A stretch of 64,000 bases of DNA from Dokdonia sp. PRO95 (GTDB lineage Bacteria; Bacteroidota; Bacteroidia; Flavobacteriales; Flavobacteriaceae), in assembly GCF_000355805.1 (NCBI RefSeq), contig NZ_CM001837.1, positions 941,408 through 1,005,407 of the forward strand. The letters are read 5' to 3'. A program made the translations under genes and the position numbers. The notes under the pieces were generated by a model that was not told where the DNA came from, searched no databases, and worked only from the letters and a program-made list of their open reading frames with translations. The stretch's first letter is position 1. Each line of letters begins with the position of its first letter. Shown one piece after another: positions 1-64,000 of this stretch.

Positions 1-1575
1 TTCATTAATAGCATCTTCTATAGGTGCTGTACCCAGGTTGTGACCAGAAACGATAATGACATCATCTACACGTCCCGTGATTCTATAATAACCCGTTGCA
101 TCTCTTAAAGCGCCATCTCCAGTAAAATACATATTATCAAATGCCGAAAAATACGTGTCTTTATACCTTTTGTGATCACCCCATATCGTTCTAGCTATAC
201 TAGGCCATGGAAATTTAATACACAACCTTCCTTCTACTTGGTTTCCTTTTATTTCTTTCCCTTGTTCATCCATTAAACAGGGTTGTATCCCTGGTAAAGG
301 CAAAGTTGCAAATGTGGGAATTGTAGGCGTTGCAAAAGGGATAGGACTAATCATAATTCCACCGTTTTCCGTTTGAAACCAGCTATCAACAATTGGACAT
401 TTTTTCTTCCCTATATTATCATTATACCAGTGCCAAGCTTCCTCATTTATGGGTTCGCCTACGGTTCCTAAAACCTTGAGAGATGACAAATCATACTTCT
501 CTACATAACTCAAGTTCTCCTTGGCAAGTGCTCTTATCGCTGTGGGTGCTGTATAAAATTGGTTTACTTGATGTTTATCTATTATTTCCCAAAAGCGTCC
601 CCAGTCTGGAAAACTTGGAACTCCTTCATAAAGTACAGAGGTGGCACCATTTGCAAGTGGCCCGTAGACAATATAACTATGCCCAGTAATCCATCCTATA
701 TCTGCACTACACCAGTACACATCATCCTCTCTATATTGGAATACATTTTTAAATGTATATGCACTATACACCATATATCCCGCGGTAGTGTGCAACATTC
801 CCTTAGGTTGCCCTGTAGAACCAGAAGTGTATAATATAAAAAGAGAATCCTCTGCTTCCATAGTTTCGGCAGGGCATTCTGTTGATGCCTCCTTTAACAG
901 TGGTGCTACCCACTCATCACGCCCCTCTTTCATTACTACATCACCACCAGTGCGCTTAACAACAAGCACGCTCTCCACAGATGGCGTATTTTCTAATGCA
1001 TCATCTACAATACATTTAAGGTCAATTGTTTTATTACCACGATAGGAGCCATCACTTGTAATCACCATCTTACAGCTTGCATCATTGATACGCGTGCTCA
1101 ATGCAGTACTAGAAAAGCCAGCAAATACTACCGAATGTACTGCTCCTATACGCGCACAGGCAAGCATAGATACCGCAAGTTCTGGTATCATGGGTACATA
1201 AATACACACACGATCACCGCGCGTCACACCTTTACCCTTAAGCACATTTGCAAACTTGCACACGCGTTCATGGAGGTCTTTATAAGTAATATGTTCGGCA
1301 GGATCTTCAGGGTTATTGGGCTCAAAGAGCAATGCGGTTTTATTACCACGAGTATAGAGATGCCTATCGAGACAATTTTCTGTAATATTTAATTGGGCTC
1401 CATCAAACCACTTTACTTCTGGCTTTTTAAAATCCCATTCTAATACGGTATCCCAGCGCTTTCGCCAAACAAAATTTTCTTCGGCAATTTCTTCCCAGAA
1501 CTGCTCAGGCTTATCTACAGACTTTTGGTAGACTTGAAAATACTCTTGTAGACCTTTTATGTGGTAATTACTCAT
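1..1575 (-). CDS. acs: acetyl-CoA synthetase (partial, C-terminus beyond window edge)
   Basis: Makes acetyl-CoA from acetate, ATP and CoA through an acetyl-AMP intermediate, in the cytoplasm. The reading frame starts at ATG 1575 (MSNYHIKGLQEYF) and stays open to base 1, giving 525 codons; the family is about 630-650 residues, so roughly 110 C-terminal residues are missing. The AMP-binding phosphate loop YTSGSTGQPKG begins at residue 249. Near the left edge the frame reads YFTGDGALRDATGYYRITGR and then GRVDDVIIVSGHNLGT, the hinge of the adenylating superfamily, followed by GTAPIEDAINE. The catalytic lysine of the C-terminal domain, which is the usual acetylation site, lies outside the window. 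It is transcribed away from the sensor kinase at 1952. Confidence 0.95.
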   Translation of the reverse strand, partial: MSNYHIKGLQEYFQVYQKSVDKPEQFWEEIAEENFVWRKRWDTVLEWDFKKPEVKWFDGAQLNITENCLDRHLYTRGNKTALLFEPNNPEDPAEHITYKDLHERVCKFANVLKGKGVTRGDRVCIYVPMIPELAVSMLACARIGAVHSVVFAGFSSTALSTRINDASCKMVITSDGSYRGNKTIDLKCIVDDALENTPSVESVLVVKRTGGDVVMKEGRDEWVAPLLKEASTECPAETMEAEDSLFILYTSGSTGQPKGMLHTTAGYMVYSAYTFKNVFQYREDDVYWCSADIGWITGHSYIVYGPLANGATSVLYEGVPSFPDWGRFWEIIDKHQVNQFYTAPTAIRALAKENLSYVEKYDLSSLKVLGTVGEPINEEAWHWYNDNIGKKKCPIVDSWFQTENGGIMISPIPFATPTIPTFATLPLPGIQPCLMDEQGKEIKGNQVEGRLCIKFPWPSIARTIWGDHKRYKDTYFSAFDNMYFTGDGALRDATGYYRITGRVDDVIIVSGHNLGTAPIEDAINE

Positions 1576-1951
1576 TATGTATCTATTTGATTGATAAAAG
1601 ATATAGAGTATGACGCTAATAATGAAAACATTTAACGCTTTCGCGAAAGCGTACTAAAGACAAACCACCTTAATATTATCATAAATGCAAAATCTCAACT
1701 AGTTAAGGCTCAAATATGCAACAGAACACCTTTTTATAACATCAAAATTATTCATTACTGATAATTAGCGGCTTACAAAAAATTTAAAATCAATCTTAAT
1801 AAATAAAAAAACTCATCAAACATCTCAAACAATCGGTGAAAAGCAGTATTTTTTAGATTAAAAGAATATTATTAGTTAATTAAATACATTTTCTGATGTA
1901 ACAACTGCTCTAGGGGCAATTGCTTAAATTTTAATTCCCAAATCAATATTT
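1576..1951. other. divergent intergenic region acs / sensor kinase
   Basis: This 376-bp AT-rich gap separates two divergent genes and so should hold both promoters. I see no clear TAnnTTTG element on either strand. It contains one full copy of the dispersed palindrome (1635-1652). No ORF or RNA gene is supported here. Confidence 0.6.
1635..1652. repeat. dispersed palindrome copy, intergenic
   Basis: Perfect 18-bp palindrome ACGCTTTCGCGAAAGCGT about 60 bp upstream of the acs start. Confidence 0.95.
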
Positions 1952-4183
1952 ATGACTAGACTAACCATACTACTGCTAGTTGTTTTAAGCACTGTATACT
2001 CTTTTAAATCCTACAGTCAAGAGACAATCTCTCAAGAAGAAATTCTTTTAATTAAAGAAAAGCAATTTACCGTAACAGAGATAGACTCTTTGATGCCCGC
2101 CATACTTACTTTATTTAATGAGTCTAGTTATGAAAAAGTTATTGAGGTTGTACCACACCTTCTAGATAACGCTAAGAGACTCAAAGCTCCTCTTACTACA
2201 TCTCGTTTAAGAAGCATTCTAGGTAATGCATTTATACAAGTAGATGATATCCAGGGCGCCGAAGATCTTTTTAATAATGCCATAGAGGAAAATAAAAAGG
2301 CTAATGACACCTTCAATCTTGCTAGAAATCTTACCAATCTCGGGAATACTTTTTTTGAAGAAGATCCAGACAAAGCCATCACTTATTTTGAAGAGGCACT
2401 TGCTATAAGCCCAGAAATTGAAAATAGTATACTAGTTGACTTTATATCAAATAACAACCTAGCTGAGTTATATGTCATAAAAAAACAGCCCAATGAAGCG
2501 CAATACTACCTAGATCAAGCAAAGGAATTACTAACGAAAGGTGATTTTAATGGAAGGAAAAACAACTTTGAAGGAACCGTCTATCACGTTCAAAGTTCCA
2601 TCTATCTATTACAAAACAGACCTAAAGAGGCGATTGAAGCAATTAATTACTCTATGGAGGTAGCTGGTGATGAACAAGATGACAACTACAAGATTGATAA
2701 TTATAAAAACCTAATGAAGGCCTATGAAAGCTTAGGCAACTACGAGCAAGTAAATAGCATACGTAAAACCTATGATGTACTCGTCGAAAAGAGATACGAA
2801 GCAAACAAGATAAAACAGCAAAAAAATGCTACCTCTCGCTTTAACCTCAATAAATTCAAACAAGAACTACGAGCCTCAAAATTAGAAAATGAGCTCGCAC
2901 TTCAAAAAGCTGGTGAGAACAAATTATTTTTAAAAACTTCACTCGCACTAGCCGCCATACTGCTCTTATTTATCGGGACTTTATTACATGGTAGAAAAAA
3001 ACGAAAAAGACTCCTTGATAATTTAAAATCAAAGAACAAACAATATCTTCAAGCCAAAAAGAAATCTCAAAAACTAGCTAGAAGTAATACTAAATTTCTT
3101 TCTACAGTAAGCCATGAGTTAAGAACTCCGCTTTATGGAATTATAGGGCTTTCTTCTGTGTTTCTTGAAGACCCAGCGCTCAAAAACCATACGGAAGATT
3201 TAAAATCTTTAAAATTCTCTGCAGATTATCTACTGGCGCTTGTAAATGATATATTAAGCTTAAATAAATTTGACTCAAAAGAAGGCGAGCGTATCCAGAA
3301 GACTAACTTTAGACTACATAAATTACTACCTCACATTGTACAAACTCTTGAGTTTATAAATAAGAAAAACAATAACACCACAAAGGTGATTATTGATCCT
3401 AATATTCCAGACACCTTACTGGGCGATAAGACTAAAATCTCTCAAGTCCTCATGAACTTATCGAGCAATGCCAGCAAGTTTACCGAGGATGGCACAATCA
3501 CCATAAAGGCCACACTCCAAGAAAAGAATAAAGATGTAAACACCATACTCTTTAGTATAGCAGACACAGGACAAGGCATTGCCAAAGAAGAACAAGCAAA
3601 AATCTTTACTGAATTTGCTCAAGTAGGAGCTATGTCAAACCATCAAGGTACAGGCTTAGGTCTTCCCATTGTCAAGAAGATTTTGCACATTCTTGGTAGT
3701 AAACTATCCCTAGTAAGCAGGCCAAATAAAGGTTCTACTTTTTCATTTACAATTGATCTAGAAACTGGATCCGACTCCTACCTAGAAGTCCAATCAGATA
3801 TTTCAAGCTATGAACGTCTCAAAGGTAAAAAAGTACTTATTGTGGACGACAATAGCATTAACCAACTAGTAACTAAAAAGGTACTTGAACAATACGGTAT
3901 AAAAAACGAAAGTGCCAGTAATGGACAACAAGCTGTGAGCGCCGTAAAGAATAATGCCTATGATTTCATATTGATGGATATTAACATGCCTATTATGAAT
4001 GGTATTGACGCAAGTATTGTTATAAGAAAGTTTGACAGTATAACTCCTATCATTGCTCTTACAGCCACAAGCTATAAAGAGGGAGATAAAGAACTAACAA
4101 AACACGGCATTAACAATAGCATACTCAAACCCTATAAGACAGAGATTCTTTTAGACATGCTCTTAATGTATAGCTCGACCTAA
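1952..4183 (+). CDS. TPR-containing hybrid sensor histidine kinase
   Basis: Membrane kinase with a built-in receiver, 743 residues. A signal peptide (1-22) is followed by a periplasmic helical region with tetratricopeptide-like repeats (about 50-280), a coiled coil, and one membrane segment (about 326-346). The HisKA H-box reads FLSTVSHELRTPL, with phospho-acceptor H388. The HATPase domain has an N-box (QVLMNLSSNASKF, about 498-510), a G1 box (DTGQGI) and a G2 box (GTGLGLPI). A C-terminal receiver (about 627-740) keeps the acidic pair D632/D633, phospho-acceptor D676 and K726. No DNA-binding output domain is present, so phosphate probably passes to an unlinked partner. It stands alone between two long gaps, and its signal is unknown. 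Confidence 0.9.
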   Translation: MTRLTILLLVVLSTVYSFKSYSQETISQEEILLIKEKQFTVTEIDSLMPAILTLFNESSYEKVIEVVPHLLDNAKRLKAPLTTSRLRSILGNAFIQVDDIQGAEDLFNNAIEENKKANDTFNLARNLTNLGNTFFEEDPDKAITYFEEALAISPEIENSILVDFISNNNLAELYVIKKQPNEAQYYLDQAKELLTKGDFNGRKNNFEGTVYHVQSSIYLLQNRPKEAIEAINYSMEVAGDEQDDNYKIDNYKNLMKAYESLGNYEQVNSIRKTYDVLVEKRYEANKIKQQKNATSRFNLNKFKQELRASKLENELALQKAGENKLFLKTSLALAAILLLFIGTLLHGRKKRKRLLDNLKSKNKQYLQAKKKSQKLARSNTKFLSTVSHELRTPLYGIIGLSSVFLEDPALKNHTEDLKSLKFSADYLLALVNDILSLNKFDSKEGERIQKTNFRLHKLLPHIVQTLEFINKKNNNTTKVIIDPNIPDTLLGDKTKISQVLMNLSSNASKFTEDGTITIKATLQEKNKDVNTILFSIADTGQGIAKEEQAKIFTEFAQVGAMSNHQGTGLGLPIVKKILHILGSKLSLVSRPNKGSTFSFTIDLETGSDSYLEVQSDISSYERLKGKKVLIVDDNSINQLVTKKVLEQYGIKNESASNGQQAVSAVKNNAYDFILMDINMPIMNGIDASIVIRKFDSITPIIALTATSYKEGDKELTKHGINNSILKPYKTEILLDMLLMYSST

Positions 4184-4268
4184 ATGGTCACATATACATT
4201 TTACTTGACTTTCTTATTTACTTCTTATCGAAACTGACCTATTTGTGATGAGGGTTAACTTATTCTTT

Positions 4269-4282
4269 ACGCTTTCGCGAAA
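4269..4282. repeat. decayed half-copy of dispersed palindrome
   Basis: ACGCTTTCGCGAAA matches the left 14 bases of the 18-bp palindrome; the right arm is lost (followed by ATGG). Confidence 0.8.
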
Positions 4283-4516
4283 ATGGCTCTTTCAGTTAAG
4301 TTTTCTTCTAGCCTGAATGTTGTTAGAAAGAGAGTGTTTTTTAACATCTAATCCTCTAAAAGGCTCTAAAAATCTTTAAGTTTTTAAGAATATTCAAGTC
4401 TATTCCTCACTCTACACCAAGCAATTAACCTCTATTCTTATAAAAATTCTCTAAAAAAAAGGAGTTCTAACTCAATAGACGCTAAAAACCACAACACACT
4501 CTAATTCAGAAAATTA

Positions 4517-4574
4517 AAACGTTTTCAAACGTTTACAAATACTTATAAACGACTATAAACGTAAGTAAACGTTT
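4517..4574. repeat. 10-bp phased AAACG array with AAACGTTT palindromes
   Basis: AAACG starts at 4517, 4527, 4547, 4557 and 4567, exactly 10 bp apart except for one skipped position (4537 reads AAATA). The copies at 4517, 4527 and 4567 extend to the palindrome AAACGTTT. One-helical-turn spacing would place all sites on one face of the DNA, as expected for cooperative protein binding or intrinsic bending. The array lies about 170-225 bp before the ssb start codon. Confidence 0.8.
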
Positions 4575-4665
4575 AAAAGTCGGCTAGGGATTATAAGCTG
4601 TCGCATATTTGCAGTGTTCTTATTTACAGGTTGTTATTATAATTTACTTATTAGGAACAAACGAT

Positions 4666-4688
4666 TTTCTCGAGAACGGCTCGAGAAA
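4666..4688. promoter_or_regulatory. operator-like inverted repeat upstream of ssb
   Basis: Perfect 9-bp arms TTTCTCGAG and CTCGAGAAA flank a 5-bp spacer, so CTCGAGAA occurs twice, 11 bp apart. It lies 50-75 bp upstream of the ssb ATG. It could be a binding site or a leader hairpin; there is no T-run, so it is not a terminator. Confidence 0.5.
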
Positions 4689-4706
4689 GAAATATAACTC
4701 AATTTG

Positions 4707-4721
4707 GTAGGCTTAACCTAC
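4707..4721. promoter_or_regulatory. small inverted repeat before ssb
   Basis: Arms GTAGG and CCTAC flank CTTAA, ending 19 bp before the ssb ATG. Short enough to be chance, but it adds to the cluster of symmetric sites in this leader. Confidence 0.3.
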
Positions 4722-4740
4722 TCAAGAAAAACACATTATT

Positions 4741-5079
4741 ATGAACGCATTACGCAACAAGGTACAGTTAATTGGAAGACTAGGTCAAGAACCAGAAATC
4801 ACAACATTTCCAGATGGAAATAAAATTGCCAAATTCTCCATGGCAACAGATGATTCTTATAAAGACAAGAATGGACAGAAAGTAGAACGTGCATACTGGC
4901 ACAACATCGTAGTACGCGGTGGTCTTGTTAAAGTAGTAGAAAGCTATGTCCAGAAGGGACAAGAAATCGCGATAGAAGGAAAACTGACCAATCGCTCTTG
5001 GGAAGATAAAGATGGTGTAAAAAGATATATGACAGAGATTGTTTGTAACGAGTTATTGATGCTTAGCAAAAACAATTAA
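4741..5079 (+). CDS. ssb: short single-stranded DNA-binding protein (SSB paralogue)
   Basis: Binds single-stranded DNA during replication, repair or recombination. The 112 residues are almost entirely the OB-fold: an SSB N-terminus (NKVQLIGRLGQEPEI), then the FSMATDD and AYWHNIVV strands and the KGQEIAIEGKL segment. It ends at ...NELLMLSKNN. The flexible linker and acidic C-terminal tip (of the DDDIPF kind), which replicative SSBs use to recruit partner proteins, are absent, so it is probably an accessory SSB rather than the housekeeping one. Single gene followed by a strong terminator. The repeat-rich leader suggests dedicated control. Confidence 0.9.
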   Translation: MNALRNKVQLIGRLGQEPEITTFPDGNKIAKFSMATDDSYKDKNGQKVERAYWHNIVVRGGLVKVVESYVQKGQEIAIEGKLTNRSWEDKDGVKRYMTEIVCNELLMLSKNN

Positions 5080-5097
5080 TATTACATTTTTGACAAT

Positions 5098-5124
5098 AAA
5101 GGCGCTCTCACGAGCGCCTTTTCT
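5098..5124 (+). terminator. intrinsic terminator after ssb
   Basis: Stem AAAGGCGCTC / GAGCGCCTTT with loop TCAC, followed by T-rich sequence. The core AGGCGCTC-N4-GAGCGCCT is repeated in the terminator at 8720. Confidence 0.9.
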
Positions 5125-5188
5125 TATTTTATTTGCTCTAGGATAACAATATCGTAATTACGTATATTTATATCTTAAAATACAAGCG

Positions 5189-5683
5189 ATGAGCAACACC
5201 TATAAAACCACCGTAAACGAGGAGCATGAGTTCGAGGTTTCTCGTGACCAACTATCTCAACTAGATGCGGTACACACCTCTCAGAATTCTTACCATATTC
5301 TGGAGGATAATTCTTCTTTTAAAGCAACTGTAGTCTCCTCAGATTTCAGCAAAAAGACATACAACATTCAGGTAAATAGTAACAATTATGAAGTTGTTAT
5401 CAAAGACGAAATTGACATTCTTATTAAAGAGATGGGCTTCACGGTAGGAGGTTCAAAGCAGCTCAACAATCTCATTTCTCCTATGCCAGGTCTTATTATT
5501 GATGTACAGGTCTCTGCTGGTCAAGAAGTAAAAGAAGGTGACACGCTAGTGATTCTAAGCGCCATGAAAATGGAAAACAGCTTTGTATCTCATACAGACG
5601 GAGTTATCAAGGCCGTGCATGTTGTAAAAGATGACGCGGTAGATAAAGGGCAATTACTTGTAGAATTTGAAGAAGAGAAATAG
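5189..5683 (+). CDS. biotin carboxyl carrier subunit of acyl-CoA carboxylase
   Basis: Carries CO2 as carboxybiotin between the biotin carboxylase and carboxyltransferase encoded just downstream. In 164 residues, the C-terminal 75 form a biotinyl domain with the acceptor motif AMKMEN (biotinylated lysine K127), entered through ISPMPGLI. The N-terminal 90 residues are a less conserved adaptor region typical of separate carrier subunits in Bacteroidota. Its stop codon is followed directly by the next ATG (TAG-ATG), which implies translational coupling. It would need biotin from the synthesis genes at 20109-26271. Confidence 0.93.
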   Translation: MSNTYKTTVNEEHEFEVSRDQLSQLDAVHTSQNSYHILEDNSSFKATVVSSDFSKKTYNIQVNSNNYEVVIKDEIDILIKEMGFTVGGSKQLNNLISPMPGLIIDVQVSAGQEVKEGDTLVILSAMKMENSFVSHTDGVIKAVHVVKDDAVDKGQLLVEFEEEK

Positions 5684-7135
5684 ATGAAAACTATAAAGAA
5701 AATATTAATTGCAAACCGTGGTGAGATAGCCATTAGGGTAATTCGTACGGCTAAGAAAATGGGTATTAAAACAGTAGCCATTTATTCTACTGTAGACCGT
5801 AATGCACCACACGTGCGCTATGCAGACGAGGCCGTTTGCGTGGGTAATGCGCCTTCATCAGAGTCCTATTTACTAGGAGATAAAATCATAAAAGTTGCTC
5901 AAGAACTTAACGTAGATGCAATCCACCCTGGCTACGGATTTTTAAGTGAGAATTCCGCTTTCGCGAAAGCGGTAACAGAAGCACAAATGATCTTCATAGG
6001 CCCAGAGGCACACGCAATAGAAATCATGGGAAGTAAGCTCGCAGCCAAAGAAGCTGTAAAAGCATATGATATCCCGATGGTACCAGGTATTGATGAAGCC
6101 ATCACAGATGTAGAGAAAGCAAAAGCAATTGCTGCCGAAATAGGATACCCTATTCTCATAAAAGCCTCTGCCGGAGGTGGCGGAAAAGGTATGCGCGTGG
6201 TAGAAAAAGACAGCGAACTAGCATCACAAATGAGTACGGCTATTAGTGAAGCGACTGCAGCCTTTGGCGATGGATCTGTTTTTATAGAAAAATATGTTGC
6301 ATCACCTAGACACATTGAGATTCAAGTAATGGCAGATAATCATGGTAATGTGATTCATCTCTTTGAACGTGAATGTAGCATCCAGCGTCGTCACCAGAAA
6401 GTGGTAGAGGAAGCTCCATCTGTAGTCCTTACTCCGCAACTACGAGAAGAAATGGGGCAAGCTGCAATAAAGGTGGCAAAAGCATGTAACTATCGCGGCG
6501 CAGGTACCGTAGAGTTCTTGCTAGACGATCAACACAATTTCTATTTCTTAGAAATGAATACTCGTTTACAAGTAGAACACCCAGTTACCGAACTTATCTC
6601 AGGTACAGATCTTGTAGAATTACAGATACGCGTTGCTCGAGGTGAGAAGCTATCTATCGCTCAAGAAGACCTCAGCATTAAAGGACATGCACTAGAATTA
6701 CGTGTATATGCAGAGGATCCTCTTAATGACTTCTTACCTAGTGTCGGAAATCTATCTACTTACATACTCCCAGAAGGAGAAGGTATACGTATAGATAATG
6801 GTTTTGAACAAGGCATGGATATTCCTATCTATTATGACCCAATGCTCTCTAAGCTTATTGTCTACGCTCCTACGCGTGAAGAAGCTATAGAGTTACTCTC
6901 TAAAGCCATAGATGATTATAAAATAGAGGGTGCACAAACCACCTTACCTTTTGGAAAATTTGTTTGTGAGCACGAAGCTTTCCGTTCTGGAAATTTTGAC
7001 ACGCATTTTGTAAAAAAATACTATTCACCAGAAGCTTTAAAAGAAGGCTTTAAAGAAGAAGCACGTATTGCTGCTCTTATTGCGCTCAAACAACATATAA
7101 AAGAACAAAATATCTTACGCCTACCAACTGTATAA
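5684..7135 (+). CDS. biotin carboxylase subunit of acyl-CoA (probably propionyl-CoA) carboxylase
   Basis: ATP-grasp enzyme that carboxylates biotin on the carrier protein, using bicarbonate and ATP. It has 483 residues. The N-terminal domain has NRGEIAIRVIR and HPGYGFLSEN, the glycine-rich ATP loop is SAGGGGKGM (about 162-170), and the catalytic segments are ERECSIQRRHQK (228-239) and EMNTRLQVEHP (290-300). The C-terminal biotin-carboxylase domain is complete and no biotinyl domain is fused. A full dispersed palindrome lies inside the gene and encodes SAFAKA at 91-96, where the family normally has SEN..FA, so the repeat fits without breaking the fold. It is the middle gene of the operon. Confidence 0.94.
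   Translation: MKTIKKILIANRGEIAIRVIRTAKKMGIKTVAIYSTVDRNAPHVRYADEAVCVGNAPSSESYLLGDKIIKVAQELNVDAIHPGYGFLSENSAFAKAVTEAQMIFIGPEAHAIEIMGSKLAAKEAVKAYDIPMVPGIDEAITDVEKAKAIAAEIGYPILIKASAGGGGKGMRVVEKDSELASQMSTAISEATAAFGDGSVFIEKYVASPRHIEIQVMADNHGNVIHLFERECSIQRRHQKVVEEAPSVVLTPQLREEMGQAAIKVAKACNYRGAGTVEFLLDDQHNFYFLEMNTRLQVEHPVTELISGTDLVELQIRVARGEKLSIAQEDLSIKGHALELRVYAEDPLNDFLPSVGNLSTYILPEGEGIRIDNGFEQGMDIPIYYDPMLSKLIVYAPTREEAIELLSKAIDDYKIEGAQTTLPFGKFVCEHEAFRSGNFDTHFVKKYYSPEALKEGFKEEARIAALIALKQHIKEQNILRLPTV
5955..5972. repeat. dispersed palindrome copy inside biotin carboxylase gene
   Basis: CCGCTTTCGCGAAAGCGG: perfect core with a compensating change at both ends, so still fully palindromic. Read in the AFAKA frame. 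Confidence 0.95.
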
Positions 7136-7138
7136 CCT

Positions 7139-8680
7139 ATGGACGCTAATATAAAAACGCTCAACGAAAAAATTGAACTCGCACACCTAGGTGGCGGTCA
7201 GAAACGTATAGACAAGCAGCATGAAAAAAAGAAACTTACTGCTAGAGAACGCATACACTACTTACTAGACGATGGCTCTTTTGAAGAAATAGGTATTCTT
7301 GTTACACACCGTACTACAGATTTTGGTATGGAAAAAGAAATCTATTATGGAGATGGTGTGGTTACTGGTTATGGTACAGTAAATGGTCGTTTGATTTATT
7401 TATTTGCTCAAGACTTTACAGTTTTTGGAGGTGCACTCTCTGAGACACACGCCGAGAAAATTTGTAAAATAATGGATCTAGCTATGAAAACCGGAGCTCC
7501 ATTAATAGGACTTAACGATTCTGGTGGTGCACGTATACAAGAAGGTGTACGCTCACTAGGAGGTTATGCAGATATCTTTTACCGCAATGTACAGGCATCT
7601 GGTGTGATCCCGCAAATCTCGGCTATTATGGGGCCTTGTGCGGGTGGAGCAGTATACTCTCCAGCAATGACAGACTTTACTATGATGGTAGAGAACACCA
7701 GCTACATGTTTGTAACGGGACCTAATGTTGTAAAAACGGTAACTAATGAAGAAGTAACCTCAGAAGAACTAGGAGGCGCAAGCACACACAGTTCAAAGTC
7801 TGGTGTGGCACATATAACCTCTTCAAATGACGCACAATGTCTTGAAGATCTTAAATCTTTATTGAGCTACTTGCCGCAAAATAATACGGAAACACCTGAG
7901 AATTTACCGTTTACACTTAAGGATGAAGTGCGTGACCAACTGGCAACCATTATCCCAAATAGTGCAAACAAGCCTTATGATATGCACGAGGTAATAACGG
8001 GTATCATAGATGAGGATTCTTTTTATGAAATCCATAAAGATTATGCTGAGAATATCATCGTAGGTTTTGCTCGTTTAGGAGGTCGTAGTGTGGGTATCGT
8101 TGCAAATCAGCCTATGTTCCTTGCCGGAGTGCTAGATGTAGATAGCTCAAAGAAAGCTGCTCGTTTTACAAGATTCTGTGACTGTTTCAATATTCCTTTG
8201 CTCGTTCTTGTAGATGTTCCAGGTTTCCTTCCAGGTACAGATCAAGAATGGAATGGAATTATTACAAACGGAGCCAAGTTATTATACGCACTTAGTGAAG
8301 CTACCGTACCAAGAGTAACAGTGATTACAAGAAAAGCATACGGAGGCGCTTATGATGTGATGAACTCTAAGCACATAGGTGCAGATCTCAACTATGCATG
8401 GCCTAGTGCTGAGATTGCTGTAATGGGAGCAAAAGGAGCCAGCGAGATCATCTTTAGAAAAGAAATAAGCGCAGCAGATAATCCTGAAGAAAAACTATTT
8501 GAAAAAGAAAGTGAATATGCAGAGAAGTTTGCAAATCCTTATCGCGCAGCACAACGTGGCTTTATAGACGAAGTGATTATGCCGCAAGACACGAGACGTA
8601 AGCTCATAAAAGCATTTAGCATGCTAGAAAACAAGAAGGTAGAGCTTCCTAAAAAGAAGCATGGAAATATTCCTTTATAG
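7139..8680 (+). CDS. acyl-CoA (probably propionyl-CoA) carboxylase carboxyltransferase subunit
   Basis: Transfers the carboxyl group from carboxybiotin to the acyl-CoA; crotonase-fold cytoplasmic enzyme. It has 513 residues, the usual length for PccB/AccD-type beta subunits. N-terminal motif [24 protein letters not shown]-half oxyanion region [20 protein letters not shown] and [14 protein letters not shown]-half [14 protein letters not shown] and [10 protein letters not shown]. It starts 3 bp after the biotin carboxylase stop. Propionyl-CoA is the likeliest substrate given the separate-carrier architecture, but an acetyl-CoA or broader specificity cannot be excluded from sequence alone. Confidence 0.93.
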
Positions 8681-8719
8681 TTCCTTGTTTTAAGAAAAAT
8701 AAATACATCATTGCTTTAT

Positions 8720-8750
8720 AAAGAGGCGCTCATAAGAGCGCCTCTTTTAA
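8720..8750 (+). terminator. intrinsic terminator of carboxylase operon
   Basis: Perfect 12-bp stem AAAGAGGCGCTC / GAGCGCCTCTTT with loop ATAA and a trailing T-run within the 3' arm. Confidence 0.93.
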
Positions 8751-8760
8751 TTGGTATTAA

Positions 8761-8768
8761 TAACTTTG
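8761..8768 (+). promoter_or_regulatory. -7-like element before recQ
   Basis: TAACTTTG matches the Bacteroidota TAnnTTTG element, but lies only 4 bp before the ATG and has no TTG at a suitable -33 distance. If real, the transcript is nearly leaderless. Confidence 0.35.
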
Positions 8769-8772
8769 TAAG

Positions 8773-10863
8773 ATGGTTGCGACACAAGAACTACACTCCC
8801 TTTTAAAAACTCACTTTGGTTATGATGGCTTTAGACCTAACCAGCAAGAGATTATTGAGTCCATTTGTAATGGGCAAGATGCACTAGTCATAATGCCTAC
8901 AGGTGGTGGTAAATCTATGTGTTTTCAACTGCCAGCTCTGGCGCTTGACGGGGTTGCCCTCGTGATCTCACCGCTTATTGCATTAATGAAAGATCAGGTA
9001 GATGCTTTGCGAGCAAATGGTATTAAAGCAGCCTATTATAACAGTACACAACCACCAGAAGAGACGCAAAAGGTACTGTTAGACCTACAGCACAATGCGC
9101 TAGATCTTATTTATGTGGCTCCAGAAAGTTTACAACTATTAGACCCCGTGCTTTCTACAATAAAGATATCACTCATTGCCATAGATGAGGCGCACTGTAT
9201 CTCATCTTGGGGACACGATTTTAGACCCGCTTACACACAACTAGGCTACTTAAAAAGACGTTACCCAGAAACCCCACTTGTAGCACTCACGGCAACTGCA
9301 GATAGATCTACGCAAGATGACATTGCACAACAACTTAGTATCCCACAAGCAAAAAAATACATCTCCTCTTTTGACAGACCTAACCTCTATCTGGACGTGC
9401 GACCAGGTCAAAAAAGAAACGAGCAAATTCTTGACTTTCTAGAAGATCACCCTTTTGAGAGTGGTATCATTTACTGTCTATCAAGAAAAAGCACAGAAAA
9501 TCTCGCGGCCAAACTTAAGAGCAACGGGCACAACGCTGCCGCCTACCACGCAGGTATGAGTGCAGAGCAACGCTCAAAAGTGCAAGAAGATTTTATAAAC
9601 GACACCACACCTATAATTTGTGCCACTATTGCCTTTGGGATGGGTATTGACAAGAGTAACGTGCGCTGGGTGATACACTATAATATGCCTAAAAATCTTG
9701 AAGGATATTATCAAGAAATAGGTAGAGCAGGCCGTGATGGCTTACCCTCACACACCGTGCTTTTTTACAGCTATGCAGACACGATGCAGCTACGCCAGTT
9801 TATAGATGGAGCAAAAAATGCCGACTACCAGATGGCTAAGCTTGACCGTATGCAGCAATATGCAGAGGCCCTAAGCTGTAGGCGTAAGGTTCTTATAAAT
9901 TACTTTGGCGAGTTTTTATCGCAAGACTGTGGCAACTGTGACATTTGTAAAAATGCACCCGCATATTTTGACGGCACCGTACTTACTCAAAAAGTACTTT
10001 CCGGGGTGGCACGTATGCAACAAAAGGAAGCAATGGGTACCGTGATAGACGTTTTACGAGGTTCTCAAAACGCCCAAGTGTATGACAAAGGGTATCAGAA
10101 TATAAAAACTTACGGCGCTGCAAAAGATGTCTCCTGGCGAGATCTTCAGCAGTATGTGATACAAATGATTAATCAAGGGTTGTTAGAAATACGCTTTCGC
10201 GAAAGCGGAAGACTTCTCCTCACACCGCTTTCTAAAGAAGTTTTATACGACGGTAAAAAGATCCAACTCGCAAAACCTAGTAAGGAGAAAGCCAAACCGA
10301 TTACTAAAGAACGTAAGCCTAAAAAACCAAAAGGTTCTCTTTTTGAAAAACTACGAGAGCTAAGAGCCGAACTAGCTAGAGAGGCAAATGTTGCGGCTTA
10401 TATTGTATTCTCAGATGCGTCTCTTAAAGCTATGGAAGACCAAGAGCCTGTGACTCAAAAACAGTTTTTAGACATACAAGGTGTAGGGCAAGCCAAAATG
10501 GAAAAATATGGCGCCGACTTTTTAAAACTCATCAAAGAGCACCTCAAAAAACCAAAACCTAAAAGCGGTAGCAAAACGTATCTTGAGACTAAAAACCTCA
10601 TCCAGCAAGGCCTCTCACTTGAAGAAATTGCAGAGGCTCGCAAGCTCACCATAGGCTCTGTGTACAATCACCTCATAAAGCTGCACGAAGAGGGTATGGA
10701 GATAGATTTTTACCAGTTTATACAGCCCGCAGAGGTCAAGCAAGTACACGACGCTATCTTAAAAGTGGCAGATCCAGATAAGCTTAAATCTTTTTATGAA
10801 TACTTCAAGGAGGAGATGCCGTACTGGAAAATAAGGCTTGCGCTATTCTTAAAAGGTAGGTAG
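8773..10863 (+). CDS. recQ: ATP-dependent DNA helicase RecQ
   Basis: 3'-5' helicase of recombination and replication repair. It has 696 residues. Walker A MPTGGGKS (about 41-48), DEAH box D138-H141 within AIDEAHCISSWGHDFRP, helicase motifs SSFDRPNL and YYQEIGRAGRDG, then RQC zinc cysteines (CRRKVLINYFGE...CGNCDIC, about 370-395). An HRDC domain (about 520-590) and a C-terminal helix-turn-helix-like tail (SLEEIAEARKLTIGSVYNHL, about 615-634) follow. A dispersed palindrome encodes RFRES around residue 475, in the winged-helix to HRDC linker region. It is the first of two close genes. Confidence 0.95.
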   Translation: MVATQELHSLLKTHFGYDGFRPNQQEIIESICNGQDALVIMPTGGGKSMCFQLPALALDGVALVISPLIALMKDQVDALRANGIKAAYYNSTQPPEETQKVLLDLQHNALDLIYVAPESLQLLDPVLSTIKISLIAIDEAHCISSWGHDFRPAYTQLGYLKRRYPETPLVALTATADRSTQDDIAQQLSIPQAKKYISSFDRPNLYLDVRPGQKRNEQILDFLEDHPFESGIIYCLSRKSTENLAAKLKSNGHNAAAYHAGMSAEQRSKVQEDFINDTTPIICATIAFGMGIDKSNVRWVIHYNMPKNLEGYYQEIGRAGRDGLPSHTVLFYSYADTMQLRQFIDGAKNADYQMAKLDRMQQYAEALSCRRKVLINYFGEFLSQDCGNCDICKNAPAYFDGTVLTQKVLSGVARMQQKEAMGTVIDVLRGSQNAQVYDKGYQNIKTYGAAKDVSWRDLQQYVIQMINQGLLEIRFRESGRLLLTPLSKEVLYDGKKIQLAKPSKEKAKPITKERKPKKPKGSLFEKLRELRAELAREANVAAYIVFSDASLKAMEDQEPVTQKQFLDIQGVGQAKMEKYGADFLKLIKEHLKKPKPKSGSKTYLETKNLIQQGLSLEEIAEARKLTIGSVYNHLIKLHEEGMEIDFYQFIQPAEVKQVHDAILKVADPDKLKSFYEYFKEEMPYWKIRLALFLKGR
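10191..10208. repeat. dispersed palindrome copy inside recQ
   Basis: ACGCTTTCGCGAAAGCGG; perfect core, one outer base differs. Read in the RFRES frame. Confidence 0.95.
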
Positions 10864-10890
10864 TTTTCTTTTTTACCTACTTTTAGGGCT

Positions 10891-12333
10891 ATGAAAGAAT
10901 TTACGCTTTCGCGAAAAATAGGTTTTATTACAGGCCCGTTACTTTGCATTCTCATACTAGCATTACCTTTTGATATTATCAACCCAGCGATAGATAAAGT
11001 GGTTGCCATTGCCGTATGGATGATTATCTGGTGGATTACAGAAGCTGTTTCTATTTCTGTAACCGCGTTAATCCCGTTAGCACTATTTCCACTACTTGGT
11101 ATAGGTACTATAAAAGAAGTTGCAAGCAACTATGCAAACCCTATTGTGTATCTGTTTTTTGGAGGATTTGTCATCGCGCTAGCACTAGAAAAAGTACAAC
11201 TGCACAAGCGTATTGCGTTATCTATTCTCAAAATCACAGGCACTAAAGCAAATGGTATTATCTTAGGTTTTATGATTGCCACTGGCCTTATGAGTATGTG
11301 GATTTCAAACACGGCAAGTACGGTCGTGATGCTGCCCATAGCTGTATCTGTCATTCAACTTCTCATAGATGACGAAGATGGATTTACAAAAAACGACCGC
11401 AACTTTGCGCTTAGTATTATGCTAGGCATCGCCTTTGGCGCAAATATAGGTGGGATGGCGACCTTGATAGGCACACCACCTAACTCTGTAATGCTTGCCT
11501 TTTTAAATGAAAGTTATAATGTAGATATAGGCTTTTTTCAATGGATGAAAATGGGTGTTCCCTTTTCTATCTTATTGATGACTATTACCTACTTTATGAT
11601 TACCCGCGTCTTTTATCGCAACGGCTTAGGCACGATAGGGAAGTCTGCAAATATTATACAAACCGAACTTGACAAACTAGGTCCTATCTCAATGGGTGAG
11701 AAAGTGGTTTTAGCAATATTCCTCATTACAGCAATCTCGTGGATTTTGCGCTCGTATTTAAACAACCTGCTACCAGATATTACCCTTACAGACACGACCA
11801 TTTCTGTCATTGCCGCACTACTTATGTTTATAGTACCTATTGATTACAAGAAAGGTTCTTTTCCGCTCAATTGGGAAGATACTTCGCGATTACCTTGGGG
11901 GATTCTCATTCTCTTTGGCGGCGGTCTCGCACTTGCTTCTGGACTAGCACAATCTGGTTTTATAGATATGATAGGTTCCTACATATCACAGCAGGAAGAC
12001 TGGAGTATGTGGGTGGTGACTGCCGTTCTTATTTTCTTAATGCTCTTTATGACCGAGTTAATGAGTAATGTAGCCCTCGTGACCATACTCGTACCTCTTG
12101 TGGTAGGTATTGCCATCGGGATGGATGTGCCTATGCTACAGATGGTCATTCCCGTAACCCTTGCTTCTAGTTGTGCTTTTATGCTCCCTATGGCTACACC
12201 GCCTAATGCGATTGTATTTGCTAGTGGTCACGTACGCGTAGACCAGATGGCGCGTGTGGGTGTGGTTTTAAATCTCATCTCTGTAGGGTTGCTATTTGCA
12301 CTGGCGTATTATGTAATACCGGTATTGTTTTAA
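10891..12333 (+). CDS. SLC13/DASS family sodium-coupled anion or dicarboxylate transporter
   Basis: Inner-membrane symporter of 480 residues with about 11-13 hydrophobic segments. DASS signatures: an SNT-type motif in the first half (MSMWISNTASTVVMLPI) and its counterpart in the second half (MTELMSNVALVTILVPL), plus the IGTPPNSV and MATPPNAIVF hairpins. The second-half motif reads SNV rather than SNT. Substrate is probably a C4-dicarboxylate or similar anion; sulfate cannot be excluded. It starts 27 bp after recQ, so it may be co-transcribed. Its N-terminus (FTLSRK) is encoded by a partial dispersed palindrome. Confidence 0.9.
   Translation: MKEFTLSRKIGFITGPLLCILILALPFDIINPAIDKVVAIAVWMIIWWITEAVSISVTALIPLALFPLLGIGTIKEVASNYANPIVYLFFGGFVIALALEKVQLHKRIALSILKITGTKANGIILGFMIATGLMSMWISNTASTVVMLPIAVSVIQLLIDDEDGFTKNDRNFALSIMLGIAFGANIGGMATLIGTPPNSVMLAFLNESYNVDIGFFQWMKMGVPFSILLMTITYFMITRVFYRNGLGTIGKSANIIQTELDKLGPISMGEKVVLAIFLITAISWILRSYLNNLLPDITLTDTTISVIAALLMFIVPIDYKKGSFPLNWEDTSRLPWGILILFGGGLALASGLAQSGFIDMIGSYISQQEDWSMWVVTAVLIFLMLFMTELMSNVALVTILVPLVVGIAIGMDVPMLQMVIPVTLASSCAFMLPMATPPNAIVFASGHVRVDQMARVGVVLNLISVGLLFALAYYVIPVLF
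10903..10916. repeat. decayed half-copy of dispersed palindrome in transporter start
   Basis: ACGCTTTCGCGAAA followed by AATA; the left 14 bases are intact. Encodes TLSRK at residues 5-9. Confidence 0.8.
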
Positions 12334-12337
12334 AGTT

Positions 12338-12355
12338 ACGCTTTCGCGAAAGCGT
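12338..12355. repeat. dispersed palindrome copy between convergent genes
   Basis: Perfect 18-bp palindrome filling most of the 29-bp gap between two convergent stops, where a terminator would be expected. No T-run, so it is not a standard terminator. Confidence 0.95.
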
Positions 12356-12362
12356 ACTCGTA

Positions 12363-12875
12363 TCATAGCTCCGTAGGTTGAATACCACTTACACGTATGC
12401 CGAGGTCTGTGAGTGTTTTGGTTTTCTTTTCATTACCAGTAATCATCGTGATGGAATTTACCTCTAGATGTTTCAAAATCTTTGCTGCTGCCGAAAAGTC
12501 TCTATTGTCTTTATGAAAACCTACGGCCTCGTACGCATCTGCCTGCGGCATACCTTGTTTTTTGAGCGGTAAGGTATTGAGGAGTGCATAATGACCATTT
12601 CCTTTTCCTTCTTGCTCTAGCCAGATTACAATGCCCTTTCCTGCTCGTTCTATAAGTTGCTGTGATATTTCCATTTGCTCACGACAATCACACTCTATAC
12701 TATTAAAATGGTGAGCAAAAATGCACGAGGAATGTACCCTACAAAGCACATCTTCTGCTCCGCTCACATCTCCCATCACTAGCGCGTGAGACTCCTTGAT
12801 ACCGTCATAAAAGAGTATCTCTTTATAGGTGCCATATTTGGTTTTAATAGTTCCTTCGGCGAGTTGTACAATCAT
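12363..12875 (-). CDS. GTP cyclohydrolase II-like protein (stand-alone RibA domain)
   Basis: The 170 residues resemble the GTP cyclohydrolase II domain, which opens GTP for riboflavin synthesis. The zinc site is recognisable: VHSSCIFAHHFNSIECDCREQM has the three-cysteine pattern of the family VHSEC...CDCG(E/Q)Q motif. WLEQEGKGNG corresponds to the family YLRQEGRGIG, and DAYEAVGFHKDNRDF to the DT.EAN..LGF..D.RD segment. It deviates at several normally conserved positions (EGKG for EGRG), so a divergent paralogue with a changed substrate is possible; flavobacteria usually also have a fused RibBA. It lies 21 bp after a methyltransferase gene, probably in one transcript. Confidence 0.75.
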   Translation of the reverse strand: MIVQLAEGTIKTKYGTYKEILFYDGIKESHALVMGDVSGAEDVLCRVHSSCIFAHHFNSIECDCREQMEISQQLIERAGKGIVIWLEQEGKGNGHYALLNTLPLKKQGMPQADAYEAVGFHKDNRDFSAAAKILKHLEVNSITMITGNEKKTKTLTDLGIRVSGIQPTEL

Positions 12876-12896
12876 TGTGTTGTGGTATTTACTAGT

Positions 12897-13481
12897 TTAC
12901 TTTTTTACCATTTTGATAAATAACTCCTTACCTGCACGAGCAGCTACTGAGTTATAGGCAGTCTCCATTTTTTGAATATCAAAGTGTTCTGAAAACAAGC
13001 TTTCATATTCTGTAGTGCTTCCTCCGTATGGTGGTCCTTTCTCAGTAAGAGGAAAGTTAAAAAGTAAGCCTACGAGCTTCCCTTTAGTTTTAAGCAATGT
13101 ATGCATATGTGCAACATAAGCAGTTCTCAAGTCTGGCTGCAATGCGCAGAAAAACGTCTGCTCTAGGATTACATCAAACTGACCGTCATACGTAAAGAAA
13201 TCTTCTTGTATGAGTTGCGAACTAGGAAAATCTGGCACTCGCTGTTTCAAATTTTCTAATGCAAGTTGAGAAAAGTCTACTACATACACATTTTTAAACC
13301 CCTGCTCCCAGCAGTACTGGGCCTCATAGCTATAACCGCCACCAGGGATTAAAATTTTAAGCTCCTTATTTTCTAATTGATCGAGGTAGGCTTTGATAGA
13401 TGGAGAGACCTCTTTTAAGTCCCAACCTGCACTTCCCTCAGCATAGCGATTATTCCAATAGGTTGACGTGAGTTCCATCAT
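12897..13481 (-). CDS. SAM-dependent methyltransferase, TPMT-like
   Basis: A 194-residue class I methyltransferase. The N-terminus YWNNRYAEGSAGWD matches the thiopurine-methyltransferase family entry motif. The SAM-binding glycine motif is ILIPGGGYSYEA, followed by acidic strand end VVDFS and motif IV ILEQTFFCAL. Small-molecule substrate unknown. An adjacent start 3 bp downstream (second Met) is equally possible. It lies upstream of the GTP-cyclohydrolase-like gene and is likely co-transcribed with it; the pairing could hint at a shared heterocycle substrate, which is speculation. Confidence 0.85.
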   Translation of the reverse strand: MMELTSTYWNNRYAEGSAGWDLKEVSPSIKAYLDQLENKELKILIPGGGYSYEAQYCWEQGFKNVYVVDFSQLALENLKQRVPDFPSSQLIQEDFFTYDGQFDVILEQTFFCALQPDLRTAYVAHMHTLLKTKGKLVGLLFNFPLTEKGPPYGGSTTEYESLFSEHFDIQKMETAYNSVAARAGKELFIKMVKK

Positions 13482-13574
13482 TTAGGCTTTAGTTTGAATA
13501 CAACATCTAGTGCATAGCAATTTAAGTAAATTACTGGTAGTAGGTTTTAAATGTAGTGTGTTTTGCTTGTGGTT

Positions 13575-13592
13575 ACGCTTTCGCGAAAGCGT
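13575..13592. repeat. dispersed palindrome copy, intergenic
   Basis: Perfect 18-bp palindrome 11 bp beyond the stop of the YfiR-domain kinase gene. Confidence 0.95.
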
Positions 13593-13602
13593 AAATAATC
13601 CA

Positions 13603-15408
13603 TTACAAAAGCTCTGGAGTCATAGGAATTGTAAAATAAAAAGTACTTCCTTCGTTAATTTTCGAATTCACCCATATGGTACCTTTGTGTATCCCGACGA
13701 TCTTCTTACAATGCGCTAGGCCTATTCCCGTTCCTTTATATTGATCTTTAGTGTGTAGTCGCTGGAAGATAGAGAAAATACGTTCTTGATGATCTTTCTG
13801 TATACCGATACCATTGTCTGAAAAGGCAAATTGCCACATTTTTTCATTAGGATTTTCTGAGCTTACAGTCTCACTCACTTCGATAGCTAGAGTGGGCGAA
13901 ATATCTTCTGCACAAAACTTTAAAGCGTTTGTAATTAGATTTTGAAACAATAAGCGTAGCTCAATCTCTGACCCCATCACTGTAGGCAGATTTTTATATG
14001 TAATGGATGCTTTTTTTCTATGTATGAGGGCATAAATATCCTTCTCTAAGTCATGCACGATTTTATTACAATCTACTTGTGTAAAACTTCTAGTCTTGCC
14101 TATACGTGAGTATTCTAACAAAACATTTATAAGCTTATTCATCCTCTGACTTGCCTCTTCTATAAATTCAAGACTCTGATTACCTAAATCATCAAATTGT
14201 GCACTATAATCATTTTTTATAAGCCCAATGAAACTAGATATAGTATTAAGAGGTTCTTGTAAATCATGACTCGCGATATATGCAAATTGCTCTAAGTCTT
14301 CATTTTTCTGACTGAGTTCTTCTGCTTGGGCTAGTATTTTTGCATTTTGCAATGCAAGTTGTTTTGCTAGTTTGCTTTTACTTTTATAATTCTTATAAAT
14401 TATAAACCCTGCAACTAGAAATAAGAAGGCGATTATCCCTAAAAGCCAGTTGATATTTTTTCTAAGAGATAACGCTACGGATTGCTCATCAAGCACTTTT
14501 TTCTGGGCACTTAAACTTAATTTTTGACGATCAATACTATCCTGATTACGTTCTATTTCTTTTGCATTTTCTACTAGAATACGCTGCCTTCTTTCAAGTT
14601 CTTCTAGTTGAGATTCATTTTCTACTTCAAGCTCGTTTGCAATTTCTTGTTTTTCTTCTATAGTTTGCTTTTGTAACTCATCCTCATCAAGTAAACTCTG
14701 AATAGAGTTATTCTTTAGTTTTACAATTTCTTGAATCGTGTCTATGATTTCGTTTTGACTATTAATCTCTCTTTGATGGGCTATAATTAAAGAATCTTTT
14801 CTCTTTGCATTTTGCCTAACTAATTCAAGAGAATCTTGTGCTTCTATAAAAAGTGATTGCCATTTTTGCGAAGTTTTAATAGCATAAAATTTTAAGGAAG
14901 GAGCTATAACAAAGCTATTATTGCGCAGTAGTTCCTCATTAATTTGATGCCTAAATGTATTTCCAACTCTAATAATATTTATCATAGAGTCATTAAAGGC
15001 ATAACCTTCAGATATTACTAATATGCCCTTTCCCTCGACAGACTGTAGGATATAAGACATTTGAAAATTGTACTTTTTATTGACATACAATATATCTACA
15101 TCTGCTATATCTTTTACTGCAAGGAAATTAATAATCTCAACTGATTTTGATTGTATTTGTCTTTTTTGAGCTATAGACTTAAAATCAATAATGGTTCTAT
15201 CAGGACCCAGAACTCCTATTTTAAAGGTGTCTCCAGATTGAGGCGACCAGTTTACTTGTTGGGCAGTATTAAAAACATAGATAGCTCGCTGAACCCTAGA
15301 AACTTGTTCAACATTAGCTTGTGCTTGAACTTGAATAGAAGACCCAAAGATTATTAAGGCAACTACAATCCTAAGCGCCGTTAATAGTTTGAAATCTTTC
15401 ATGAACAA
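13603..15408 (-). CDS. YfiR-domain sensor histidine kinase
   Basis: Membrane kinase, 601 residues, last gene of a four-gene signalling operon. Signal peptide (1-30), then a periplasmic YfiR/HmsC-like (DUF4154) domain (about 38-180; VQRAIYVFNTAQQVNW...KIGVLG), a long coiled coil (about 190-312), one membrane helix (319-339), HisKA with H381 (IASHDLQEPLNTISSF), and a HATPase domain with LLFQNLITNALKF, SDNGIGI and KGTGIGLAHCKKI. The phytochrome-like H-box (HDLQEPL) is common in flavobacterial kinases. The gene starts 10 bp after the TonB receptor stop. It has no receiver of its own; the two free receivers upstream are obvious partners. A second in-frame ATG lies 6 bp downstream. Confidence 0.9.
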   Translation of the reverse strand: MFMKDFKLLTALRIVVALIIFGSSIQVQAQANVEQVSRVQRAIYVFNTAQQVNWSPQSGDTFKIGVLGPDRTIIDFKSIAQKRQIQSKSVEIINFLAVKDIADVDILYVNKKYNFQMSYILQSVEGKGILVISEGYAFNDSMINIIRVGNTFRHQINEELLRNNSFVIAPSLKFYAIKTSQKWQSLFIEAQDSLELVRQNAKRKDSLIIAHQREINSQNEIIDTIQEIVKLKNNSIQSLLDEDELQKQTIEEKQEIANELEVENESQLEELERRQRILVENAKEIERNQDSIDRQKLSLSAQKKVLDEQSVALSLRKNINWLLGIIAFLFLVAGFIIYKNYKSKSKLAKQLALQNAKILAQAEELSQKNEDLEQFAYIASHDLQEPLNTISSFIGLIKNDYSAQFDDLGNQSLEFIEEASQRMNKLINVLLEYSRIGKTRSFTQVDCNKIVHDLEKDIYALIHRKKASITYKNLPTVMGSEIELRLLFQNLITNALKFCAEDISPTLAIEVSETVSSENPNEKMWQFAFSDNGIGIQKDHQERIFSIFQRLHTKDQYKGTGIGLAHCKKIVGIHKGTIWVNSKINEGSTFYFTIPMTPELL

Positions 15409-15418
15409 AATATCCTTA

Positions 15419-18121
15419 TTATAAGCTTAAAGATAAACTCACAAAATAGTTTCTACCTTGTACACCAAACTGCCCTACTCGTCTACTATAAGTAAAATTA
15501 CCGTTACTAGTATTAGACGAATGTGTATGCTTATCTGGATATACATTAAAAATATTATTACCACCTATAGCCGCACTCACTCGTGAGTGAAGCTGATAAT
15601 GAAGTGAGAAATCTGTGAGAACCTTAGCCGAAAACTTTTGATCTCGGGACTCTATATTTCCTGTAAAGTCATTTAAAACCCAATTATCGCTATTTCCATC
15701 ATCTGGATGGAAATATTCTACAGGTCCAAACAAGGTGTTATTGAAGTGAATTTTAAATTTTTCAATATCATAAAAGCTTCTCCAACTCAGTTTATACTTA
15801 GGCTGTCCTTTCTCCAGCCTGCCAATTTCTTCTCTACTAAAAATGACTTCTTCCGCTCCCTCAAAAGCGATGGGTACTCTTATATCTTCACCTACGGTCG
15901 TGCTATTGATATTGAAACCTAAAGAACTTTCTAGATTACCATTGCCTATATTGTTCTTATAAACTAATGCAACGTCTACACCTTGAGTGTCTGTATCAAT
16001 TGCATTTGTAAAAAACTGAGCCGCCCCAACTCCAAACGGCTCAAGAATTTCTTCATATCCATCAGATATGAGTCCTGAGAGTACGATTCTATCCTTAATG
16101 GCTATATAGTAATAGTCAAGCGCAAGCGAAAAATTTGAACTAATCTTACTGCTTAAACCTATGCTGTAGTGATTTGATAATTCTGGACTTAGCCTATCTA
16201 CATTAAAAGCTTGAGCGGTAAGAGCACTTTCATTATTAAAGGTACCTACCTGCAAAATGTTGCCGTCAATAAACTGCGTACTTATATTTTGAAAAAACAC
16301 CTGATGTAAGGATGGGGCTCTAAATCCTGTAGCAATACCACCTCGCAAACTTGTATTATCATTTAACTTATAGCGAGAAGCCACTTTCCAAATCACTTGA
16401 CTCCCAAAATCATTGTAAAGTTCATTTCTAGCGGCAAGTTGTAAAAGCCATTTATCATTAATGTTTGCCTCAATATCTACATAGAAAGAGCTGTTTGTTC
16501 TAAATTTATTAAGTTCATTTTCTGGTTGAATTCCAGGAAACACTTGTGCCCCTGCAATTCTAGGTTCCTCAAGCCCATCACTACTCGTAAAGACACTACC
16601 TCCATTAACGTATGACGCCTCTTCACCTGCGCCTATCTGATAATTCTCTACTCTTAACTCGGCTCCGAAAGAGAAATTAAGACCTGACCTCCAATCGAAA
16701 GATTTTGAAAGATCTAAGTTTGATGTATTCTGACTATACAAAAAGCCTCCTGCATAAAAAGTGGTAGGTGATGCAATTCCTAAAGACGCATTATTCGAGT
16801 TATTAATAGTATAATCAAGAGCATTCATCCCGATGGTGTGGCTAAAATCTATACCCCAATTATGCTTGCTTCCTTTAAGACCAAGTGTGACTGCGTCATC
16901 TTGAATATCTGTTAAGATCTCTGGAGAAAATCCATTAGGAAATAAATCTGTAATTACGCGGTCTTCATCTTTAGGAAATCTATAAAAACCAGCTGATTTT
17001 CCTTCTCGATAATTTCTTCCACCATGAAGATACACCTGAGCACTATCTGAAACCTTAATTTCCCCATTAAAATGGATAGCTAGATTCTGAGTTTCGGCAT
17101 TACCTATCTGCATTACTTGCCTATCTGAATAGCCTGTTTGATCAAAAAAATTATTCTGAGCTATAAGTGCATTATCCTCTTCTTCGTTATCCACATAAAC
17201 ACGTCCCGTATAATTACCTGCTCTATTGGTAGCTTCTCGTTTTCTGTATTCACCCGTAATATTTAAAAATCCCTCCTTACCTAGCTTCATGCCAAAATTT
17301 GCACCTGCAAATTGAGTTAGCCCATCACCCTCCTCATTAATTTTTAATAAATTATTTAAGGTGACAGCATTAGTTTGGTTTTTAAGGATGATGTTAATAA
17401 CTCCTGCAATCGCATCAGATCCGTATTGAGAAGTCGCTCCATCTCTTAGTATCTCAATACGTTCTATAGCACTTAAGGGAATAGCATTAAAATCTGTACC
17501 TACGGCACCTCGACCTATGGTACCATTTACATTTAATAACGAGCTATTGTGTCTTCTTTTTCCATTGATAAGCACAAGAACTTGATCTGTACCTAATCCT
17601 CGTAAAGTAGCTGGATCAATGTGGTCTGTACCATCTGAAATTGTTTGTCTAGTCGAATAAAATGATGGTGAGAGGTAGTGTAAAATTTGACTTAACTCTA
17701 TTTGAGAAGAGTTTGTAATTTGCTGTGGTGATATAATATCAACAGAAGCCGTGTTCTGAAATGAAGAAACAGGATCAGATCTTGTACCTAATGATATAGG
17801 CTCATCTACAGAGAAACCGGTTTCAAGTTTAAAATTTACTTTTTGTGTTTCACCAGCTTTTACCACGACTGTTTTATAAAGTACATTGTACATTACAAAA
17901 CTCGCCGATAAGACGTATTCTCCTTCATCTACTTGAAATGAGAATGCTCCATTAATATCTGTTTGTGTGGACTTATTATAACCCTCTATACTTATGGTTG
18001 TACCTGGCAATACCCCAAAATTATCCGTAACCACTCCTTCTATAGTTGCTCTAGATTGAGCAACACAAAAAGATGATATTATAAGCGCAACAAACAAGGT
18101 AATCTTTGATAAGAAAGACAT
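15419..18121 (-). CDS. TonB-dependent receptor with CarboxypepD-regulatory domain
   Basis: Outer-membrane importer of 900 residues. Signal peptide (1-21, ending at VAQS), CarboxypepD_reg-like domain (about 25-100; ATIEGVVTDNFGVLPGTTISIEG), plug domain (about 125-245) with VLVLINGKRRHNSSLLNVNG and SAIERIEILRDGATSQYGSDAIAGVINI, then a 22-strand-type barrel ending in an aromatic-poor SLSLSL terminus. There is no SusD gene nearby, so it is not a SusC/SusD glycan pair. Ligand unknown; siderophore, vitamin or peptide are all possible. It lies 14 bp after a response-regulator gene and 10 bp before a histidine kinase gene, so signalling and uptake are probably coupled. Confidence 0.93.
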   Translation of the reverse strand: MSFLSKITLFVALIISSFCVAQSRATIEGVVTDNFGVLPGTTISIEGYNKSTQTDINGAFSFQVDEGEYVLSASFVMYNVLYKTVVVKAGETQKVNFKLETGFSVDEPISLGTRSDPVSSFQNTASVDIISPQQITNSSQIELSQILHYLSPSFYSTRQTISDGTDHIDPATLRGLGTDQVLVLINGKRRHNSSLLNVNGTIGRGAVGTDFNAIPLSAIERIEILRDGATSQYGSDAIAGVINIILKNQTNAVTLNNLLKINEEGDGLTQFAGANFGMKLGKEGFLNITGEYRKREATNRAGNYTGRVYVDNEEEDNALIAQNNFFDQTGYSDRQVMQIGNAETQNLAIHFNGEIKVSDSAQVYLHGGRNYREGKSAGFYRFPKDEDRVITDLFPNGFSPEILTDIQDDAVTLGLKGSKHNWGIDFSHTIGMNALDYTINNSNNASLGIASPTTFYAGGFLYSQNTSNLDLSKSFDWRSGLNFSFGAELRVENYQIGAGEEASYVNGGSVFTSSDGLEEPRIAGAQVFPGIQPENELNKFRTNSSFYVDIEANINDKWLLQLAARNELYNDFGSQVIWKVASRYKLNDNTSLRGGIATGFRAPSLHQVFFQNISTQFIDGNILQVGTFNNESALTAQAFNVDRLSPELSNHYSIGLSSKISSNFSLALDYYYIAIKDRIVLSGLISDGYEEILEPFGVGAAQFFTNAIDTDTQGVDVALVYKNNIGNGNLESSLGFNINSTTVGEDIRVPIAFEGAEEVIFSREEIGRLEKGQPKYKLSWRSFYDIEKFKIHFNNTLFGPVEYFHPDDGNSDNWVLNDFTGNIESRDQKFSAKVLTDFSLHYQLHSRVSAAIGGNNIFNVYPDKHTHSSNTSNGNFTYSRRVGQFGVQGRNYFVSLSLSL

Positions 18122-18135
18122 TAACTGGGGGTAAT

Positions 18136-18528
18136 TTACGGTTTTAGCTCAACGGCTAATGTGTTATTGATTATTTCTTCTAGGGTAGTATTAGAAAGCA
18201 TCTTTGCTCTTATTCCTTTAACGCAATCATAATTATTCAATCTATCCTGATCTTCATGTGATAACGTAGTTCCTAAAAGCATTATAATTTGACTAGCTCT
18301 GCTATTAACTTGATGGTACTTATCTAAAAATTCCCAACCATTCATAATAGGCATATTAAGATCTAAAAAAATAATATCGGGATTAAATCCAGTTTCTAAT
18401 ATCTCTATTGCCTCTTGACCATTTACAGCTACTAAAATTTCAGAAAAACGTAAAGACCTCTCTAAAATTATTTTATTGAAGAAGGTTATTGGTTTGCTGT
18501 CATCTATTATTAAAGCTTTATAAGTCAA
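18136..18528 (-). CDS. stand-alone response regulator receiver, second of pair
   Basis: A 130-residue CheY-like receiver without output domain. The acidic pair is in ALIIDDSKP and phospho-acceptor D56 in DIIFLDLNMPIMNGWEF. The usual beta-5 Lys-Pro is altered to Lys-Met (K109-M110), and the beta-4 Ser/Thr segment reads LLGTT, so switching may differ from normal. Start: TTG (MTYKAL) overlapping the upstream TGA stop by 4 bases (TTGA), which indicates translational coupling. It shares GWEFLD and other segments with the neighbouring receiver, pointing to duplication. Confidence 0.88.
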   Translation of the reverse strand: MTYKALIIDDSKPITFFNKIILERSLRFSEILVAVNGQEAIEILETGFNPDIIFLDLNMPIMNGWEFLDKYHQVNSRASQIIMLLGTTLSHEDQDRLNNYDCVKGIRAKMLSNTTLEEIINNTLAVELKP

Positions 18529-18956
18529 ATGAGTGGATTATTCTGGACACAGCTAGATAGTAGATTGTTATAGACTTTCAATACATTATCTAGTATGTCG
18601 AAGGATAATGGTTTATTAATAAAATCAATAACCTTATAATTTTGAATTGTTTTATTTACGTGCTCTGGGTTTGAGGAACTGGAGAGAATAATTACTTTAA
18701 TATCTTTTCGAAAATCTGAGCACATCTTCTCGTATTCGTCTAAGAATTCCCAGCCGTTCATTGCCGGCATGTTTATGTCTAAGAAAATGAGATCTGGCTT
18801 AGGTGCTTCGCCTAGTTTAACTTTAGATAGAAATGCGAGCCCTTCTTGACCGCTTTGTACAGTTTTAATGTGCTCAAAGGAGTTATGCTTAATAACGACG
18901 TGCTGATTAAAGAAATTAACGGCTTTATCGTCGTCTATAAGGAGGACTTTCATCAT
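18525..18956 (-). CDS. stand-alone response regulator receiver, first of pair
   Basis: A 143-residue CheY-like receiver with no DNA-binding domain. Acidic residues in VLLIDDDKAV, phospho-acceptor D60 (DLIFLDINMPAMNGWEF), beta-4 serines (VIILSSSSN) and the standard K115-P116 are all present, so it should be a functional switch. First gene of the operon: receiver, receiver, TonB receptor, YfiR kinase, all on the minus strand with gaps of at most 14 bp. Output may be by protein contact with the kinase or other partners. Confidence 0.9.
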   Translation of the reverse strand: MMKVLLIDDDKAVNFFNQHVVIKHNSFEHIKTVQSGQEGLAFLSKVKLGEAPKPDLIFLDINMPAMNGWEFLDEYEKMCSDFRKDIKVIILSSSSNPEHVNKTIQNYKVIDFINKPLSFDILDNVLKVYNNLLSSCVQNNPLI

Positions 18957-19149
18957 GTTATTGCTAGGGGGTATTTGAATTGCTCACAAATAACAAAAAG
19001 TTGAGCATTATTTTAAATCTGAATCGTAAAATTTTAATTTATTCGATAAAAAATGAATTTTAAACGACAAAGAACCTGCACTGTTGACTATTCATATGAG
19101 AATTAAGAATAAAAGTTAATAATTGTCACACCATCATGGCTTTTAATGA

Positions 19150-19986
19150 TTATAACATTGCTCGCTCATTTTTTTCATCTATCCACGCCTGTCCTTTTCG
19201 GCGTCTCATAAAGTTATCATAGTGACGCATATAGAACACATTGTATAATGCTTTCCTAAGGTTAGACATTTTTCGCGGAAGCGCACGTAAACTCATACTA
19301 AATCCAGGAGTTTCATATTTCATATAGTGCCAGTATCCTTCTGGCATATACAGTGTCTCGCCGTGATTAAGATGGCAAATAAAACCTTTTGCTTTTTTGA
19401 GATTTGGAAACTTATCATAATCTGGATCGTCAAAGTTGATATCCTCGCGGGTGATGAGGGAATAAGGTACTTTGTAAAGATGTGGCGTCTCACTAGGAGG
19501 AAATAACACACATTGCTTTTTACCCTCAAAGTGAAAGTGTAAGATATTTGCCCAGTCTATATCGTGATGCATAAAGACTTTGCTCCCCTCTCCACCAAAA
19601 AACAGCATAGGTATTTGCTTGAGTAACCTTAAACCTATTTTTGGAAACTTAAAATCATCTTTTAATGAAGGAACTTCTTTCATTAAGTTATACAGAAAAA
19701 TGCGATAGTTAGTAGGCTCCTTTTTGAGTAAGTCTACATATGCACTCATACTCATTGTAGCGTGCGCCTGGTTAAAACCCTCGTCGTGTTTTACGGGTCT
19801 ATCATCATAGAGCGGCACCTCCTTATCTCCAGCTATATCTTTTATATAGGCGAGGTTCCATTTATCATAAGCCTTCCAGTCATCTATAAGGTGCTCTATA
19901 ACCACGGGTTTTTGCGGCTTTACGTAATCACGTAAAAATTCCTTTTTGGTTATAGTATGTACTCTTGTGATTTCTTGTAACTGCAT
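19150..19986 (-). CDS. cupin-like (JmjC/cupin_8) domain protein
   Basis: Probable Fe(II)/2-oxoglutarate-type oxygenase fold, 278 residues. With start MQLQEITRV, the metal-ligand motif HxD (H140-D142, in FMHHDIDWANIL) and the distal histidine H220 (MPEGYWHYMKYE) are present, together with the N-terminal segment PVVIEHLIDDW typical of cupin_8 proteins. Substrate unknown; such proteins are often protein hydroxylases. A longer frame begins at 20031, but it would run into the perfect hairpin at 20022-20061, so the start at 19986 is preferred. It is read in the same direction as bioB but separated from it by that hairpin. It carries a variant palindrome copy (19271). Confidence 0.85.
   Translation of the reverse strand: MQLQEITRVHTITKKEFLRDYVKPQKPVVIEHLIDDWKAYDKWNLAYIKDIAGDKEVPLYDDRPVKHDEGFNQAHATMSMSAYVDLLKKEPTNYRIFLYNLMKEVPSLKDDFKFPKIGLRLLKQIPMLFFGGEGSKVFMHHDIDWANILHFHFEGKKQCVLFPPSETPHLYKVPYSLITREDINFDDPDYDKFPNLKKAKGFICHLNHGETLYMPEGYWHYMKYETPGFSMSLRALPRKMSNLRKALYNVFYMRHYDNFMRRRKGQAWIDEKNERAML
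19271..19284. repeat. variant copy of dispersed palindrome (GGAA type)
   Basis: TTTCGCGGAAGCGC, one substitution in the core relative to the main family. The same 14-mer recurs exactly at 48034, and the same substitution is at 43655. Confidence 0.65.
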
Positions 19987-20021
19987 ATAAGATGACCTTA
20001 AATTATGTAAAGCTATAGTAC

Positions 20022-20061
20022 CACAAAACACTAACTCCCAGAAGGGAGTTAGTGTTTTGTG
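20022..20061 (-). terminator. long perfect hairpin after bioB
   Basis: 18-bp perfect stem (CACAAAACACTAACTCCC and its complement) with loop AGAA, between the bioB stop and the cupin gene start. T-rich bases are inside the 3' arm and there is no free T-run after it, so termination is likely but not certain. Confidence 0.7.
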
Positions 20062-20108
20062 ATATACTCTCGCGTATATCTACGATATTACTTCAAATAT
20101 GGTTCTGC

Positions 20109-21203
20109 CTACTTAAGCGCTTTTCCGGCAAGTTTTGCCTCTTCGTTGCGCTCTATTTTGTGTCCTGGGCGTGACCATTTTGGTTTTTCTCCAAGTGATT
20201 CAAATTTAGAATCTACTGCTTCTACAGATTCTGGCTGTGCTTTTTTAACAAAAGGCTTTTGAGGAGTAAGACCTAATAGATCAAACATTTTCATATCCTC
20301 ATTTACATCTGGATTAGGTGTAGTAAGTAGTTTATCACCAGCAAAGATGGAGTTTGCTCCTGCAAAGAAGCACATAGCCTGTCCTTCTCTACTCATCTCT
20401 GTTCTTCCTGCAGATAGTCTCACCTGCGTTTGTGGTAATACTATTCTTGTAGTTGCAACCATACGTATCATCTCCCAGATAGATATAGGGTCTATATCTT
20501 CCATAGGTGTACCTGGTACTGCCACAAGTGCATTAATAGGTGTAGACTCTGGCTGTGGGTCAAGCTTTGCAAGTGCTGCAAGCATTCCTGCTCTATCTTC
20601 TACAGCTTCTCCCATACCTATGATTCCTCCAGAACATACGGTCACATTAGTTTTACGCACGTTAGAAATCGTATCTAGACGATCTTCAAAAGCTCTCGTA
20701 GAAATGACATCTTTATAATAATCTTCTGAGGTGTCAAGGTTGTGATTGTATGCATATAATCCAGCCTCAGCTAGACGCTCTGCTTGATTTTCTGTCACCA
20801 TACCTAAGGTACAGCACACTTCCATATCTAGCTTGTTTATGGTACGTACCATCTCTAGTACGTTATCAAATTCTGGTCCGTCTTTTACATTACGCCAGGC
20901 TGCTCCCATACATACGCGTGAACTTCCAGACGCCTTTGCACGTAAAGCCTGTGCTTTTACTTGTTGTACAGACATAAGGTCATTACCTTCTATATCTGTA
21001 TGGTATCTTGCCGCTTGCGGGCAGTACCCACAGTCTTCTGGACATCCACCAGTTTTTATAGATAAAAGGGTAGAAACTTGTACCGTATTTGGATCGTGAT
21101 GCTCGCGATGGGTAGTTGCCGCTTCATATAAAAGCGTCATCATAGGTTTATTATAAATAGCGAGTATTTCCTCTTTGGTCCAGTTGTGTCTTATTTCTGT
21201 CAT
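20109..21203 (-). CDS. bioB: biotin synthase
   Basis: Radical-SAM enzyme that inserts sulfur into dethiobiotin, the last step of biotin synthesis. With start MTEIRHNWTKEEI (364 residues), the [4Fe-4S] motif CxxxCxxC is C54, C58, C61 (TGGCPEDCGYCPQ). Further family motifs: CMGAAWR, GLYAYNHNLDTS (substrate pocket), CSGGIIGMGE and RLSAGR. A longer frame starts 30 bp upstream, but the conserved region and usual length favour this ATG. About 30 extra residues follow the usual C-terminus, rich in Lys/Glu. It is read after the ketoacyl-synthase gene and followed by a hairpin. Confidence 0.96.
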   Translation of the reverse strand: MTEIRHNWTKEEILAIYNKPMMTLLYEAATTHREHHDPNTVQVSTLLSIKTGGCPEDCGYCPQAARYHTDIEGNDLMSVQQVKAQALRAKASGSSRVCMGAAWRNVKDGPEFDNVLEMVRTINKLDMEVCCTLGMVTENQAERLAEAGLYAYNHNLDTSEDYYKDVISTRAFEDRLDTISNVRKTNVTVCSGGIIGMGEAVEDRAGMLAALAKLDPQPESTPINALVAVPGTPMEDIDPISIWEMIRMVATTRIVLPQTQVRLSAGRTEMSREGQAMCFFAGANSIFAGDKLLTTPNPDVNEDMKMFDLLGLTPQKPFVKKAQPESVEAVDSKFESLGEKPKWSRPGHKIERNEEAKLAGKALK

Positions 21204-21310
21204 AACGTAAAAATATGAAATAGTCTTAAGCAAGTAAATGGCTATTACTAAGTTTTTAAAAAAATGTAGCCAGTACTGGTATAATTTTATGTGTTAAAAG
21301 TTCTTTTGGT

Positions 21311-21328
21311 ACGCTTTCGCGAAAGCGT
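21311..21328. repeat. dispersed palindrome copy, intergenic
   Basis: Perfect 18-bp palindrome 9 bp beyond the stop of the ketoacyl synthase, in the gap before bioB. Confidence 0.95.
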
Positions 21329-21337
21329 AATACTACC

Positions 21338-22492
21338 CTAAGCTTTCTCTACGATAATACTCACGGCATTACCTCCAAAACCTACAGCGTTTACAAGAAT
21401 CTTGTTAAGAGCTTGATCTTTTGTTTTATCCTTGAGGTATGGAACACCTATAAAACGTTGCTCTTGCAACATATTTATAGCGAGCTCTAAACTTAACAAA
21501 CCACTTGCGCCAAAGGTGTGGCCTATTTTCCACTTGTTTGTAGTAAGCATAGGTAACTCTTCACCAAAAACGGCTTTTACAGCGCCCATTTCAGAGGTAT
21601 CGCCTTTAAGTGTACCTGGTGCGTGCATAACAATAGCATCTATCTCAGAAAGATCTGTTTTGCCCAGTGCCATTTTCATAGATTTCTGGAAGCAAAGACC
21701 CTCGTCAGATATAGACACCGCGTGGTCTAGCATCTCTGTAGCATACCCTACTGCAGTTACATATGCAAGTGCATTTTTCTTTTTTCCTAACTCGAGACAA
21801 GCTACTGCTGCAGCTTCTCCTAACACCATTGTGTTTTTCTTTTTAAAGAGGTTAAGCGCCATATTAGGATATGCACTCGTACCCTCTTCTGTAGGTGTGA
21901 GTTTCATTGCTCTTATTTGTGCAATGGTAAACGGTGTAAGTGCCGCCTCAGAACCTCCTACTAAGAATTTTTTTGCCATTCCAGATTGTAACCACGCCAC
22001 GCCATTTAATAAAGCGTGCAAAGCAGTACTGCACGTTATAGAGTGCGATATGTCTGGTCCAGTAGATTTTAAATCATTTGCTAGCCAAGATGAAATATTA
22101 CCTAGCGTAGTAGATGGTGATGCCTGTGTAGGAACGATGTTTCGTTCTTTATATGTTTCAAAAAACTTTTCAAAAAGTTGTGTTGCACCTCTTGAAGAAC
22201 CTACGTTTATACCAAAATCTCCATCTTTCCACCCTGCTTGCGCTACAGCAATTCTACCTGCATAAAGAGCATATAGTACAGATGGATCAATTCTTAAATA
22301 GTTTTTATCTTCTCGACGTATAGCCTGAATAGCTTTTTGGCCCTCTGGTGTTAACCTTGCAGTAAATGCTTCTAGCTCTTCTTCCCAAGCAATTTTTGTA
22401 GTTGTTTCTTGGTATGCGTTCCACTGCTCTTCAGCATTTGAACCTAATGGAGAGATAGAACCTAGACCGGTTATAGCTATAGGAGTTTTCAA
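21338..22492 (-). CDS. beta-ketoacyl-ACP synthase of the biotin cluster
   Basis: Thiolase-fold condensing enzyme, FabF/FabB-like, 384 residues. The active-site triad is visible: C154 (SITCSTALHALL), H290 (VMHAPGTLKGD) and H325 (NKWKIGHTFGASG), with K320. The second motif is HAPGT rather than the common HGT, so it is a divergent member. Being next to bioB suggests it helps build the pimeloyl chain, which is inference. Start: a frame opens at ATG 22552, but TTG 22492 (MKTPIAITGLGSISPLG) gives the usual N-terminus, and a -7-like element (22521-22528) lies just upstream of it; the longer version would have to be translated through a partial palindrome. Confidence 0.9.
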   Translation of the reverse strand: MKTPIAITGLGSISPLGSNAEEQWNAYQETTTKIAWEEELEAFTARLTPEGQKAIQAIRREDKNYLRIDPSVLYALYAGRIAVAQAGWKDGDFGINVGSSRGATQLFEKFFETYKERNIVPTQASPSTTLGNISSWLANDLKSTGPDISHSITCSTALHALLNGVAWLQSGMAKKFLVGGSEAALTPFTIAQIRAMKLTPTEEGTSAYPNMALNLFKKKNTMVLGEAAAVACLELGKKKNALAYVTAVGYATEMLDHAVSISDEGLCFQKSMKMALGKTDLSEIDAIVMHAPGTLKGDTSEMGAVKAVFGEELPMLTTNKWKIGHTFGASGLLSLELAINMLQEQRFIGVPYLKDKTKDQALNKILVNAVGFGGNAVSIIVEKA

Positions 22493-22520
22493 AGTATAAG
22501 TTTGTTTAAAATTGGATTTA

Positions 22521-22528
22521 CAAAAGTA
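22521..22528 (-). promoter_or_regulatory. -7 element for ketoacyl synthase-bioB
   Basis: TACTTTTG on the minus strand, 28 bp before the TTG start at 22492. It matches TAnnTTTG and helps decide that start. A half-palindrome occupies the -20 region. Confidence 0.5.
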
Positions 22529-22531
22529 CAA

Positions 22532-22545
22532 TTTCGCGAAAGCGT
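22532..22545. repeat. decayed half-copy of dispersed palindrome
   Basis: TTTCGCGAAAGCGT: right arm intact, left arm lost (preceded by ACAA). Upstream of the ketoacyl synthase -7 element. Confidence 0.8.
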
Positions 22546-22581
22546 ACCCCATCTATTTTTGAGTTTTCTTAAAAAGAAGTG

Positions 22582-22589
22582 TAACTTTT
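22582..22589 (+). promoter_or_regulatory. possible promoter of Coa1-like gene
   Basis: TAACTTTT, one base off TAnnTTTG, with TTG at 22559-22561 (20-bp spacing). About 35 bp before the ATG. Confidence 0.4.
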
Positions 22590-22625
22590 ACCTCATAACT
22601 GTTACCTATCTAAAAATCAATCATA

Positions 22626-23069
22626 ATGGATAATCAAAATGAACTTATAGAGAAGCCTAGCTGGTGGAAACGCAACTGGAAATGGGCTGTACCCGTAGGA
22701 GGATGCCTCTCTATAGTCGTAATAGGAGTCATATTAATAGTAGGTGGCGTATTTGCTTTTGCAAATAAAATCAAAACAGCTTCTGGAAGTGATGAGGCGC
22801 TAGCTCAAGTACAATCTAACCAAGAAGTGATTGCTGTACTAGGGGAACCTATAGAAAGTGACGGTTTTGGGAGTTTTAATATCTCTTTTAACAATGGAGA
22901 AAAAAGAACTAATGCGACAACTCCCATAAAAGGCCCTAACGGAACTGGCGTCATACATATCATCACTAGTGGTGAGGATGATGAGAAAGTGTATGAGGTT
23001 TATAATGTCACTATAGATGACAGTGACCAAGTGATTGACCTAGCGCCACTACTGCTAGAAGACAACTAG
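22626..23069 (+). CDS. Coa1-like membrane-anchored protein
   Basis: A 147-residue single-pass protein. A short basic and tryptophan-rich N-terminus (WWKRNWKWAVP) leads into one membrane helix (about 24-46), then a Coa1/Tim21-type domain in which EVIAVLGEPIESDGFGSFNISFNNGEKR and GPNGTGVIHIITSGEDD match the small-protein family annotated as cytochrome c oxidase assembly factor Coa1. A role in oxidase assembly in this organism is not shown by context. It sits alone on the plus strand between the two biotin operons, and its TAG stop shares the palindrome CTAG with the bioA stop, so the convergent genes overlap. Confidence 0.75.
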   Translation: MDNQNELIEKPSWWKRNWKWAVPVGGCLSIVVIGVILIVGGVFAFANKIKTASGSDEALAQVQSNQEVIAVLGEPIESDGFGSFNISFNNGEKRTNATTPIKGPNGTGVIHIITSGEDDEKVYEVYNVTIDDSDQVIDLAPLLLEDN

Positions 23070-24331
23070 AAATGATCTAGCGCTTCTTGTATTGCGCTAT
23101 ACACTTTGGCCAGCTCTTTATCTGTAATTACATAAGGCGGTAGCACATAAATGGTATTACCTAGCGGCCTAAGTGCTACGCCTCGTTGCATAAAAAACTG
23201 GTAGAGCTCGTCACGCAGGTTGCCATAGCGTGCCATCTCTATAGTAAGATCTATGGCAATTACAACACCCTTTACTCGAACATTATTTACTTTATGATGT
23301 GCTTTTACCGTTTGTGCAAATGCCGTATGAGCAGCGTTAATACGCTCTCTACTTTTTGTGATTTCTTCGGTTTGCAGCACTTCAATTCCTGCAATAGCGG
23401 CAGCGCAACCTACGGGATGCGCACTAAAGGTATGTGCGTGAAAAAATCCTTTATGTACTTCCTCACTTAAAAAGCCTTCAAAGATTTCTTGAGTACAACT
23501 TGTGATACTAAGCGGAAACATTCCCGCAGTAAGTGCCTTACTGAGACACATTATCTCTGGCTTATTATCTAACTGGTCACAGGCAAAGACGGTTCCAGTC
23601 TTTCCAAAACCGGTCATAATCTCATCTGCAATGGTGAGTACATTTGCCTCACGGCATTTTTTTACAAGCGCATCAAGACCCGCAACCGAGTGGAACTTCA
23701 TCCCAGCAGCACCTTGCACTAAGGGCTCAAAAATAAAAGCCGCACATTTATTTGATGCAAGTATCCGCTCTAGCATAGCCATTACTTCGTCCAGATTATC
23801 TTCTTGCGGAGTTGGGATACGTTTTACTTTAAGTAAAAAATCTTCAAAAGGACCGTTATACGAACTCAAACCCGAAGCGCTCATCGCCCCAAAGGTATCG
23901 CCGTGAAAACCGTCTTCAAAAGCGATAAGCGTGTCTCTCTTATCTCCTTTGTTGTGATAATACTGTAGCGACATTTTGATAGCTGCCTCTACTGCTGTAG
24001 AGCCGTTATCATTAAAAAACACCTTCTCTTGGTTTCCTGGTAAAATTTCTACCAACTTTTCGGCAAGGGTAACTGCTGGAGGATGCGTAAACCCGCTGAA
24101 CATTACAAAATCCAACTGCTGCATTTGTTTATGCATCGCGCTAGTGATGTACTCATTACCGTGACCATACATTGCGGTATACCAAGATGCAATACCATCT
24201 ATATACTCATTACCAGCATCATCATACATCACGGCTCCTTTTGCGCGTGTAATTACAATAGGATTTCGAGCCGTTTGATGTTGCGTGAGTGGGTGCCAGA
24301 GGTGCTTGCTGTCTTTTTCTAGTATAGTCAC
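23066..24331 (-). CDS. bioA: adenosylmethionine-8-amino-7-oxononanoate aminotransferase
   Basis: PLP enzyme that aminates KAPA to DAPA with S-adenosylmethionine as amino donor. It has 421 residues. N-terminal signature LWHPLTQHQTARNP, substrate pocket GIASWYTAMYGHGN, cofactor-binding DGFHGDTFGAMSASG, aspartate motif IADEIMTGFGKTG, and the PLP lysine in CLSKALTAGMFPLS. Length is normal. Third gene of the bioF-bioD-bioA series, 68 bp after bioD. The 3' end overlaps the Coa1-like gene on the other strand by 4 bp. Confidence 0.96.
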   Translation of the reverse strand: MTILEKDSKHLWHPLTQHQTARNPIVITRAKGAVMYDDAGNEYIDGIASWYTAMYGHGNEYITSAMHKQMQQLDFVMFSGFTHPPAVTLAEKLVEILPGNQEKVFFNDNGSTAVEAAIKMSLQYYHNKGDKRDTLIAFEDGFHGDTFGAMSASGLSSYNGPFEDFLLKVKRIPTPQEDNLDEVMAMLERILASNKCAAFIFEPLVQGAAGMKFHSVAGLDALVKKCREANVLTIADEIMTGFGKTGTVFACDQLDNKPEIMCLSKALTAGMFPLSITSCTQEIFEGFLSEEVHKGFFHAHTFSAHPVGCAAAIAGIEVLQTEEITKSRERINAAHTAFAQTVKAHHKVNNVRVKGVVIAIDLTIEMARYGNLRDELYQFFMQRGVALRPLGNTIYVLPPYVITDKELAKVYSAIQEALDHF

Positions 24332-24347
24332 AATTATAAGTTTAGTG

Positions 24348-24355
24348 CAAAGTTA
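24348..24355 (-). promoter_or_regulatory. possible internal -7 element before bioA
   Basis: TAACTTTG on the minus strand, 16 bp before the bioA ATG. No good -33 TTG seen; bioA may have its own promoter in addition to read-through from bioD. Confidence 0.3.
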
Positions 24356-24399
24356 GTTAAGGTAATTGCCTTCTTAGTTAGAATGGGTTTAAAAATAGT

Positions 24400-25032
24400 C
24401 TAGAGACTTATTACGCTTTCGCGAAAGCGCTCTGCATACTCTGCAATAACATTTTCATCAAAGTAAGGCTCTTCATCAATACGACCTATTACGCTTGCGC
24501 CACTCATTTTTTTAATAATAGCCTCTGTGGTAGGATGCTCATCTCCAGAAAATATAATACCACCTATCTCAAGATTACGTGCCTTGAGTAATTCAATAGT
24601 CATCAGTGTGTGATTAATACTCCCTAGGTAATGACGCGATACTACAATCACTTTATCTGTTGGCCTTATTACATCTGCAATGGTTTCGGTTTCATTTATA
24701 GGGACTAGTAAGCCGCCTGCACCCTCAATTACAAGTGAATTTGTAGTTTCTGGTCTTTTGATTTTATCTACGGTAACGGCTACATTATCTATAGCAGCAG
24801 CCGCGTGTGGACTCATAGGTGTCTGTAAAGCAAAACTGTTATCGTGATATTGCGATATTTCATTTTTAACTAATCGCTTGACTTTGTGAGTATCACTATT
24901 ATCAAGATCTCCTGCCTGTACTGGCTTCCAGTAATCTGCCTGTAAGGCCTCTGTAACAATGGCTGCAGCAACTGTCTTCCCCACATCTGTAGAAATCCCT
25001 GTAATGAAATATGTAGCTTGTTTATCTTTCAT
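24400..25032 (-). CDS. bioD: dethiobiotin synthetase
   Basis: Closes the ureido ring of dethiobiotin from DAPA, CO2 and ATP. It has 210 residues. P-loop GISTDVGKTVAAAI near the N-terminus, YWKPVQAGD, and the second nucleotide and substrate segment EGAGGLLVPINE; VVSRHYLGSINHT follows. Its last codons come from a full dispersed palindrome (ERFRESVISL), so the extreme C-terminus is repeat-derived. Middle gene of bioF-bioD-bioA; 54 bp after bioF. Confidence 0.95.
   Translation of the reverse strand: MKDKQATYFITGISTDVGKTVAAAIVTEALQADYWKPVQAGDLDNSDTHKVKRLVKNEISQYHDNSFALQTPMSPHAAAAIDNVAVTVDKIKRPETTNSLVIEGAGGLLVPINETETIADVIRPTDKVIVVSRHYLGSINHTLMTIELLKARNLEIGGIIFSGDEHPTTEAIIKKMSGASVIGRIDEEPYFDENVIAEYAERFRESVISL
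24413..24430. repeat. dispersed palindrome copy at the 3' end of bioD
   Basis: ACGCTTTCGCGAAAGCGC, perfect core; encodes RFRES near the BioD C-terminus on the minus strand. Confidence 0.95.
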
Positions 25033-25086
25033 CCTATATTCTTTTGTAATTCAACAAAGCTCTTTAATGACCGAACTTGTTTAATA

Positions 25087-26271
25087 CTATAATTGGCTTT
25101 TTATTAATTCTAGAAGTTCAGTAACTTCATCTTTACTGTTATATGCGTGCAAACAAATACGCAGGCGCTCTTGACCTTGAGGCACTGTGGGCGATAAAAT
25201 AGGCTTGACGTTAAAGTTGTTTTCTTTTAGCTTTCGCGAAAGCGTCTTTACCGCATCATTACCACGTATCACACCACAATGTATGGCAGAGTCACTATCT
25301 ATAAAGAGCTTACCTAGAGCTAGTCTTTGTACTTCGGCCTTAAAATGATTTATAAGCTTGCGCAAGTTCACAACCTCTGGCGCATCCTCATTTGTAGGTT
25401 CTAACAATTGCTCATAAGCACTTAATATAATCGCAAGTGAATGTGGAGGCAGCCCAGTAGTATAAATAAAAGACCGTGCAAAATTTACCAGATAGCTCCT
25501 CAAAGCCTCACTACCTAAAATCGCGGCTCCGTGCGCACCCATCCCTTTACCAAAGGTTATAATGCGTGCAAAAACTTTATCTTCTAGATGGAGTTCTTGT
25601 ACGAGTCCGGCGCCTTGAGGCCCCAGCACAGCGGTTGCGTGTGCTTCATCTATAATGAGGTGTATGCCATTTTTCATACAGATGTCTGCAATAGCAAGAA
25701 GGTCTGGCGTATCACCATCCATAGAAAAAACAGACTCGGTCACAAGGTATAGTTCGATGGCACCTTCTTGATCATCTAGGTGATGCATCTCTCGCAACCT
25801 AGAGACCAGCTTTTTTATACTGGCGATATCGTTATGCTTAAACTTATAGCCTCTAGCTGGGCTCATCTGTATACCATCTCGTATACTAGCGTGTATATAC
25901 TCATCGTAGAGTATAAGATCTCCGCGCTGTGGCACACTCTGAAAGAAGCCCACGTTTGCATCATACCCGCTATTAAAAACAAGTGCGCTCTCAGCTTTAT
26001 GAAAATCTGCTAGCATCTCCTCCGTGCGAGCATATAGCTTGTGATTACCAGACAGCAATCTGCTCCCTGTGGCTCCATTTGCACTAAGCTGCTCTTCTTG
26101 CAATATAGCCTGAGCGCGTGCTGTAATTTTCTGGGCGATGCTACTATTACTAGAAAACCCTAAATAATCGTTTGACGAGAAGTCAACGAGATTTGCTGGA
26201 GGCGTGAGCACTCGTAGTGCTTGCGTAGCTTTTCGAGCATCTAGTTTTTTCTGTAATTTTTTTGGTAACAT
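25087..26271 (-). CDS. bioF: 8-amino-7-oxononanoate synthase
   Basis: PLP alpha-oxoamine synthase that joins alanine with a pimeloyl thioester, the first committed biotin step. It has 394 residues from MLPKKLQKKL. Motifs: SSNDYLGFS, GATGSRLLSGN, NSGYDANVGFF, IIDEAHATAVLGPQG, PLP lysine in TFGKGMGAHGAA, and TTGLPPHS. A longer start at 26292 would lie upstream of the -7-like element at 26276, so ATG 26271 is chosen. A dispersed palindrome encodes TLSRK in the small C-terminal domain (AVKTLSRKLKEN). Probably the first gene of the bioFDA transcript. Confidence 0.94.
   Translation of the reverse strand: MLPKKLQKKLDARKATQALRVLTPPANLVDFSSNDYLGFSSNSSIAQKITARAQAILQEEQLSANGATGSRLLSGNHKLYARTEEMLADFHKAESALVFNSGYDANVGFFQSVPQRGDLILYDEYIHASIRDGIQMSPARGYKFKHNDIASIKKLVSRLREMHHLDDQEGAIELYLVTESVFSMDGDTPDLLAIADICMKNGIHLIIDEAHATAVLGPQGAGLVQELHLEDKVFARIITFGKGMGAHGAAILGSEALRSYLVNFARSFIYTTGLPPHSLAIILSAYEQLLEPTNEDAPEVVNLRKLINHFKAEVQRLALGKLFIDSDSAIHCGVIRGNDAVKTLSRKLKENNFNVKPILSPTVPQGQERLRICLHAYNSKDEVTELLELIKSQL
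25228..25245. repeat. dispersed palindrome copy inside bioF
   Basis: TAGCTTTCGCGAAAGCGT; perfect 14-bp core, left outer bases changed. Encodes TLSRK. Confidence 0.92.
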
Positions 26272-26275
26272 ATGG

Positions 26276-26283
26276 TAAAGATA
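26276..26283 (-). promoter_or_regulatory. -7-like element before bioF
   Basis: TATCTTTA on the minus strand, one base off consensus, 4 bp before the chosen ATG. Supports the shorter start. Confidence 0.35.
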
Positions 26284-26356
26284 CTTCACCAATGTGACAT
26301 TTTGTAGGGATAGAAGTGCCGTTAGTTTCTTACTTTTAAAATCTAAACTTTCCTTT

Positions 26357-28129
26357 ATGAGATTACTTCTTATTGCATTGCTCTTAAGCTCCTTTTGTAT
26401 CGCTCAAACTAATGAGTATAGCATCTCCTTTGAGAATGCCGTACATCACGAGGCTAGCATTGCTATCACCTTCCCAGAACTTAAACAGAAGATCGTTACC
26501 GTACGTATGAGTAGATCATCACCGGGACGTTACGCCATACACGAGTTTGCAAAAAATGTATTTGACTTTAAGGCAACAAATAGTAAAGGAGAAATACTAG
26601 AGGCAACCAGACCAGATCCATACTCTTGGGAGATTAAAAATCACGATGGAGAAATAAACGTATCCTACACACTCTTTGCAAATAGGGCAGATGGTACGTA
26701 CTCACAAATAGATGAGTCACACGCACACCTCAATATGCCTGCTACATTTATGTTTATGGAGGGAGAAGAGGATCGCCCTATCAAGATAGACTTTAATGTA
26801 AGGAAAGACTTAAACTGGAAAGTTGCTAGCCAACTCAAAAAAGTCTCACAAACAACATTTACAGCACCAGATTTACAATACTTTTTTGACAGCCCTACAG
26901 AGGTAAGTGATTACCAGTTGCGAGAGTTTATGGTAGACGGTAAAAACATACGCTTTGCATTGCATAGTGATGACAGTGCAGAAGATTTTGACGCCTACTG
27001 GAAAAAGGTAAAAGCCATTGTACTTGCACAAAAAGAAGTGTTTGGAGAGTTGCCTGCCTATGATTTTGGCGAGTACACCTTCCTTGCCTGTTATGCTCCT
27101 CACGTATCTGGTGATGGAATGGAACACCGCAACAGTACGATACTTACCGATAGAGAATCACTAGCAGCTGGTGGTATGGAAGGCAATATAGGAACGGTTT
27201 CTCACGAATTTTTTCACTCGTGGAATGTCGAGCGCATACGCCCAGCAGATCTCGAGCCCTTTGACTTTACCGCAGCAAATATGAGTGGCTCTCTATGGTT
27301 TGCCGAAGGTTTTACAAGTTACTACACTAACTTAATTCTTGCTCGCGCAGGCGTTATCACCAGTGAAGATTATGTAAAAGGACTCAACCGAACGTTCAAC
27401 TATGTATGGAACTCACCTGCCCGCGATTATTTTAACCCGATTGAGATGAGTTACCAGGCACCTTTTGTAGATGCCGCGACCTCTGTAGATCCTGTAAATA
27501 GAAACAATACCTTTATCTCATACTACTCTTATGGAAGTGTGCTGGGTCTTGCGCTTGACCTCTCACTGCGCCAGCAAGGGCTTAATCTAGATGACTATTT
27601 TAAAGCGGTGTGGAATCAGTTTGGAAAAAAGGAGGTCTCATACAGTATTCGAGATCTTGAAAATGTGTTAGCTGGGTATGCGGGTGACGCTTTCGCGAAA
27701 GCGTTCTTCTCTCAATACATTTATGATAGTCAGATGCCAGATTATCAAAACCTACTATCAAATGCGGGACTTACAATAACACAAGACAAAAACAAGCCTT
27801 ATCTAGGACTACGTGTAAACGCCTCTGAAAGCGGATTACGTATTGCTAGCCCAACTTCAAAAGGCTCGCCTGCTTATGCTGCAAAGCTTAATAAAGGAGA
27901 TCTTATAACTGCAGTAGATGGAGAAGCGATAACGACTGTAGATGCCTACAATGAGCTAGTTAAAAAGCTCACTGTAGGCCAAACGATTGCAGTGACTTAT
28001 AAACGTTTTGGTAGCGAGGCAACCACAAATCTAACAGTAAGCGCAGATCCTACCTACACCATCGCCACAGATAAAAATGCAGGTAAAAAAGCCCGTAAGC
28101 TCAAAAAATACTGGCTACAAGAAAAGTAA
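26357..28129 (+). CDS. M61 family glycyl aminopeptidase-like protein with PDZ domain
   Basis: Exported metallopeptidase of the M61 family, 590 residues. Signal peptide (MRLLLIALLLSSFCIAQ), beta-rich N-domain, zinc site HExxH at H283-H287 (VSHEFFHSWNVERI) with third ligand E317 (WFAEGFTSYY), and a C-terminal PDZ domain (about 480-570; YLGLRVN...GDLITAVDGEAI). ATG 26357 is chosen because it opens directly on a signal peptide; an upstream in-frame codon would add an unlikely 21-residue extension. A dispersed palindrome encodes DAFAKAF near residue 445. Divergent from bioF. Confidence 0.93.
   Translation: MRLLLIALLLSSFCIAQTNEYSISFENAVHHEASIAITFPELKQKIVTVRMSRSSPGRYAIHEFAKNVFDFKATNSKGEILEATRPDPYSWEIKNHDGEINVSYTLFANRADGTYSQIDESHAHLNMPATFMFMEGEEDRPIKIDFNVRKDLNWKVASQLKKVSQTTFTAPDLQYFFDSPTEVSDYQLREFMVDGKNIRFALHSDDSAEDFDAYWKKVKAIVLAQKEVFGELPAYDFGEYTFLACYAPHVSGDGMEHRNSTILTDRESLAAGGMEGNIGTVSHEFFHSWNVERIRPADLEPFDFTAANMSGSLWFAEGFTSYYTNLILARAGVITSEDYVKGLNRTFNYVWNSPARDYFNPIEMSYQAPFVDAATSVDPVNRNNTFISYYSYGSVLGLALDLSLRQQGLNLDDYFKAVWNQFGKKEVSYSIRDLENVLAGYAGDAFAKAFFSQYIYDSQMPDYQNLLSNAGLTITQDKNKPYLGLRVNASESGLRIASPTSKGSPAYAAKLNKGDLITAVDGEAITTVDAYNELVKKLTVGQTIAVTYKRFGSEATTNLTVSADPTYTIATDKNAGKKARKLKKYWLQEK
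27687..27704. repeat. dispersed palindrome copy inside M61 peptidase gene
   Basis: Perfect 18-bp palindrome read in the AFAKA frame. Confidence 0.95.
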
Positions 28130-28149
28130 AGCCCATCTTTCAGGGTTAT

Positions 28150-28184
28150 ATCCCCAGTACTAAAAATAGTGCTGGGGATTTTTT
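28150..28184 (+). terminator. intrinsic terminator of M61 peptidase gene
   Basis: 12-bp stem ATCCCCAGTACT / AGTGCTGGGGAT (one G-U pair), loop AAAAAT, then six T. Confidence 0.92.
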
Positions 28185-28201
28185 ATGTGTGATTTTTAAA
28201 T

Positions 28202-28253
28202 AAAATTATTGTTTTTCAATAATTTTTATATATTTGTTATTGTAAAACGATAA
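28202..28253. promoter_or_regulatory. paired operator-like inverted repeats at DUF2975/HTH promoter
   Basis: Two dyads with a shared half-site flank the -7 element: AAAATTATTG / CAATAATTTT (spacer of five T; 28202-28226) overlaps the -33 region, and TTATTGT / ACGATAA (spacer AAA; 28237-28253; one mismatch) lies just after it. The shared (A)TTATTG element in four half-sites suggests binding by the regulator encoded at 29245. Confidence 0.55.
28209..28236 (+). promoter_or_regulatory. promoter of DUF2975-DUF2975-HTH operon
   Basis: TTG (28209-28211), 17-bp spacer, TATATTTG (28229-28236): full match to the Bacteroidota -33/-7 pattern, about 45 bp before the first ATG. Confidence 0.7.
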
Positions 28254-28281
28254 TAAAATGAAAACTATTTAAATAAATCTG

Positions 28282-28755
28282 ATGAATAAACTTAAAATAT
28301 TATTTGGCATAATTGCACTACTACTTTTTGGTTACACCATAGGAATTATACAGAGTATTATTCTATTAGATAATTATCAATTAATAGTAGATGCTAGAAA
28401 AAGTGAAATGATCTTTGGTGAATTTGATTACTTCATAGATAAGTTATTGATTATATCCATTTGTGCCGGCCTCATCATTTGCCTTAAGTGTATTTATGAA
28501 ATTTTGAAGAAGGGTTTTTTTACAACTATTTCTAAAAAGCATATGAAATATGCAGGTTATATCTTTTTAATTGTTGGAACTATTTCTGCCATTCTTGACA
28601 GTATACGGTTCTTTGCTGGTAACCTGAGAGGAGTACTACTAAACAATATTTTAATAGGATTGCTAGTAGGACTACTTGGCTTCATAGTACTTATCATAGC
28701 AGATATGGCTCGAACGGGCTACCAACTCAAGTCTGAAAATGATTTAACAATATAA
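28282..28755 (+). CDS. DUF2975 membrane protein, first copy
   Basis: A 157-residue inner-membrane protein with four hydrophobic segments (about 5-27, 55-75, 92-112, 120-142) and little outside them. It ends in LKSENDLTI, the conserved tail of DUF2975 proteins, which are typically encoded beside a small Cro/C1-type regulator, as here. Biochemical role unknown; such pairs are thought to act as membrane-linked regulators. The second copy (28765) starts 9 bp after its stop. Confidence 0.85.
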   Translation: MNKLKILFGIIALLLFGYTIGIIQSIILLDNYQLIVDARKSEMIFGEFDYFIDKLLIISICAGLIICLKCIYEILKKGFFTTISKKHMKYAGYIFLIVGTISAILDSIRFFAGNLRGVLLNNILIGLLVGLLGFIVLIIADMARTGYQLKSENDLTI

Positions 28756-28764
28756 TTTTCTATT

Positions 28765-29241
28765 ATGAAAAACATAAAATTACTTCTGGGTGTAATTGTA
28801 GGTTTACTTATTTTAAATCTTGCTAAGGTCATCTTCAATATCACTTTTTATAACTCCTTAGATGATCTTCTCAATGCAGATGGTGAAGGTCATTTACTCA
28901 TCATAACTTATGTAGCAACTATCATTGTGCTATGTGCAGCTCACTTACTTGTCGCTAAGGGACTGTGGTTTATGATACAATATGGATACTTTAATTTGAG
29001 AAGTATAAAGGTGCTCAATTTTGGAGCTGTAGCCTTTATCGCATACGGTATTATTTCGCTTTGCTGGAGATTATATCTAATGAGCTATTTTAACCAAACT
29101 GAAACTAACGAAGCGCCTCAAATGGTCATTAATGCCTTTGAGAATAGCTACACGATCATATTGGGGCTAGCCATCATAACAATCACTACGGTATTAAAGG
29201 ATGCACACGTCCTCAAATCTGAAAACGATTTAACCATATAA
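28765..29241 (+). CDS. DUF2975 membrane protein, second copy
   Basis: A 158-residue paralogue of the preceding gene with four hydrophobic segments and the same nine-residue terminus LKSENDLTI. The rest has diverged, so the duplication is old or the two form a hetero-oligomer. It is followed after 3 bp by the HTH regulator gene, so translation of the pair is probably coupled. Confidence 0.85.
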   Translation: MKNIKLLLGVIVGLLILNLAKVIFNITFYNSLDDLLNADGEGHLLIITYVATIIVLCAAHLLVAKGLWFMIQYGYFNLRSIKVLNFGAVAFIAYGIISLCWRLYLMSYFNQTETNEAPQMVINAFENSYTIILGLAIITITTVLKDAHVLKSENDLTI

Positions 29242-29244
29242 CCT

Positions 29245-29448
29245 ATGCCTATAACGATAAATTTAGACAAGGTGCTTGCAGATCGTGAGATGAAGAGCAA
29301 AGAACTCGCAGAAATCATAGGCATCACCACAGCAAACCTTTCTATACTCAAATCTGGTAAGGCAAAGGCAGTGCGCTTCTCTACGCTTGAGGCTATCTGT
29401 AAGGCCTTAGATTGTCAACCTGGCGATATACTAGAGTATTCCACATAA
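29245..29448 (+). CDS. XRE-family (YozG-like) transcriptional regulator
   Basis: A 67-residue protein consisting of one Cro/C1 helix-turn-helix: MPITINLDKVLADREM...SKELAEIIGITTANLSILKSGKAKAVRFSTLEAICKALDCQPGDILEY. The recognition helix region is TTANLSILKSGKAKAVRF. This is the YozG type that accompanies DUF2975. Probable autoregulator of its operon through the dyads at 28202-28253. Confidence 0.92.
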   Translation: MPITINLDKVLADREMKSKELAEIIGITTANLSILKSGKAKAVRFSTLEAICKALDCQPGDILEYST

Positions 29449-29479
29449 AAAGCTCTTATAGCTATTTCCAAAACAATAA

Positions 29480-29513
29480 AAAAGCCCAAATTCTCATAAG
29501 AATTTGGGCTTTT
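29480..29513. terminator. bidirectional terminator between HTH gene and atpC
   Basis: Perfect 15-bp stem (AAAAGCCCAAATTCT and complement), loop CATA, with A-rich flank on the left and T on the right. Serves the plus-strand HTH operon and the minus-strand atp genes. Confidence 0.95.
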
Positions 29514-29534
29514 AATAATGTATGTTAATGCGCT

Positions 29535-29813
29535 TTAATCTGCTAGCACAATCACTTTATTGTTGTTCATCTCTACAGTACCACTAGTAATTACAAGTGA
29601 CCACTTACCGTCTGGTGTTTTGGTAAATTTACCCTCTTGGCCATCGGCTATAGTAGGATTTCCTTCAAATTTTACAGTACCTGCTACTAGTAAAGAAACA
29701 GTTGCTGCGTGATTATCTAACATTTGGTATTCACCATTAACACCTGGTACGGTAACCGATGATACTTCACCGCTTACTAGAGATGCCTCTGGAGTTACAA
29801 TTTCTAAATGCAT
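29535..29813 (-). CDS. atpC: ATP synthase F1 epsilon subunit
   Basis: Central-stalk subunit of F1 ATP synthase. Its 92 residues contain only the N-terminal beta-sandwich (MHLEIVTPEASLVSGEVSSVTVPGVNGEYQMLDNHAATVSLL); the C-terminal helical hairpin that inhibits ATP hydrolysis in many bacteria is missing. Short epsilon subunits of this kind are common in Bacteroidota. It follows atpD with a 48-bp gap that contains a full dispersed palindrome. Confidence 0.94.
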   Translation of the reverse strand: MHLEIVTPEASLVSGEVSSVTVPGVNGEYQMLDNHAATVSLLVAGTVKFEGNPTIADGQEGKFTKTPDGKWSLVITSGTVEMNNNKVIVLAD

Positions 29814-29830
29814 AGTTTATAATTTATAGT

Positions 29831-29848
29831 ACGCTTTCGCGAAAGCGT
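29831..29848. repeat. dispersed palindrome copy between atpD and atpC
   Basis: Perfect 18-bp palindrome inside an otherwise tight two-gene operon, 13 bp after the atpD stop. Confidence 0.95.
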
Positions 29849-29861
29849 AATTAAAAATCTC

Positions 29862-31376
<1,515 letters not shown>

Positions 31377-31429
31377 CTATATTAATGTTTAGCAAAATAA
31401 TAGCGAAAAACTTGTCGTTTTTCGTCGTG

Positions 31430-31457
31430 CAAAGATACTGTTTAATTTTTTATGCAA
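31430..31457 (-). promoter_or_regulatory. promoter of atpD-atpC
   Basis: On the minus strand TTG (31457-31455), 17-bp spacer, TATCTTTG (31437-31430): a full match to the Bacteroidota -33/-7 consensus, about 60 bp before the atpD ATG. Confidence 0.75.
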
Positions 31458-31502
31458 AAGTGTAAAGTGTAAGTTTTTGAAGTGCTTTTTTTAGTGATGA
31501 TT

Positions 31503-31520
31503 ACGCTTTCGCGAAAGCGC
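31503..31520. repeat. dispersed palindrome copy, intergenic
   Basis: ACGCTTTCGCGAAAGCGC, perfect core, between the glmS terminator and the atpD promoter. Confidence 0.95.
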
Positions 31521-31601
31521 ACTAAAAACTAGGGGTTACGGTTATTACCTGTGATAATTTCTATGACAAAAACTATTTCGCTCAGCCAAAATGTAGTGTA
31601 T

Positions 31602-31640
31602 AAAAAAAGGATATTTTAAACTTGAGTTTAAAATATCCTT
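31602..31640 (-). terminator. intrinsic terminator of glmS
   Basis: Perfect 15-bp stem AAGGATATTTTAAAC / complement with loop TTGA, and a seven-A run on the plus strand (T-run on the minus strand). Confidence 0.93.
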
Positions 31641-31665
31641 CTAAAAAATTCTAATTATTTACTAC

Positions 31666-33513
31666 CTACTCTACCGTAACTGACTTTGCAAGGTTACGTG
31701 GCTGGTCTACGTTTTTATCAAGCATCAAAGCGATGTGATAAGACAGTAATTGCAGCGGTATGGTTGCAAGTATAGGTGTGAGTGGCTCAAGTGTTTCTGG
31801 TATTTCGATAATGTGATCTGCAAGGCGTTTTACCTCTGTATCACCTTCTGTAACAATACCTATTATTTTACCACTACGTGCTTTAATCTCTTCAATATTA
31901 CTAACCACTTTCTCATAATGGCCTTTTCTCATAGCGATTACAAAAACTGGCATCATCTCATCAATAAGAGCGATAGGCCCGTGCTTCATCTCTGCAGCTG
32001 GGTATCCCTCTGCGTGTATGTATGAGATTTCCTTGAGCTTTAATGCTCCTTCTAGCGCTACTGGGAAGTTGTATCCACGACCTAGGTAAAGTGCATTAGG
32101 CGCATCTTTATATTGTGCTGCTACGAGCTCTGCTTGATCATTACACTTAAGAGCTTTCTCTACCTTCCCAGGTATTCTCTCTAGTTCTTGAAGGTAACTT
32201 CTAAACTCTGACTCTGCCATCTTACCTGTAGCTTGCGCTAGCCTAAGTGCGATAAGCGTAAGTATGGTAATCTGTGTTGTAAATGCCTTTGTAGATGCAA
32301 CCCCAATTTCTGGACCTGCGTGTGTATAGGCCCCAGCATCTGTAATTCTAGATATAGATGAACCTACTACGTTACAAATTCCAAATACAAATGCTCCTTG
32401 TTTTTTGGCAAGTTTAATAGCCGCCATTGTATCTGCTGTTTCACCACTTTGTGAGATAGCAATTACCACATCATCTTTAAAGACAACCGGGTTACGATAT
32501 CTAAACTCTGAAGCATACTCAACCTCTACAGGAACGCGAGCAAATTCTTCAAAAATATACTCCGCCACAAGACCTGCGTGCCAAGAAGTACCACAGGCAA
32601 TAATGATAATACGACGAGCGTTTTTAAACTTCTCGATATTATCATCAATACCTGCCATTTTAATTATACCTTCTTTTACAAGCATACGCCCACGGAAGGT
32701 ATCTTTAATAGCTTGAGGCTGCTCATAAATTTCCTTAAGCATAAAGTGATCATAACCACCTTTTTCTATTTGCTCAAGATTAAGCTGAAGCTCCTCTATA
32801 TACGGATCAACTAAAGAATCATCTTTAATCTTACGTACTTTTAATTTTTTATGATTGCGTATTACCGCCATCTCACCATCTTTAAGATAGATGGTTTTCT
32901 TTGTATACTCGATAAAAGGAGTCGCATCTGATGCAATAAAAAACTCATCTTCTCCCACACCAATCGCAAGCGGACTTCCTAATCTTGCCACAACAATCTC
33001 GTCTGGCTTCGTCTTATCAAAAACTGCAATTGCATAGGCACCTATAGTTTGATTAAGTGCTATTTGCACAGCCTTACCAAGCTTTACACCTTCGTTTTTC
33101 TTGACATCCTCTATTAAGTTAACAAGAACTTCTGTATCAGTATCAGACTCAAAAGTATAGCCACGCTTAATAAGCTCTTGACGTAGTGGGTCGTAATTTT
33201 CAATAATACCATTATGGATTATTACTAAATCTCCAGAATTTGAAAAGTGAGGGTGGGAGTTAACATCGTTAGGCACTCCGTGAGTGGCCCATCTTGTATG
33301 ACCTATTCCTATACCACCAGTTGTAGTAATATCTGCTTCGAGCTTAGCTCGTAAGTCTGCAACTTTCCCTTTTGTTTTAGAAAACTTCACATCCGTTCCG
33401 TCATATAATGCTATACCTGCACTATCATAACCCCTGTACTCAAGCCTTTCTAAACCTTGAACAACTACAGGATAAGCTTCTCTATGACCTATGTAACCTA
33501 CAATTCCGCACAT
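31666..33513 (-). CDS. glmS: glutamine--fructose-6-phosphate aminotransferase (isomerizing)
   Basis: Makes glucosamine-6-phosphate from fructose-6-phosphate and glutamine, the entry to peptidoglycan and LPS amino sugars. It has 615 residues. Ntn glutaminase domain with catalytic Cys2 (MCGIVGYIG), HTRWATHG and HNGIIENY; two SIS isomerase domains with ACGTSWHAGL, SQSGETADTMAA and AEGYPAAEMKHGP; C-terminus ARNLAKSVTVE-like (NLAKSVTVE). Last gene of a three-gene operon after the DUF4270 lipoprotein gene (15-bp gap). No glmS ribozyme-like leader is possible in that gap. Confidence 0.97.
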   Translation of the reverse strand: MCGIVGYIGHREAYPVVVQGLERLEYRGYDSAGIALYDGTDVKFSKTKGKVADLRAKLEADITTTGGIGIGHTRWATHGVPNDVNSHPHFSNSGDLVIIHNGIIENYDPLRQELIKRGYTFESDTDTEVLVNLIEDVKKNEGVKLGKAVQIALNQTIGAYAIAVFDKTKPDEIVVARLGSPLAIGVGEDEFFIASDATPFIEYTKKTIYLKDGEMAVIRNHKKLKVRKIKDDSLVDPYIEELQLNLEQIEKGGYDHFMLKEIYEQPQAIKDTFRGRMLVKEGIIKMAGIDDNIEKFKNARRIIIIACGTSWHAGLVAEYIFEEFARVPVEVEYASEFRYRNPVVFKDDVVIAISQSGETADTMAAIKLAKKQGAFVFGICNVVGSSISRITDAGAYTHAGPEIGVASTKAFTTQITILTLIALRLAQATGKMAESEFRSYLQELERIPGKVEKALKCNDQAELVAAQYKDAPNALYLGRGYNFPVALEGALKLKEISYIHAEGYPAAEMKHGPIALIDEMMPVFVIAMRKGHYEKVVSNIEEIKARSGKIIGIVTEGDTEVKRLADHIIEIPETLEPLTPILATIPLQLLSYHIALMLDKNVDQPRNLAKSVTVE

Positions 33514-33528
33514 ATGTGATTTTATTTT

Positions 33529-35286
33529 TTAAAGTCCTAATGCTATACCACAAGGGCTAGTAGGATCAATTTCTTCTGTTATTGTGTAATACAATCTCAA
33601 TTTTAATTTCTTTTCTTCATCAGAACTTGCACTTCCATGTAATATAGTCCCCTCCGGTGAAATCACTCCAGAGAATGGAACTCGCTGTCCATCTTGGACA
33701 CCTCCCGTACCACCGATAAGCGCAGTGTTATCAATTGTTACATTTTGTGAGACAGATAAAGCTAATCTTACATTTGTGGAGTCATTCTTAATAATATTGT
33801 TGATGTGTTGTGTAAGTCGTATTCTATAACTAACACCGTTACTTGAAAGATCACCATCAACCTCTCTAGAAAGCCTACCTAAGTGGTTTGTTCTAGTATT
33901 TACAGCTCCACCCTCTCCTGTTGAGTTATCTATAAGAGCATCTAGCAACGTAGCATTATTATCATAGTCATAAATAAATAATCGCTCAGGCTCTAGCTCG
34001 CCACTACTTCCAGCATTTAATTCATCTTGCTGAACGTAAAATTGCAAATTGGCTTCATTTACAATAATATTACACGCTCTTAAAGCCTCTAACTGATCTG
34101 CAACACCGTTATCGTCCTCATCTGCACCAAATAAATCAATTAAGGCAATACTACCATCCCCACCTTTTACATATAAATTTTCTTCACCGTCAACAATGTT
34201 TTGAGACTCATTAAAACTCGTAGACCCTATAGGGCTCTGACTAAAATCATTTTCATATGCGATTGCACGTACACCAGAAGATCTTAAGGATATATTTCCC
34301 GTTCCGGTTGATACTACTTCTCCAGAATCATCTATAGTAGAGTCCTCATTAGTAAAAGAATAATATATAGTTACATTTAAGTTTGCCACATCAAATAGGA
34401 TAGCACTTCCCTTATCATCAATAGCTTCTGCTTTTAAATATAAACCTCTAAAATAATCGTTAACCGTATTTTGATTTAACAAAGTACCTTGACCTTCTTG
34501 GTCTATGATTGCTTGTTTCCAATAATCTAAGACAGCCGCATCGTCAGCATTTCCACTTGTGTATGAAAGTCTAATTCTTGGACTCAATCTATCTATCTCA
34601 TTAGTTCCATCTGGATCACCAGCATCGTCAAGATTTGGCGTAGTTAATACGATTTCGCTATCATCTAGAACAAAACCTTCTGCTTGCGTTCCATTAGGCA
34701 GCGAATCACGCACTTCAAATAGCAAATCTCCTTCTACTCCTTGAAATTCAGAAACCTCATTAGAATAATAAATTGCTGAGCTTTCGAAATCTTCGGCTGG
34801 ATCTAAACTATTTAAAAAGAAATTTGATCTGTAAACAGACAATTTCATTTGACCTGGAGTGTTCCCAAAAATAGAGTCTAATGAATACGTAGAATTTCCA
34901 TCTGTATCGGTTTCTTCTAATGTAGAATAATATGGAAGTGAGAAAACAACAGAATCAATTTCAGTATCATCACCAAAATCTGGATCATTACTAGACAGAG
35001 AAACCTGTGTTAGTAATGAACTCGTTGTCGATCCATAAGTAGGGTCTTTATAAAAACCAATAACTCCCACTGATGTACCACTAGTTTGCACCCCATTAAA
35101 ACCTGAAGCATCAGCATAATTACGACTGTAAGCTGCAATTTTTAAATCTTGAGCAAGCTCTGTATCAAAATTAACCTCTCCTACAATACTTGTTCCAATA
35201 GAACCAAAATCGTCCTCACAGGAAATAATCAACAGCGCAAGCCCCATAACCATGGCTGCTTGCTTAAGCATTTTATTCAATCTCAT
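33529..35286 (-). CDS. DUF4270 family outer-surface lipoprotein
   Basis: A 585-residue lipoprotein with signal peptide and lipobox LLIISC followed by EDDFGSIG. The family is found in Bacteroidota and has no assigned function. The body is beta-rich (repeated FYKDPTYG, VVFSLPYYST and RLYYTITEE-type strands) and acidic, consistent with an extracytoplasmic location. Its place between a starch-synthase-like gene (7-bp gap) and glmS (15-bp gap) hints at a cell-envelope or polysaccharide link; that is inference. Confidence 0.85.
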   Translation of the reverse strand: MRLNKMLKQAAMVMGLALLIISCEDDFGSIGTSIVGEVNFDTELAQDLKIAAYSRNYADASGFNGVQTSGTSVGVIGFYKDPTYGSTTSSLLTQVSLSSNDPDFGDDTEIDSVVFSLPYYSTLEETDTDGNSTYSLDSIFGNTPGQMKLSVYRSNFFLNSLDPAEDFESSAIYYSNEVSEFQGVEGDLLFEVRDSLPNGTQAEGFVLDDSEIVLTTPNLDDAGDPDGTNEIDRLSPRIRLSYTSGNADDAAVLDYWKQAIIDQEGQGTLLNQNTVNDYFRGLYLKAEAIDDKGSAILFDVANLNVTIYYSFTNEDSTIDDSGEVVSTGTGNISLRSSGVRAIAYENDFSQSPIGSTSFNESQNIVDGEENLYVKGGDGSIALIDLFGADEDDNGVADQLEALRACNIIVNEANLQFYVQQDELNAGSSGELEPERLFIYDYDNNATLLDALIDNSTGEGGAVNTRTNHLGRLSREVDGDLSSNGVSYRIRLTQHINNIIKNDSTNVRLALSVSQNVTIDNTALIGGTGGVQDGQRVPFSGVISPEGTILHGSASSDEEKKLKLRLYYTITEEIDPTSPCGIALGL

Positions 35287-35293
35287 AATTAGT

Positions 35294-36106
35294 CTATTCT
35301 TCTAAAACTTGAGTAGTGTAAAAATCTTCGTAAGCCTGAGGGAACTCCTCTTTCTTCTTATACGGCAAAACAGGAATTTTGGTCGTATTAAGAATTTTCA
35401 TCAAGTCCTCATTTAATTCTTGAGAACCTACTATTGCAGCATCACTATTCTTGATAGTAACTTTCATAAGGTTTTCGTAAGTAGGATTTTCTAACTCTTG
35501 TATAGACTCTGGATCAATACCATCAAAAGCTACTTTATTAAGAAGCTCTTCATTTAAAGCTCCTTCAAAACCTTGGTTGTAAATAGAAGTTACAATTTTA
35601 CTTTGCGCAAATAAAGGCTCACTCGCATAGTAATGCTTTAAGTATAGAGGCAATAGAGATGCTAGCCACCCTTGTACATGTATAATATCTGGAGCCCAGT
35701 TTAATTTCTTTACCGTCTCCACAACTCCTTTTGCAAAGAAAATGGCGCGCTCATCATTATCAGGGAAAAGATTTCCCTCTTCATCTGTAAAAGTCGCTTT
35801 ACGCTTAAAATACTCTTCGTTATCTATAAAGTACACTTGAATACGCTCCTTCGGTATTGAGGCGACCTTAATTATAAGAGGCATATCAAAATCATTGATA
35901 ACCAAGTTCATTCCAGATAATCTAATTACTTCGTGTAGTTGATGTCTACGCTCATTAATATTACCATAACGTGGCATAAAAATGCGTATTTGCCCACCCT
36001 TGGAATTAACCATTTGAGGGGCTTCAAACGACATAGAGGCAATCTCGGTCTCTGGGAGGTATGGAATCACTTCAGATGACACGTACAATATCCTCTTATC
36101 TTTCAT
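35294..36106 (-). CDS. half-length glycogen/starch synthase-like protein
   Basis: The 270 residues match only the N-terminal Rossmann domain of GT5 glycogen synthases (about 480 residues when complete): ILYVSSEVIPYLPETEIASMSFEAPQ...KGGQIRIFMPRYG, WAPDIIHVQGWLASLLPLYLKHYY and IVTSIYNQGFEG. The KxGGL nucleotide-sugar motif near the N-terminus is replaced (LPETEIASM), and the whole C-terminal domain that binds ADP-glucose is absent with no remnant downstream. Catalysis is therefore doubtful; a binding or regulatory role is more likely. First gene of the operon with DUF4270 and glmS. Confidence 0.8.
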   Translation of the reverse strand: MKDKRILYVSSEVIPYLPETEIASMSFEAPQMVNSKGGQIRIFMPRYGNINERRHQLHEVIRLSGMNLVINDFDMPLIIKVASIPKERIQVYFIDNEEYFKRKATFTDEEGNLFPDNDERAIFFAKGVVETVKKLNWAPDIIHVQGWLASLLPLYLKHYYASEPLFAQSKIVTSIYNQGFEGALNEELLNKVAFDGIDPESIQELENPTYENLMKVTIKNSDAAIVGSQELNEDLMKILNTTKIPVLPYKKKEEFPQAYEDFYTTQVLEE

Positions 36107-36147
36107 ATATGTAAAAATTAGGTTGTTAATCTATTCAAAAAACACGC

Positions 36148-36155
36148 AAAAGTAC
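36148..36155 (-). promoter_or_regulatory. -7 element of starch-synthase-like/DUF4270/glmS operon
   Basis: TACTTTTG on the minus strand, about 40 bp before the ATG. Matches TAnnTTTG; -33 TTG not clear. Confidence 0.45.
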
Positions 36156-36185
36156 AAATTTTTACGCACTTAGTCTTAATATTAG

Positions 36186-36193
36186 TAAGTTTG
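36186..36193 (+). promoter_or_regulatory. -7 element of panC
   Basis: TAAGTTTG 23 bp before the TTG start of panC, divergent from the element at 36148. Confidence 0.5.
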
Positions 36194-36216
36194 CATCCCG
36201 TTAAAATTTTAATAAA

Positions 36217-37065
36217 TTGCAAGCAATAACAGCTCATAAACAGATTTCTAAGATCGTCCATCAAGCAAAAAGCAATGGCAAATCCGTAGGTTTTGTCCCT
36301 ACAATGGGCGCCCTACATCATGGACATGCATCACTTATTGATTATGCACTCAAAGATTGTGCCCTAATTGTAGTAAGCATTTTTGTTAATCCTACACAAT
36401 TCAATAACGCCTCAGATTTAGACAAGTATCCTCGCACTCTCGATAAAGATCTAGACTTTCTAGCCCATTATGGAGATAAAGTGGTGGTCTATGCACCAAC
36501 AGCTACAGAGGTTTACGGTAATGAAGTCTCCTCTACCCCTTATAATTTTGGAGCCATAGAAAAGGTTATGGAGGGAGAGCACAGGCCAGGACATTTTGAT
36601 GGTGTAGGCACTGTTTTAAACCTGCTTTTTAGACAAATAAATCCGGACAAAGCATATTTTGGAGAGAAAGATTATCAACAACTTGCTATTGTACGCAAGC
36701 TGGTAGAAAAAGAAAAACTACCTCTAGAAATTATAGGCTGCCCTATTCACAGACAAGAAGACGGCCTTGCCATGAGCAGTCGTAATGCACGACTTACTGA
36801 GAACCAACTTGCTATTGCACCTTTTATTTATGAGGTACTCCAGTATGTGAAGAATAATTTTGACACACACTCTGCGCTACAATTGAGGAAGTATGTTTCA
36901 GCGGCTTTTGAGAAAAAAGAAGGCCTCGACCTTGAATACTTTGAGATTGCAAATATTAAAAATTTAAGTACGCTTTCGCGAAAGCGTAAAAATCAACAAT
37001 ACCGAGCTTTTCTTGCCGTTTATGCTGGTGAGATTAGACTCATAGATAATATAGCCCTAAATTAA
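36217..37065 (+). CDS. panC: pantothenate synthetase
   Basis: Condenses pantoate and beta-alanine with ATP to pantothenate. It has 282 residues. Motifs: FVPTMGALHHGHASLI (ATP site), VVSIFVNPTQFN, PRTLDKDL, GEHRPGHFDGVGTVL, FGEKDYQQLAIVRKLV and AMSSRNARL. Start: TTG 36217 (MQAITAHKQI), because stop codons close the frame just upstream and the next in-frame ATG is already inside the conserved TMGALHHGH motif. A dispersed palindrome encodes TLSRKR near residue 252, next to the C-terminal YRAFLAV strand. Confidence 0.95.
   Translation: MQAITAHKQISKIVHQAKSNGKSVGFVPTMGALHHGHASLIDYALKDCALIVVSIFVNPTQFNNASDLDKYPRTLDKDLDFLAHYGDKVVVYAPTATEVYGNEVSSTPYNFGAIEKVMEGEHRPGHFDGVGTVLNLLFRQINPDKAYFGEKDYQQLAIVRKLVEKEKLPLEIIGCPIHRQEDGLAMSSRNARLTENQLAIAPFIYEVLQYVKNNFDTHSALQLRKYVSAAFEKKEGLDLEYFEIANIKNLSTLSRKRKNQQYRAFLAVYAGEIRLIDNIALN
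36970..36987. repeat. dispersed palindrome copy inside panC
   Basis: Perfect 18-bp palindrome read in the TLSRKR frame. Confidence 0.95.
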
Positions 37066-37074
37066 ACTTATTAT

Positions 37075-37082
37075 TACCTTTG
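37075..37082 (+). promoter_or_regulatory. -7-like element before panD
   Basis: TACCTTTG 4 bp before the panD ATG, a TAnnTTTG match without a clear -33. May give a near-leaderless panD transcript. Confidence 0.35.
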
Positions 37083-37086
37083 TACT

Positions 37087-37437
37087 ATGCTAGTAAATGT
37101 TGTAAAATCAAAAATACACCGCGTTAAAGTAACGGGTGCCGAGTTACATTATATTGGAAGTATTACCATTGATGAAGACTTGATGGACGCTTCAAATATA
37201 ATTGAAGGAGAACGTGTACAAATTGTAAACGTAACAAACGGAGAGCGTCTTGAGACATATGCAATCCCTGGACCAAGAAAGAGTGGAGAAATCACCTTAA
37301 ACGGTGCTGCTGCTCGTAAAGTTGCAAAAGGAGATACGCTTATCTTAATTGTATATGCTTTTATGGAAGTAGAAGAAGCAAAAAAGTTTAAACCTACTTT
37401 ATGCTTCCCTAATGAAGAAACAAACTTGCTCAACTAA
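37087..37437 (+). CDS. panD: aspartate 1-decarboxylase
   Basis: Pyruvoyl enzyme that decarboxylates aspartate to beta-alanine, the panC substrate. In 116 residues the self-cleavage site Gly24-Ser25 (YIGSITID) is present, as are the [11 protein letters not shown] and [16 protein letters not shown] segments. Length is typical of the proenzyme. It lies 21 bp after panC; together they give the two-gene beta-alanine branch of pantothenate synthesis. Confidence 0.97.
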
Positions 37438-37439
37438 CG

Positions 37440-38396
37440 TTGATAAGTAACAAACATAAAAGTCTCGCACTTAAAATTATACTCCCACTTGTGGGAGTTT
37501 TTTTGGTTTGGTACCAACTTAGTAAAATGACTGCGGTAGAGCGCAGTGATATGTGGGAAGCGATAAAAATGGTAAATCCTTTATGGATTGTCATCTCGCT
37601 GCTATTTGGTTTATTTAGTCATTTTTCTCGAGCTTACCGCTGGAAATATTTACTAGAACCTTTAGGGTACAAGCCTAAGTTCATCACCAGCTTTATGGCT
37701 ATTATGATTGGCTATTTTGCAAATACATTTATTATTAGATCAGGCGAGGTTTTAAGAGGGGTGAGTCTTTCAAATACAGATAATATTCCTTTTGAAAAAG
37801 CCTTTGGAACTATTGTAGCAGAGCGCATTGCAGATCTCATCGTACTGCTACTCATCATGACTACCGCCGTAATATTACAATCTACAGCGCTCGTAGCTTA
37901 TTTTCAAGAGAATGCAAATCCCACTGGTTTTATCATACTACTTGCTGTAGGTCTTACTGCTGGAATTTTTGGTTTACGATTACTCAAAAAGTCTTCACAT
38001 CCCTTGATTCAGAAAATTAGAAACTTTGGACTCGGACTTCTTGATGGGGTAAAAAGTATTTTAAACATGCAGCACAACACTTCATTTATACTACATACTT
38101 TATTTATATGGGGTATGTATATAGGTATGTTTTGGATCATGAAATATACGGTACCTGGCACTGCAGAGGCTCCACTAGGGGTTATTCTAGCTTCCTTTGT
38201 AATAGGTGCATTTGCAATGAGTGCTACAAATGCTGGAATGGGTCTATATCCTATAGCTATGGCTGCAATATTTACCTTTTTTGGATACGAAGATGGCGCA
38301 ACCTTTGGCTGGCTCCTTTGGGGAACCCAAACTATTTTTAATGTAATTATAGGAGGTATTTGCGCACTTATCTTACTGCTTATTAAAAGACGGTAA
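37440..38396 (+). CDS. LPG_synthase_TM (flippase-like) membrane protein
   Basis: A 318-residue polytopic inner-membrane protein with about eight membrane helices. It resembles the integral-membrane half of lysylphosphatidylglycerol synthases (AglD/flippase-like family): SHFSRAYRWKYLL, ANTFIIRSGEVLRG and VAERIADLIVLLL are recognisable; the soluble aminoacyl-transfer domain is absent. Probably a lipid or lipid-linked-sugar transporter. Start: TTG 37440, only 2 bp after the panD stop; the next in-frame ATG would remove the first helix. Co-transcribed with panC-panD. Confidence 0.85.
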   Translation: MISNKHKSLALKIILPLVGVFLVWYQLSKMTAVERSDMWEAIKMVNPLWIVISLLFGLFSHFSRAYRWKYLLEPLGYKPKFITSFMAIMIGYFANTFIIRSGEVLRGVSLSNTDNIPFEKAFGTIVAERIADLIVLLLIMTTAVILQSTALVAYFQENANPTGFIILLAVGLTAGIFGLRLLKKSSHPLIQKIRNFGLGLLDGVKSILNMQHNTSFILHTLFIWGMYIGMFWIMKYTVPGTAEAPLGVILASFVIGAFAMSATNAGMGLYPIAMAAIFTFFGYEDGATFGWLLWGTQTIFNVIIGGICALILLLIKRR

Positions 38397-38443
38397 TTTT
38401 TCATATTTTAGGACTATCCAAATAACTAAAAAGTTATTCCCAC

Positions 38444-39589
38444 ATGAAAATAAACCTACTTACTCTAATACTCTGTGTTTACAGTGTACTAGCTTCTTCT
38501 CAAATTGACTACAAAGAGATTCAATCAGAAATTCTAGGCACATCCAGACAGCTTAAAATACAGTTACCTCGCAATTATGATGAGAATATAGAAAAATCAT
38601 ATCCTGTAATTGTAGTTATGGATGGCGATTACTTATTTGAGCCCGTAGCTGGTAATGTAGATTATTATAGCTACTGGGAAGAAATGCCACAAGTAATTGT
38701 AGTAGGTATTAATCAAGTAGACAGTAGAGATGATGATACATTTTATGATGATGTAAGCAACCTTCCATCTGATACTGGGGCTTCATTCTTTGAATTTTTA
38801 GGCTTAGAAGTAATGCCTTATCTTGATGAAAATTACAGAACTAGTACGTTTAGAATTGCAGTAGGGCATGACATGACCGCAAATTTTATGAATTACTACT
38901 TAATGAAAGATCCTGCGCTTTTTCAAGGATACATTTCTTTAAGTCCAGATCTCGCACCACAAATGGAAGAACGCCTTGTTGCTAGATTAGGACAAGCAAA
39001 GCAAAAAATATTCTATTACCTAGCAACAGCAAGTGACGATATAAGTGTACTACGCGATCCTATTATTCAACTAGACGCTCAGATGAAACAGGTTCAAAAT
39101 GAGAATGTTCAATATAATTTTGACAATTTTGACGGAGCAACGCACTACTCACTTGTGGGTCGCGCTATACCAAAGGCATTAGAAAACATGTTTTCTATAT
39201 ATCGCCCTATTAGCAAAAAGGAGTATAAGGAGAAGATACTACCTAGCGAGTCTCCTTATAACTACCTTATAGATAAGTATGCAACGGTAAAAACACTTTT
39301 TGGCTTAGATGATGCTATACGCATTAATGATTTTATAGCAACATCTACAGCGCTGGAGAAAAAAGGAGATTGGGAAGGTCTTGAAGAGCTTGGAAAACTT
39401 GCTCGCAAGCAATACCCACAAACTATGCTAGGGAACTACTACCTCGCACTATCACTAGAGAAGTCTGGAGAACCTAAGAAGGCAATGCGCGCATATCAAA
39501 ATGCTTTTTTACTAGAAGAAGTATCATTTCTTACTAAAGATTTAATGCTAGAAAGAGCAGACCAAATCAAACAAGACTTTGGCTATTAA
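38444..39589 (+). CDS. exported esterase-like protein with altered nucleophile motif
   Basis: A 381-residue secreted or periplasmic protein: signal peptide (1-19), then an alpha/beta-hydrolase domain of the esterase D / Fes type (about 20-265; RQLKIQLPRNYDE...YPVIVVMDGDYLF), then a helical TPR-like tail (about 300-381; GNYYLALSLEKSGEPKKAMRAYQNAF). Where the family has the nucleophile elbow GHSxGG, this protein reads VGHDMTANF, with Asp in place of Ser. It is therefore probably not a serine hydrolase. The later ISLSP segment and a histidine (GATHYSLV) are kept. Monocistronic by spacing. Confidence 0.85.
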   Translation: MKINLLTLILCVYSVLASSQIDYKEIQSEILGTSRQLKIQLPRNYDENIEKSYPVIVVMDGDYLFEPVAGNVDYYSYWEEMPQVIVVGINQVDSRDDDTFYDDVSNLPSDTGASFFEFLGLEVMPYLDENYRTSTFRIAVGHDMTANFMNYYLMKDPALFQGYISLSPDLAPQMEERLVARLGQAKQKIFYYLATASDDISVLRDPIIQLDAQMKQVQNENVQYNFDNFDGATHYSLVGRAIPKALENMFSIYRPISKKEYKEKILPSESPYNYLIDKYATVKTLFGLDDAIRINDFIATSTALEKKGDWEGLEELGKLARKQYPQTMLGNYYLALSLEKSGEPKKAMRAYQNAFLLEEVSFLTKDLMLERADQIKQDFGY

Positions 39590-39683
39590 CCACCTACAAC
39601 ATTTGTTTTTTTATAGCGTTTGCTTATACTTTAGTTTAGACATTATTTAAATCAAAATAATTTTAAAAGGAGGTTTGATTCCC

Positions 39684-39691
39684 TAATTTTG
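39684..39691 (+). promoter_or_regulatory. -7 element of radA
   Basis: TAATTTTG 19 bp before the radA ATG; matches TAnnTTTG. Confidence 0.5.
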
Positions 39692-39710
39692 CAAGTACAT
39701 TACTCATTTT

Positions 39711-41081
39711 ATGGCCAAAATAAAAACTACCTTTTTCTGTCAAAACTGTGGCACACAGCATGCCAAATGGCAAGGCCAGTGTAATGCTTGTAAACAATGG
39801 AATACCATTGTTGAGGAGGTTGTACAAAAAGCAGACAAAAAGGATTGGAAGTCTGAAACCGCAAAGGTTTCTGGACTTACTCGCACAAGCAAACCACTTA
39901 AGATTGCCGATATTTCTACAGCTTCTGAGGCTAGAATGAATACTAAAAATGGCGAACTTAACCGTGTTCTAGGTGGTGGACTAGTACCTGGGTCTCTTAC
40001 TCTTCTAGGTGGAGAACCTGGAATAGGAAAAAGTACTTTACTACTACAGATATCACTAGCGCTACCTTACAAAACACTCTACGTCTCTGGAGAGGAAAGT
40101 CAGCAGCAAATAAAAATGCGTGCTGAGCGCATTAATCCAGAAAGCGACCAGTGTTATATTCTTACAGAGACAAAGACTCAAAATATCTTTAGGCACATAG
40201 AAGAGATGCAGCCAGATATTGTAATTATAGACTCTATACAAACGCTACATTCTGATCATATAGAAAGTACCGCTGGGAGTATCTCACAAATACGTGAAAC
40301 CACTTCAGAGCTGATACGATTTGCTAAGGAAACAGCAACACCTGTGATCCTTATAGGTCATATTACAAAAGATGGGAATATTGCTGGTCCAAAAATTCTT
40401 GAACACATGGTAGATACCGTTCTCCAGTTTGAAGGAGATCGCAACCACGTTTATAGAATTTTAAGAGCTCATAAAAACCGTTTTGGGAGCACTAGCGAAC
40501 TAGGCATCTATGAGATGCAAGGCTCAGGATTGAGAGAAGTGAGTAATCCAAGTGAGATTCTCATTTCAAAGAATGATGAAGACTTGAGCGGGACAGCAAT
40601 CGCAACCACAATGGAAGGGATGCGACCGCTTATGATAGAGATTCAAGCGCTTGTGAGTACCGCCGTCTATGGAACACCACAACGTAGCTCAACAGGATAC
40701 AATGTAAAGCGACTCAATATGCTTCTCGCTGTATTAGAAAAACGAGCAGGTTTCAAACTAGGCGCAAAAGATGTTTTTCTCAACGTGACTGGAGGAATCA
40801 CTGTAGATGATCCTGCTATAGATCTGGCAGTGGTAGCGGCAGTGCTATCGAGCAACGTAGATATCCCCGTAGATAAGTCCATGTGTTTTGCAGCAGAGAT
40901 AGGTCTCGCAGGAGAAGTACGCCCCGTAAACCGTATTGAACAACGTATTGTAGAGGCAGAAAAACTAGGCTTTACAAGTATTGTGATTTCAAAATATTGC
41001 AAGATACCTGATACTAATTATCACATCAATGTGATTAAAGTAGCCAAAGTTCATGATGTCGTGAGACATCTTTTTGGATAA
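39711..41081 (+). CDS. radA: DNA repair protein RadA (Sms)
   Basis: Branch-migration helicase of recombinational repair. It has 456 residues. N-terminal zinc finger CxxC...CxxC (FFCQNCGTQHAKWQGQCNACKQW), RecA-like ATPase with Walker A GGEPGIGKSTLL and VSGEES, the family motif KNRFGSTSELGIYEM, and a C-terminal Lon-protease-like domain (about 290-456; LNVTGGITVDDPAIDLAV). Complete. Confidence 0.97.
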   Translation: MAKIKTTFFCQNCGTQHAKWQGQCNACKQWNTIVEEVVQKADKKDWKSETAKVSGLTRTSKPLKIADISTASEARMNTKNGELNRVLGGGLVPGSLTLLGGEPGIGKSTLLLQISLALPYKTLYVSGEESQQQIKMRAERINPESDQCYILTETKTQNIFRHIEEMQPDIVIIDSIQTLHSDHIESTAGSISQIRETTSELIRFAKETATPVILIGHITKDGNIAGPKILEHMVDTVLQFEGDRNHVYRILRAHKNRFGSTSELGIYEMQGSGLREVSNPSEILISKNDEDLSGTAIATTMEGMRPLMIEIQALVSTAVYGTPQRSSTGYNVKRLNMLLAVLEKRAGFKLGAKDVFLNVTGGITVDDPAIDLAVVAAVLSSNVDIPVDKSMCFAAEIGLAGEVRPVNRIEQRIVEAEKLGFTSIVISKYCKIPDTNYHINVIKVAKVHDVVRHLFG

Positions 41082-41202
41082 GCCACTAGATAAACGAGCA
41101 TCATTTTACAGAAGTATTTAAAAACGTTCACATATCATCAATTGCGTCAATATCTGACTAATTCTTGTATGCACATGGCACCTTTTCTGCATATTGGCTG
41201 CT

Positions 41203-41376
41203 ATGCTTAAAAAGATTCTATACGCCTTATTACTTCTTGCCATCGTAAGTTGTAATCAAATTCAAAAAGTCACAGACGCCATCACGCAACCTACGGCTCG
41301 CGAAGTTTACGCTCGTGGTTTTGAGAAAGATGATAGTATTTACAACTCTTGGAATTACGCTTTCGCGAAAGCGTGA
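41203..41376 (+). CDS. short lipoprotein ending inside a palindrome, probably truncated
   Basis: 57 residues. Signal peptide with lipobox ALLLLAIVSC followed by NQIQKVTDAITQPTAREVYARGFEKDD. The last residues, NYAFAKA, are encoded by a full dispersed palindrome and the stop follows within one codon. The remainder looks like the start of a longer exported protein whose body is missing, so this may be a relic. ATG 41203 is chosen because an in-frame TTG nine bases upstream adds only MAA. Confidence 0.6.
   Translation: MLKKILYALLLLAIVSCNQIQKVTDAITQPTAREVYARGFEKDDSIYNSWNYAFAKA
41357..41374. repeat. dispersed palindrome copy at the end of a short lipoprotein gene
   Basis: Perfect 18-bp palindrome giving AFAKA and leading straight into the TGA stop. 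Confidence 0.95.
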
Positions 41377-41411
41377 AAAGAAAAAGGCACGCTTTACAGC
41401 GCACCTTTTTT
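41377..41411. terminator. probable bidirectional terminator
   Basis: AAAAAGG / CCTTTTT arms with an inner CGC / GCG pair and a two-base mismatch, loop TTTACA, between a plus-strand and a minus-strand gene end. Confidence 0.65.
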
Positions 41412-41432
41412 ACATACTACAATTCTATTTTA

Positions 41433-42467
41433 TTATGGCGCAGGGTTTGGTATTGCTGCGTGCACCTCGTCTATCGCTTTTAAAACCTCTTCAGATAGTG
41501 TGATATTTGCACTACCGATGTTTTCTTTAAGTTGCTCCATACTTGTAGCCCCTATAATATTACCAGTCACAAAAGGTCTATCTGTCACAAACGCAAGTGC
41601 CATTTGTGTAAGACTCAATCCATGCTCATCTGCAATCTTTTTGTAACGACGTGTTGCTTCAAATGCGTTGTCGTTATGGTAACGATTGTAGTTAGGGAAC
41701 AAAGTCACACGTGCATCTTCTGGATAACCGTCTAGATATTTTCCTGTAAGCTGTCCAAAACCAAGAGGAGAATATGGTAGTAAACCTACATTCTCGCGAT
41801 GTAAGCCTTCTGTAAGACCTATCTCATCCTTTCTATTAAGAAGGTTATAAGGATTTTGAACGGTTACAACCTTTGGCGCACCTTTTCTAGCTTCCTCTAC
41901 AAAACGCATCAAGCCAAAAGGAGATTCGTTAGAAAGTCCTATATTTCTAATTTTCCCTTGCTTGACATAGGTGTTTAGTGATTCAAGAATCTCTGCAATG
42001 TTATCATTCCACTGCTCATCTGGATTGTGAGTGTACCCTCGTTTTCCAAAGAAATTTGTGTTACGCTCTGGCCAGTGTAATTGGTATAAATCAAGATAAT
42101 CCGTCTGGAGACGTTTTAAGCTCTTATGCAATGCATCATCTATAGCTTCTTTAGAAAAACCGAGGTTATCTCTTACAGAAGCAAATGTTGGGCTAGGGCC
42201 AGTAATCTTTGAGGCAAGAACAATCTGATCTCGATTCTTATTTTTGGCTAGCCAATTTCCTATCACTTTTTCTGTTGCGCCGTACGTTTTCTCTTGAAAA
42301 GGCACGCTATACATCTCTGCAGTATCAATAAAGTTGACACCCTGAGTAAGTGCATAATCCATTTGCTCATGACCTTCGGCCTCCGTATTCTGGCGCCCCC
42401 ATGTCATTGATCCCAAACAAATTTTTGAGACTTTTATATCTGTATTTGGTATTGTTGTGTATTTCAT
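41433..42467 (-). CDS. aldo/keto reductase (Tas-like)
   Basis: NADPH-dependent oxidoreductase of 344 residues on a TIM barrel. Motifs: LGSMTWGRQNTEAEGHEQ, catalytic Asp/Tyr segment FIDTAEMYSVPF, catalytic Lys in VLASKITGP, YLDLYQLHWPERN, IGLSNESPFG and, near the C-terminus, GNIIGATSMEQLKEN. The WPERNTNFFG segment is typical of the Tas subgroup. Physiological substrate unknown. Last gene of xth-ompA-RDD-AKR (9-bp gap upstream). Confidence 0.93.
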   Translation of the reverse strand: MKYTTIPNTDIKVSKICLGSMTWGRQNTEAEGHEQMDYALTQGVNFIDTAEMYSVPFQEKTYGATEKVIGNWLAKNKNRDQIVLASKITGPSPTFASVRDNLGFSKEAIDDALHKSLKRLQTDYLDLYQLHWPERNTNFFGKRGYTHNPDEQWNDNIAEILESLNTYVKQGKIRNIGLSNESPFGLMRFVEEARKGAPKVVTVQNPYNLLNRKDEIGLTEGLHRENVGLLPYSPLGFGQLTGKYLDGYPEDARVTLFPNYNRYHNDNAFEATRRYKKIADEHGLSLTQMALAFVTDRPFVTGNIIGATSMEQLKENIGSANITLSEEVLKAIDEVHAAIPNPAP

Positions 42468-42476
42468 AAGTCCGCT

Positions 42477-42911
42477 TTAATCTTTTTCAATAAGTTGGTT
42501 CATTCTCACTACGACCGTCTTTCCCCACATATCACCTAGACGTTGTCGCTTTTCTGTATTACCTATTACAATAATTGCAACAAGACCAAATAAGAACATA
42601 TCTATAGGATCCATCAAATGTCTTTTTAATGATTCTCCAAACGTAAGGTTCCTTTGCAATCCACTAACTGGAAGAACCTTTAACCTGACAATAGAATTAC
42701 CTAATGTGCCACCTAAAAAGACTTCAAAACCTACAGTAAATACTAGCCAAAACAACATAGGTACTAAAGCTGGCAAACCGTTGAGATGATACGTCCCATC
42801 TAAATCTGGCTTTCCCAATAAGAAAATTAGAAAAAAAGCAATTAAATAGATTATCACATAATCAATTAGGCCAGCGCAAAAACGTCGTTTTAAATTAGTA
42901 TCGTATTTCAA
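42477..42911 (-). CDS. RDD family membrane protein
   Basis: A 144-residue protein with three or four membrane segments. The N-terminal RDD-type motif is RRFCAGLIDYVIIY (first Arg and Asp kept), followed by GGTLGNSIVRLKVL and the C-terminal QRLGDMWGKTVVV. Function unproven; RDD proteins have been linked to ion transport. It starts 13 bp after the OmpA gene. Confidence 0.88.
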   Translation of the reverse strand: MKYDTNLKRRFCAGLIDYVIIYLIAFFLIFLLGKPDLDGTYHLNGLPALVPMLFWLVFTVGFEVFLGGTLGNSIVRLKVLPVSGLQRNLTFGESLKRHLMDPIDMFLFGLVAIIVIGNTEKRQRLGDMWGKTVVVRMNQLIEKD

Positions 42912-42924
42912 ATTCCTTCTTTAT

Positions 42925-43917
42925 CTAATCAATATCATTAAGTAAAGCAGTCACCTCATCAAGTTTAGGCGTTAGGATTACTTCTATACGCCTATTTTTT
43001 GCTTTGTTCTCTGCAGTGTCATTTTCAGCTACGGGAGCATATTCTCCACGGCCCGCTGCTGTTAGATTCTTAGGGTCTATATCTCTGTTTGTGCGTAAAA
43101 TTTCAACAATAGCTGTTGCTCTTTTTGCAGAGAGGTCCCAGTTTCCAGCTAGATTTCCGCTACCTCCGTAAGGCACATTATCTGTATGTCCCTCGATAAG
43201 AACAGCGATGTCGGGATTATCTGCTAGCACGCTACCTAATTGCTTTACCGCCTTTGTTCCGTTTGCGCCTACGGTCCAGCTACCAGAATCAAATAAAAGT
43301 TTATTCTCAAGTGATACATATACTTTACCATCACGCTGCTCTACGGTAAGCCCTTTTCCTTCAAAGTCTGTAAGTGCCTTTGAGATAGATTCTTTAAGCG
43401 CTCTCATTGTGGCATCTTTTGCTGCAATTACACCTTCTAGCTCATCTACTCTCGCAGAGCGATCTGCAAGATCTTTTTCTAACTTCTCAAGACGATTACG
43501 TTCTGCTTCAAGAGCAGCAGTTTTTTCTGCAAGATCGTTTTGTTTTGTCTCTAGTTCGGCTAGAAGTTGTCTGTTTTTCTGAGAATTTTCGGCTATAGTC
43601 GCACTACTATTGGATTCTAGTGCGTTATAACTTGCTTGTAGTTGTTCTAGATTAGCTTTCGCGGAAGCGTACTCACCTTCTAACTCCTCTACTCTAATCA
43701 TACTTGAGGCTAGATCTTTTGACACCTTATCATAAATCTCATTCCTTTTCTTGAGCTCGGCTTTTAAGTCCTTTACATTATCCTCAAGGCTACGGTTATC
43801 CTTGCGCAGCCTACTATAGCTTGCTTCAAGATCTTTAAATTTTTTTGCAGGAACACAAGAAGCAAGTGTACTTACTGCAAGCAGTATGAGAAGAGATTTT
43901 TTAAACATTGTATTCAT
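42925..43917 (-). CDS. OmpA-family lipoprotein with coiled coil
   Basis: A 330-residue envelope protein. Lipobox LASC followed by VPAKKF, a long coiled coil (about 25-190), then an OmpA-like peptidoglycan-binding domain (about 205-322): LLFDSGSWTV, IEGHTDNVPYGGSG, NWDLSAKRATAIVEIL and NRRIEVILTP. It probably tethers the outer membrane to peptidoglycan. Either of two close ATG codons leaves the lipobox intact. The coiled coil contains a variant palindrome (YASAKAN). Confidence 0.92.
   Translation of the reverse strand: MNTMFKKSLLILLAVSTLASCVPAKKFKDLEASYSRLRKDNRSLEDNVKDLKAELKKRNEIYDKVSKDLASSMIRVEELEGEYASAKANLEQLQASYNALESNSSATIAENSQKNRQLLAELETKQNDLAEKTAALEAERNRLEKLEKDLADRSARVDELEGVIAAKDATMRALKESISKALTDFEGKGLTVEQRDGKVYVSLENKLLFDSGSWTVGANGTKAVKQLGSVLADNPDIAVLIEGHTDNVPYGGSGNLAGNWDLSAKRATAIVEILRTNRDIDPKNLTAAGRGEYAPVAENDTAENKAKNRRIEVILTPKLDEVTALLNDID
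43655..43668. repeat. variant copy of dispersed palindrome (GGAA type) in OmpA gene
   Basis: GCTTTCGCGGAAGC, one mismatch to the core. Same substitution as at 19271 and 48034. Confidence 0.75.
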
Positions 43918-43922
43918 ATATT

Positions 43923-44687
43923 TTAAGATAATTTTAGTTCTACCATATGAGGGCAGTGGTCACTGTGCACAGCATCAGAGAGAATCACAGCTCGTTCAAT
44001 ATTATTTCTTAGCGGCTCGCTTACCATATTATAATCTATGCGCCATCCTTTGTTATTTGCTCGCGCATTTGCACGATAACTCCACCAAGTATAATTGTCT
44101 GGCTCCTTGTTAAGATGACGAAAAGAGTCTATAAAACCACTGTCCATAAAATTACTTATCCACTCACGCTCTACGGGTAAAAAGCCACTCACGTTTTTAT
44201 TACGCACGGGATCATGAATATCGATAGCTTCGTGACAAATATTATAATCGCCACCTATCACAAGATTAGGCACATCCAGCTTGATCTCGTTTACATAATC
44301 TTGTAATAACGACATGTATTCCAGTTTATGCTCTAAACGAGCACTATTTGTACCTGAAGGTAAATACATGCTCATCACAGAAACATCATCAAAGTCTACT
44401 CTTATGTTTCTACCTTCAAAATCCATGGATTCGATTCCCGTTCCATAAACTACATTTTTAGGCGTTTTCTTCGTGAGAATAGCCACGCCACTGTATCCTT
44501 TTTTTTGTGCACTAAACCAGTAATGCTCATAACCTAGGCTTTCAAAAACTGCTGTATCTACTTGGTCTGGCGTTGCTTTTGTCTCTTGCAACAGCACCAC
44601 ATCTGGATCTGTGTGTTGCAACCAGGTGGCAAAATCTTTGCGCAAAGCTGCACGGATACCGTTTACGTTATAAGAGATAATTTTCAT
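43923..44687 (-). CDS. xth: exodeoxyribonuclease III
   Basis: AP endonuclease / 3'-5' exonuclease of base-excision repair, 254 residues. Motifs: ISYNVNGIRAALRK, catalytic Glu in VVLLQETKA, VGGDYNICHEAIDIHDP-like segment (GGDYNICHEAIDI), RIDYNMVS and the terminal SDHCPHMVEL with catalytic Asp-His. First gene of a four-gene operon with gaps of 5, 13 and 9 bp; the joint transcription with envelope genes is not obviously functional. Confidence 0.96.
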   Translation of the reverse strand: MKIISYNVNGIRAALRKDFATWLQHTDPDVVLLQETKATPDQVDTAVFESLGYEHYWFSAQKKGYSGVAILTKKTPKNVVYGTGIESMDFEGRNIRVDFDDVSVMSMYLPSGTNSARLEHKLEYMSLLQDYVNEIKLDVPNLVIGGDYNICHEAIDIHDPVRNKNVSGFLPVEREWISNFMDSGFIDSFRHLNKEPDNYTWWSYRANARANNKGWRIDYNMVSEPLRNNIERAVILSDAVHSDHCPHMVELKLS

Positions 44688-44756
44688 AGTATGCTGTATT
44701 GGACTGCTAAGTTATAAATTAGGTTTTTCCACTCCTCGTAAAAAACTTATAAAGTT

Positions 44757-44764
44757 TACCTTTG
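44757..44764 (+). promoter_or_regulatory. -7 element of giant outer-membrane protein gene
   Basis: TACCTTTG 41 bp before the ATG; no clear -33 TTG. Confidence 0.45.
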
Positions 44765-44805
44765 AGTCATTGTAATATTTACCTCAGCCTAGAGTTTTAC
44801 TATTG

Positions 44806-47800
44806 ATGCGCGTATTTTACACAGTTCTTTTATTATTATGCACCAGTGCTGTTCTAGCACAACAGACGCGTACCAAAAGAATTGCAGTAAGAGACTCAAT
44901 ACTTTTAGACTCTGTAAGTATTAATCCATCCTTATTTAGAATTACTACGCTACAAGGCACAAGTATAGACAGTACAGCTTATAGTGTTGATTATGGAAAA
45001 AGTATCCTTACGCTTAGCGCGAAAAATGGAGCACTTCCAGATTCTCTCATTGTAACTTACAACGTTTATCCAGATTTTCTCACGCGTGCTTACTCACAGT
45101 ATGACTCTAGCCAAATTGTGACGAGTACTGGGAGCCTTAATAAGGTAATAAGCCTAGGTGAGGACAGGAGAACAAATACTGTCACTCCATTTTCTGGCCT
45201 TAACGTGAGCGGAAGTATACTGAGAGGAGTCGCTTTAGGTAATAGCCAGAACAGCACTTTAAACTCAGAGCTAGACTTACAAATAAGCGGAAAGCTAAGT
45301 GAGCGCGTTACCTTACGCGCTTCTATACAAGATGCAAATATACCCAGCCAGCAAGGCGGATACTCTCAAAACCTGGATGAGTTTGACCAAGTGTTTATCG
45401 AGCTATTTTCTGACAATTGGAATATAAGAGCTGGTGATATCAATCTAGAAAACAAGGACACCTACTTCGGCAGATTTACAAAAAAAATCCAAGGCTTATC
45501 CCTAGGTGGCACCTTGAATCACTCAGATGATAAACAAACAGACTTACATGCTTCTGGAGCTTTAGTGCGAGGTGTTTTTACACAAAGTACATTTATAGGG
45601 CAAGAAGGAAATCAAGGCCCTTATAAACTTACGGGACCTAATGGTGAGCTATTTGTACTCGTAGTCTCAGGAAGTGAGACCGTTTATGTAAATGGCATCC
45701 CGCTTACACGTGGAGAAAATGAAGATTACATTATCGATTATAATGCTGGGGAGATTCGATTTAATGCCACCTACCCCATCACTAGTGAGATGCGTATTAA
45801 TGTTGCTTATCAATTTTCTGAGCGACGTTACACGCGCTTTCTGGCGTATGGAGGAGGAAGCTTTCGCGAAAGCGATAAACTCAAAATATCTGCTCACGTA
45901 TACTCAGAAAGTGATGCTAAGAACCAACCACTACAACAAAATCTCACCTCCGAACAGGTTTCTATTTTACAAGAAGCTGGTGATGATATGCAAGAAATGA
46001 TTGCTCCTAGCGCAATCACAGACACCTTTGATGAAAATAAGATTCTCTACAGACAGATTATTGTAAATGGAGTCGAGGTTTTTGAATTTAGCGCTAATCC
46101 TGAAGAAGAACTATTTCAAGTACGTTTTACTAATGTAGGAGAAAACCAAGGAGACTACATTTTAAGCACAACAAATACTTTACAGCGTACTTTTGAATAT
46201 GTTGCCCCTATAAATGGTATTTCGCAAGGTTCTTTTGCTCCTCAAGTACAACTTTTTGCTCCTACGGTCTTACAATTAGGCGTAGTAAATGGAAGCTACA
46301 CACCTTCAGAAAAAACTACAATAAACTTTGAAGCTGCAGGAAGTAATAATGACACAAATACATTCTCTACGCTAGATGATGACGACAATAATGGTTATGC
46401 TGCACATGTAGACGTAAATCAGCTGCTTTATAAAAAGGATAGTTTATCTAGCTTTCGTGCTTTTGGAAGTTGGGATTTTATACAAGAAGATTTTAGAAGT
46501 ATTGAAGGGCTTTACAATATAGAATTTAACCGAGATTGGAATGTCGAGAACTCACTAGCACAAGCTGGAGGAACCTTATTAGGAACTCAACATTTTACTA
46601 CGGTAGGACTCAATTATGCTCATGCAAAACAGGGTGCAATTACCTATCAATTTCAACATCTAAATTTTCAAGATGCTTATAATGGTTACAGACACAGCTT
46701 AAATGCCTACTGGGAACTTGGCAATTTGAGGACTGCGATTAATGCAAGTACGCTTAGTACAGATGATGTACAACTCAATACAGACTTTACACGAGCAGAC
46801 GTAAATGCAATTTATGGTTTCAAAAAATCATGGATAGGCGCTTCATTTAATATGGAGGACAACGTTAGAATCACAAAGAGGAATGACTCTATAACGGCAA
46901 ATAGTCAGCGATTTAGTGCTTACAAAGCTTTTGCCGGTGTGGGAGACAGCACAAACGTCTATATGGAAGCTGGATATAAATATCGTATAAATGATAGTGT
47001 GCGACTCAATCGTATAACACGAGTAAATACATCTAACACCTATTACTTAAAATCTCAATTGATAAAAAATGAGAAAACAAACATCTCACTCTTTCTAAAT
47101 TATCGTAATCTTAGTTATGAAGATCAACAAGAAGATGAAAACTCGCTCAACTCAAGACTACTTTATAATCAGCGATTTGCAAATGATATCATCCGACTTA
47201 ACACTGTTTTTGAAACTAATAGCGGCACCCAACCTCAGCAAGAATTTACTTTTATTCAAGTAGACGAAGGTCAAGGAACCCATACATGGAATGATTACAA
47301 CGGAGATGGCATACAAGAGCTAGATGAATTTGAGATAGCTCAGTTTCAAGATGAAGCAGATTATGTGAGAATACTACTCCCAAACCAAGTATTTGTAAGA
47401 ACTCACCAAAACAGATTAAGCCAGCAACTCACACTACAGCCTGGGCAGTGGTCAGGACTCAAGGGAATAAAAAAGTTTCTTTCCCACTTTTACAATCAGT
47501 CTAGCTATATCTTAGATAAAAGAGTATTGCGCACTGATAACAATTTTAGCCTGAACCCATTTAATGAGGATGACGATGAAATAGGCGCTACGGTCAACTT
47601 TAGAAATACGTTATTTTTTAATAGAGGAAAGCAGCGTTATACTACCTCCTATTCATTTCTGTCAAATACATCTAAAATTCTTCTCTCTACAGGATTACAG
47701 GAAAGTGTAGTACAAAGTCATCAACTCAACTTTCTACACAAAGTAAAAGAGAGCTGGCTCTTTAATGCCAGAGGAGAACTAGGCTCTACCGAAAGTAGCG

Positions 47801-48231
47801 CAGAGAATTTTAGCTCTCGTAATTTTAGTATAGATAACTTTGGTGTTAATCCTAAACTCTCATATCTCTTTGGCAAACAATCGAGGGTTTCACTGTTTTA
47901 TGAATATCAAAATAAAAACAACACGACTGGAGAGCAAGAACAACTTGACCAACAGAATCTTGGTATCTCATTTGCATTAGCAGATTTAGAAAAAGTATCA
48001 TTAACTGGGGAGTTTAAGTATATCAATAACGATTTTCGCGGAAGCGCATTTAGTCCAGTTGCATATCAGATTCTAGAAGGGCTACAACCAGGAACAAACT
48101 TTACTTGGAATGCAATTGCACAGAAGAGGATAACTAAATTTTTAGATTTGAACGTCTCTTATTTTGGTCGTAAAAGTGAAGAAACACGAACTATCCATAC
48201 AGGTAACATTCAGATTAAGGCTTTCTTCTAA
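44806..48231 (+). CDS. large outer-membrane beta-barrel-like protein
   Basis: 1141 residues. Signal peptide (ends at VLAQQ), then a globular segment (about 20-330), whose YVNGIPLTRGENEDYIIDYNAGEIRF block resembles the repeated domain of SprA-type proteins, then a long series of alternating amphipathic strands ending in NIQIKAFF, as in outer-membrane barrels. Unexpected: a perfect EF-hand/dockerin-like loop DYNGDGIQELDEFE (about 830), a likely calcium site. A full palindrome encodes SFRESD and a variant copy occurs near the end. A TTG three bases upstream is not needed. I do not recognise a named family. Confidence 0.8.
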   Translation: MRVFYTVLLLLCTSAVLAQQTRTKRIAVRDSILLDSVSINPSLFRITTLQGTSIDSTAYSVDYGKSILTLSAKNGALPDSLIVTYNVYPDFLTRAYSQYDSSQIVTSTGSLNKVISLGEDRRTNTVTPFSGLNVSGSILRGVALGNSQNSTLNSELDLQISGKLSERVTLRASIQDANIPSQQGGYSQNLDEFDQVFIELFSDNWNIRAGDINLENKDTYFGRFTKKIQGLSLGGTLNHSDDKQTDLHASGALVRGVFTQSTFIGQEGNQGPYKLTGPNGELFVLVVSGSETVYVNGIPLTRGENEDYIIDYNAGEIRFNATYPITSEMRINVAYQFSERRYTRFLAYGGGSFRESDKLKISAHVYSESDAKNQPLQQNLTSEQVSILQEAGDDMQEMIAPSAITDTFDENKILYRQIIVNGVEVFEFSANPEEELFQVRFTNVGENQGDYILSTTNTLQRTFEYVAPINGISQGSFAPQVQLFAPTVLQLGVVNGSYTPSEKTTINFEAAGSNNDTNTFSTLDDDDNNGYAAHVDVNQLLYKKDSLSSFRAFGSWDFIQEDFRSIEGLYNIEFNRDWNVENSLAQAGGTLLGTQHFTTVGLNYAHAKQGAITYQFQHLNFQDAYNGYRHSLNAYWELGNLRTAINASTLSTDDVQLNTDFTRADVNAIYGFKKSWIGASFNMEDNVRITKRNDSITANSQRFSAYKAFAGVGDSTNVYMEAGYKYRINDSVRLNRITRVNTSNTYYLKSQLIKNEKTNISLFLNYRNLSYEDQQEDENSLNSRLLYNQRFANDIIRLNTVFETNSGTQPQQEFTFIQVDEGQGTHTWNDYNGDGIQELDEFEIAQFQDEADYVRILLPNQVFVRTHQNRLSQQLTLQPGQWSGLKGIKKFLSHFYNQSSYILDKRVLRTDNNFSLNPFNEDDDEIGATVNFRNTLFFNRGKQRYTTSYSFLSNTSKILLSTGLQESVVQSHQLNFLHKVKESWLFNARGELGSTESSAENFSSRNFSIDNFGVNPKLSYLFGKQSRVSLFYEYQNKNNTTGEQEQLDQQNLGISFALADLEKVSLTGEFKYINNDFRGSAFSPVAYQILEGLQPGTNFTWNAIAQKRITKFLDLNVSYFGRKSEETRTIHTGNIQIKAFF
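45858..45875. repeat. dispersed palindrome copy in giant outer-membrane protein gene
   Basis: AAGCTTTCGCGAAAGCGA; perfect core, outer bases changed. Encodes SFRES. Confidence 0.92.
48034..48047. repeat. variant copy of dispersed palindrome (GGAA type)
   Basis: TTTCGCGGAAGCGC, identical to the copy at 19271; left arm decayed. Encodes FRGSA. Confidence 0.65.
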
Positions 48232-48269
48232 ATTTTAACGACCTTTAAGGAAACAAAAACTACCTAAAT

Positions 48270-48611
48270 ATGAAAACAAGATTATACATTACAGGTATGT
48301 CTCTAGTGGGAATCATGGCTTTTTCTTGCTGTGGGCAAAAGCCGGTTGCTGTAGAAGACACTAAAACAGCACTTATGGATTTTGACACTAAAGGATACAC
48401 TTCGGGAACTATTGTACAGTCTAAAGCAGAAGGCGATTGCGAGTGGACAATTAAGCTTCAAGATGGCCGTCATCTAGACCCTATGACTATCGATAAAGAC
48501 TTTATGCAGAATGGCGCCACTGTTTGGTTTAAGTACACTCCACAACGTCGCATGAGTAGATGCGATAAAGCTAGCCCTGTAGGGATTACAGAAATGAAGA
48601 TGAATAAATAA
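48270..48611 (+). CDS. small lipoprotein, unknown family
   Basis: 113 residues with lipobox MAFSC followed by CGQKPV. The mature part (about 90 residues) looks like a small beta-fold with a Cys pair (GDCEW...SRCDK). Not recognised. It starts 38 bp after the giant outer-membrane protein gene and may share its transcript; a bidirectional terminator follows. Confidence 0.75.
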   Translation: MKTRLYITGMSLVGIMAFSCCGQKPVAVEDTKTALMDFDTKGYTSGTIVQSKAEGDCEWTIKLQDGRHLDPMTIDKDFMQNGATVWFKYTPQRRMSRCDKASPVGITEMKMNK

Positions 48612-48631
48612 CACTGGATATACCACTAAAT

Positions 48632-48664
48632 AAAAAGCCCATTGCTAGTGCAATGGGCTTTTTT
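48632..48664. terminator. bidirectional terminator
   Basis: 13-bp stem AAAAAGCCCATTG / CAATGGGCTTTTT, loop CTAGTG, between converging genes; T-run on both strands. Confidence 0.95.
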
Positions 48665-48683
48665 ATGAAAATCTAATTCATGC

Positions 48684-51620
48684 TTATTGAACAATGATGC
48701 GTTTTACCTTCCCTACATCTCCTGTTCCAACTTTTACAAGATAGACACCTTTTGCAGCGTAAGACATATCTAAGTCGTAATAATAGCCACTTCCTGTGTT
48801 AAAGAGCCTATGGTTAAGCATTCGTTGACCCAATAGGTTATATACATTAAGATCTAAACGTTGATTAAATTCTGTTGTATTTAAAGTCACATTAAACTGG
48901 TTCTTCCCTTTTGACACTACTACTAAATCTGTTTCTTCTAAGAAAGGATTTGGAACAGAAAGCGCCTCTGCAGCACATAGTTGGATAGACCAATTATTAA
49001 GGGACCCGCCATCTTCATTTACGTTATCAGTAATACGAAGAGTCCACTCCCCTGCAGATGTCAAACCATTTAATACTTCAAGGGAACCACTAGGTGCAAA
49101 AACACCTGTAAATGGAGCTGCGCCATTTTGAATTGGATTATCTGACTCACTATCAAACAAGGTATTTGTAAAATTGTCTTCATTTCCTCCTACTCGATTA
49201 GCAAGTTCTACCGTTGTGCCATCTGGCGCAATGAGCTCGATTACCAAATCCTGATTATACGTATGAGTCACATCTATCAACACATTTACATCTGTAATAA
49301 TAAAGTCATTAGTTACCGTTATAACAGATTCTGTTATAACATCTGCATCAGGACCAATTTCTTGGGTAGTTGTATTTACAGTAGTCAAGCAAGATAAATT
49401 TGAGAATGTGCTGCTTGCGGCATCATTTGAAGAATCTGTATCACCATTAAGGGCAGTAAATGCACTTATAGTATAATCTGCTATTTCAGAAACATCTACA
49501 CCTGTTACAAAATTGAAATCAATTTCTTCAAGAGGATCAACAGTTGCAGTTACAGTTTCGGTAATAGCGGTACCACCGTCTAATGTGTAAGAAACATCAA
49601 ATCCCGTCTGACTTACAGACCCAAAGTTTCTAATTGTTACTGTTACTGTCTCTATCCCTAAATTATCACCAGTAGAAGGAGATACAATACCTACAACGCC
49701 AATATCTAAAGGTGTTACATTTAATATTGTCCTAGTTGTAGCATCATTTGAGTTATCTTCATCAATACTATAGTTTGTAGCAGCTGTAAGTTGATACGAT
49801 TGTTCTTGTATTGAAAAGTCTGCTGTAGTGGTAAATGTATATTGCATTGACGAGGATGGTGGTATGGTACCTGTAAACGTTTCTGTTACTATAGCTCCAC
49901 CATCAACTTGGTAAGTAACGTCAAAATTAGAAGCATCTGCAGATCCCAAATTATAAATAGTTATTGTAACAACTTCAGAGTTACCTAGATTACCATTTAC
50001 TGGACTGTCAATACTTGTCACAGCAACGTCATTAGTAAGCTCAGGTGCTAGTTGAAAAACGCCAAGTACATTTGCACGTCCATTTGCCCCAACATACTCA
50101 TTTAAAAACCAAAATTCTTTATCAGTAATAGGGTCAACATCCATTTTACCGTAATCTCCGTAACGCTCTGCTCCTGGTATATTTCCAGAACCTTTGGCAA
50201 TAAGTGTTTCTTCGATACTCATTGTTCCAGGAGCATCACTAGCAAAGCGTCCAGTATAGTATGAGCTCAAGACAAGATCAACACTTCCATCTGTTGGTGT
50301 TGTAGGTCCAGCCATAGATGTGTAACCTAACCCTATATTTCCTTCTGAATCCATAGCCATAGATCCATGCCAAGCATGTTTACCATCAGGTGCCGTATAA
50401 GTTCCTTCTTGAAATAGAGACCATGTTCCACCATCAACATCTTGACGAAGTTCTATCCAGCGGATTCCTGCCAGTTCTTGTCCTGAGATATCTGTATCTA
50501 CAACAAAATTAAATACTCCTGAGTTATGCCCATCAAATTTTCTAAACTGCGCCTGATTCATGATAGTAGCTTGCAATGCATCTATATCTTGACCGCCATT
50601 AGGCTGCGTTAGATTTGCAAAAGCTCCCCCATCAAATACAGATGTAAATTCTGTAACGGCAATTTCTAAAGGAGGAGATACCGTAGAGTTTTCAACATTA
50701 TCCCAATCCATAGTAGCTTCCCATAATTTAATATGATCTGTATCTACTCCGTTCCAAGCATCATCTTGTAAATAAACAATAGGACATCCTCCAGTTGTGG
50801 GATGATTATCGTTTGTAATATTAAGTGCTTGTGGGCTGTGAAAACCGTTGATAACAATACCTGGCAATTCAAAACCAGCCATTCTAGCTTCAGCATCTGG
50901 CGATCCGTCAAAATTGTATGATCTTTCTAGCACCCACAACTTCGTTGATCCACCAGTGTTTTCCGTTACATAGTAACCATCTCTCCAAACAGATAACTTA
51001 TTATAGTCCGATATATTTGGAAAGTTATATACAGTCCAATTTGAAGTCATTGGATTAGCTCCACTTGAAATTGCAATCTGCACCCCATTCCCAAGGAAAG
51101 AAACCACCCATCTATTTGCTAAGTTGTCATATGACACCGTAAGGTCACAACAACCTGAAGCTGGAAAAATATTTTCTGTCCCTAATTTCTCTGTTAGAGC
51201 ATTACCGTCCTTATCAAAAATTCTAAATCCAGTGTTAAATACGGCAAAATAATGATCAGGCCCTACAGCTCCAGACGGATCAGTAGGTTGAGAATTAGAC
51301 AATGCCGTCTCAACAACAAGACTAGGCATTCTTCCAGGCACAGTACCAGATGTTCTGTGTTTACTTTGTGCAAGTGCATCAGCCCCTTTACTTCCTTTGC
51401 CTATTAAAATCTCATTTCTAGTAGCGCGACCATCTTGAACCTTTATCCCTTTATCTACTGATGGAATTAATTTAGACCTTGATTGTATTGACGGCATCTG
51501 TGTTACTGTAGCTGCTGTGGTTACAGAAAATGGCCCAACAGGTTTAGATTGCTGTGCCGATACCCCTAAGCTAAAGCCTAAGAGAACTGCAAAAAGCAGA
51601 GAGTAAATTTTTTTCATCAT
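48684..51620 (-). CDS. type IX secretion system substrate with CARDB-like and P domains
   Basis: 978-residue secreted protein. Signal peptide (ends at SAQQ), an N-terminal beta-propeller-like region (about 95-530; AVGPDHYFAVFNTGFRIFDKDG), two CARDB-like repeats (about 538-640 and 640-735; NDVAVTSIDSPVNG.. and LDIGVVGIVSPSTG..), a proprotein-convertase P-like domain (about 750-885; FIITDVNVLIDVTHTYNQDL), and a C-terminal sorting domain (FNQRLDLNVYNLLGQR...GVYLVKVGTG..KRIIVQ). The last is the hallmark of type IX export and surface attachment. No protease domain is visible; probably an adhesin or surface-scaffold protein. Confidence 0.9.
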   Translation of the reverse strand: MMKKIYSLLFAVLLGFSLGVSAQQSKPVGPFSVTTAATVTQMPSIQSRSKLIPSVDKGIKVQDGRATRNEILIGKGSKGADALAQSKHRTSGTVPGRMPSLVVETALSNSQPTDPSGAVGPDHYFAVFNTGFRIFDKDGNALTEKLGTENIFPASGCCDLTVSYDNLANRWVVSFLGNGVQIAISSGANPMTSNWTVYNFPNISDYNKLSVWRDGYYVTENTGGSTKLWVLERSYNFDGSPDAEARMAGFELPGIVINGFHSPQALNITNDNHPTTGGCPIVYLQDDAWNGVDTDHIKLWEATMDWDNVENSTVSPPLEIAVTEFTSVFDGGAFANLTQPNGGQDIDALQATIMNQAQFRKFDGHNSGVFNFVVDTDISGQELAGIRWIELRQDVDGGTWSLFQEGTYTAPDGKHAWHGSMAMDSEGNIGLGYTSMAGPTTPTDGSVDLVLSSYYTGRFASDAPGTMSIEETLIAKGSGNIPGAERYGDYGKMDVDPITDKEFWFLNEYVGANGRANVLGVFQLAPELTNDVAVTSIDSPVNGNLGNSEVVTITIYNLGSADASNFDVTYQVDGGAIVTETFTGTIPPSSSMQYTFTTTADFSIQEQSYQLTAATNYSIDEDNSNDATTRTILNVTPLDIGVVGIVSPSTGDNLGIETVTVTIRNFGSVSQTGFDVSYTLDGGTAITETVTATVDPLEEIDFNFVTGVDVSEIADYTISAFTALNGDTDSSNDAASSTFSNLSCLTTVNTTTQEIGPDADVITESVITVTNDFIITDVNVLIDVTHTYNQDLVIELIAPDGTTVELANRVGGNEDNFTNTLFDSESDNPIQNGAAPFTGVFAPSGSLEVLNGLTSAGEWTLRITDNVNEDGGSLNNWSIQLCAAEALSVPNPFLEETDLVVVSKGKNQFNVTLNTTEFNQRLDLNVYNLLGQRMLNHRLFNTGSGYYYDLDMSYAAKGVYLVKVGTGDVGKVKRIIVQ

Positions 51621-51673
51621 GTAGTTTTTAGTGGTTTGCTTAATAAAAATACAAAAAACTCAACCTAAAGCAT

Positions 51674-51700
51674 AAAAAAACACCCATGAAATGGGTGTTT
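51674..51700 (-). terminator. intrinsic terminator of glyS
   Basis: 10-bp stem AAACACCCAT / ATGGGTGTTT, loop GAA, with a seven-A run on the plus strand. Confidence 0.9.
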
Positions 51701-51723
51701 ATAATATTTATCGACAATTAGCT

Positions 51724-53259
51724 TTAAGCTATCCAATGTCTAAAATTCACTTTCTTATTGAGAATATCAGGTAAATCTGTGATTAAAACACGTTGTTGCT
51801 CCATTGTATCTCTATCTCTTACTGTCACCATATTGTCTTCTAGTGTATCATGATCAACGGTGATACAAAGTGGAGTTCCAGCCGCATCTTGACGTCTATA
51901 ACGACGACCTACTGCATCCTTCTCATCATATGCTACACGATAATCGTATTTTAAATCATCGATGATCTTTTGTGCTACTTCTGGGAGCCCATCTTTTTTA
52001 ACTAGTGGTAAAATAGCTGCTTTTACAGGAGCTAAAATTGCTGGTAATTTTAATACTACTCTTGAAGTTCCGTTTTCTAATTCTTCATCTTGAAGTGAAG
52101 CAGAAAATACTGCTAGAAACATTCTATCTAGACCTATTGATGTTTCTACCACATAAGGCACATAACTCTTATTAAGCTCTGGGTCAAAAAATTGCAATTT
52201 CTTTCCAGAATGCTCTTCATGTGCTTTAAGATCGAAGTCTGTTCTAGAATGTATACCTTCAAGCTCCTTAAAGCCAAATGGAAAGTTGAATTCTATATCT
52301 GTTGCTGCATTTGCATAGTGCGCAAGCTTCTCATGGTCGTGAAAACGATAATTCTCTTCTCCAAGTCCTAACGATTTATGCCATTTTAAACGAGTTTCTT
52401 TCCAGTGCTCGTACCACTTCATTTCTTCTCCTGGACGCACAAAAAATTGCATTTCCATTTGTTCAAATTCTCGCATACGAAATATAAACTGACGTGCAAC
52501 AATCTCGTTTCTAAATGCTTTACCTGTTTGTGCAATTCCAAAAGGAATTTTCATACGCCCTGTTTTCTGGACGTTTAAATAGTTTACAAAAATACCTTGC
52601 GCAGTTTCTGGACGTAAGTACAAATCTGTTGCCGTCTCTGCAGATGCTCCTAGCTTTGTTCCAAACATCAAGTTAAACTGGCGCACATCTGTCCAGTTTT
52701 TTGATCCAGACTCAGGACATCCTATTCCCAGCTCTTCTATAAGTGCTTTTACTGCTGGCAAATCTTCTTGGGTTAGATATTGTGCAAGTCTTGCGGTAGC
52801 GCTTTTTTGCTTCTCGCGATATCCCATAACTCTAGGATTTGTCGCTTCATATTGTGCTCTATCAAAGCTTTCCCCAAAACGTTTTGCAGCCTTAGCTATT
52901 TCCTTTTCGGCTTTTTGATTGAGCTTTTCTGCATAGTCTTCAACGAGTACATCTGCACGGTAACGCTTTTTTGAATCTTTATTATCTATAAGCGGATCAG
53001 AAAATGCATCCACGTGACCAGACGCTTTCCATGTAGTAGGATGCATAAATATTGCAGCATCTAGACCTACAATATTTTGGTTCATCTGCACCATGCTTTT
53101 CCACCAATACTCGCGTATATTTTTCTTAAGCTCAACGCCGTTTTGACCGTAGTCATAGACAGCACTTAGGCCATCATAAATCTCACTACTACCAAAGATG
53201 TAGCCGTATTCCTTTGCGTGAGATATTACTTTTTTAAAATGATCGTCTTGTTGAGCCAT
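51724..53259 (-). CDS. glyS: glycyl-tRNA synthetase (homodimeric type)
   Basis: Class II synthetase that charges tRNA-Gly, 511 residues. Motifs: FIFGSSEIYDGLSAVYDYG-like start (GYIFGSSEIYDGLSAVYDYG), SGHVDAFSDPL, class II motif 2 (FRNEIVARQFIFRMREFEQMEMQFF, here split), motif 3 VETSIGLDRMFLAV, and a C-terminal anticodon domain. It is the single-chain GlyQS type, not the alpha2-beta2 type. Confidence 0.97.
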   Translation of the reverse strand: MAQQDDHFKKVISHAKEYGYIFGSSEIYDGLSAVYDYGQNGVELKKNIREYWWKSMVQMNQNIVGLDAAIFMHPTTWKASGHVDAFSDPLIDNKDSKKRYRADVLVEDYAEKLNQKAEKEIAKAAKRFGESFDRAQYEATNPRVMGYREKQKSATARLAQYLTQEDLPAVKALIEELGIGCPESGSKNWTDVRQFNLMFGTKLGASAETATDLYLRPETAQGIFVNYLNVQKTGRMKIPFGIAQTGKAFRNEIVARQFIFRMREFEQMEMQFFVRPGEEMKWYEHWKETRLKWHKSLGLGEENYRFHDHEKLAHYANAATDIEFNFPFGFKELEGIHSRTDFDLKAHEEHSGKKLQFFDPELNKSYVPYVVETSIGLDRMFLAVFSASLQDEELENGTSRVVLKLPAILAPVKAAILPLVKKDGLPEVAQKIIDDLKYDYRVAYDEKDAVGRRYRRQDAAGTPLCITVDHDTLEDNMVTVRDRDTMEQQRVLITDLPDILNKKVNFRHWIA

Positions 53260-53309
53260 AAGTTGTAGATTAATTATTCAATTTATTAAAATTGATGAGG
53301 TATAAGGTT

Positions 53310-53327
53310 ACGCTTTCGCGAAAGCGT
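53310..53327. repeat. dispersed palindrome copy, intergenic
   Basis: Perfect 18-bp palindrome about 50 bp upstream of glyS. Confidence 0.95.
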
Positions 53328-53425
53328 AAAAACCTCTCAAACCAATAAAATAAAATTATTTGTTTTCGTTTGTAACAAGCTGTAAAAATAGCAATCCATT
53401 AGAAATAACGGAAATTGCAATTACC

Positions 53426-54325
53426 CTATTTTAAAGAAAGAATGGTAGAGAGTAGCATGGAGCCTTCGTGGTAGACGTTTATTGTATAATCACCACCTTC
53501 CATCTGTTGTACAGGTAACACAAGCTCGCAAATGGTATAGGCAGTTTTATTAAATGCAATCGTAGTCTTTGTATTGTATCGCACGACAGAGCCGTCTTCA
53601 AACTTCTCGTTGCGTTCTACACCAATCATACGGCCTTGATTATTGACCACTTGCACGTAAAAAGATTTATTTTCTGCCTCTGCAAGTTGGTTATCATTTA
53701 CGGTAAAACACACCTGCATCATCTCAACACGACTGGCTCTAGAAGTCATAAAAAACTTGCCACTATTGCGCTGGATCACTCCTCTTGCTGCGAGATTACT
53801 TACTGTAAGGCGTGCTCCTTGTGTAAGTCTCTCTGCCAGATCTCTATTAGATTTTTGTATACTGTCTTGAGATTTTGTTGCTAGGTCTAGCGCTTTTTGC
53901 GTCTCTTGTTGTAATGCCGCGAGACGTTTTGTTTCTAATTGTAAACTATCGTTTGCAGTTATAAAAAACTCTCGCTCTCTGCGCAACCTTTGTATTTCCA
54001 TTTGAAACTGCTGCATTTTTGACCTACTTAAGTCGTCGTCTTGTAGTGTTTCTTTAAGTTGCAGAAGTCGTGACTGAGCTTGTTTAAGAGCTCCTTTTAA
54101 TGCATCCCTCTCTTTTAAAAGACTACTGTATTTTGACAACTCCTCGTCAAGTTGTGCTGTGACTCTTTCTTTGTCATTTACTAACTGTGCCTCACGTTGC
54201 TGCACTTCATTTTGAAAATTGTAGGTGTGAAATCCTAGCCCTGCAACAACTAGACAGAGCAAGATCACAAGAAATAATAAGGTGTTATTTGTACTTTTAG
54301 TACGCATAGATGTTCTTTTATTCAC
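53426..54325 (-). CDS. membrane-anchored coiled-coil protein, unknown family
   Basis: 299 residues: short cytoplasmic N-terminus (basic), one membrane helix (about 14-34), a coiled coil (about 36-170), and a C-terminal beta domain (about 170-299; KFFMTSRASRVEMMQVCFTVNDN...YTINVYHEGSMLLSTILSLK). This resembles a sensor or scaffold topology, but I recognise no named domain. A downstream ATG (54307) is an alternative start. Confidence 0.7.
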   Translation of the reverse strand: MNKRTSMRTKSTNNTLLFLVILLCLVVAGLGFHTYNFQNEVQQREAQLVNDKERVTAQLDEELSKYSSLLKERDALKGALKQAQSRLLQLKETLQDDDLSRSKMQQFQMEIQRLRREREFFITANDSLQLETKRLAALQQETQKALDLATKSQDSIQKSNRDLAERLTQGARLTVSNLAARGVIQRNSGKFFMTSRASRVEMMQVCFTVNDNQLAEAENKSFYVQVVNNQGRMIGVERNEKFEDGSVVRYNTKTTIAFNKTAYTICELVLPVQQMEGGDYTINVYHEGSMLLSTILSLK

Positions 54326-54362
54326 ATAAAGGGGTTAATTTAGAAAAAAAAAGTATAAGCCA

Positions 54363-55043
54363 TTGCTACAATCGCTCCGTTCTCTATTTTTTCCAGAAAC
54401 CTGTAAATCTTGTGACAGCGAACTCATAGCTGCCGAAAATATGGTATGTACACATTGTAGGCATACGTTACCTGTTACAGATTTTCATAGGTACAACGAC
54501 CCTGCAATTAAAAAAGTATTTTATGGACGCCTCAATATAGAAAATGCGACTGCATTGTTTTACTTTGAAAAAAAAGGTCCGGTCCAGGAACTCATGCACA
54601 ACGTCAAATACAGAGGGCAGCATGAAATAAGCGGCTTTCTAGGAACATGGCTAGGAGAAGATCTCAAATCTCTTGACAAATACAAGTGCATAGACGCAGT
54701 AGTACCAGTGCCCATTCACCCAAAGAAGAAAAGAAAGAGAGGATACAACCAAGTGGAAGGCTTTGGACAATCGCTCGCTGGAGCGCTAGAAGCTCATTAT
54801 GTTGATGATGTGCTTATCAAAGCAAAAAATACAAAAACTCAAGTGTTTAAAGGTCGGTTTACACGTAGTGATGAAGTACTAGATGCTTTTTCGATCGCGA
54901 CCAATAGCAATCTTGAAGGCAAGCATATATTGTTGTGTGATGACATTCTAACTACAGGAGCAACTTTAGAATCATGCGCCTTACAACTTCTTAAAATACC
55001 TAATATCAAATTAAGTATTGCTGTGATGGCAATAGCACAATAG
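54363..55043 (+). CDS. ComF family phosphoribosyltransferase-like protein
   Basis: 226 residues. N-terminal zinc-type cysteine pairs (CKSCDSE...CTHCRH), then a type I PRTase fold with YRGQHEISGFLG, the VPVPIHPKKKRKRGYNQ basic stretch typical of ComF, and the PRPP loop LLCDDILTTGATLESC. ComF proteins act in DNA uptake or processing. Start is TTG (MLQSLRSLFF). First gene of a pair with the Ig-like lipoprotein gene (41-bp gap); divergent from the coiled-coil gene. Confidence 0.92.
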   Translation: MLQSLRSLFFPETCKSCDSELIAAENMVCTHCRHTLPVTDFHRYNDPAIKKVFYGRLNIENATALFYFEKKGPVQELMHNVKYRGQHEISGFLGTWLGEDLKSLDKYKCIDAVVPVPIHPKKKRKRGYNQVEGFGQSLAGALEAHYVDDVLIKAKNTKTQVFKGRFTRSDEVLDAFSIATNSNLEGKHILLCDDILTTGATLESCALQLLKIPNIKLSIAVMAIAQ

Positions 55044-55084
55044 GTATTTCGTTTTGGTTAAAATAATTGTTTCTTTGTAGTCGC

Positions 55085-56749
55085 ATGACAGATAATCCTT
55101 GGTATCATTTTAATAGAAGACGCGTAGCTATATTTATAGTAGTTATGGTGAGTATGGCACTAACGCTCGTAAACTGTGCAAAACGTGGTTCTCCTACCGG
55201 AGGACCTATGGATAGCCTACCTCCAGTTTTTGTAAAGTCTACACCTCCTAACTTTACGACAAACTTTGATGGAGATGAAATTCGCATTTATTTTGATGAG
55301 TATATAAAACTCAAAGATCTTAGAAAACAGCTTATCATCTCTCCTCCTATTATCAATAGAGTAATCTCTCCACAGGGATCTGCATCAAAATATATAGAAA
55401 TAAAAATCCAAGATACACTTGCTCCCAATACGACCTACGTGTTCAACTTTGGACTCAGTATTGTAGATAATAATGAAGGAAATCCTTTTCCTTCATTTAA
55501 GTACGTAATGTCTACTGGAGATTACATAGATAGTCTTACTGTGGCAGGAACAATTGTAGATGCGATCTTAGATAAGCCTGACAATTTTGTAACCGTAATG
55601 CTTTATGAAGCAGATAGTACCTATACGGATTCCACTATCTATAATAAGCCACCTTTATACGTTACAAATACCTTAGATAGTCTCAACACCTTTGAGCTAG
55701 ACTATCTAAAACCTGGAACATATGCACTTGTAGCTTTAAAAGATGAAGATGCAAATTATACATTTCAACCTAAAAAGGATAAAGTTGCTTTTGTAGAAGA
55801 TTTTATAACTGTCCCAACTGACTCGTCGTATACACTAAAATTATTTTCAGAAACACCAGTTTATAAAGCCTCCCGCCCTAAGCATGCTGCCCAGGGTAAA
55901 ATTGCCTTTGGCATTAGTGGGTATATAGATAGTATCTCTATAAACCTCTTAACTGATGTGGGAAACAATCACCAAAGTATTATAACAAAGAAAGGAGAAG
56001 ACACATTAAACTATTGGTACAAACCACAAGTTGCACTTGACTCGCTTGTCTTTAATGTTACTGCTCCAGGTTATAATGACACCTTACAAGCTAGAATACG
56101 AAAACCCAAACTAGATTCCCTAGCCTTTTCTTCAAAATATCGTAACGCTGTGCTATTTGATAAGCCATATCGCATACTCAGCAATATTCCTATAGACACG
56201 ATTAATAAATCTTTGATAACCGTTTTAAAAGACTCTGTAGAGATTCCTTTTACTTATTCTTTACAAGATAACCGAACCTCATTAGACATTGACTTTAAAA
56301 AAGAAGAGAAGACTCGATATAGTATCAAGGCGCTACCTAATGCGATTACAGACTTTTTTGGACAGCAGAATGATACTCTTTTCTATAAAGCTAACACTAA
56401 AGAATTTTCAGATTATGGAGATATAGAGCTCACGCTTAAAAACGCGGCTAATTTTCCATATATCGTACAGTTAATGAACAAAAGTGACGAAATCGTAGAA
56501 ACTAAATACTCCCTTCAAGAAACTGTTTTTAACTTTAAACTTCTCAAACCAGGCCTTTATAAAATACGCCTTATTGAAGATGCCAATAATAACCGTGTTT
56601 TTGACTCAGGTAATTATTTAGAACGAACACAACCAGAAGTAATTATCAACTTCCCCGGAGAAATTGATGTGCGACCAAGTTGGTTTGCAAAGGAAACTTT
56701 TGAATTACTCTCTAGAAAAACAAAGCTTAAGGATACTATCCAAGAGTAA
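55085..56749 (+). CDS. Ig-like domain lipoprotein
   Basis: 554 residues. Signal segment with lipobox TLVNC followed by AKRGSPTGGP, then an SbsA-type bacterial Ig-like domain (about 40-140; PPNFTTNFDGDEIRIYFDEYIKLKDLRK), and further beta-domains including a CarboxypepD/Cna-B-like stretch near residues 165-245. Proteins of this kind are common cell-surface lipoproteins in Bacteroidota. Start: ATG 55085, because the longer TTG start would add MFLCSR before the conserved N-terminus. The end overlaps the nitrilase gene by 14 bp. Confidence 0.82.
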   Translation: MTDNPWYHFNRRRVAIFIVVMVSMALTLVNCAKRGSPTGGPMDSLPPVFVKSTPPNFTTNFDGDEIRIYFDEYIKLKDLRKQLIISPPIINRVISPQGSASKYIEIKIQDTLAPNTTYVFNFGLSIVDNNEGNPFPSFKYVMSTGDYIDSLTVAGTIVDAILDKPDNFVTVMLYEADSTYTDSTIYNKPPLYVTNTLDSLNTFELDYLKPGTYALVALKDEDANYTFQPKKDKVAFVEDFITVPTDSSYTLKLFSETPVYKASRPKHAAQGKIAFGISGYIDSISINLLTDVGNNHQSIITKKGEDTLNYWYKPQVALDSLVFNVTAPGYNDTLQARIRKPKLDSLAFSSKYRNAVLFDKPYRILSNIPIDTINKSLITVLKDSVEIPFTYSLQDNRTSLDIDFKKEEKTRYSIKALPNAITDFFGQQNDTLFYKANTKEFSDYGDIELTLKNAANFPYIVQLMNKSDEIVETKYSLQETVFNFKLLKPGLYKIRLIEDANNNRVFDSGNYLERTQPEVIINFPGEIDVRPSWFAKETFELLSRKTKLKDTIQE

Positions 56750-57515
56750 ATCTGTCTTTATCTTCCAGAAAAGGCAATTTACTTCTTGTGTTATTAATAT
56801 GCCTTTTAGTTAACGTGGTGGTCACTACGCCTTCTTGAGTATGCCCTGTGACCACCTCTTCTCCTAGCACATCATAGACTGCAGAGTGCCCTATGTATTC
56901 AAGATTATTACCATCTACTCCCACGCGATTTACTCCAATACAATAAGACATGTTTTCTATAGCTCTAGCTTTAAGGAGTGTATCCCAGGCTGCTATTCTA
57001 GTTTTTGGCCAGTTTGCAACGTAGATAATAAGATCATAATCAAATGTATTACGCGCATACACCGGAAAACGCAAGTCATAACAAATCTGCGGAAATATCT
57101 TCCAGCCTTTATAATGTATAAGCACCTGCTCATTCCCAGCTTTATACTGCTCTCCTTCGCCCGCCATATTAAACGTATGGCGCTTATTATAGGTAGTGAT
57201 TTCACCTTCTGGAGTGACAAATAAAAAACGATTGTAATAGAGACCTTTTTCAATTATAATCAAACTTCCACAGATGGCTGCTTGTGACTTAAGAGCCTGT
57301 TGCTTCATCCATTGCACAGTTTCACCATCCATGCTTTCCGCTAGGGATTGCGGATTCATAGAAAACCCAGTAGTAAACATCTCTGGCAGTACGATAAGGT
57401 CACTATCTCTGGGAACTTTTGCTATCAATGTTTCTTGGTGTACTCTATTGCGATTTGCATCTTCCCAAAAAAACGAAGTTTGTATAAGGCTTACTTGTAA
57501 AGTTTCTGTTTTCAT
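56736..57515 (-). CDS. nitrilase-superfamily amidase (omega-amidase/YafV-like)
   Basis: 259 residues. The Glu-Lys-Cys triad is visible: Glu in VLPEMFTTGF, Lys in YNKRHTFNMAGE, Cys in PQICYDLRFP. The short length and the KTRIAAWDTLLKARAIEN segment fit the omega-amidase/YafV group, which hydrolyses alpha-keto-amides such as ketoglutaramate; this fits the methionine-type aminotransferase found at 62149. Start: ATG 57515, just after a -7-like element; a longer frame upstream would overlap it. Confidence 0.9.
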   Translation of the reverse strand: MKTETLQVSLIQTSFFWEDANRNRVHQETLIAKVPRDSDLIVLPEMFTTGFSMNPQSLAESMDGETVQWMKQQALKSQAAICGSLIIIEKGLYYNRFLFVTPEGEITTYNKRHTFNMAGEGEQYKAGNEQVLIHYKGWKIFPQICYDLRFPVYARNTFDYDLIIYVANWPKTRIAAWDTLLKARAIENMSYCIGVNRVGVDGNNLEYIGHSAVYDVLGEEVVTGHTQEGVVTTTLTKRHINNTRSKLPFLEDKDRFTLG

Positions 57516-57519
57516 AGTA

Positions 57520-57527
57520 TAAAGATA
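57520..57527 (-). promoter_or_regulatory. -7-like element of nitrilase gene
   Basis: TATCTTTA on the minus strand, 4 bp before the chosen ATG; one base off consensus. Supports the start at 57515. Confidence 0.4.
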
Positions 57528-57555
57528 CATTTATGGTAGAACTTTCCATCTGTAC

Positions 57556-57563
57556 TATCTTTA
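57556..57563 (+). promoter_or_regulatory. -7-like element of DUF294 operon
   Basis: TATCTTTA 19 bp before the ATG; divergent from the nitrilase element 28 bp away. Confidence 0.4.
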
Positions 57564-57582
57564 CAATGAATACGTACCCGCT

Positions 57583-59493
57583 ATGCAAAACACAATTGCT
57601 CAAAGAATCTATGATTTTTTAAAACAGTTTCCGCCATTTCAATTTATGGCAGAGAGTGATTTGCTAGATATTTGCAGCCAGGCTTCTGTACTTTACATAG
57701 ATAAGGAGGAGGTTATTTTTAAACGTGATCAAGCCTACAGTGATCGTTTCTATATCGTTCAGCAAGGGGCTATAAAGCTTACGAGACCCTCCAAGGATGT
57801 AATTAAGGTGGTAGACATTTGTGATGAAGGCGATCTTTTTGGCCTCAAAGTTACCTCGACAGACTCTTACAGAACGACTGCTACGGCAAAGGAAGAGACA
57901 ATACTCTATACGTTACCCATGGAGGAATTTTCCGCTTTCGCGAAAGCGAACAAAGCCATTTCAAACTACCTCATCGCTAGTTTTGCATCAAACATTAAAG
58001 ATCCTTATACCTTACAGCAAAGCGGCTCATTACTGAATACCTATGAGCCGGAACGAAGTGCCCATTTATTGGGCCTAGAACAAGCACGATATAGCACCTC
58101 CATCATCACTTGCTCTCCAGAAACTTCCATACAAGAAGCAGCAAGATTAATGCAACAACATCGCATAGGATGTTTAGTTATTACGACAGATTCAATACCA
58201 GTAGGTGTTCTCACAAATCGAGAATTGCGTAATGCTATTGCAAATAATATCATCTCTAGTGATCACGTAGTAGGTGATGCAATGATTACTCAGGTCGTCT
58301 GCGCCGTTCCAAAAATAACCGTAGCTCAGGCGCAACTTATACTGCTTAAGAATGGAATAAGCCACCTCATAATTACCGAAGATGGTACAGCTAGCACGAA
58401 AGTAGTAGGCGTGCTAAGCAAGCATGACATCGTGGTCGCTTACGGTAACAGCCCCGCCGAACTCGTTAAAGAAATAAAAAGAGCAAAAAAGACTAAAATG
58501 CTGCGTTTTACTTGGGAAAAAGCAACCCTTCTTCTTGAGCGCTATCTAGATCAAAACTTACCTATATCACATATTCTTAATATTTTTTCTGAGCTTAGAG
58601 ACGCTCTCATGCAACGTACCATGGAGCTCTCATTAAGCAAGATGGCACATAATCCTCCAGTACCATTTACCTGGCTTGCATTAGGTAGTCAAGGACGAGA
58701 GGAGCAATTACTATATACAGACCAAGATAACGCTCTTATTTATGAGGATGTGTCTCCAGAAAACAATGAAGCGACTAAAAATTACTTTCTACATCTTGCA
58801 AATAGGATGAACAAACGCCTGCATAAAATAGGTTATGATTACTGCCCAGCAGATATGATGGGAAGTAATCCGCTGTACTGCTTATCACTTTCTGAGTGGA
58901 AAGTACAGTTTTCTACATGGATTAAAGATCCGTCTCCAGAAAGCATGTTGATGTCAGGCATATTTTTTGACTACAGACTCGTATATGGGACCCAGGAACT
59001 AGTTGCGCAACTCACTACTTCTATCTATGACCAACTATCAACCTCTTCTGTGTTTTTTAGATTTATGGCAAAGGATGCCCTTAAGAATCCGCCGCCGGTG
59101 AGTTTCTTTCGAAACTTTCTAGTGGAGTCAGATGGTGCGCATAAAGATGAATTTGACATAAAAAATCGTGCTATGGCTCCCTTAATAAGCGGCGCCAGAG
59201 TGCTTTCACTTTACCATAATTTACGTAACATAAATCACACCTCAGAACGTTTTGAAAAACTTGCAGAACTCGAACCTCAGAACAAAGAACTCTTTGAGAG
59301 TTGCGCTTACGCATTTAAAGCGCTTCTTAAATTTAGAGTCAGGCAAGGGCTACGCAATGATGATAGCGGCCGCTTCATTAAACTAGCGGATTTATCAAAA
59401 GAGGAACGCCTAAAACTAAAACGATGCTTTAAACCACTACGCGATTTACAAGAAGTGCTACGTGTACGTTTTCAAACTCAAAATTTGAGCTAG
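57583..59493 (+). CDS. cNMP-binding, CBS-pair, DUF294 nucleotidyltransferase-like protein
   Basis: 636-residue multidomain protein: cyclic-nucleotide-binding domain (about 18-135), two CBS domains (about 155-285; HRIGCLVITTDSIPVGVLTNRELR and HLIITEDG...GVLSKHDIV), DUF294 nucleotidyltransferase domain (about 330-470; LGSQGREEQLLYTDQDNAL, with the GSxxR..Q...D.D pattern) and DUF294 C-terminal domain. Such proteins are nucleotide sensors often encoded next to a DnaQ-like exonuclease, as here. A full palindrome encodes SAFAKA near residue 118. It ends TAG directly before the next ATG. Confidence 0.92.
   Translation: MQNTIAQRIYDFLKQFPPFQFMAESDLLDICSQASVLYIDKEEVIFKRDQAYSDRFYIVQQGAIKLTRPSKDVIKVVDICDEGDLFGLKVTSTDSYRTTATAKEETILYTLPMEEFSAFAKANKAISNYLIASFASNIKDPYTLQQSGSLLNTYEPERSAHLLGLEQARYSTSIITCSPETSIQEAARLMQQHRIGCLVITTDSIPVGVLTNRELRNAIANNIISSDHVVGDAMITQVVCAVPKITVAQAQLILLKNGISHLIITEDGTASTKVVGVLSKHDIVVAYGNSPAELVKEIKRAKKTKMLRFTWEKATLLLERYLDQNLPISHILNIFSELRDALMQRTMELSLSKMAHNPPVPFTWLALGSQGREEQLLYTDQDNALIYEDVSPENNEATKNYFLHLANRMNKRLHKIGYDYCPADMMGSNPLYCLSLSEWKVQFSTWIKDPSPESMLMSGIFFDYRLVYGTQELVAQLTTSIYDQLSTSSVFFRFMAKDALKNPPPVSFFRNFLVESDGAHKDEFDIKNRAMAPLISGARVLSLYHNLRNINHTSERFEKLAELEPQNKELFESCAYAFKALLKFRVRQGLRNDDSGRFIKLADLSKEERLKLKRCFKPLRDLQEVLRVRFQTQNLS
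57932..57949. repeat. dispersed palindrome copy inside DUF294 gene
   Basis: CCGCTTTCGCGAAAGCGA; perfect core, encodes AFAKA. Confidence 0.94.
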
Positions 59494-60192
59494 ATGGGAT
59501 TATTTACCACATCACCTCAAAAAGATTTTCCAAAATTTTGGACACAATATCTCGCTGCTTTTGCCCTAGAGAAGAGCAAAGCAGGTTTTTTAGGTAGTAC
59601 CCTAGATGGAAAAAAGCTTCACACCACTCGTTTTGTAGTATTTGACACCGAAACAACGGGTTTACACTATAAAGAGGATCGTATTCTATCTATAGGAGCG
59701 GTAACCGTTATCAACAATGAGATTTCTATAGCACAGAGCCTAGAGTTATATCTCAAGCAAGATATATACAAGCCTGAAAGTGCAAAAATACACGGCATCT
59801 TGCGCAATGGAAGCTATGAGCAAGTAAATGAACAAGAAGCAATAGAAAGATGTCTTGAATTTATAGGTACAGACATTCTTATAGGGCACCACATAGGTTT
59901 TGACGTTGCAGTAATTAATGCAGCACTAAAACGCGCTCAGCTGGGAAAATTAAAAAATAGAGTACTAGATACAGAAACATTGTACAAAAGACTTGTGCAC
60001 CCTATAAACAGACCTTTACAAGAAAAAAGATATACGCTAGATGAACTTGCCGAAGCGCTTAAAATTCCTCTGCACGATAGGCACACCTCTGCGGGAGATG
60101 CGCTTATTACAGCCATTGCTTTTATAAAAATTGTAAAGAGGTTAAACAGCGATGGAACTCTTACAGTAAAACAATTATTCAGAAAAAACTAG
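59494..60192 (+). CDS. DnaQ-like 3'-5' exonuclease
   Basis: 232 residues. DEDDh exonuclease domain: ExoI VVFDTETTGL with D51 and E53, ExoII LIGHHIGFDVAVIN, ExoIII HDRHTSAGDALITA. The N-terminal 45 residues are an extra helical segment. Starts at the base after the upstream stop (TAG-ATG), so it is translationally coupled to the DUF294 protein. Confidence 0.94.
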   Translation: MGLFTTSPQKDFPKFWTQYLAAFALEKSKAGFLGSTLDGKKLHTTRFVVFDTETTGLHYKEDRILSIGAVTVINNEISIAQSLELYLKQDIYKPESAKIHGILRNGSYEQVNEQEAIERCLEFIGTDILIGHHIGFDVAVINAALKRAQLGKLKNRVLDTETLYKRLVHPINRPLQEKRYTLDELAEALKIPLHDRHTSAGDALITAIAFIKIVKRLNSDGTLTVKQLFRKN

Positions 60193-60855
60193 ATGATTAC
60201 AAAAGACACACTTTTCGTTTTTGATATAGATGGAACACTCACAGATAGTATTCCTACCTATCTCCCTGTTATCACCAAAGTTCTAGCAGACATAGGACTT
60301 CAAGATATTGATACCGATTACGACAATTATCTACACCATACAGATCTGTATGCGCTAGAGTATAATTACGAGCGTACTTTTAATAAGAAAGCTCCAGCCA
60401 ACTTAAGATATGAGCTAGACCACTTACTAGGTGAAGAATTATCTAAATGTAGTCCTGTGAGTGAAATCCCAGGTGCGCGCTCGTTATTATTAAAATTGAA
60501 AAAAATGCAGATTCCATTTGCTTATGGAACAGGTGCTTTTCCGAAAGCTACTGCTATAAAAATGGAGGGTTCTCAAGTCCCTTTTATTCCAGAGGTACTT
60601 GCAACTTCGTTACATAACATTTCTCGAGTGGGATTTGTAAAAGAAGCTATACAGAAGTCTAAAGCATATTACAATAGAACATCTTTTGACAATATTATTG
60701 CTGTAGGTGACGGACTTTGGGATTTAAAAGCGGCTCAAGAGCTCGATATCTCATTCTTAGGCATAGGGACAAAAAACCGTAAAGCAATGCTCGATAACGG
60801 CTGTAAAAATTGGGTAGAAGATTATAAAAGTTTTGACTTAAACTCACTCAAATAA
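60193..60855 (+). CDS. HAD-superfamily hydrolase
   Basis: 220 residues. Motif I FVFDIDGTLTDS gives D11 and D13; a cap region follows; motif II/III segment AYGTGAFPKAT; motif IV VGDGLWDLKAAQ. Probably a sugar- or nucleotide-phosphatase; substrate unknown. Third gene of the operon, again with a TAG-ATG junction, so all three are probably coupled. Confidence 0.9.
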   Translation: MITKDTLFVFDIDGTLTDSIPTYLPVITKVLADIGLQDIDTDYDNYLHHTDLYALEYNYERTFNKKAPANLRYELDHLLGEELSKCSPVSEIPGARSLLLKLKKMQIPFAYGTGAFPKATAIKMEGSQVPFIPEVLATSLHNISRVGFVKEAIQKSKAYYNRTSFDNIIAVGDGLWDLKAAQELDISFLGIGTKNRKAMLDNGCKNWVEDYKSFDLNSLK

Positions 60856-60903
60856 AAGAGGCACATGCCGGTCAAGCAACAACCTATTTTTGATGGGTCA
60901 CAT

Positions 60904-60917
60904 TTTCGCGAAAGCGA
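60904..60917. repeat. decayed half-copy of dispersed palindrome
   Basis: TTTCGCGAAAGCGA in the gap between the convergent HAD and ankyrin genes; left arm lost. Confidence 0.8.
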
Positions 60918-60932
60918 ACTCACTTAACAGGT

Positions 60933-61403
60933 TTATTTCTCTTCTAAGATTTCCATCAAGTTAGAAGCTCCTTGCATTTTTGCGTGATCAAAAGCAGTGT
61001 TACCTTTTTCATCTTTATGAGATAAGTCGGCACCATTTTCAATAAGCATTTGTGCAATTTCTGACTGCGCAAAAGTGGCAGCATAAATAAGAGCTGTAGC
61101 CTGATTTAGATTTACGGCATTTACATCTGCTCCGCTTTCTATAAGTAGTTTTGCAATTACTGGATATCCTTTAAAACACACCCCCATAAGCGCTGTATTT
61201 CCAGAGCTATCCTTAGCATTCAGGTCTGGCTTATGCTTTAAGATAGCCTCACTTATATCTTGATTTCCATAGTAAGTGGCAAGTAATAAAGGTGTAGAAC
61301 CACGTTGATCTTTAATATTTACAAGTTCTGGATGAGCAGTAATAATTGCTTGCACCATCTCTAGATCTCCGTTGCGTATTGCGTCAAATAATTTGTCATT
61401 CAT
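60933..61403 (-). CDS. ankyrin-repeat protein
   Basis: 156 residues made of four to five ankyrin repeats: NAIRNGDLEMVQAII-type, GSTPLLLATYYGNQDISEAIL, GNTALMGVCFKGYPVIAKLLIESGADVNA, ATALIYAATFAQSEIAQMLIENGADLSH, GNTAFDHAKMQGASNLMEIL. No signal peptide, so cytoplasmic. Bacterial ankyrin proteins of this size are often catalase-associated or protein inhibitors, but no partner gene is present. Confidence 0.9.
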   Translation of the reverse strand: MNDKLFDAIRNGDLEMVQAIITAHPELVNIKDQRGSTPLLLATYYGNQDISEAILKHKPDLNAKDSSGNTALMGVCFKGYPVIAKLLIESGADVNAVNLNQATALIYAATFAQSEIAQMLIENGADLSHKDEKGNTAFDHAKMQGASNLMEILEEK

Positions 61404-61455
61404 AACTTACATTCTGTGCTACACGGAGTTGCTTATTGTGATTACTCCGAAAACA

Positions 61456-61463
61456 TAAAGATA
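61456..61463 (-). promoter_or_regulatory. possible -7 element of ankyrin gene
   Basis: TATCTTTA on the minus strand, about 55 bp before the ATG. A 6-bp dyad CGGAGT / ACTCCG (61424-61449) lies in the leader. Confidence 0.3.
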
Positions 61464-61639
61464 AAAACAAAAATGATATACGCCATTTAAATTAACGTCT
61501 CTTAGTATAATTCTTGATTCTATCATTACAGTAGTTAATTACTCCTGCCAAAGTGATTTAATTAATTGTTAATTATAATTATCTTAAGACCTGTAGTACG
61601 TCTTAAAAAGTACTTTAGAGTTATAATAATAAACTAACT

Positions 61640-62152
61640 ATGAGTAATACCGCGCTTTCTAATTGGCTTGAAAAAGATAATCTAGCATCTACTGCTACAC
61701 GGGGAGTGATTTCTGGAGTATTAGGAGGTCTAGCAGGCACCATTGTTAAAAGTGCCATAGAACGCGTATTACCCGTAAGACAGCCCAACACCGACAGTGC
61801 ACAACTTAAGCTCGTAGATAATATCTCTGAGAAACTTACTGGCGAACCGGTAAGCACATCAAATCGAGATCTCGCAGAGCAATTAGTGAATATTCCCATT
61901 GGAGTAACATTAGGAGCTAGTTTAGGCTATGCAAAACGTGATAGACCAGAGACTAACCTTGTAGAGGGAGCGCTCTTTGGTACGACAGCATATCTCGCAA
62001 CGCATGAAACCTCGCTTCCATTAATGGGCCTAGAGGATGAGCCTAAAGATATCCCTGTAAAATTACAAGCAAACGAATTTCTAGCTCATGTTGCCTTTGG
62101 AGTAACTGCAGAACTCATACGAGGTTGGGTGGCACGTAAACTAGACGACTAG
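61640..62152 (+). CDS. DUF1440/YagU-like membrane protein
   Basis: 170 residues with two or three hydrophobic segments. The SLPLMGLEDEPKDIPVKLQANEFLAHVAFG segment aligns by eye with the YagU-type PLMGL..P..D.P..E...H..W core (DUF1440), and the glycine-rich first helix GVISGVLGGLAGTIVKSAIERVLP fits. Function unknown; YagU is tied to acid tolerance in E. coli. Its TAG stop shares CTAG with the convergent aminotransferase stop. Confidence 0.75.
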   Translation: MSNTALSNWLEKDNLASTATRGVISGVLGGLAGTIVKSAIERVLPVRQPNTDSAQLKLVDNISEKLTGEPVSTSNRDLAEQLVNIPIGVTLGASLGYAKRDRPETNLVEGALFGTTAYLATHETSLPLMGLEDEPKDIPVKLQANEFLAHVAFGVTAELIRGWVARKLDD

Positions 62153-63291
62153 ATGCTTGTTAAAATTTCGGCAGCTTTTTTGAGTGTCTCGTCATCTTTG
62201 GCGACACAAAATCTCAGCATTTTATAATCTTCTTGATTCACATTAAATACCGACGTTGGTATAGACGCTAGTTTATGGGTTGTGGTTAACGCTTTCGCGA
62301 AAGCGGTGTCACTCTCACTAGTAATTGCAGAATAATCCAGCATTTGAAAGTAGGTACCTGCGGCAGGCTTTGCTGTAAAACGTGAGCCTTGAATCAGGTT
62401 TAGAAACAAATCTCTTTTCTGCTGATAAAAATCGTTCAATTCTAAATAATGACTAGGGTCCTTGAGGTACTGGGCAAAGGCTTTTTGAGAAGGATGATGC
62501 ACTGAAAACACATTAAATTGATGTACTTTTTGAAACTCTTCCATCAACTCTTTTGGAGCAACTGTATATCCCATTTTCCACCCTGTATTATGAAAAGTCT
62601 TCCCAAAGGATGCCGTAATAAAACTGCGTTCTCTTAATGCTGGGTAACGAGCCACACTCTCATGACGCTTGCCATCAAAGACTATATGCTCATACACCTC
62701 ATCACTTAGTAATATGATATCTGTACCTTCAAGAATACGCTCTAGCTCCAGCATATCTTCTTTATGAAGAATAGTTCCCGTAGGATTGTGCGGGGTATTA
62801 ATAAATAGCATTTTAGTCTTAGACGTTATCGCATCTTCTACCGCGTTCCAATTCACTTTATAATCTGGCGCTTTAAGTTGAATAGGGACTACTTTACCAC
62901 CATTTACAGTCACCGCAGGCTCATAGCAGTCATAAGCAGGTTTCAATATAATCACCTCATCATCTGGACGTATAAATGCAGATACGATTGTGTAAATAGC
63001 TTGGGTTGCTCCAGCAGTTACTGTAACCTCAGCTTCTGGATGATAATCACTTCCATATAGGGTGTTGAGTTTTTGAGTAATTTCTTCACGCAAGCTGTAA
63101 ATACCTTGCATAGGAGCGTACTGATTGTACCCATCACTCATTGCCTTTGTAACAAGCTGTTGCAGTTTTGGATCACTATCAAAGCCTGGAAATCCTTGCG
63201 CGAGATTAATGGCTTGATGTTCATGTGCCATCTTACTCATCACCGTAAAAATGGTAGTACTAACGTCAGGAAGTTTTGAATGAAAATGCAT
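62149..63291 (-). CDS. PLP aminotransferase (YbdL/methionine aminotransferase-like)
   Basis: 380 residues, fold-type I class I/II. Motifs: INLAQGFPGFDSDP, YAPMQGIYSLREEI, AGATQAIYTIVSAFIRP, NTPHNPTGTIL, DEVYEHIVFDG, and the PLP lysine in SFGKTFHNTGWKMGY. The QGFPGF opening is typical of YbdL, which transaminates methionine and kynurenine-like amino acids. It could pair with the omega-amidase-like nitrilase (56736). A full palindrome encodes TAFAKAL near residue 330. Confidence 0.92.
   Translation of the reverse strand: MHFHSKLPDVSTTIFTVMSKMAHEHQAINLAQGFPGFDSDPKLQQLVTKAMSDGYNQYAPMQGIYSLREEITQKLNTLYGSDYHPEAEVTVTAGATQAIYTIVSAFIRPDDEVIILKPAYDCYEPAVTVNGGKVVPIQLKAPDYKVNWNAVEDAITSKTKMLFINTPHNPTGTILHKEDMLELERILEGTDIILLSDEVYEHIVFDGKRHESVARYPALRERSFITASFGKTFHNTGWKMGYTVAPKELMEEFQKVHQFNVFSVHHPSQKAFAQYLKDPSHYLELNDFYQQKRDLFLNLIQGSRFTAKPAAGTYFQMLDYSAITSESDTAFAKALTTTHKLASIPTSVFNVNQEDYKMLRFCVAKDDETLKKAAEILTSI
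62289..62306. repeat. dispersed palindrome copy inside aminotransferase gene
   Basis: ACGCTTTCGCGAAAGCGG; perfect core, encodes AFAKA on the minus strand. Confidence 0.95.
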
Positions 63292-63382
63292 GTATCGTCT
63301 TTGTGATTAAAGATAAGGCATCTCTTAAGATAACATACAAACTTTGTTGCATAGGACTTTCATGTCCGCACAAAGCACTACA

Positions 63383-63949
63383 TTATTTACCCATTTCTTG
63401 AGCGGTCTTCTCTAGTTCTGTATACCACTCTTCACCAAACTTACGTATCAACGCATCCTTAGTAAATTTATAAACAGGCACAGATAGTTCTTTCCCTAGA
63501 GAACAAGCATCGCTACAGATAGGCCAGCGATGATAATTTACTGCCGAAAATGAGCTATATTTTTGCACACGAATAGGGTACAAATGGCAAGAAATAGGTT
63601 TGCGCCACGACACTTCACCTGCATTGTAAGCATCCTCAATACCACAGCTTGCCCATCCTTTATCATTAAAAGTAACGTAAGCACACTCAGCTCCATTTAC
63701 TAGCGGTGTCTCAAGTTCACCGTCACGCACGATACTGGTTCCCTGCTCCTCAATTGCCGCAATTCCTTCTGGACGCAAAAAAGGTTTTACCTTATCATAA
63801 ATATCTGCCATGATGGTAACCTCTTCTTCTTCAAGTGGTGCGCCGGCTTCACCTGCGATGCAGCACTCCCCTTTACAAGCATTAAGATTACAGACAAAAT
63901 CTTTTTCGATAATGTCTTCAGAAACGATGGTTTTTTTGAGTTGGAACAT
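63383..63949 (-). CDS. DUF3109 family protein (cysteine-rich)
   Basis: 188 residues, no signal peptide. MFQLKKTIVSEDIIEKDF opens a cysteine-rich segment (CNLNACKGECCIAGEAGAPL), and a second set of cysteines follows (CAYVTF...CGIEDAYNAG...CHLYPIRV...CSDACSLGK), a pattern consistent with a metal or Fe-S site. Role unknown. ATG 63949 is chosen, because a -7 element (63957-63964) lies just upstream and the longer frame would cross it. Confidence 0.85.
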   Translation of the reverse strand: MFQLKKTIVSEDIIEKDFVCNLNACKGECCIAGEAGAPLEEEEVTIMADIYDKVKPFLRPEGIAAIEEQGTSIVRDGELETPLVNGAECAYVTFNDKGWASCGIEDAYNAGEVSWRKPISCHLYPIRVQKYSSFSAVNYHRWPICSDACSLGKELSVPVYKFTKDALIRKFGEEWYTELEKTAQEMGK

Positions 63950-63956
63950 AGTTGCG

Positions 63957-63964
63957 CAAAGATA
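63957..63964 (-). promoter_or_regulatory. -7 element of DUF3109 gene
   Basis: TATCTTTG on the minus strand, a full TAnnTTTG match 7 bp before the ATG. Supports the start at 63949. Confidence 0.5.
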
Positions 63965-64000
63965 CTGGGAAAGTATCAAGTAAAAATGTGTGAGTAGCGA

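Follow-up and report, generated by a model that had tools for sequence, protein, structure and literature searches.

A palindromic word built on the 10-bp core TTTCGCGAAA is repeated hundreds of times around the chromosome of Dokdonia sp. PRO95, and we tentatively propose it as a candidate DNA-uptake-type self-recognition word that may be kept by transformation-linked drive. The window, the 64,000-nt stretch of PRO95 DNA analysed here, contains 17 exact copies of the 14-mer, in which the core carries GC on both sides, against none in 100 shuffles. All 17 positions listed in the original prediction proved exact. Because the whole chromosome (3.305 Mb) holds 794 exact 14-mers and none of the reversed-pattern control, with copies beyond the window, the prediction of an iterated palindrome stands.

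Placed against the ORFs, the 14-mers at 1637..1650, 13577..13590, 21313..21326, 29833..29846 and 31505..31518 are intergenic, as is that at 53312..53325, upstream of an aminoacyl-tRNA synthetase gene (51724-53259, minus strand). Those at 12340..12353 and 41359..41372 lie between convergent ORFs. Others fall within genes, namely biotin carboxylase (5957..5970 in 5684-7135, plus), recQ (10193..10206 in 8773-10863, plus), two aminotransferase genes (25230..25243 in 25087-26292, minus; 62291..62304 in 62149-63291, minus), an M61 peptidase gene (27689..27702 in 26294-28129, plus), the 3' part of a pantoate-beta-alanine ligase gene (36972..36985 in 36217-37065, plus), a long ORF with no Pfam match (45860..45873 in 44803-48231, plus) and a CBS/DUF294 gene (57934..57947 in 57583-59493, plus). 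The copy at 24415..24428 lies at the 3' end of an AAA_26 gene (24400-25032, minus). The 10-bp core itself occurs 21 times in the window, and the four occurrences beyond the 14-mers have no GC on one side: 4273..4282 and 10907..10916 carry it on the left only, 60904..60913 and 22532..22541 on the right only. In two relatives the core at 22532..22541 reads TTTCGCGTAA. Searches of the window against Rfam, at the gathering threshold, and for tRNAs gave no match.

The word was characterized in a PRO95 sample of 464 kb, comprising 21 stretches around the chromosome with 143 cores and 48 kb of non-coding DNA. Every core (143/143) carries GC on at least one side, and one-sided sites, with GC at one flank only, are tolerated (38/143). 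Most copies had been said to extend to 18 bp (ACGC...GCGT); the outer AC...GT pair is present on both ends in 9 of the 17 window copies (1637, 12340, 13577, 21313, 27689, 29833, 36972, 41359 and 53312), a majority, though a bare one. The context around the core is symmetric over about 50 bp, with 5' flanks that are C-poor and G/T-rich, the G/T-rich flank spanning about 20 bp on each strand. G exceeds C in both flanks at 92 of 142 sites, in one flank at 44 and in neither at 6. One-mismatch forms of the word are about threefold above background (25 vs 8.6), and two-mismatch forms are at background level (160 vs 173). The core is strict and its surroundings are tolerant of variation, and the repeated word is both larger and more sharply defined than first described.

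The copies exclude one another over about 1 kb, and their spacing is more even than random. Gaps of less than 300, 600 and 1000 bp between cores numbered 3, 6 and 13 in the sample, compared with 22.0, 32.0 and 43.7 expected under a null with matched coding and non-coding placement, and none of 1000 simulations was as low as observed. The spacing result rests on this matched null; an earlier gap test on the first 100 consecutive 14-mers, which ignored gene layout, gave a CV of 0.67 and 2 gaps under 1 kb against 20.6 expected. The direction is the same in genomes G242 and G190, where an unmatched null predicts 9.5 and 8.0 gaps under 1 kb and 1 and 2 are observed. Copies are single and not tandem, as originally described; one pair of cores in the 464 kb is separated by 27 bp. 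Of 249 non-coding spacers, 80 contain a single core and none contains two.

Mean density in the sample is one core per about 3.2 kb, and all 21 stretches hold 3 to 8 cores per 20 kb, with no evident gradient around the chromosome. This occurrence everywhere sampled does not fit a parS- or matS-type site, which would be present in few copies and at the origin or terminus only. Cores that are not wholly genic number 82 of 143, in 48 kb of non-coding DNA out of 464 kb, a non-coding preference of about 12-fold; the other 61 lie inside called genes and use all three frames (31, 18 and 12). An uptake word would be expected to be missing from recently acquired DNA; among six long gaps in the 14-mer, four still contain cores and two do not. 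Ten ORFs from the two core-free gaps, compared with Pfam, included fn3-domain, MACPF/ankyrin and curli-type genes, and long genes alone could explain these gaps.

Copies stay intact between species while their surroundings diverge. Among alignable cores, with unalignable ones outside the count, PRO95 retains 44 of 44 (53 in the stretches) from three relatives with 82-88% identity, compared with 31-37% of random 10-mers, and 13 of 20 (38 in the stretches) from two relatives at 73-74% identity, compared with about 8%. The recQ copy, which encodes RFRES, is intact in all 8 other Dokdonia genomes compared and absent from all 41 orthologues from elsewhere, with gaps in none. Here a usually conserved RecQ residue has been given up for one site among hundreds, which implies a strong drive per site. 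Seven sites were not kept between species, of which 5 align gap-free and 2 with gaps of 1-3 bases. Sites arise and vanish by substitution, not by insertion.

All 18 genomes of the genus that were searched are rich in the palindrome, and 16 congeners carry 421-1049 twelve-mers per strand (control at most 2). Across the family, 5 of 299 genomes, belonging to 3 genera, hold hundreds of copies. In a tree of a RecQ paralogue (one gene, 28 rows, with row g11 on a long branch), the 9 word-rich rows need 2 changes and form one group in 0% of 200 bootstrap trees; the well-supported branches still allow one origin. In a scan of viral contigs, 41 stretches carried the 16-mer.

Low-copy genomes show clustered copies with a repeated 933-bp spacing. 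This spacing prompted us to consider a centromere-like (parS) cluster, which we rejected, as all 38 copies in 20 stretches from 12 such genomes lie within ORFs of at least 80 aa; in four genomes the 933-bp pair sits within a single 405-aa efflux ORF. Ten of the proteins encoded by these copy-bearing ORFs were compared with Pfam and nine matched, as RND efflux pumps, an outer-membrane efflux protein, P-type ATPases, a Fur-type regulator, a CusB-type fusion protein, a rhodanese/beta-lactamase-fold protein and a DUF4138 protein. The copy-bearing genes look like mobile genes from word-rich donors, and the word may mark DNA, such as these efflux-type genes, that left word-rich genera for genera otherwise without it.

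As expected of DUS and USS, the palindrome is conserved in place, in permissive positions, and is greatly over-represented genome-wide. To our knowledge, no DNA-uptake-type word has been described earlier in Bacteroidota. The TTTCGCGAAAGC half would be read on either strand, whether by a competence receptor that is dimeric or two-headed or by a protein that acts immediately after uptake. Fragments with one site would enter or recombine best, so that alleles with the site would replace alleles without it, and a second site on the same fragment would add nothing, which could account for the exclusion zone. More speculatively, the same complex might read or bend the G/T-rich 5' flank of each strand, or this flank might be a preferred RecA substrate after single-stranding.

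Parallels are found among described uptake words. In the H. influenzae USS, a perfect inner core is needed yet not sufficient (PMC7811141), and neisserial DUS are reported to combine spacing tied to conversion fragments with permissive core-genome sites and high conservation (PMC2397512). Significant even spacing is cited for uptake words in PMC1939737, yet described there as less even than compaction sites should be. Within Bacteroidota, transformation is documented in Riemerella; R. columbina, of the same family as Dokdonia, transforms and prefers its own DNA, with no uptake word settled (PMC7965970). Several observations speak against an uptake word: known uptake words are not palindromes, the excess of one-mismatch forms is only about threefold, and the exclusion zone also suits a structural site. 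A ComEC domain was found in 10 of 10 genomes searched and does not discriminate, because it is equally present in four word-poor ones (G287, G087, G101 and G100); no receptor gene tracking the word was found. Literature searches returned no uptake or competence report for Dokdonia (a co-mention with 'natural transformation' is, judged by its listing, on another topic), nothing on Dokdonia palindromes by title, no occurrence of the 14-mer, and 10-mer occurrences that are unrelated by title. A term search of the PRO95 genome paper gave no hit for palindrome, competence, uptake sequence, methyltransferase or natural transformation. If the palindrome is an uptake word, it would provide a testable self-recognition signal for Bacteroidota, and its symmetry would make that of the receptor a question.

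The main rival, which we regard as rather unlikely, is a dimeric chromosome-organising or nucleoid protein that would occupy roughly a thousand evenly distributed sites and use them to anchor loops or domains, with selection holding the sites apart and in permissive DNA. The protein-site part of the original prediction survives in this form, given that the dyad is perfect and lies between skewed flanks (both at 92/142, one at 44, neither at 6), that copies exclude one another over about 1 kb and that the 21 stretches each show 3 to 8 cores per 20 kb with no evident gradient. It is weakened by site turnover (7 of 20 alignable sites lost at 73-74% identity), by tolerated one-sided sites (38/143) and by the RecQ residue yielded to one site among hundreds; we also know of no chromosome-organising protein of this kind in Flavobacteriaceae. 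A structural site would point to an undescribed chromosome organiser acting at roughly a thousand regularly spaced sites. A bidirectional Chi-like recombination hot-spot word, at which a nuclease would recognise either side and a G/T-rich 3' overhang would be loaded with RecA, is improbable. Its density would be close to that of known Chi words, its copies are dispersed and conserved, and the roughly 20-bp G/T-rich 5' flank per strand matches the would-be retained 3' overhang, but Chi words are short and asymmetric, and neither a dyad of 14-18 bp nor 1-kb exclusion is predicted. One-sided sites showed no clear strand preference relative to GC skew (14 and 12 by orientation where the skew is negative, 5 and 7 where it is positive), the skew being weak and the numbers small.

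We give little credence to a HIP1-like palindrome that owes its origin or upkeep to an orphan DNA methyltransferase with linked repair. The word is GC-centred and genome-wide, and HIP1 extensions also remain palindromic (PMC4390886); comparable flanks are not mentioned for HIP1 in sections 2.4 and 2.6 of that paper. In the 15 genomes searched, out of 21 known to be word-rich, over-cut-off matches comprised PF02086 in 9, PF00145 in 6 and PF01555 in 2, while word-rich G301 and G303 (both one contig) and G242 had none to these three families. None of the three is common to word-rich genomes, and the suggested methylation target is weakened to that extent. A role as an RNA hairpin that terminates or stabilises transcripts at gene ends is very unlikely: although 5 of 5 folded copies form about 7-9 pairs and the stop-to-core distance is at most 24 bp in 23 of 77 listed distances, 61 of 143 cores lie within called genes, TTTT lies no more than 12 nt 3' of the palindrome on 21 of 286 sides, compared with 363 of 4200 in the random set, and 1 of 7 copies in 21000-40000 is terminator-like. 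The flanks do not lengthen the stem beyond composition, and an extended hairpin was rejected, complementarity more than 5 bp from the core being near or below permuted values. The palindrome does not have the make-up of an intrinsic terminator, a hairpin and then a T run. A mobile or proliferating element of REP or RPE type is scarcely credible despite the high copy number, the palindromy and the placement within and between genes. None of the 41 recQ orthologues lacking the palindrome shows a gap, the 7 sites not kept are gap-free (5) or have gaps of 1-3 bases (2), and two-mismatch forms are at background (160 vs 173); the copies do not behave as insertions. The original description holds for a highly iterated, single-copy, genome-wide palindrome, and its proliferating or REP-type readings are unsupported: relatives differ by substitution, with no element-sized insertion. 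The exclusion zone, the G/T-rich flanks and the parallel with uptake sequences go beyond that description.

An extension of the uptake-word proposal, possible though doubtful, is a two-sided palindromic self-recognition word with a dyad and G/T-rich arms, whose receptor would be unlike pilus-based ones and of which family dialects on TTTC...GAA half-sites may exist. Among 159 genomes, TTTCAGAAA and TTTCCGAAG are several-fold above reversed controls in G063, G012, G076, G101, G039 and G054. Counts on both strands for TTTCCGAAG were 1048 vs 115 in G063, 921 vs 91 in G012, 817 vs 58 in G076, 529 vs 70 in G101 and 13 vs 56 in PRO95; those for TTTCAGAAA, which also stands out in G101 as ATTTCCGAAG does in G287, were 1135 vs 139 in G063, 987 vs 115 in G039, 933 vs 96 in G054 and 158 vs 109 in PRO95. 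Against dialects, the words are degenerate; in three genomes, 8 of 9 comparisons put close gaps at or above expectation, and these genomes lack the 20-bp C-poor flank around the words. We keep these words only as a lead. In a survey of 80 named loci around recQ relatives, own-genus records left out, 74 are at least 8 kb; among these, one (L100) holds a palindromic 10-mer at least 4 times (CTGAATTCAG, 5 times), and the 10-bp core occurs once, in L098, and is absent from 73.

The Dokdonia word resembles several known systems in part. Like REP/BIME and Rickettsia palindromic elements, it consists of dispersed palindromes, also within genes, but it has no insertion signature and no cloud of degenerate copies. 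It shares with Chi its dispersal, its conservation and G/T-richness on the prospective 3'-overhang strand, and differs in being symmetric, longer and mutually exclusive. HIP1 (GCGATCGC, cyanobacteria) is likewise a genome-wide GC-centred palindrome with palindromic extension, whereas the Dokdonia word has a longer core, strong non-coding bias, flanks and even spacing, and none of the three methylase families searched is common to its genomes. With the DUS of Neisseria and the USS of Pasteurellaceae it shares hundreds to thousands of copies, an inner core that is strict and surroundings that tolerate change, placement in permissive DNA, strong conservation and even spacing, the evenness of uptake words being disputed (PMC1939737). 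Unlike them, it is a perfect palindrome with symmetric G/T-to-A/C flanks, occurs in Bacteroidota, and is sparser, with a core about every 3.2 kb in the PRO95 sample versus about 1-1.5 kb (PMC2397512, PMC7811141).

All 17 copies of the 14-bp palindrome that the original prediction located in the window were exact, and 100 shuffles yielded none. Across the one-contig, 3,305,093-bp PRO95 genome, in which the window spans bases 941408-1005407, we counted 794 copies, with none of the reversed pattern. At least one copy was present in 61 of 299 Flavobacteriaceae genomes; 56 of these hold 1-19 copies, and the other five hold hundreds, namely PRO95, a second Dokdonia genome (G206, 857), two genomes of genus g11 (G010, 578; G242, 664) and one of a third genus, g191 (G190, 408). 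The twelve-mer TTTCGCGAAAGC occurs 421-1049 times per strand in 16 further congeners, with a control at no more than 2, so that all 18 searched genomes of the genus are rich in the word.

To define the unit, we used a 464-kb PRO95 sample comprising the window and 20 further 20-kb stretches. It holds 143 copies of the core, TTTCGCGAAA, against 17 of the runner-up palindromic 10-mer. One-mismatch forms numbered 25 (8.6 expected) and two-mismatch forms 160 (173 expected). GC adjoins the core on both sides at 105 of the 143 sites and on one side at 38, with none lacking it; the corresponding counts are 43, 3 and 0 in G242 and 30, 11 and 1 in G190. In PRO95, the 5' flank 4-16 bp from the core, both strands pooled, contains 7-8% C, 18-25% G and 41-48% T. 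This skew weakens past 20 bp and has disappeared at a distance of 200 bp; a separate tally over a different span gave a smaller skew. It is alike at genic sites, with 9% C and 26% G, and at the remaining sites, with 8% C and 22% G, and G exceeds C in both flanks at 92 of 142 sites, in one at 44 and in neither at 6. G242 shares both core and flanks with PRO95, while G190 (46% GC) has the same core and weaker flanks.

A simple greedy ORF rule gave 391 genes in the sample. Of the cores, 61 are wholly genic and 82 are not, which, for 416 kb of coding and 48 kb of non-coding DNA, is an approximately 12-fold non-coding enrichment. Genic cores use all three frames, read as AFAKA (31), LSRK (18) or FRES (12). 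Over the first 100 consecutive 14-mers, the spacing has a CV of 0.67, with 2 gaps below 1 kb against 20.6 expected. Because gene layout alone could give such spacing, we scattered equal numbers of cores randomly over coding and non-coding bases in 1000 runs. Gaps below 300, 600 and 1000 bp numbered 3, 6 and 13, against 22.0, 32.0 and 43.7 in this matched null, and no run was as low. Among 249 non-coding spacers of at least 20 bp, 80 hold one core and none holds two. Against nulls unmatched for gene layout, gaps below 1 kb were likewise few in G242 (1 against 9.5) and G190 (2 against 8.0). The closest pair in the PRO95 sample lies 27 bp apart (L025:2872-2908). Large ORFs with fn3 domains, and a MACPF/ankyrin ORF adjoining curli-type genes, lie in two long stretches without inner cores, L246 (G000:C1:249902-264627) and L249 (G000:C1:36951-47583).

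Orthologous stretches of three Dokdonia genomes (G299, G301 and G303) contain 53 cores, of which 44 were alignable at 82-88% mean identity; all 44 are kept in PRO95, compared with 31-37% of random 10-mers. For the relatives G306 and G304, 20 of 38 cores were alignable (73-74% identity) and 13 are kept, compared with about 8% of random 10-mers. Only 1 of 16 cores from G206 was alignable, and it is kept in PRO95. Of the seven cores that are not kept, five align gap-free, and the alignments of the other two contain gaps of 1-3 bases. In recQ, the palindrome is present as RFRESG in all eight other Dokdonia genomes and absent from all 41 non-Dokdonia relatives, including two of the word-rich genus g11. 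All of these alignments are gap-free, and the Dokdonia FR is FH in 36 of the 41, indicating that the site arose by substitution, altering a usually conserved residue.

Low-copy genomes were also surveyed. In 20 stretches from 12 of them, all 38 copies lie inside ORFs, several of efflux type. Four loci from four genomes (L002, L003, L004 and L008) carry the palindrome twice, 933 bp apart, within one 405-aa outer-membrane efflux ORF. Genera otherwise without the word carry more copies in genes for RND, P-type ATPase and Fur-type proteins. Together, the efflux, RND, ATPase and Fur copies look as if genes had spread from word-rich donors. Very similar proteins from two genera (L011:2343-3182 and L018:2441-3280) bear the palindrome at the end of the signal peptide (FAFAKANAQ); the one of the two that was searched matched DUF4138, a conjugative-transposon protein.

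Several explanations were weighed. The sites show no excess of the following T run that, together with a hairpin, defines an intrinsic terminator. A mobile palindrome was rejected on the gap-free recQ relatives and the lost sites with gaps of at most 3 bases, and the REP-type or proliferating element originally proposed was not supported, as sites differ by substitution with no element-sized insertion in the alignments. Nor do the cores cluster as parS-like sites would, with 3-8 per 20 kb in all 21 sampled PRO95 stretches. A HIP1-type methylase target is weakened by the distribution of PF00145, PF01555 and PF02086, each missing from several of the 15 word-rich genomes searched (of 21 known); G301, G303 and G242, all word-rich, have no match above cut-off to any of the three.

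In other genera, two words with a TTTC-N-GAA pattern, TTTCCGAAG and TTTCAGAAA, exceed their reversed controls several-fold in whole-genome counts of G063, G012, G076, G101, G039 and G054, and may be related half-sites. In PRO95, TTTCCGAAG occurs 13 times against 56 for its control and TTTCAGAAA 158 times against 109; in G010, TTTCCGAAG occurs 5 times against 26. TTTCCGAAG thus falls below its control in two word-rich genera, as it does in several word-poor ones. Because both words are degenerate and unevenly spaced in samples of G101, G027 and G287, we treated them as a lead and gave them no weight as evidence. Local repeats of high copy number are present in the G100, G040 and G175 samples (L239-L241, L256-L259, L268-L271), and in G040 and G175 the majority of top words are confined to one stretch.

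The core is strict, its flanks are tolerant, and the sites exclude one another, lie in permissive places and are retained exactly; jointly these traits match uptake words, suggesting that the palindrome may be a DNA-uptake-type word. We place this reading a little short of an even chance, because no receptor for the word was found, because known uptake words are non-palindromic according to passages of PMC1939737, whereas the Dokdonia word is a perfect palindrome, and because a site for an architectural protein would also account for the dyad and the exclusion. Passages of PMC1939737 cite significantly even spacing of uptake words, yet less even than expected of compaction sites. The open-access journal papers searched contained neither the 14-mer nor a title or abstract describing the palindrome.

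The uptake reading can be set beside known transformation systems. Riemerella, which PMC7965970 and PMC8459023 place in Flavobacteriaceae, is transformable according to parts of these papers. A preference of R. columbina for its own DNA is described in PMC7965970, the relevant part of which settles on no uptake word, and sections of PMC8459023 list ComEC, DprA, ComF, RecA and four further proteins, whose role is unknown, as required for R. anatipestifer transformation. In passages of PMC2397512, the neisserial DUS is conserved yet sited in permissive places of the core genome, with a spacing that tracks conversion-fragment length; H. influenzae uptake, in part of PMC7811141, requires a perfect inner core that is insufficient by itself.
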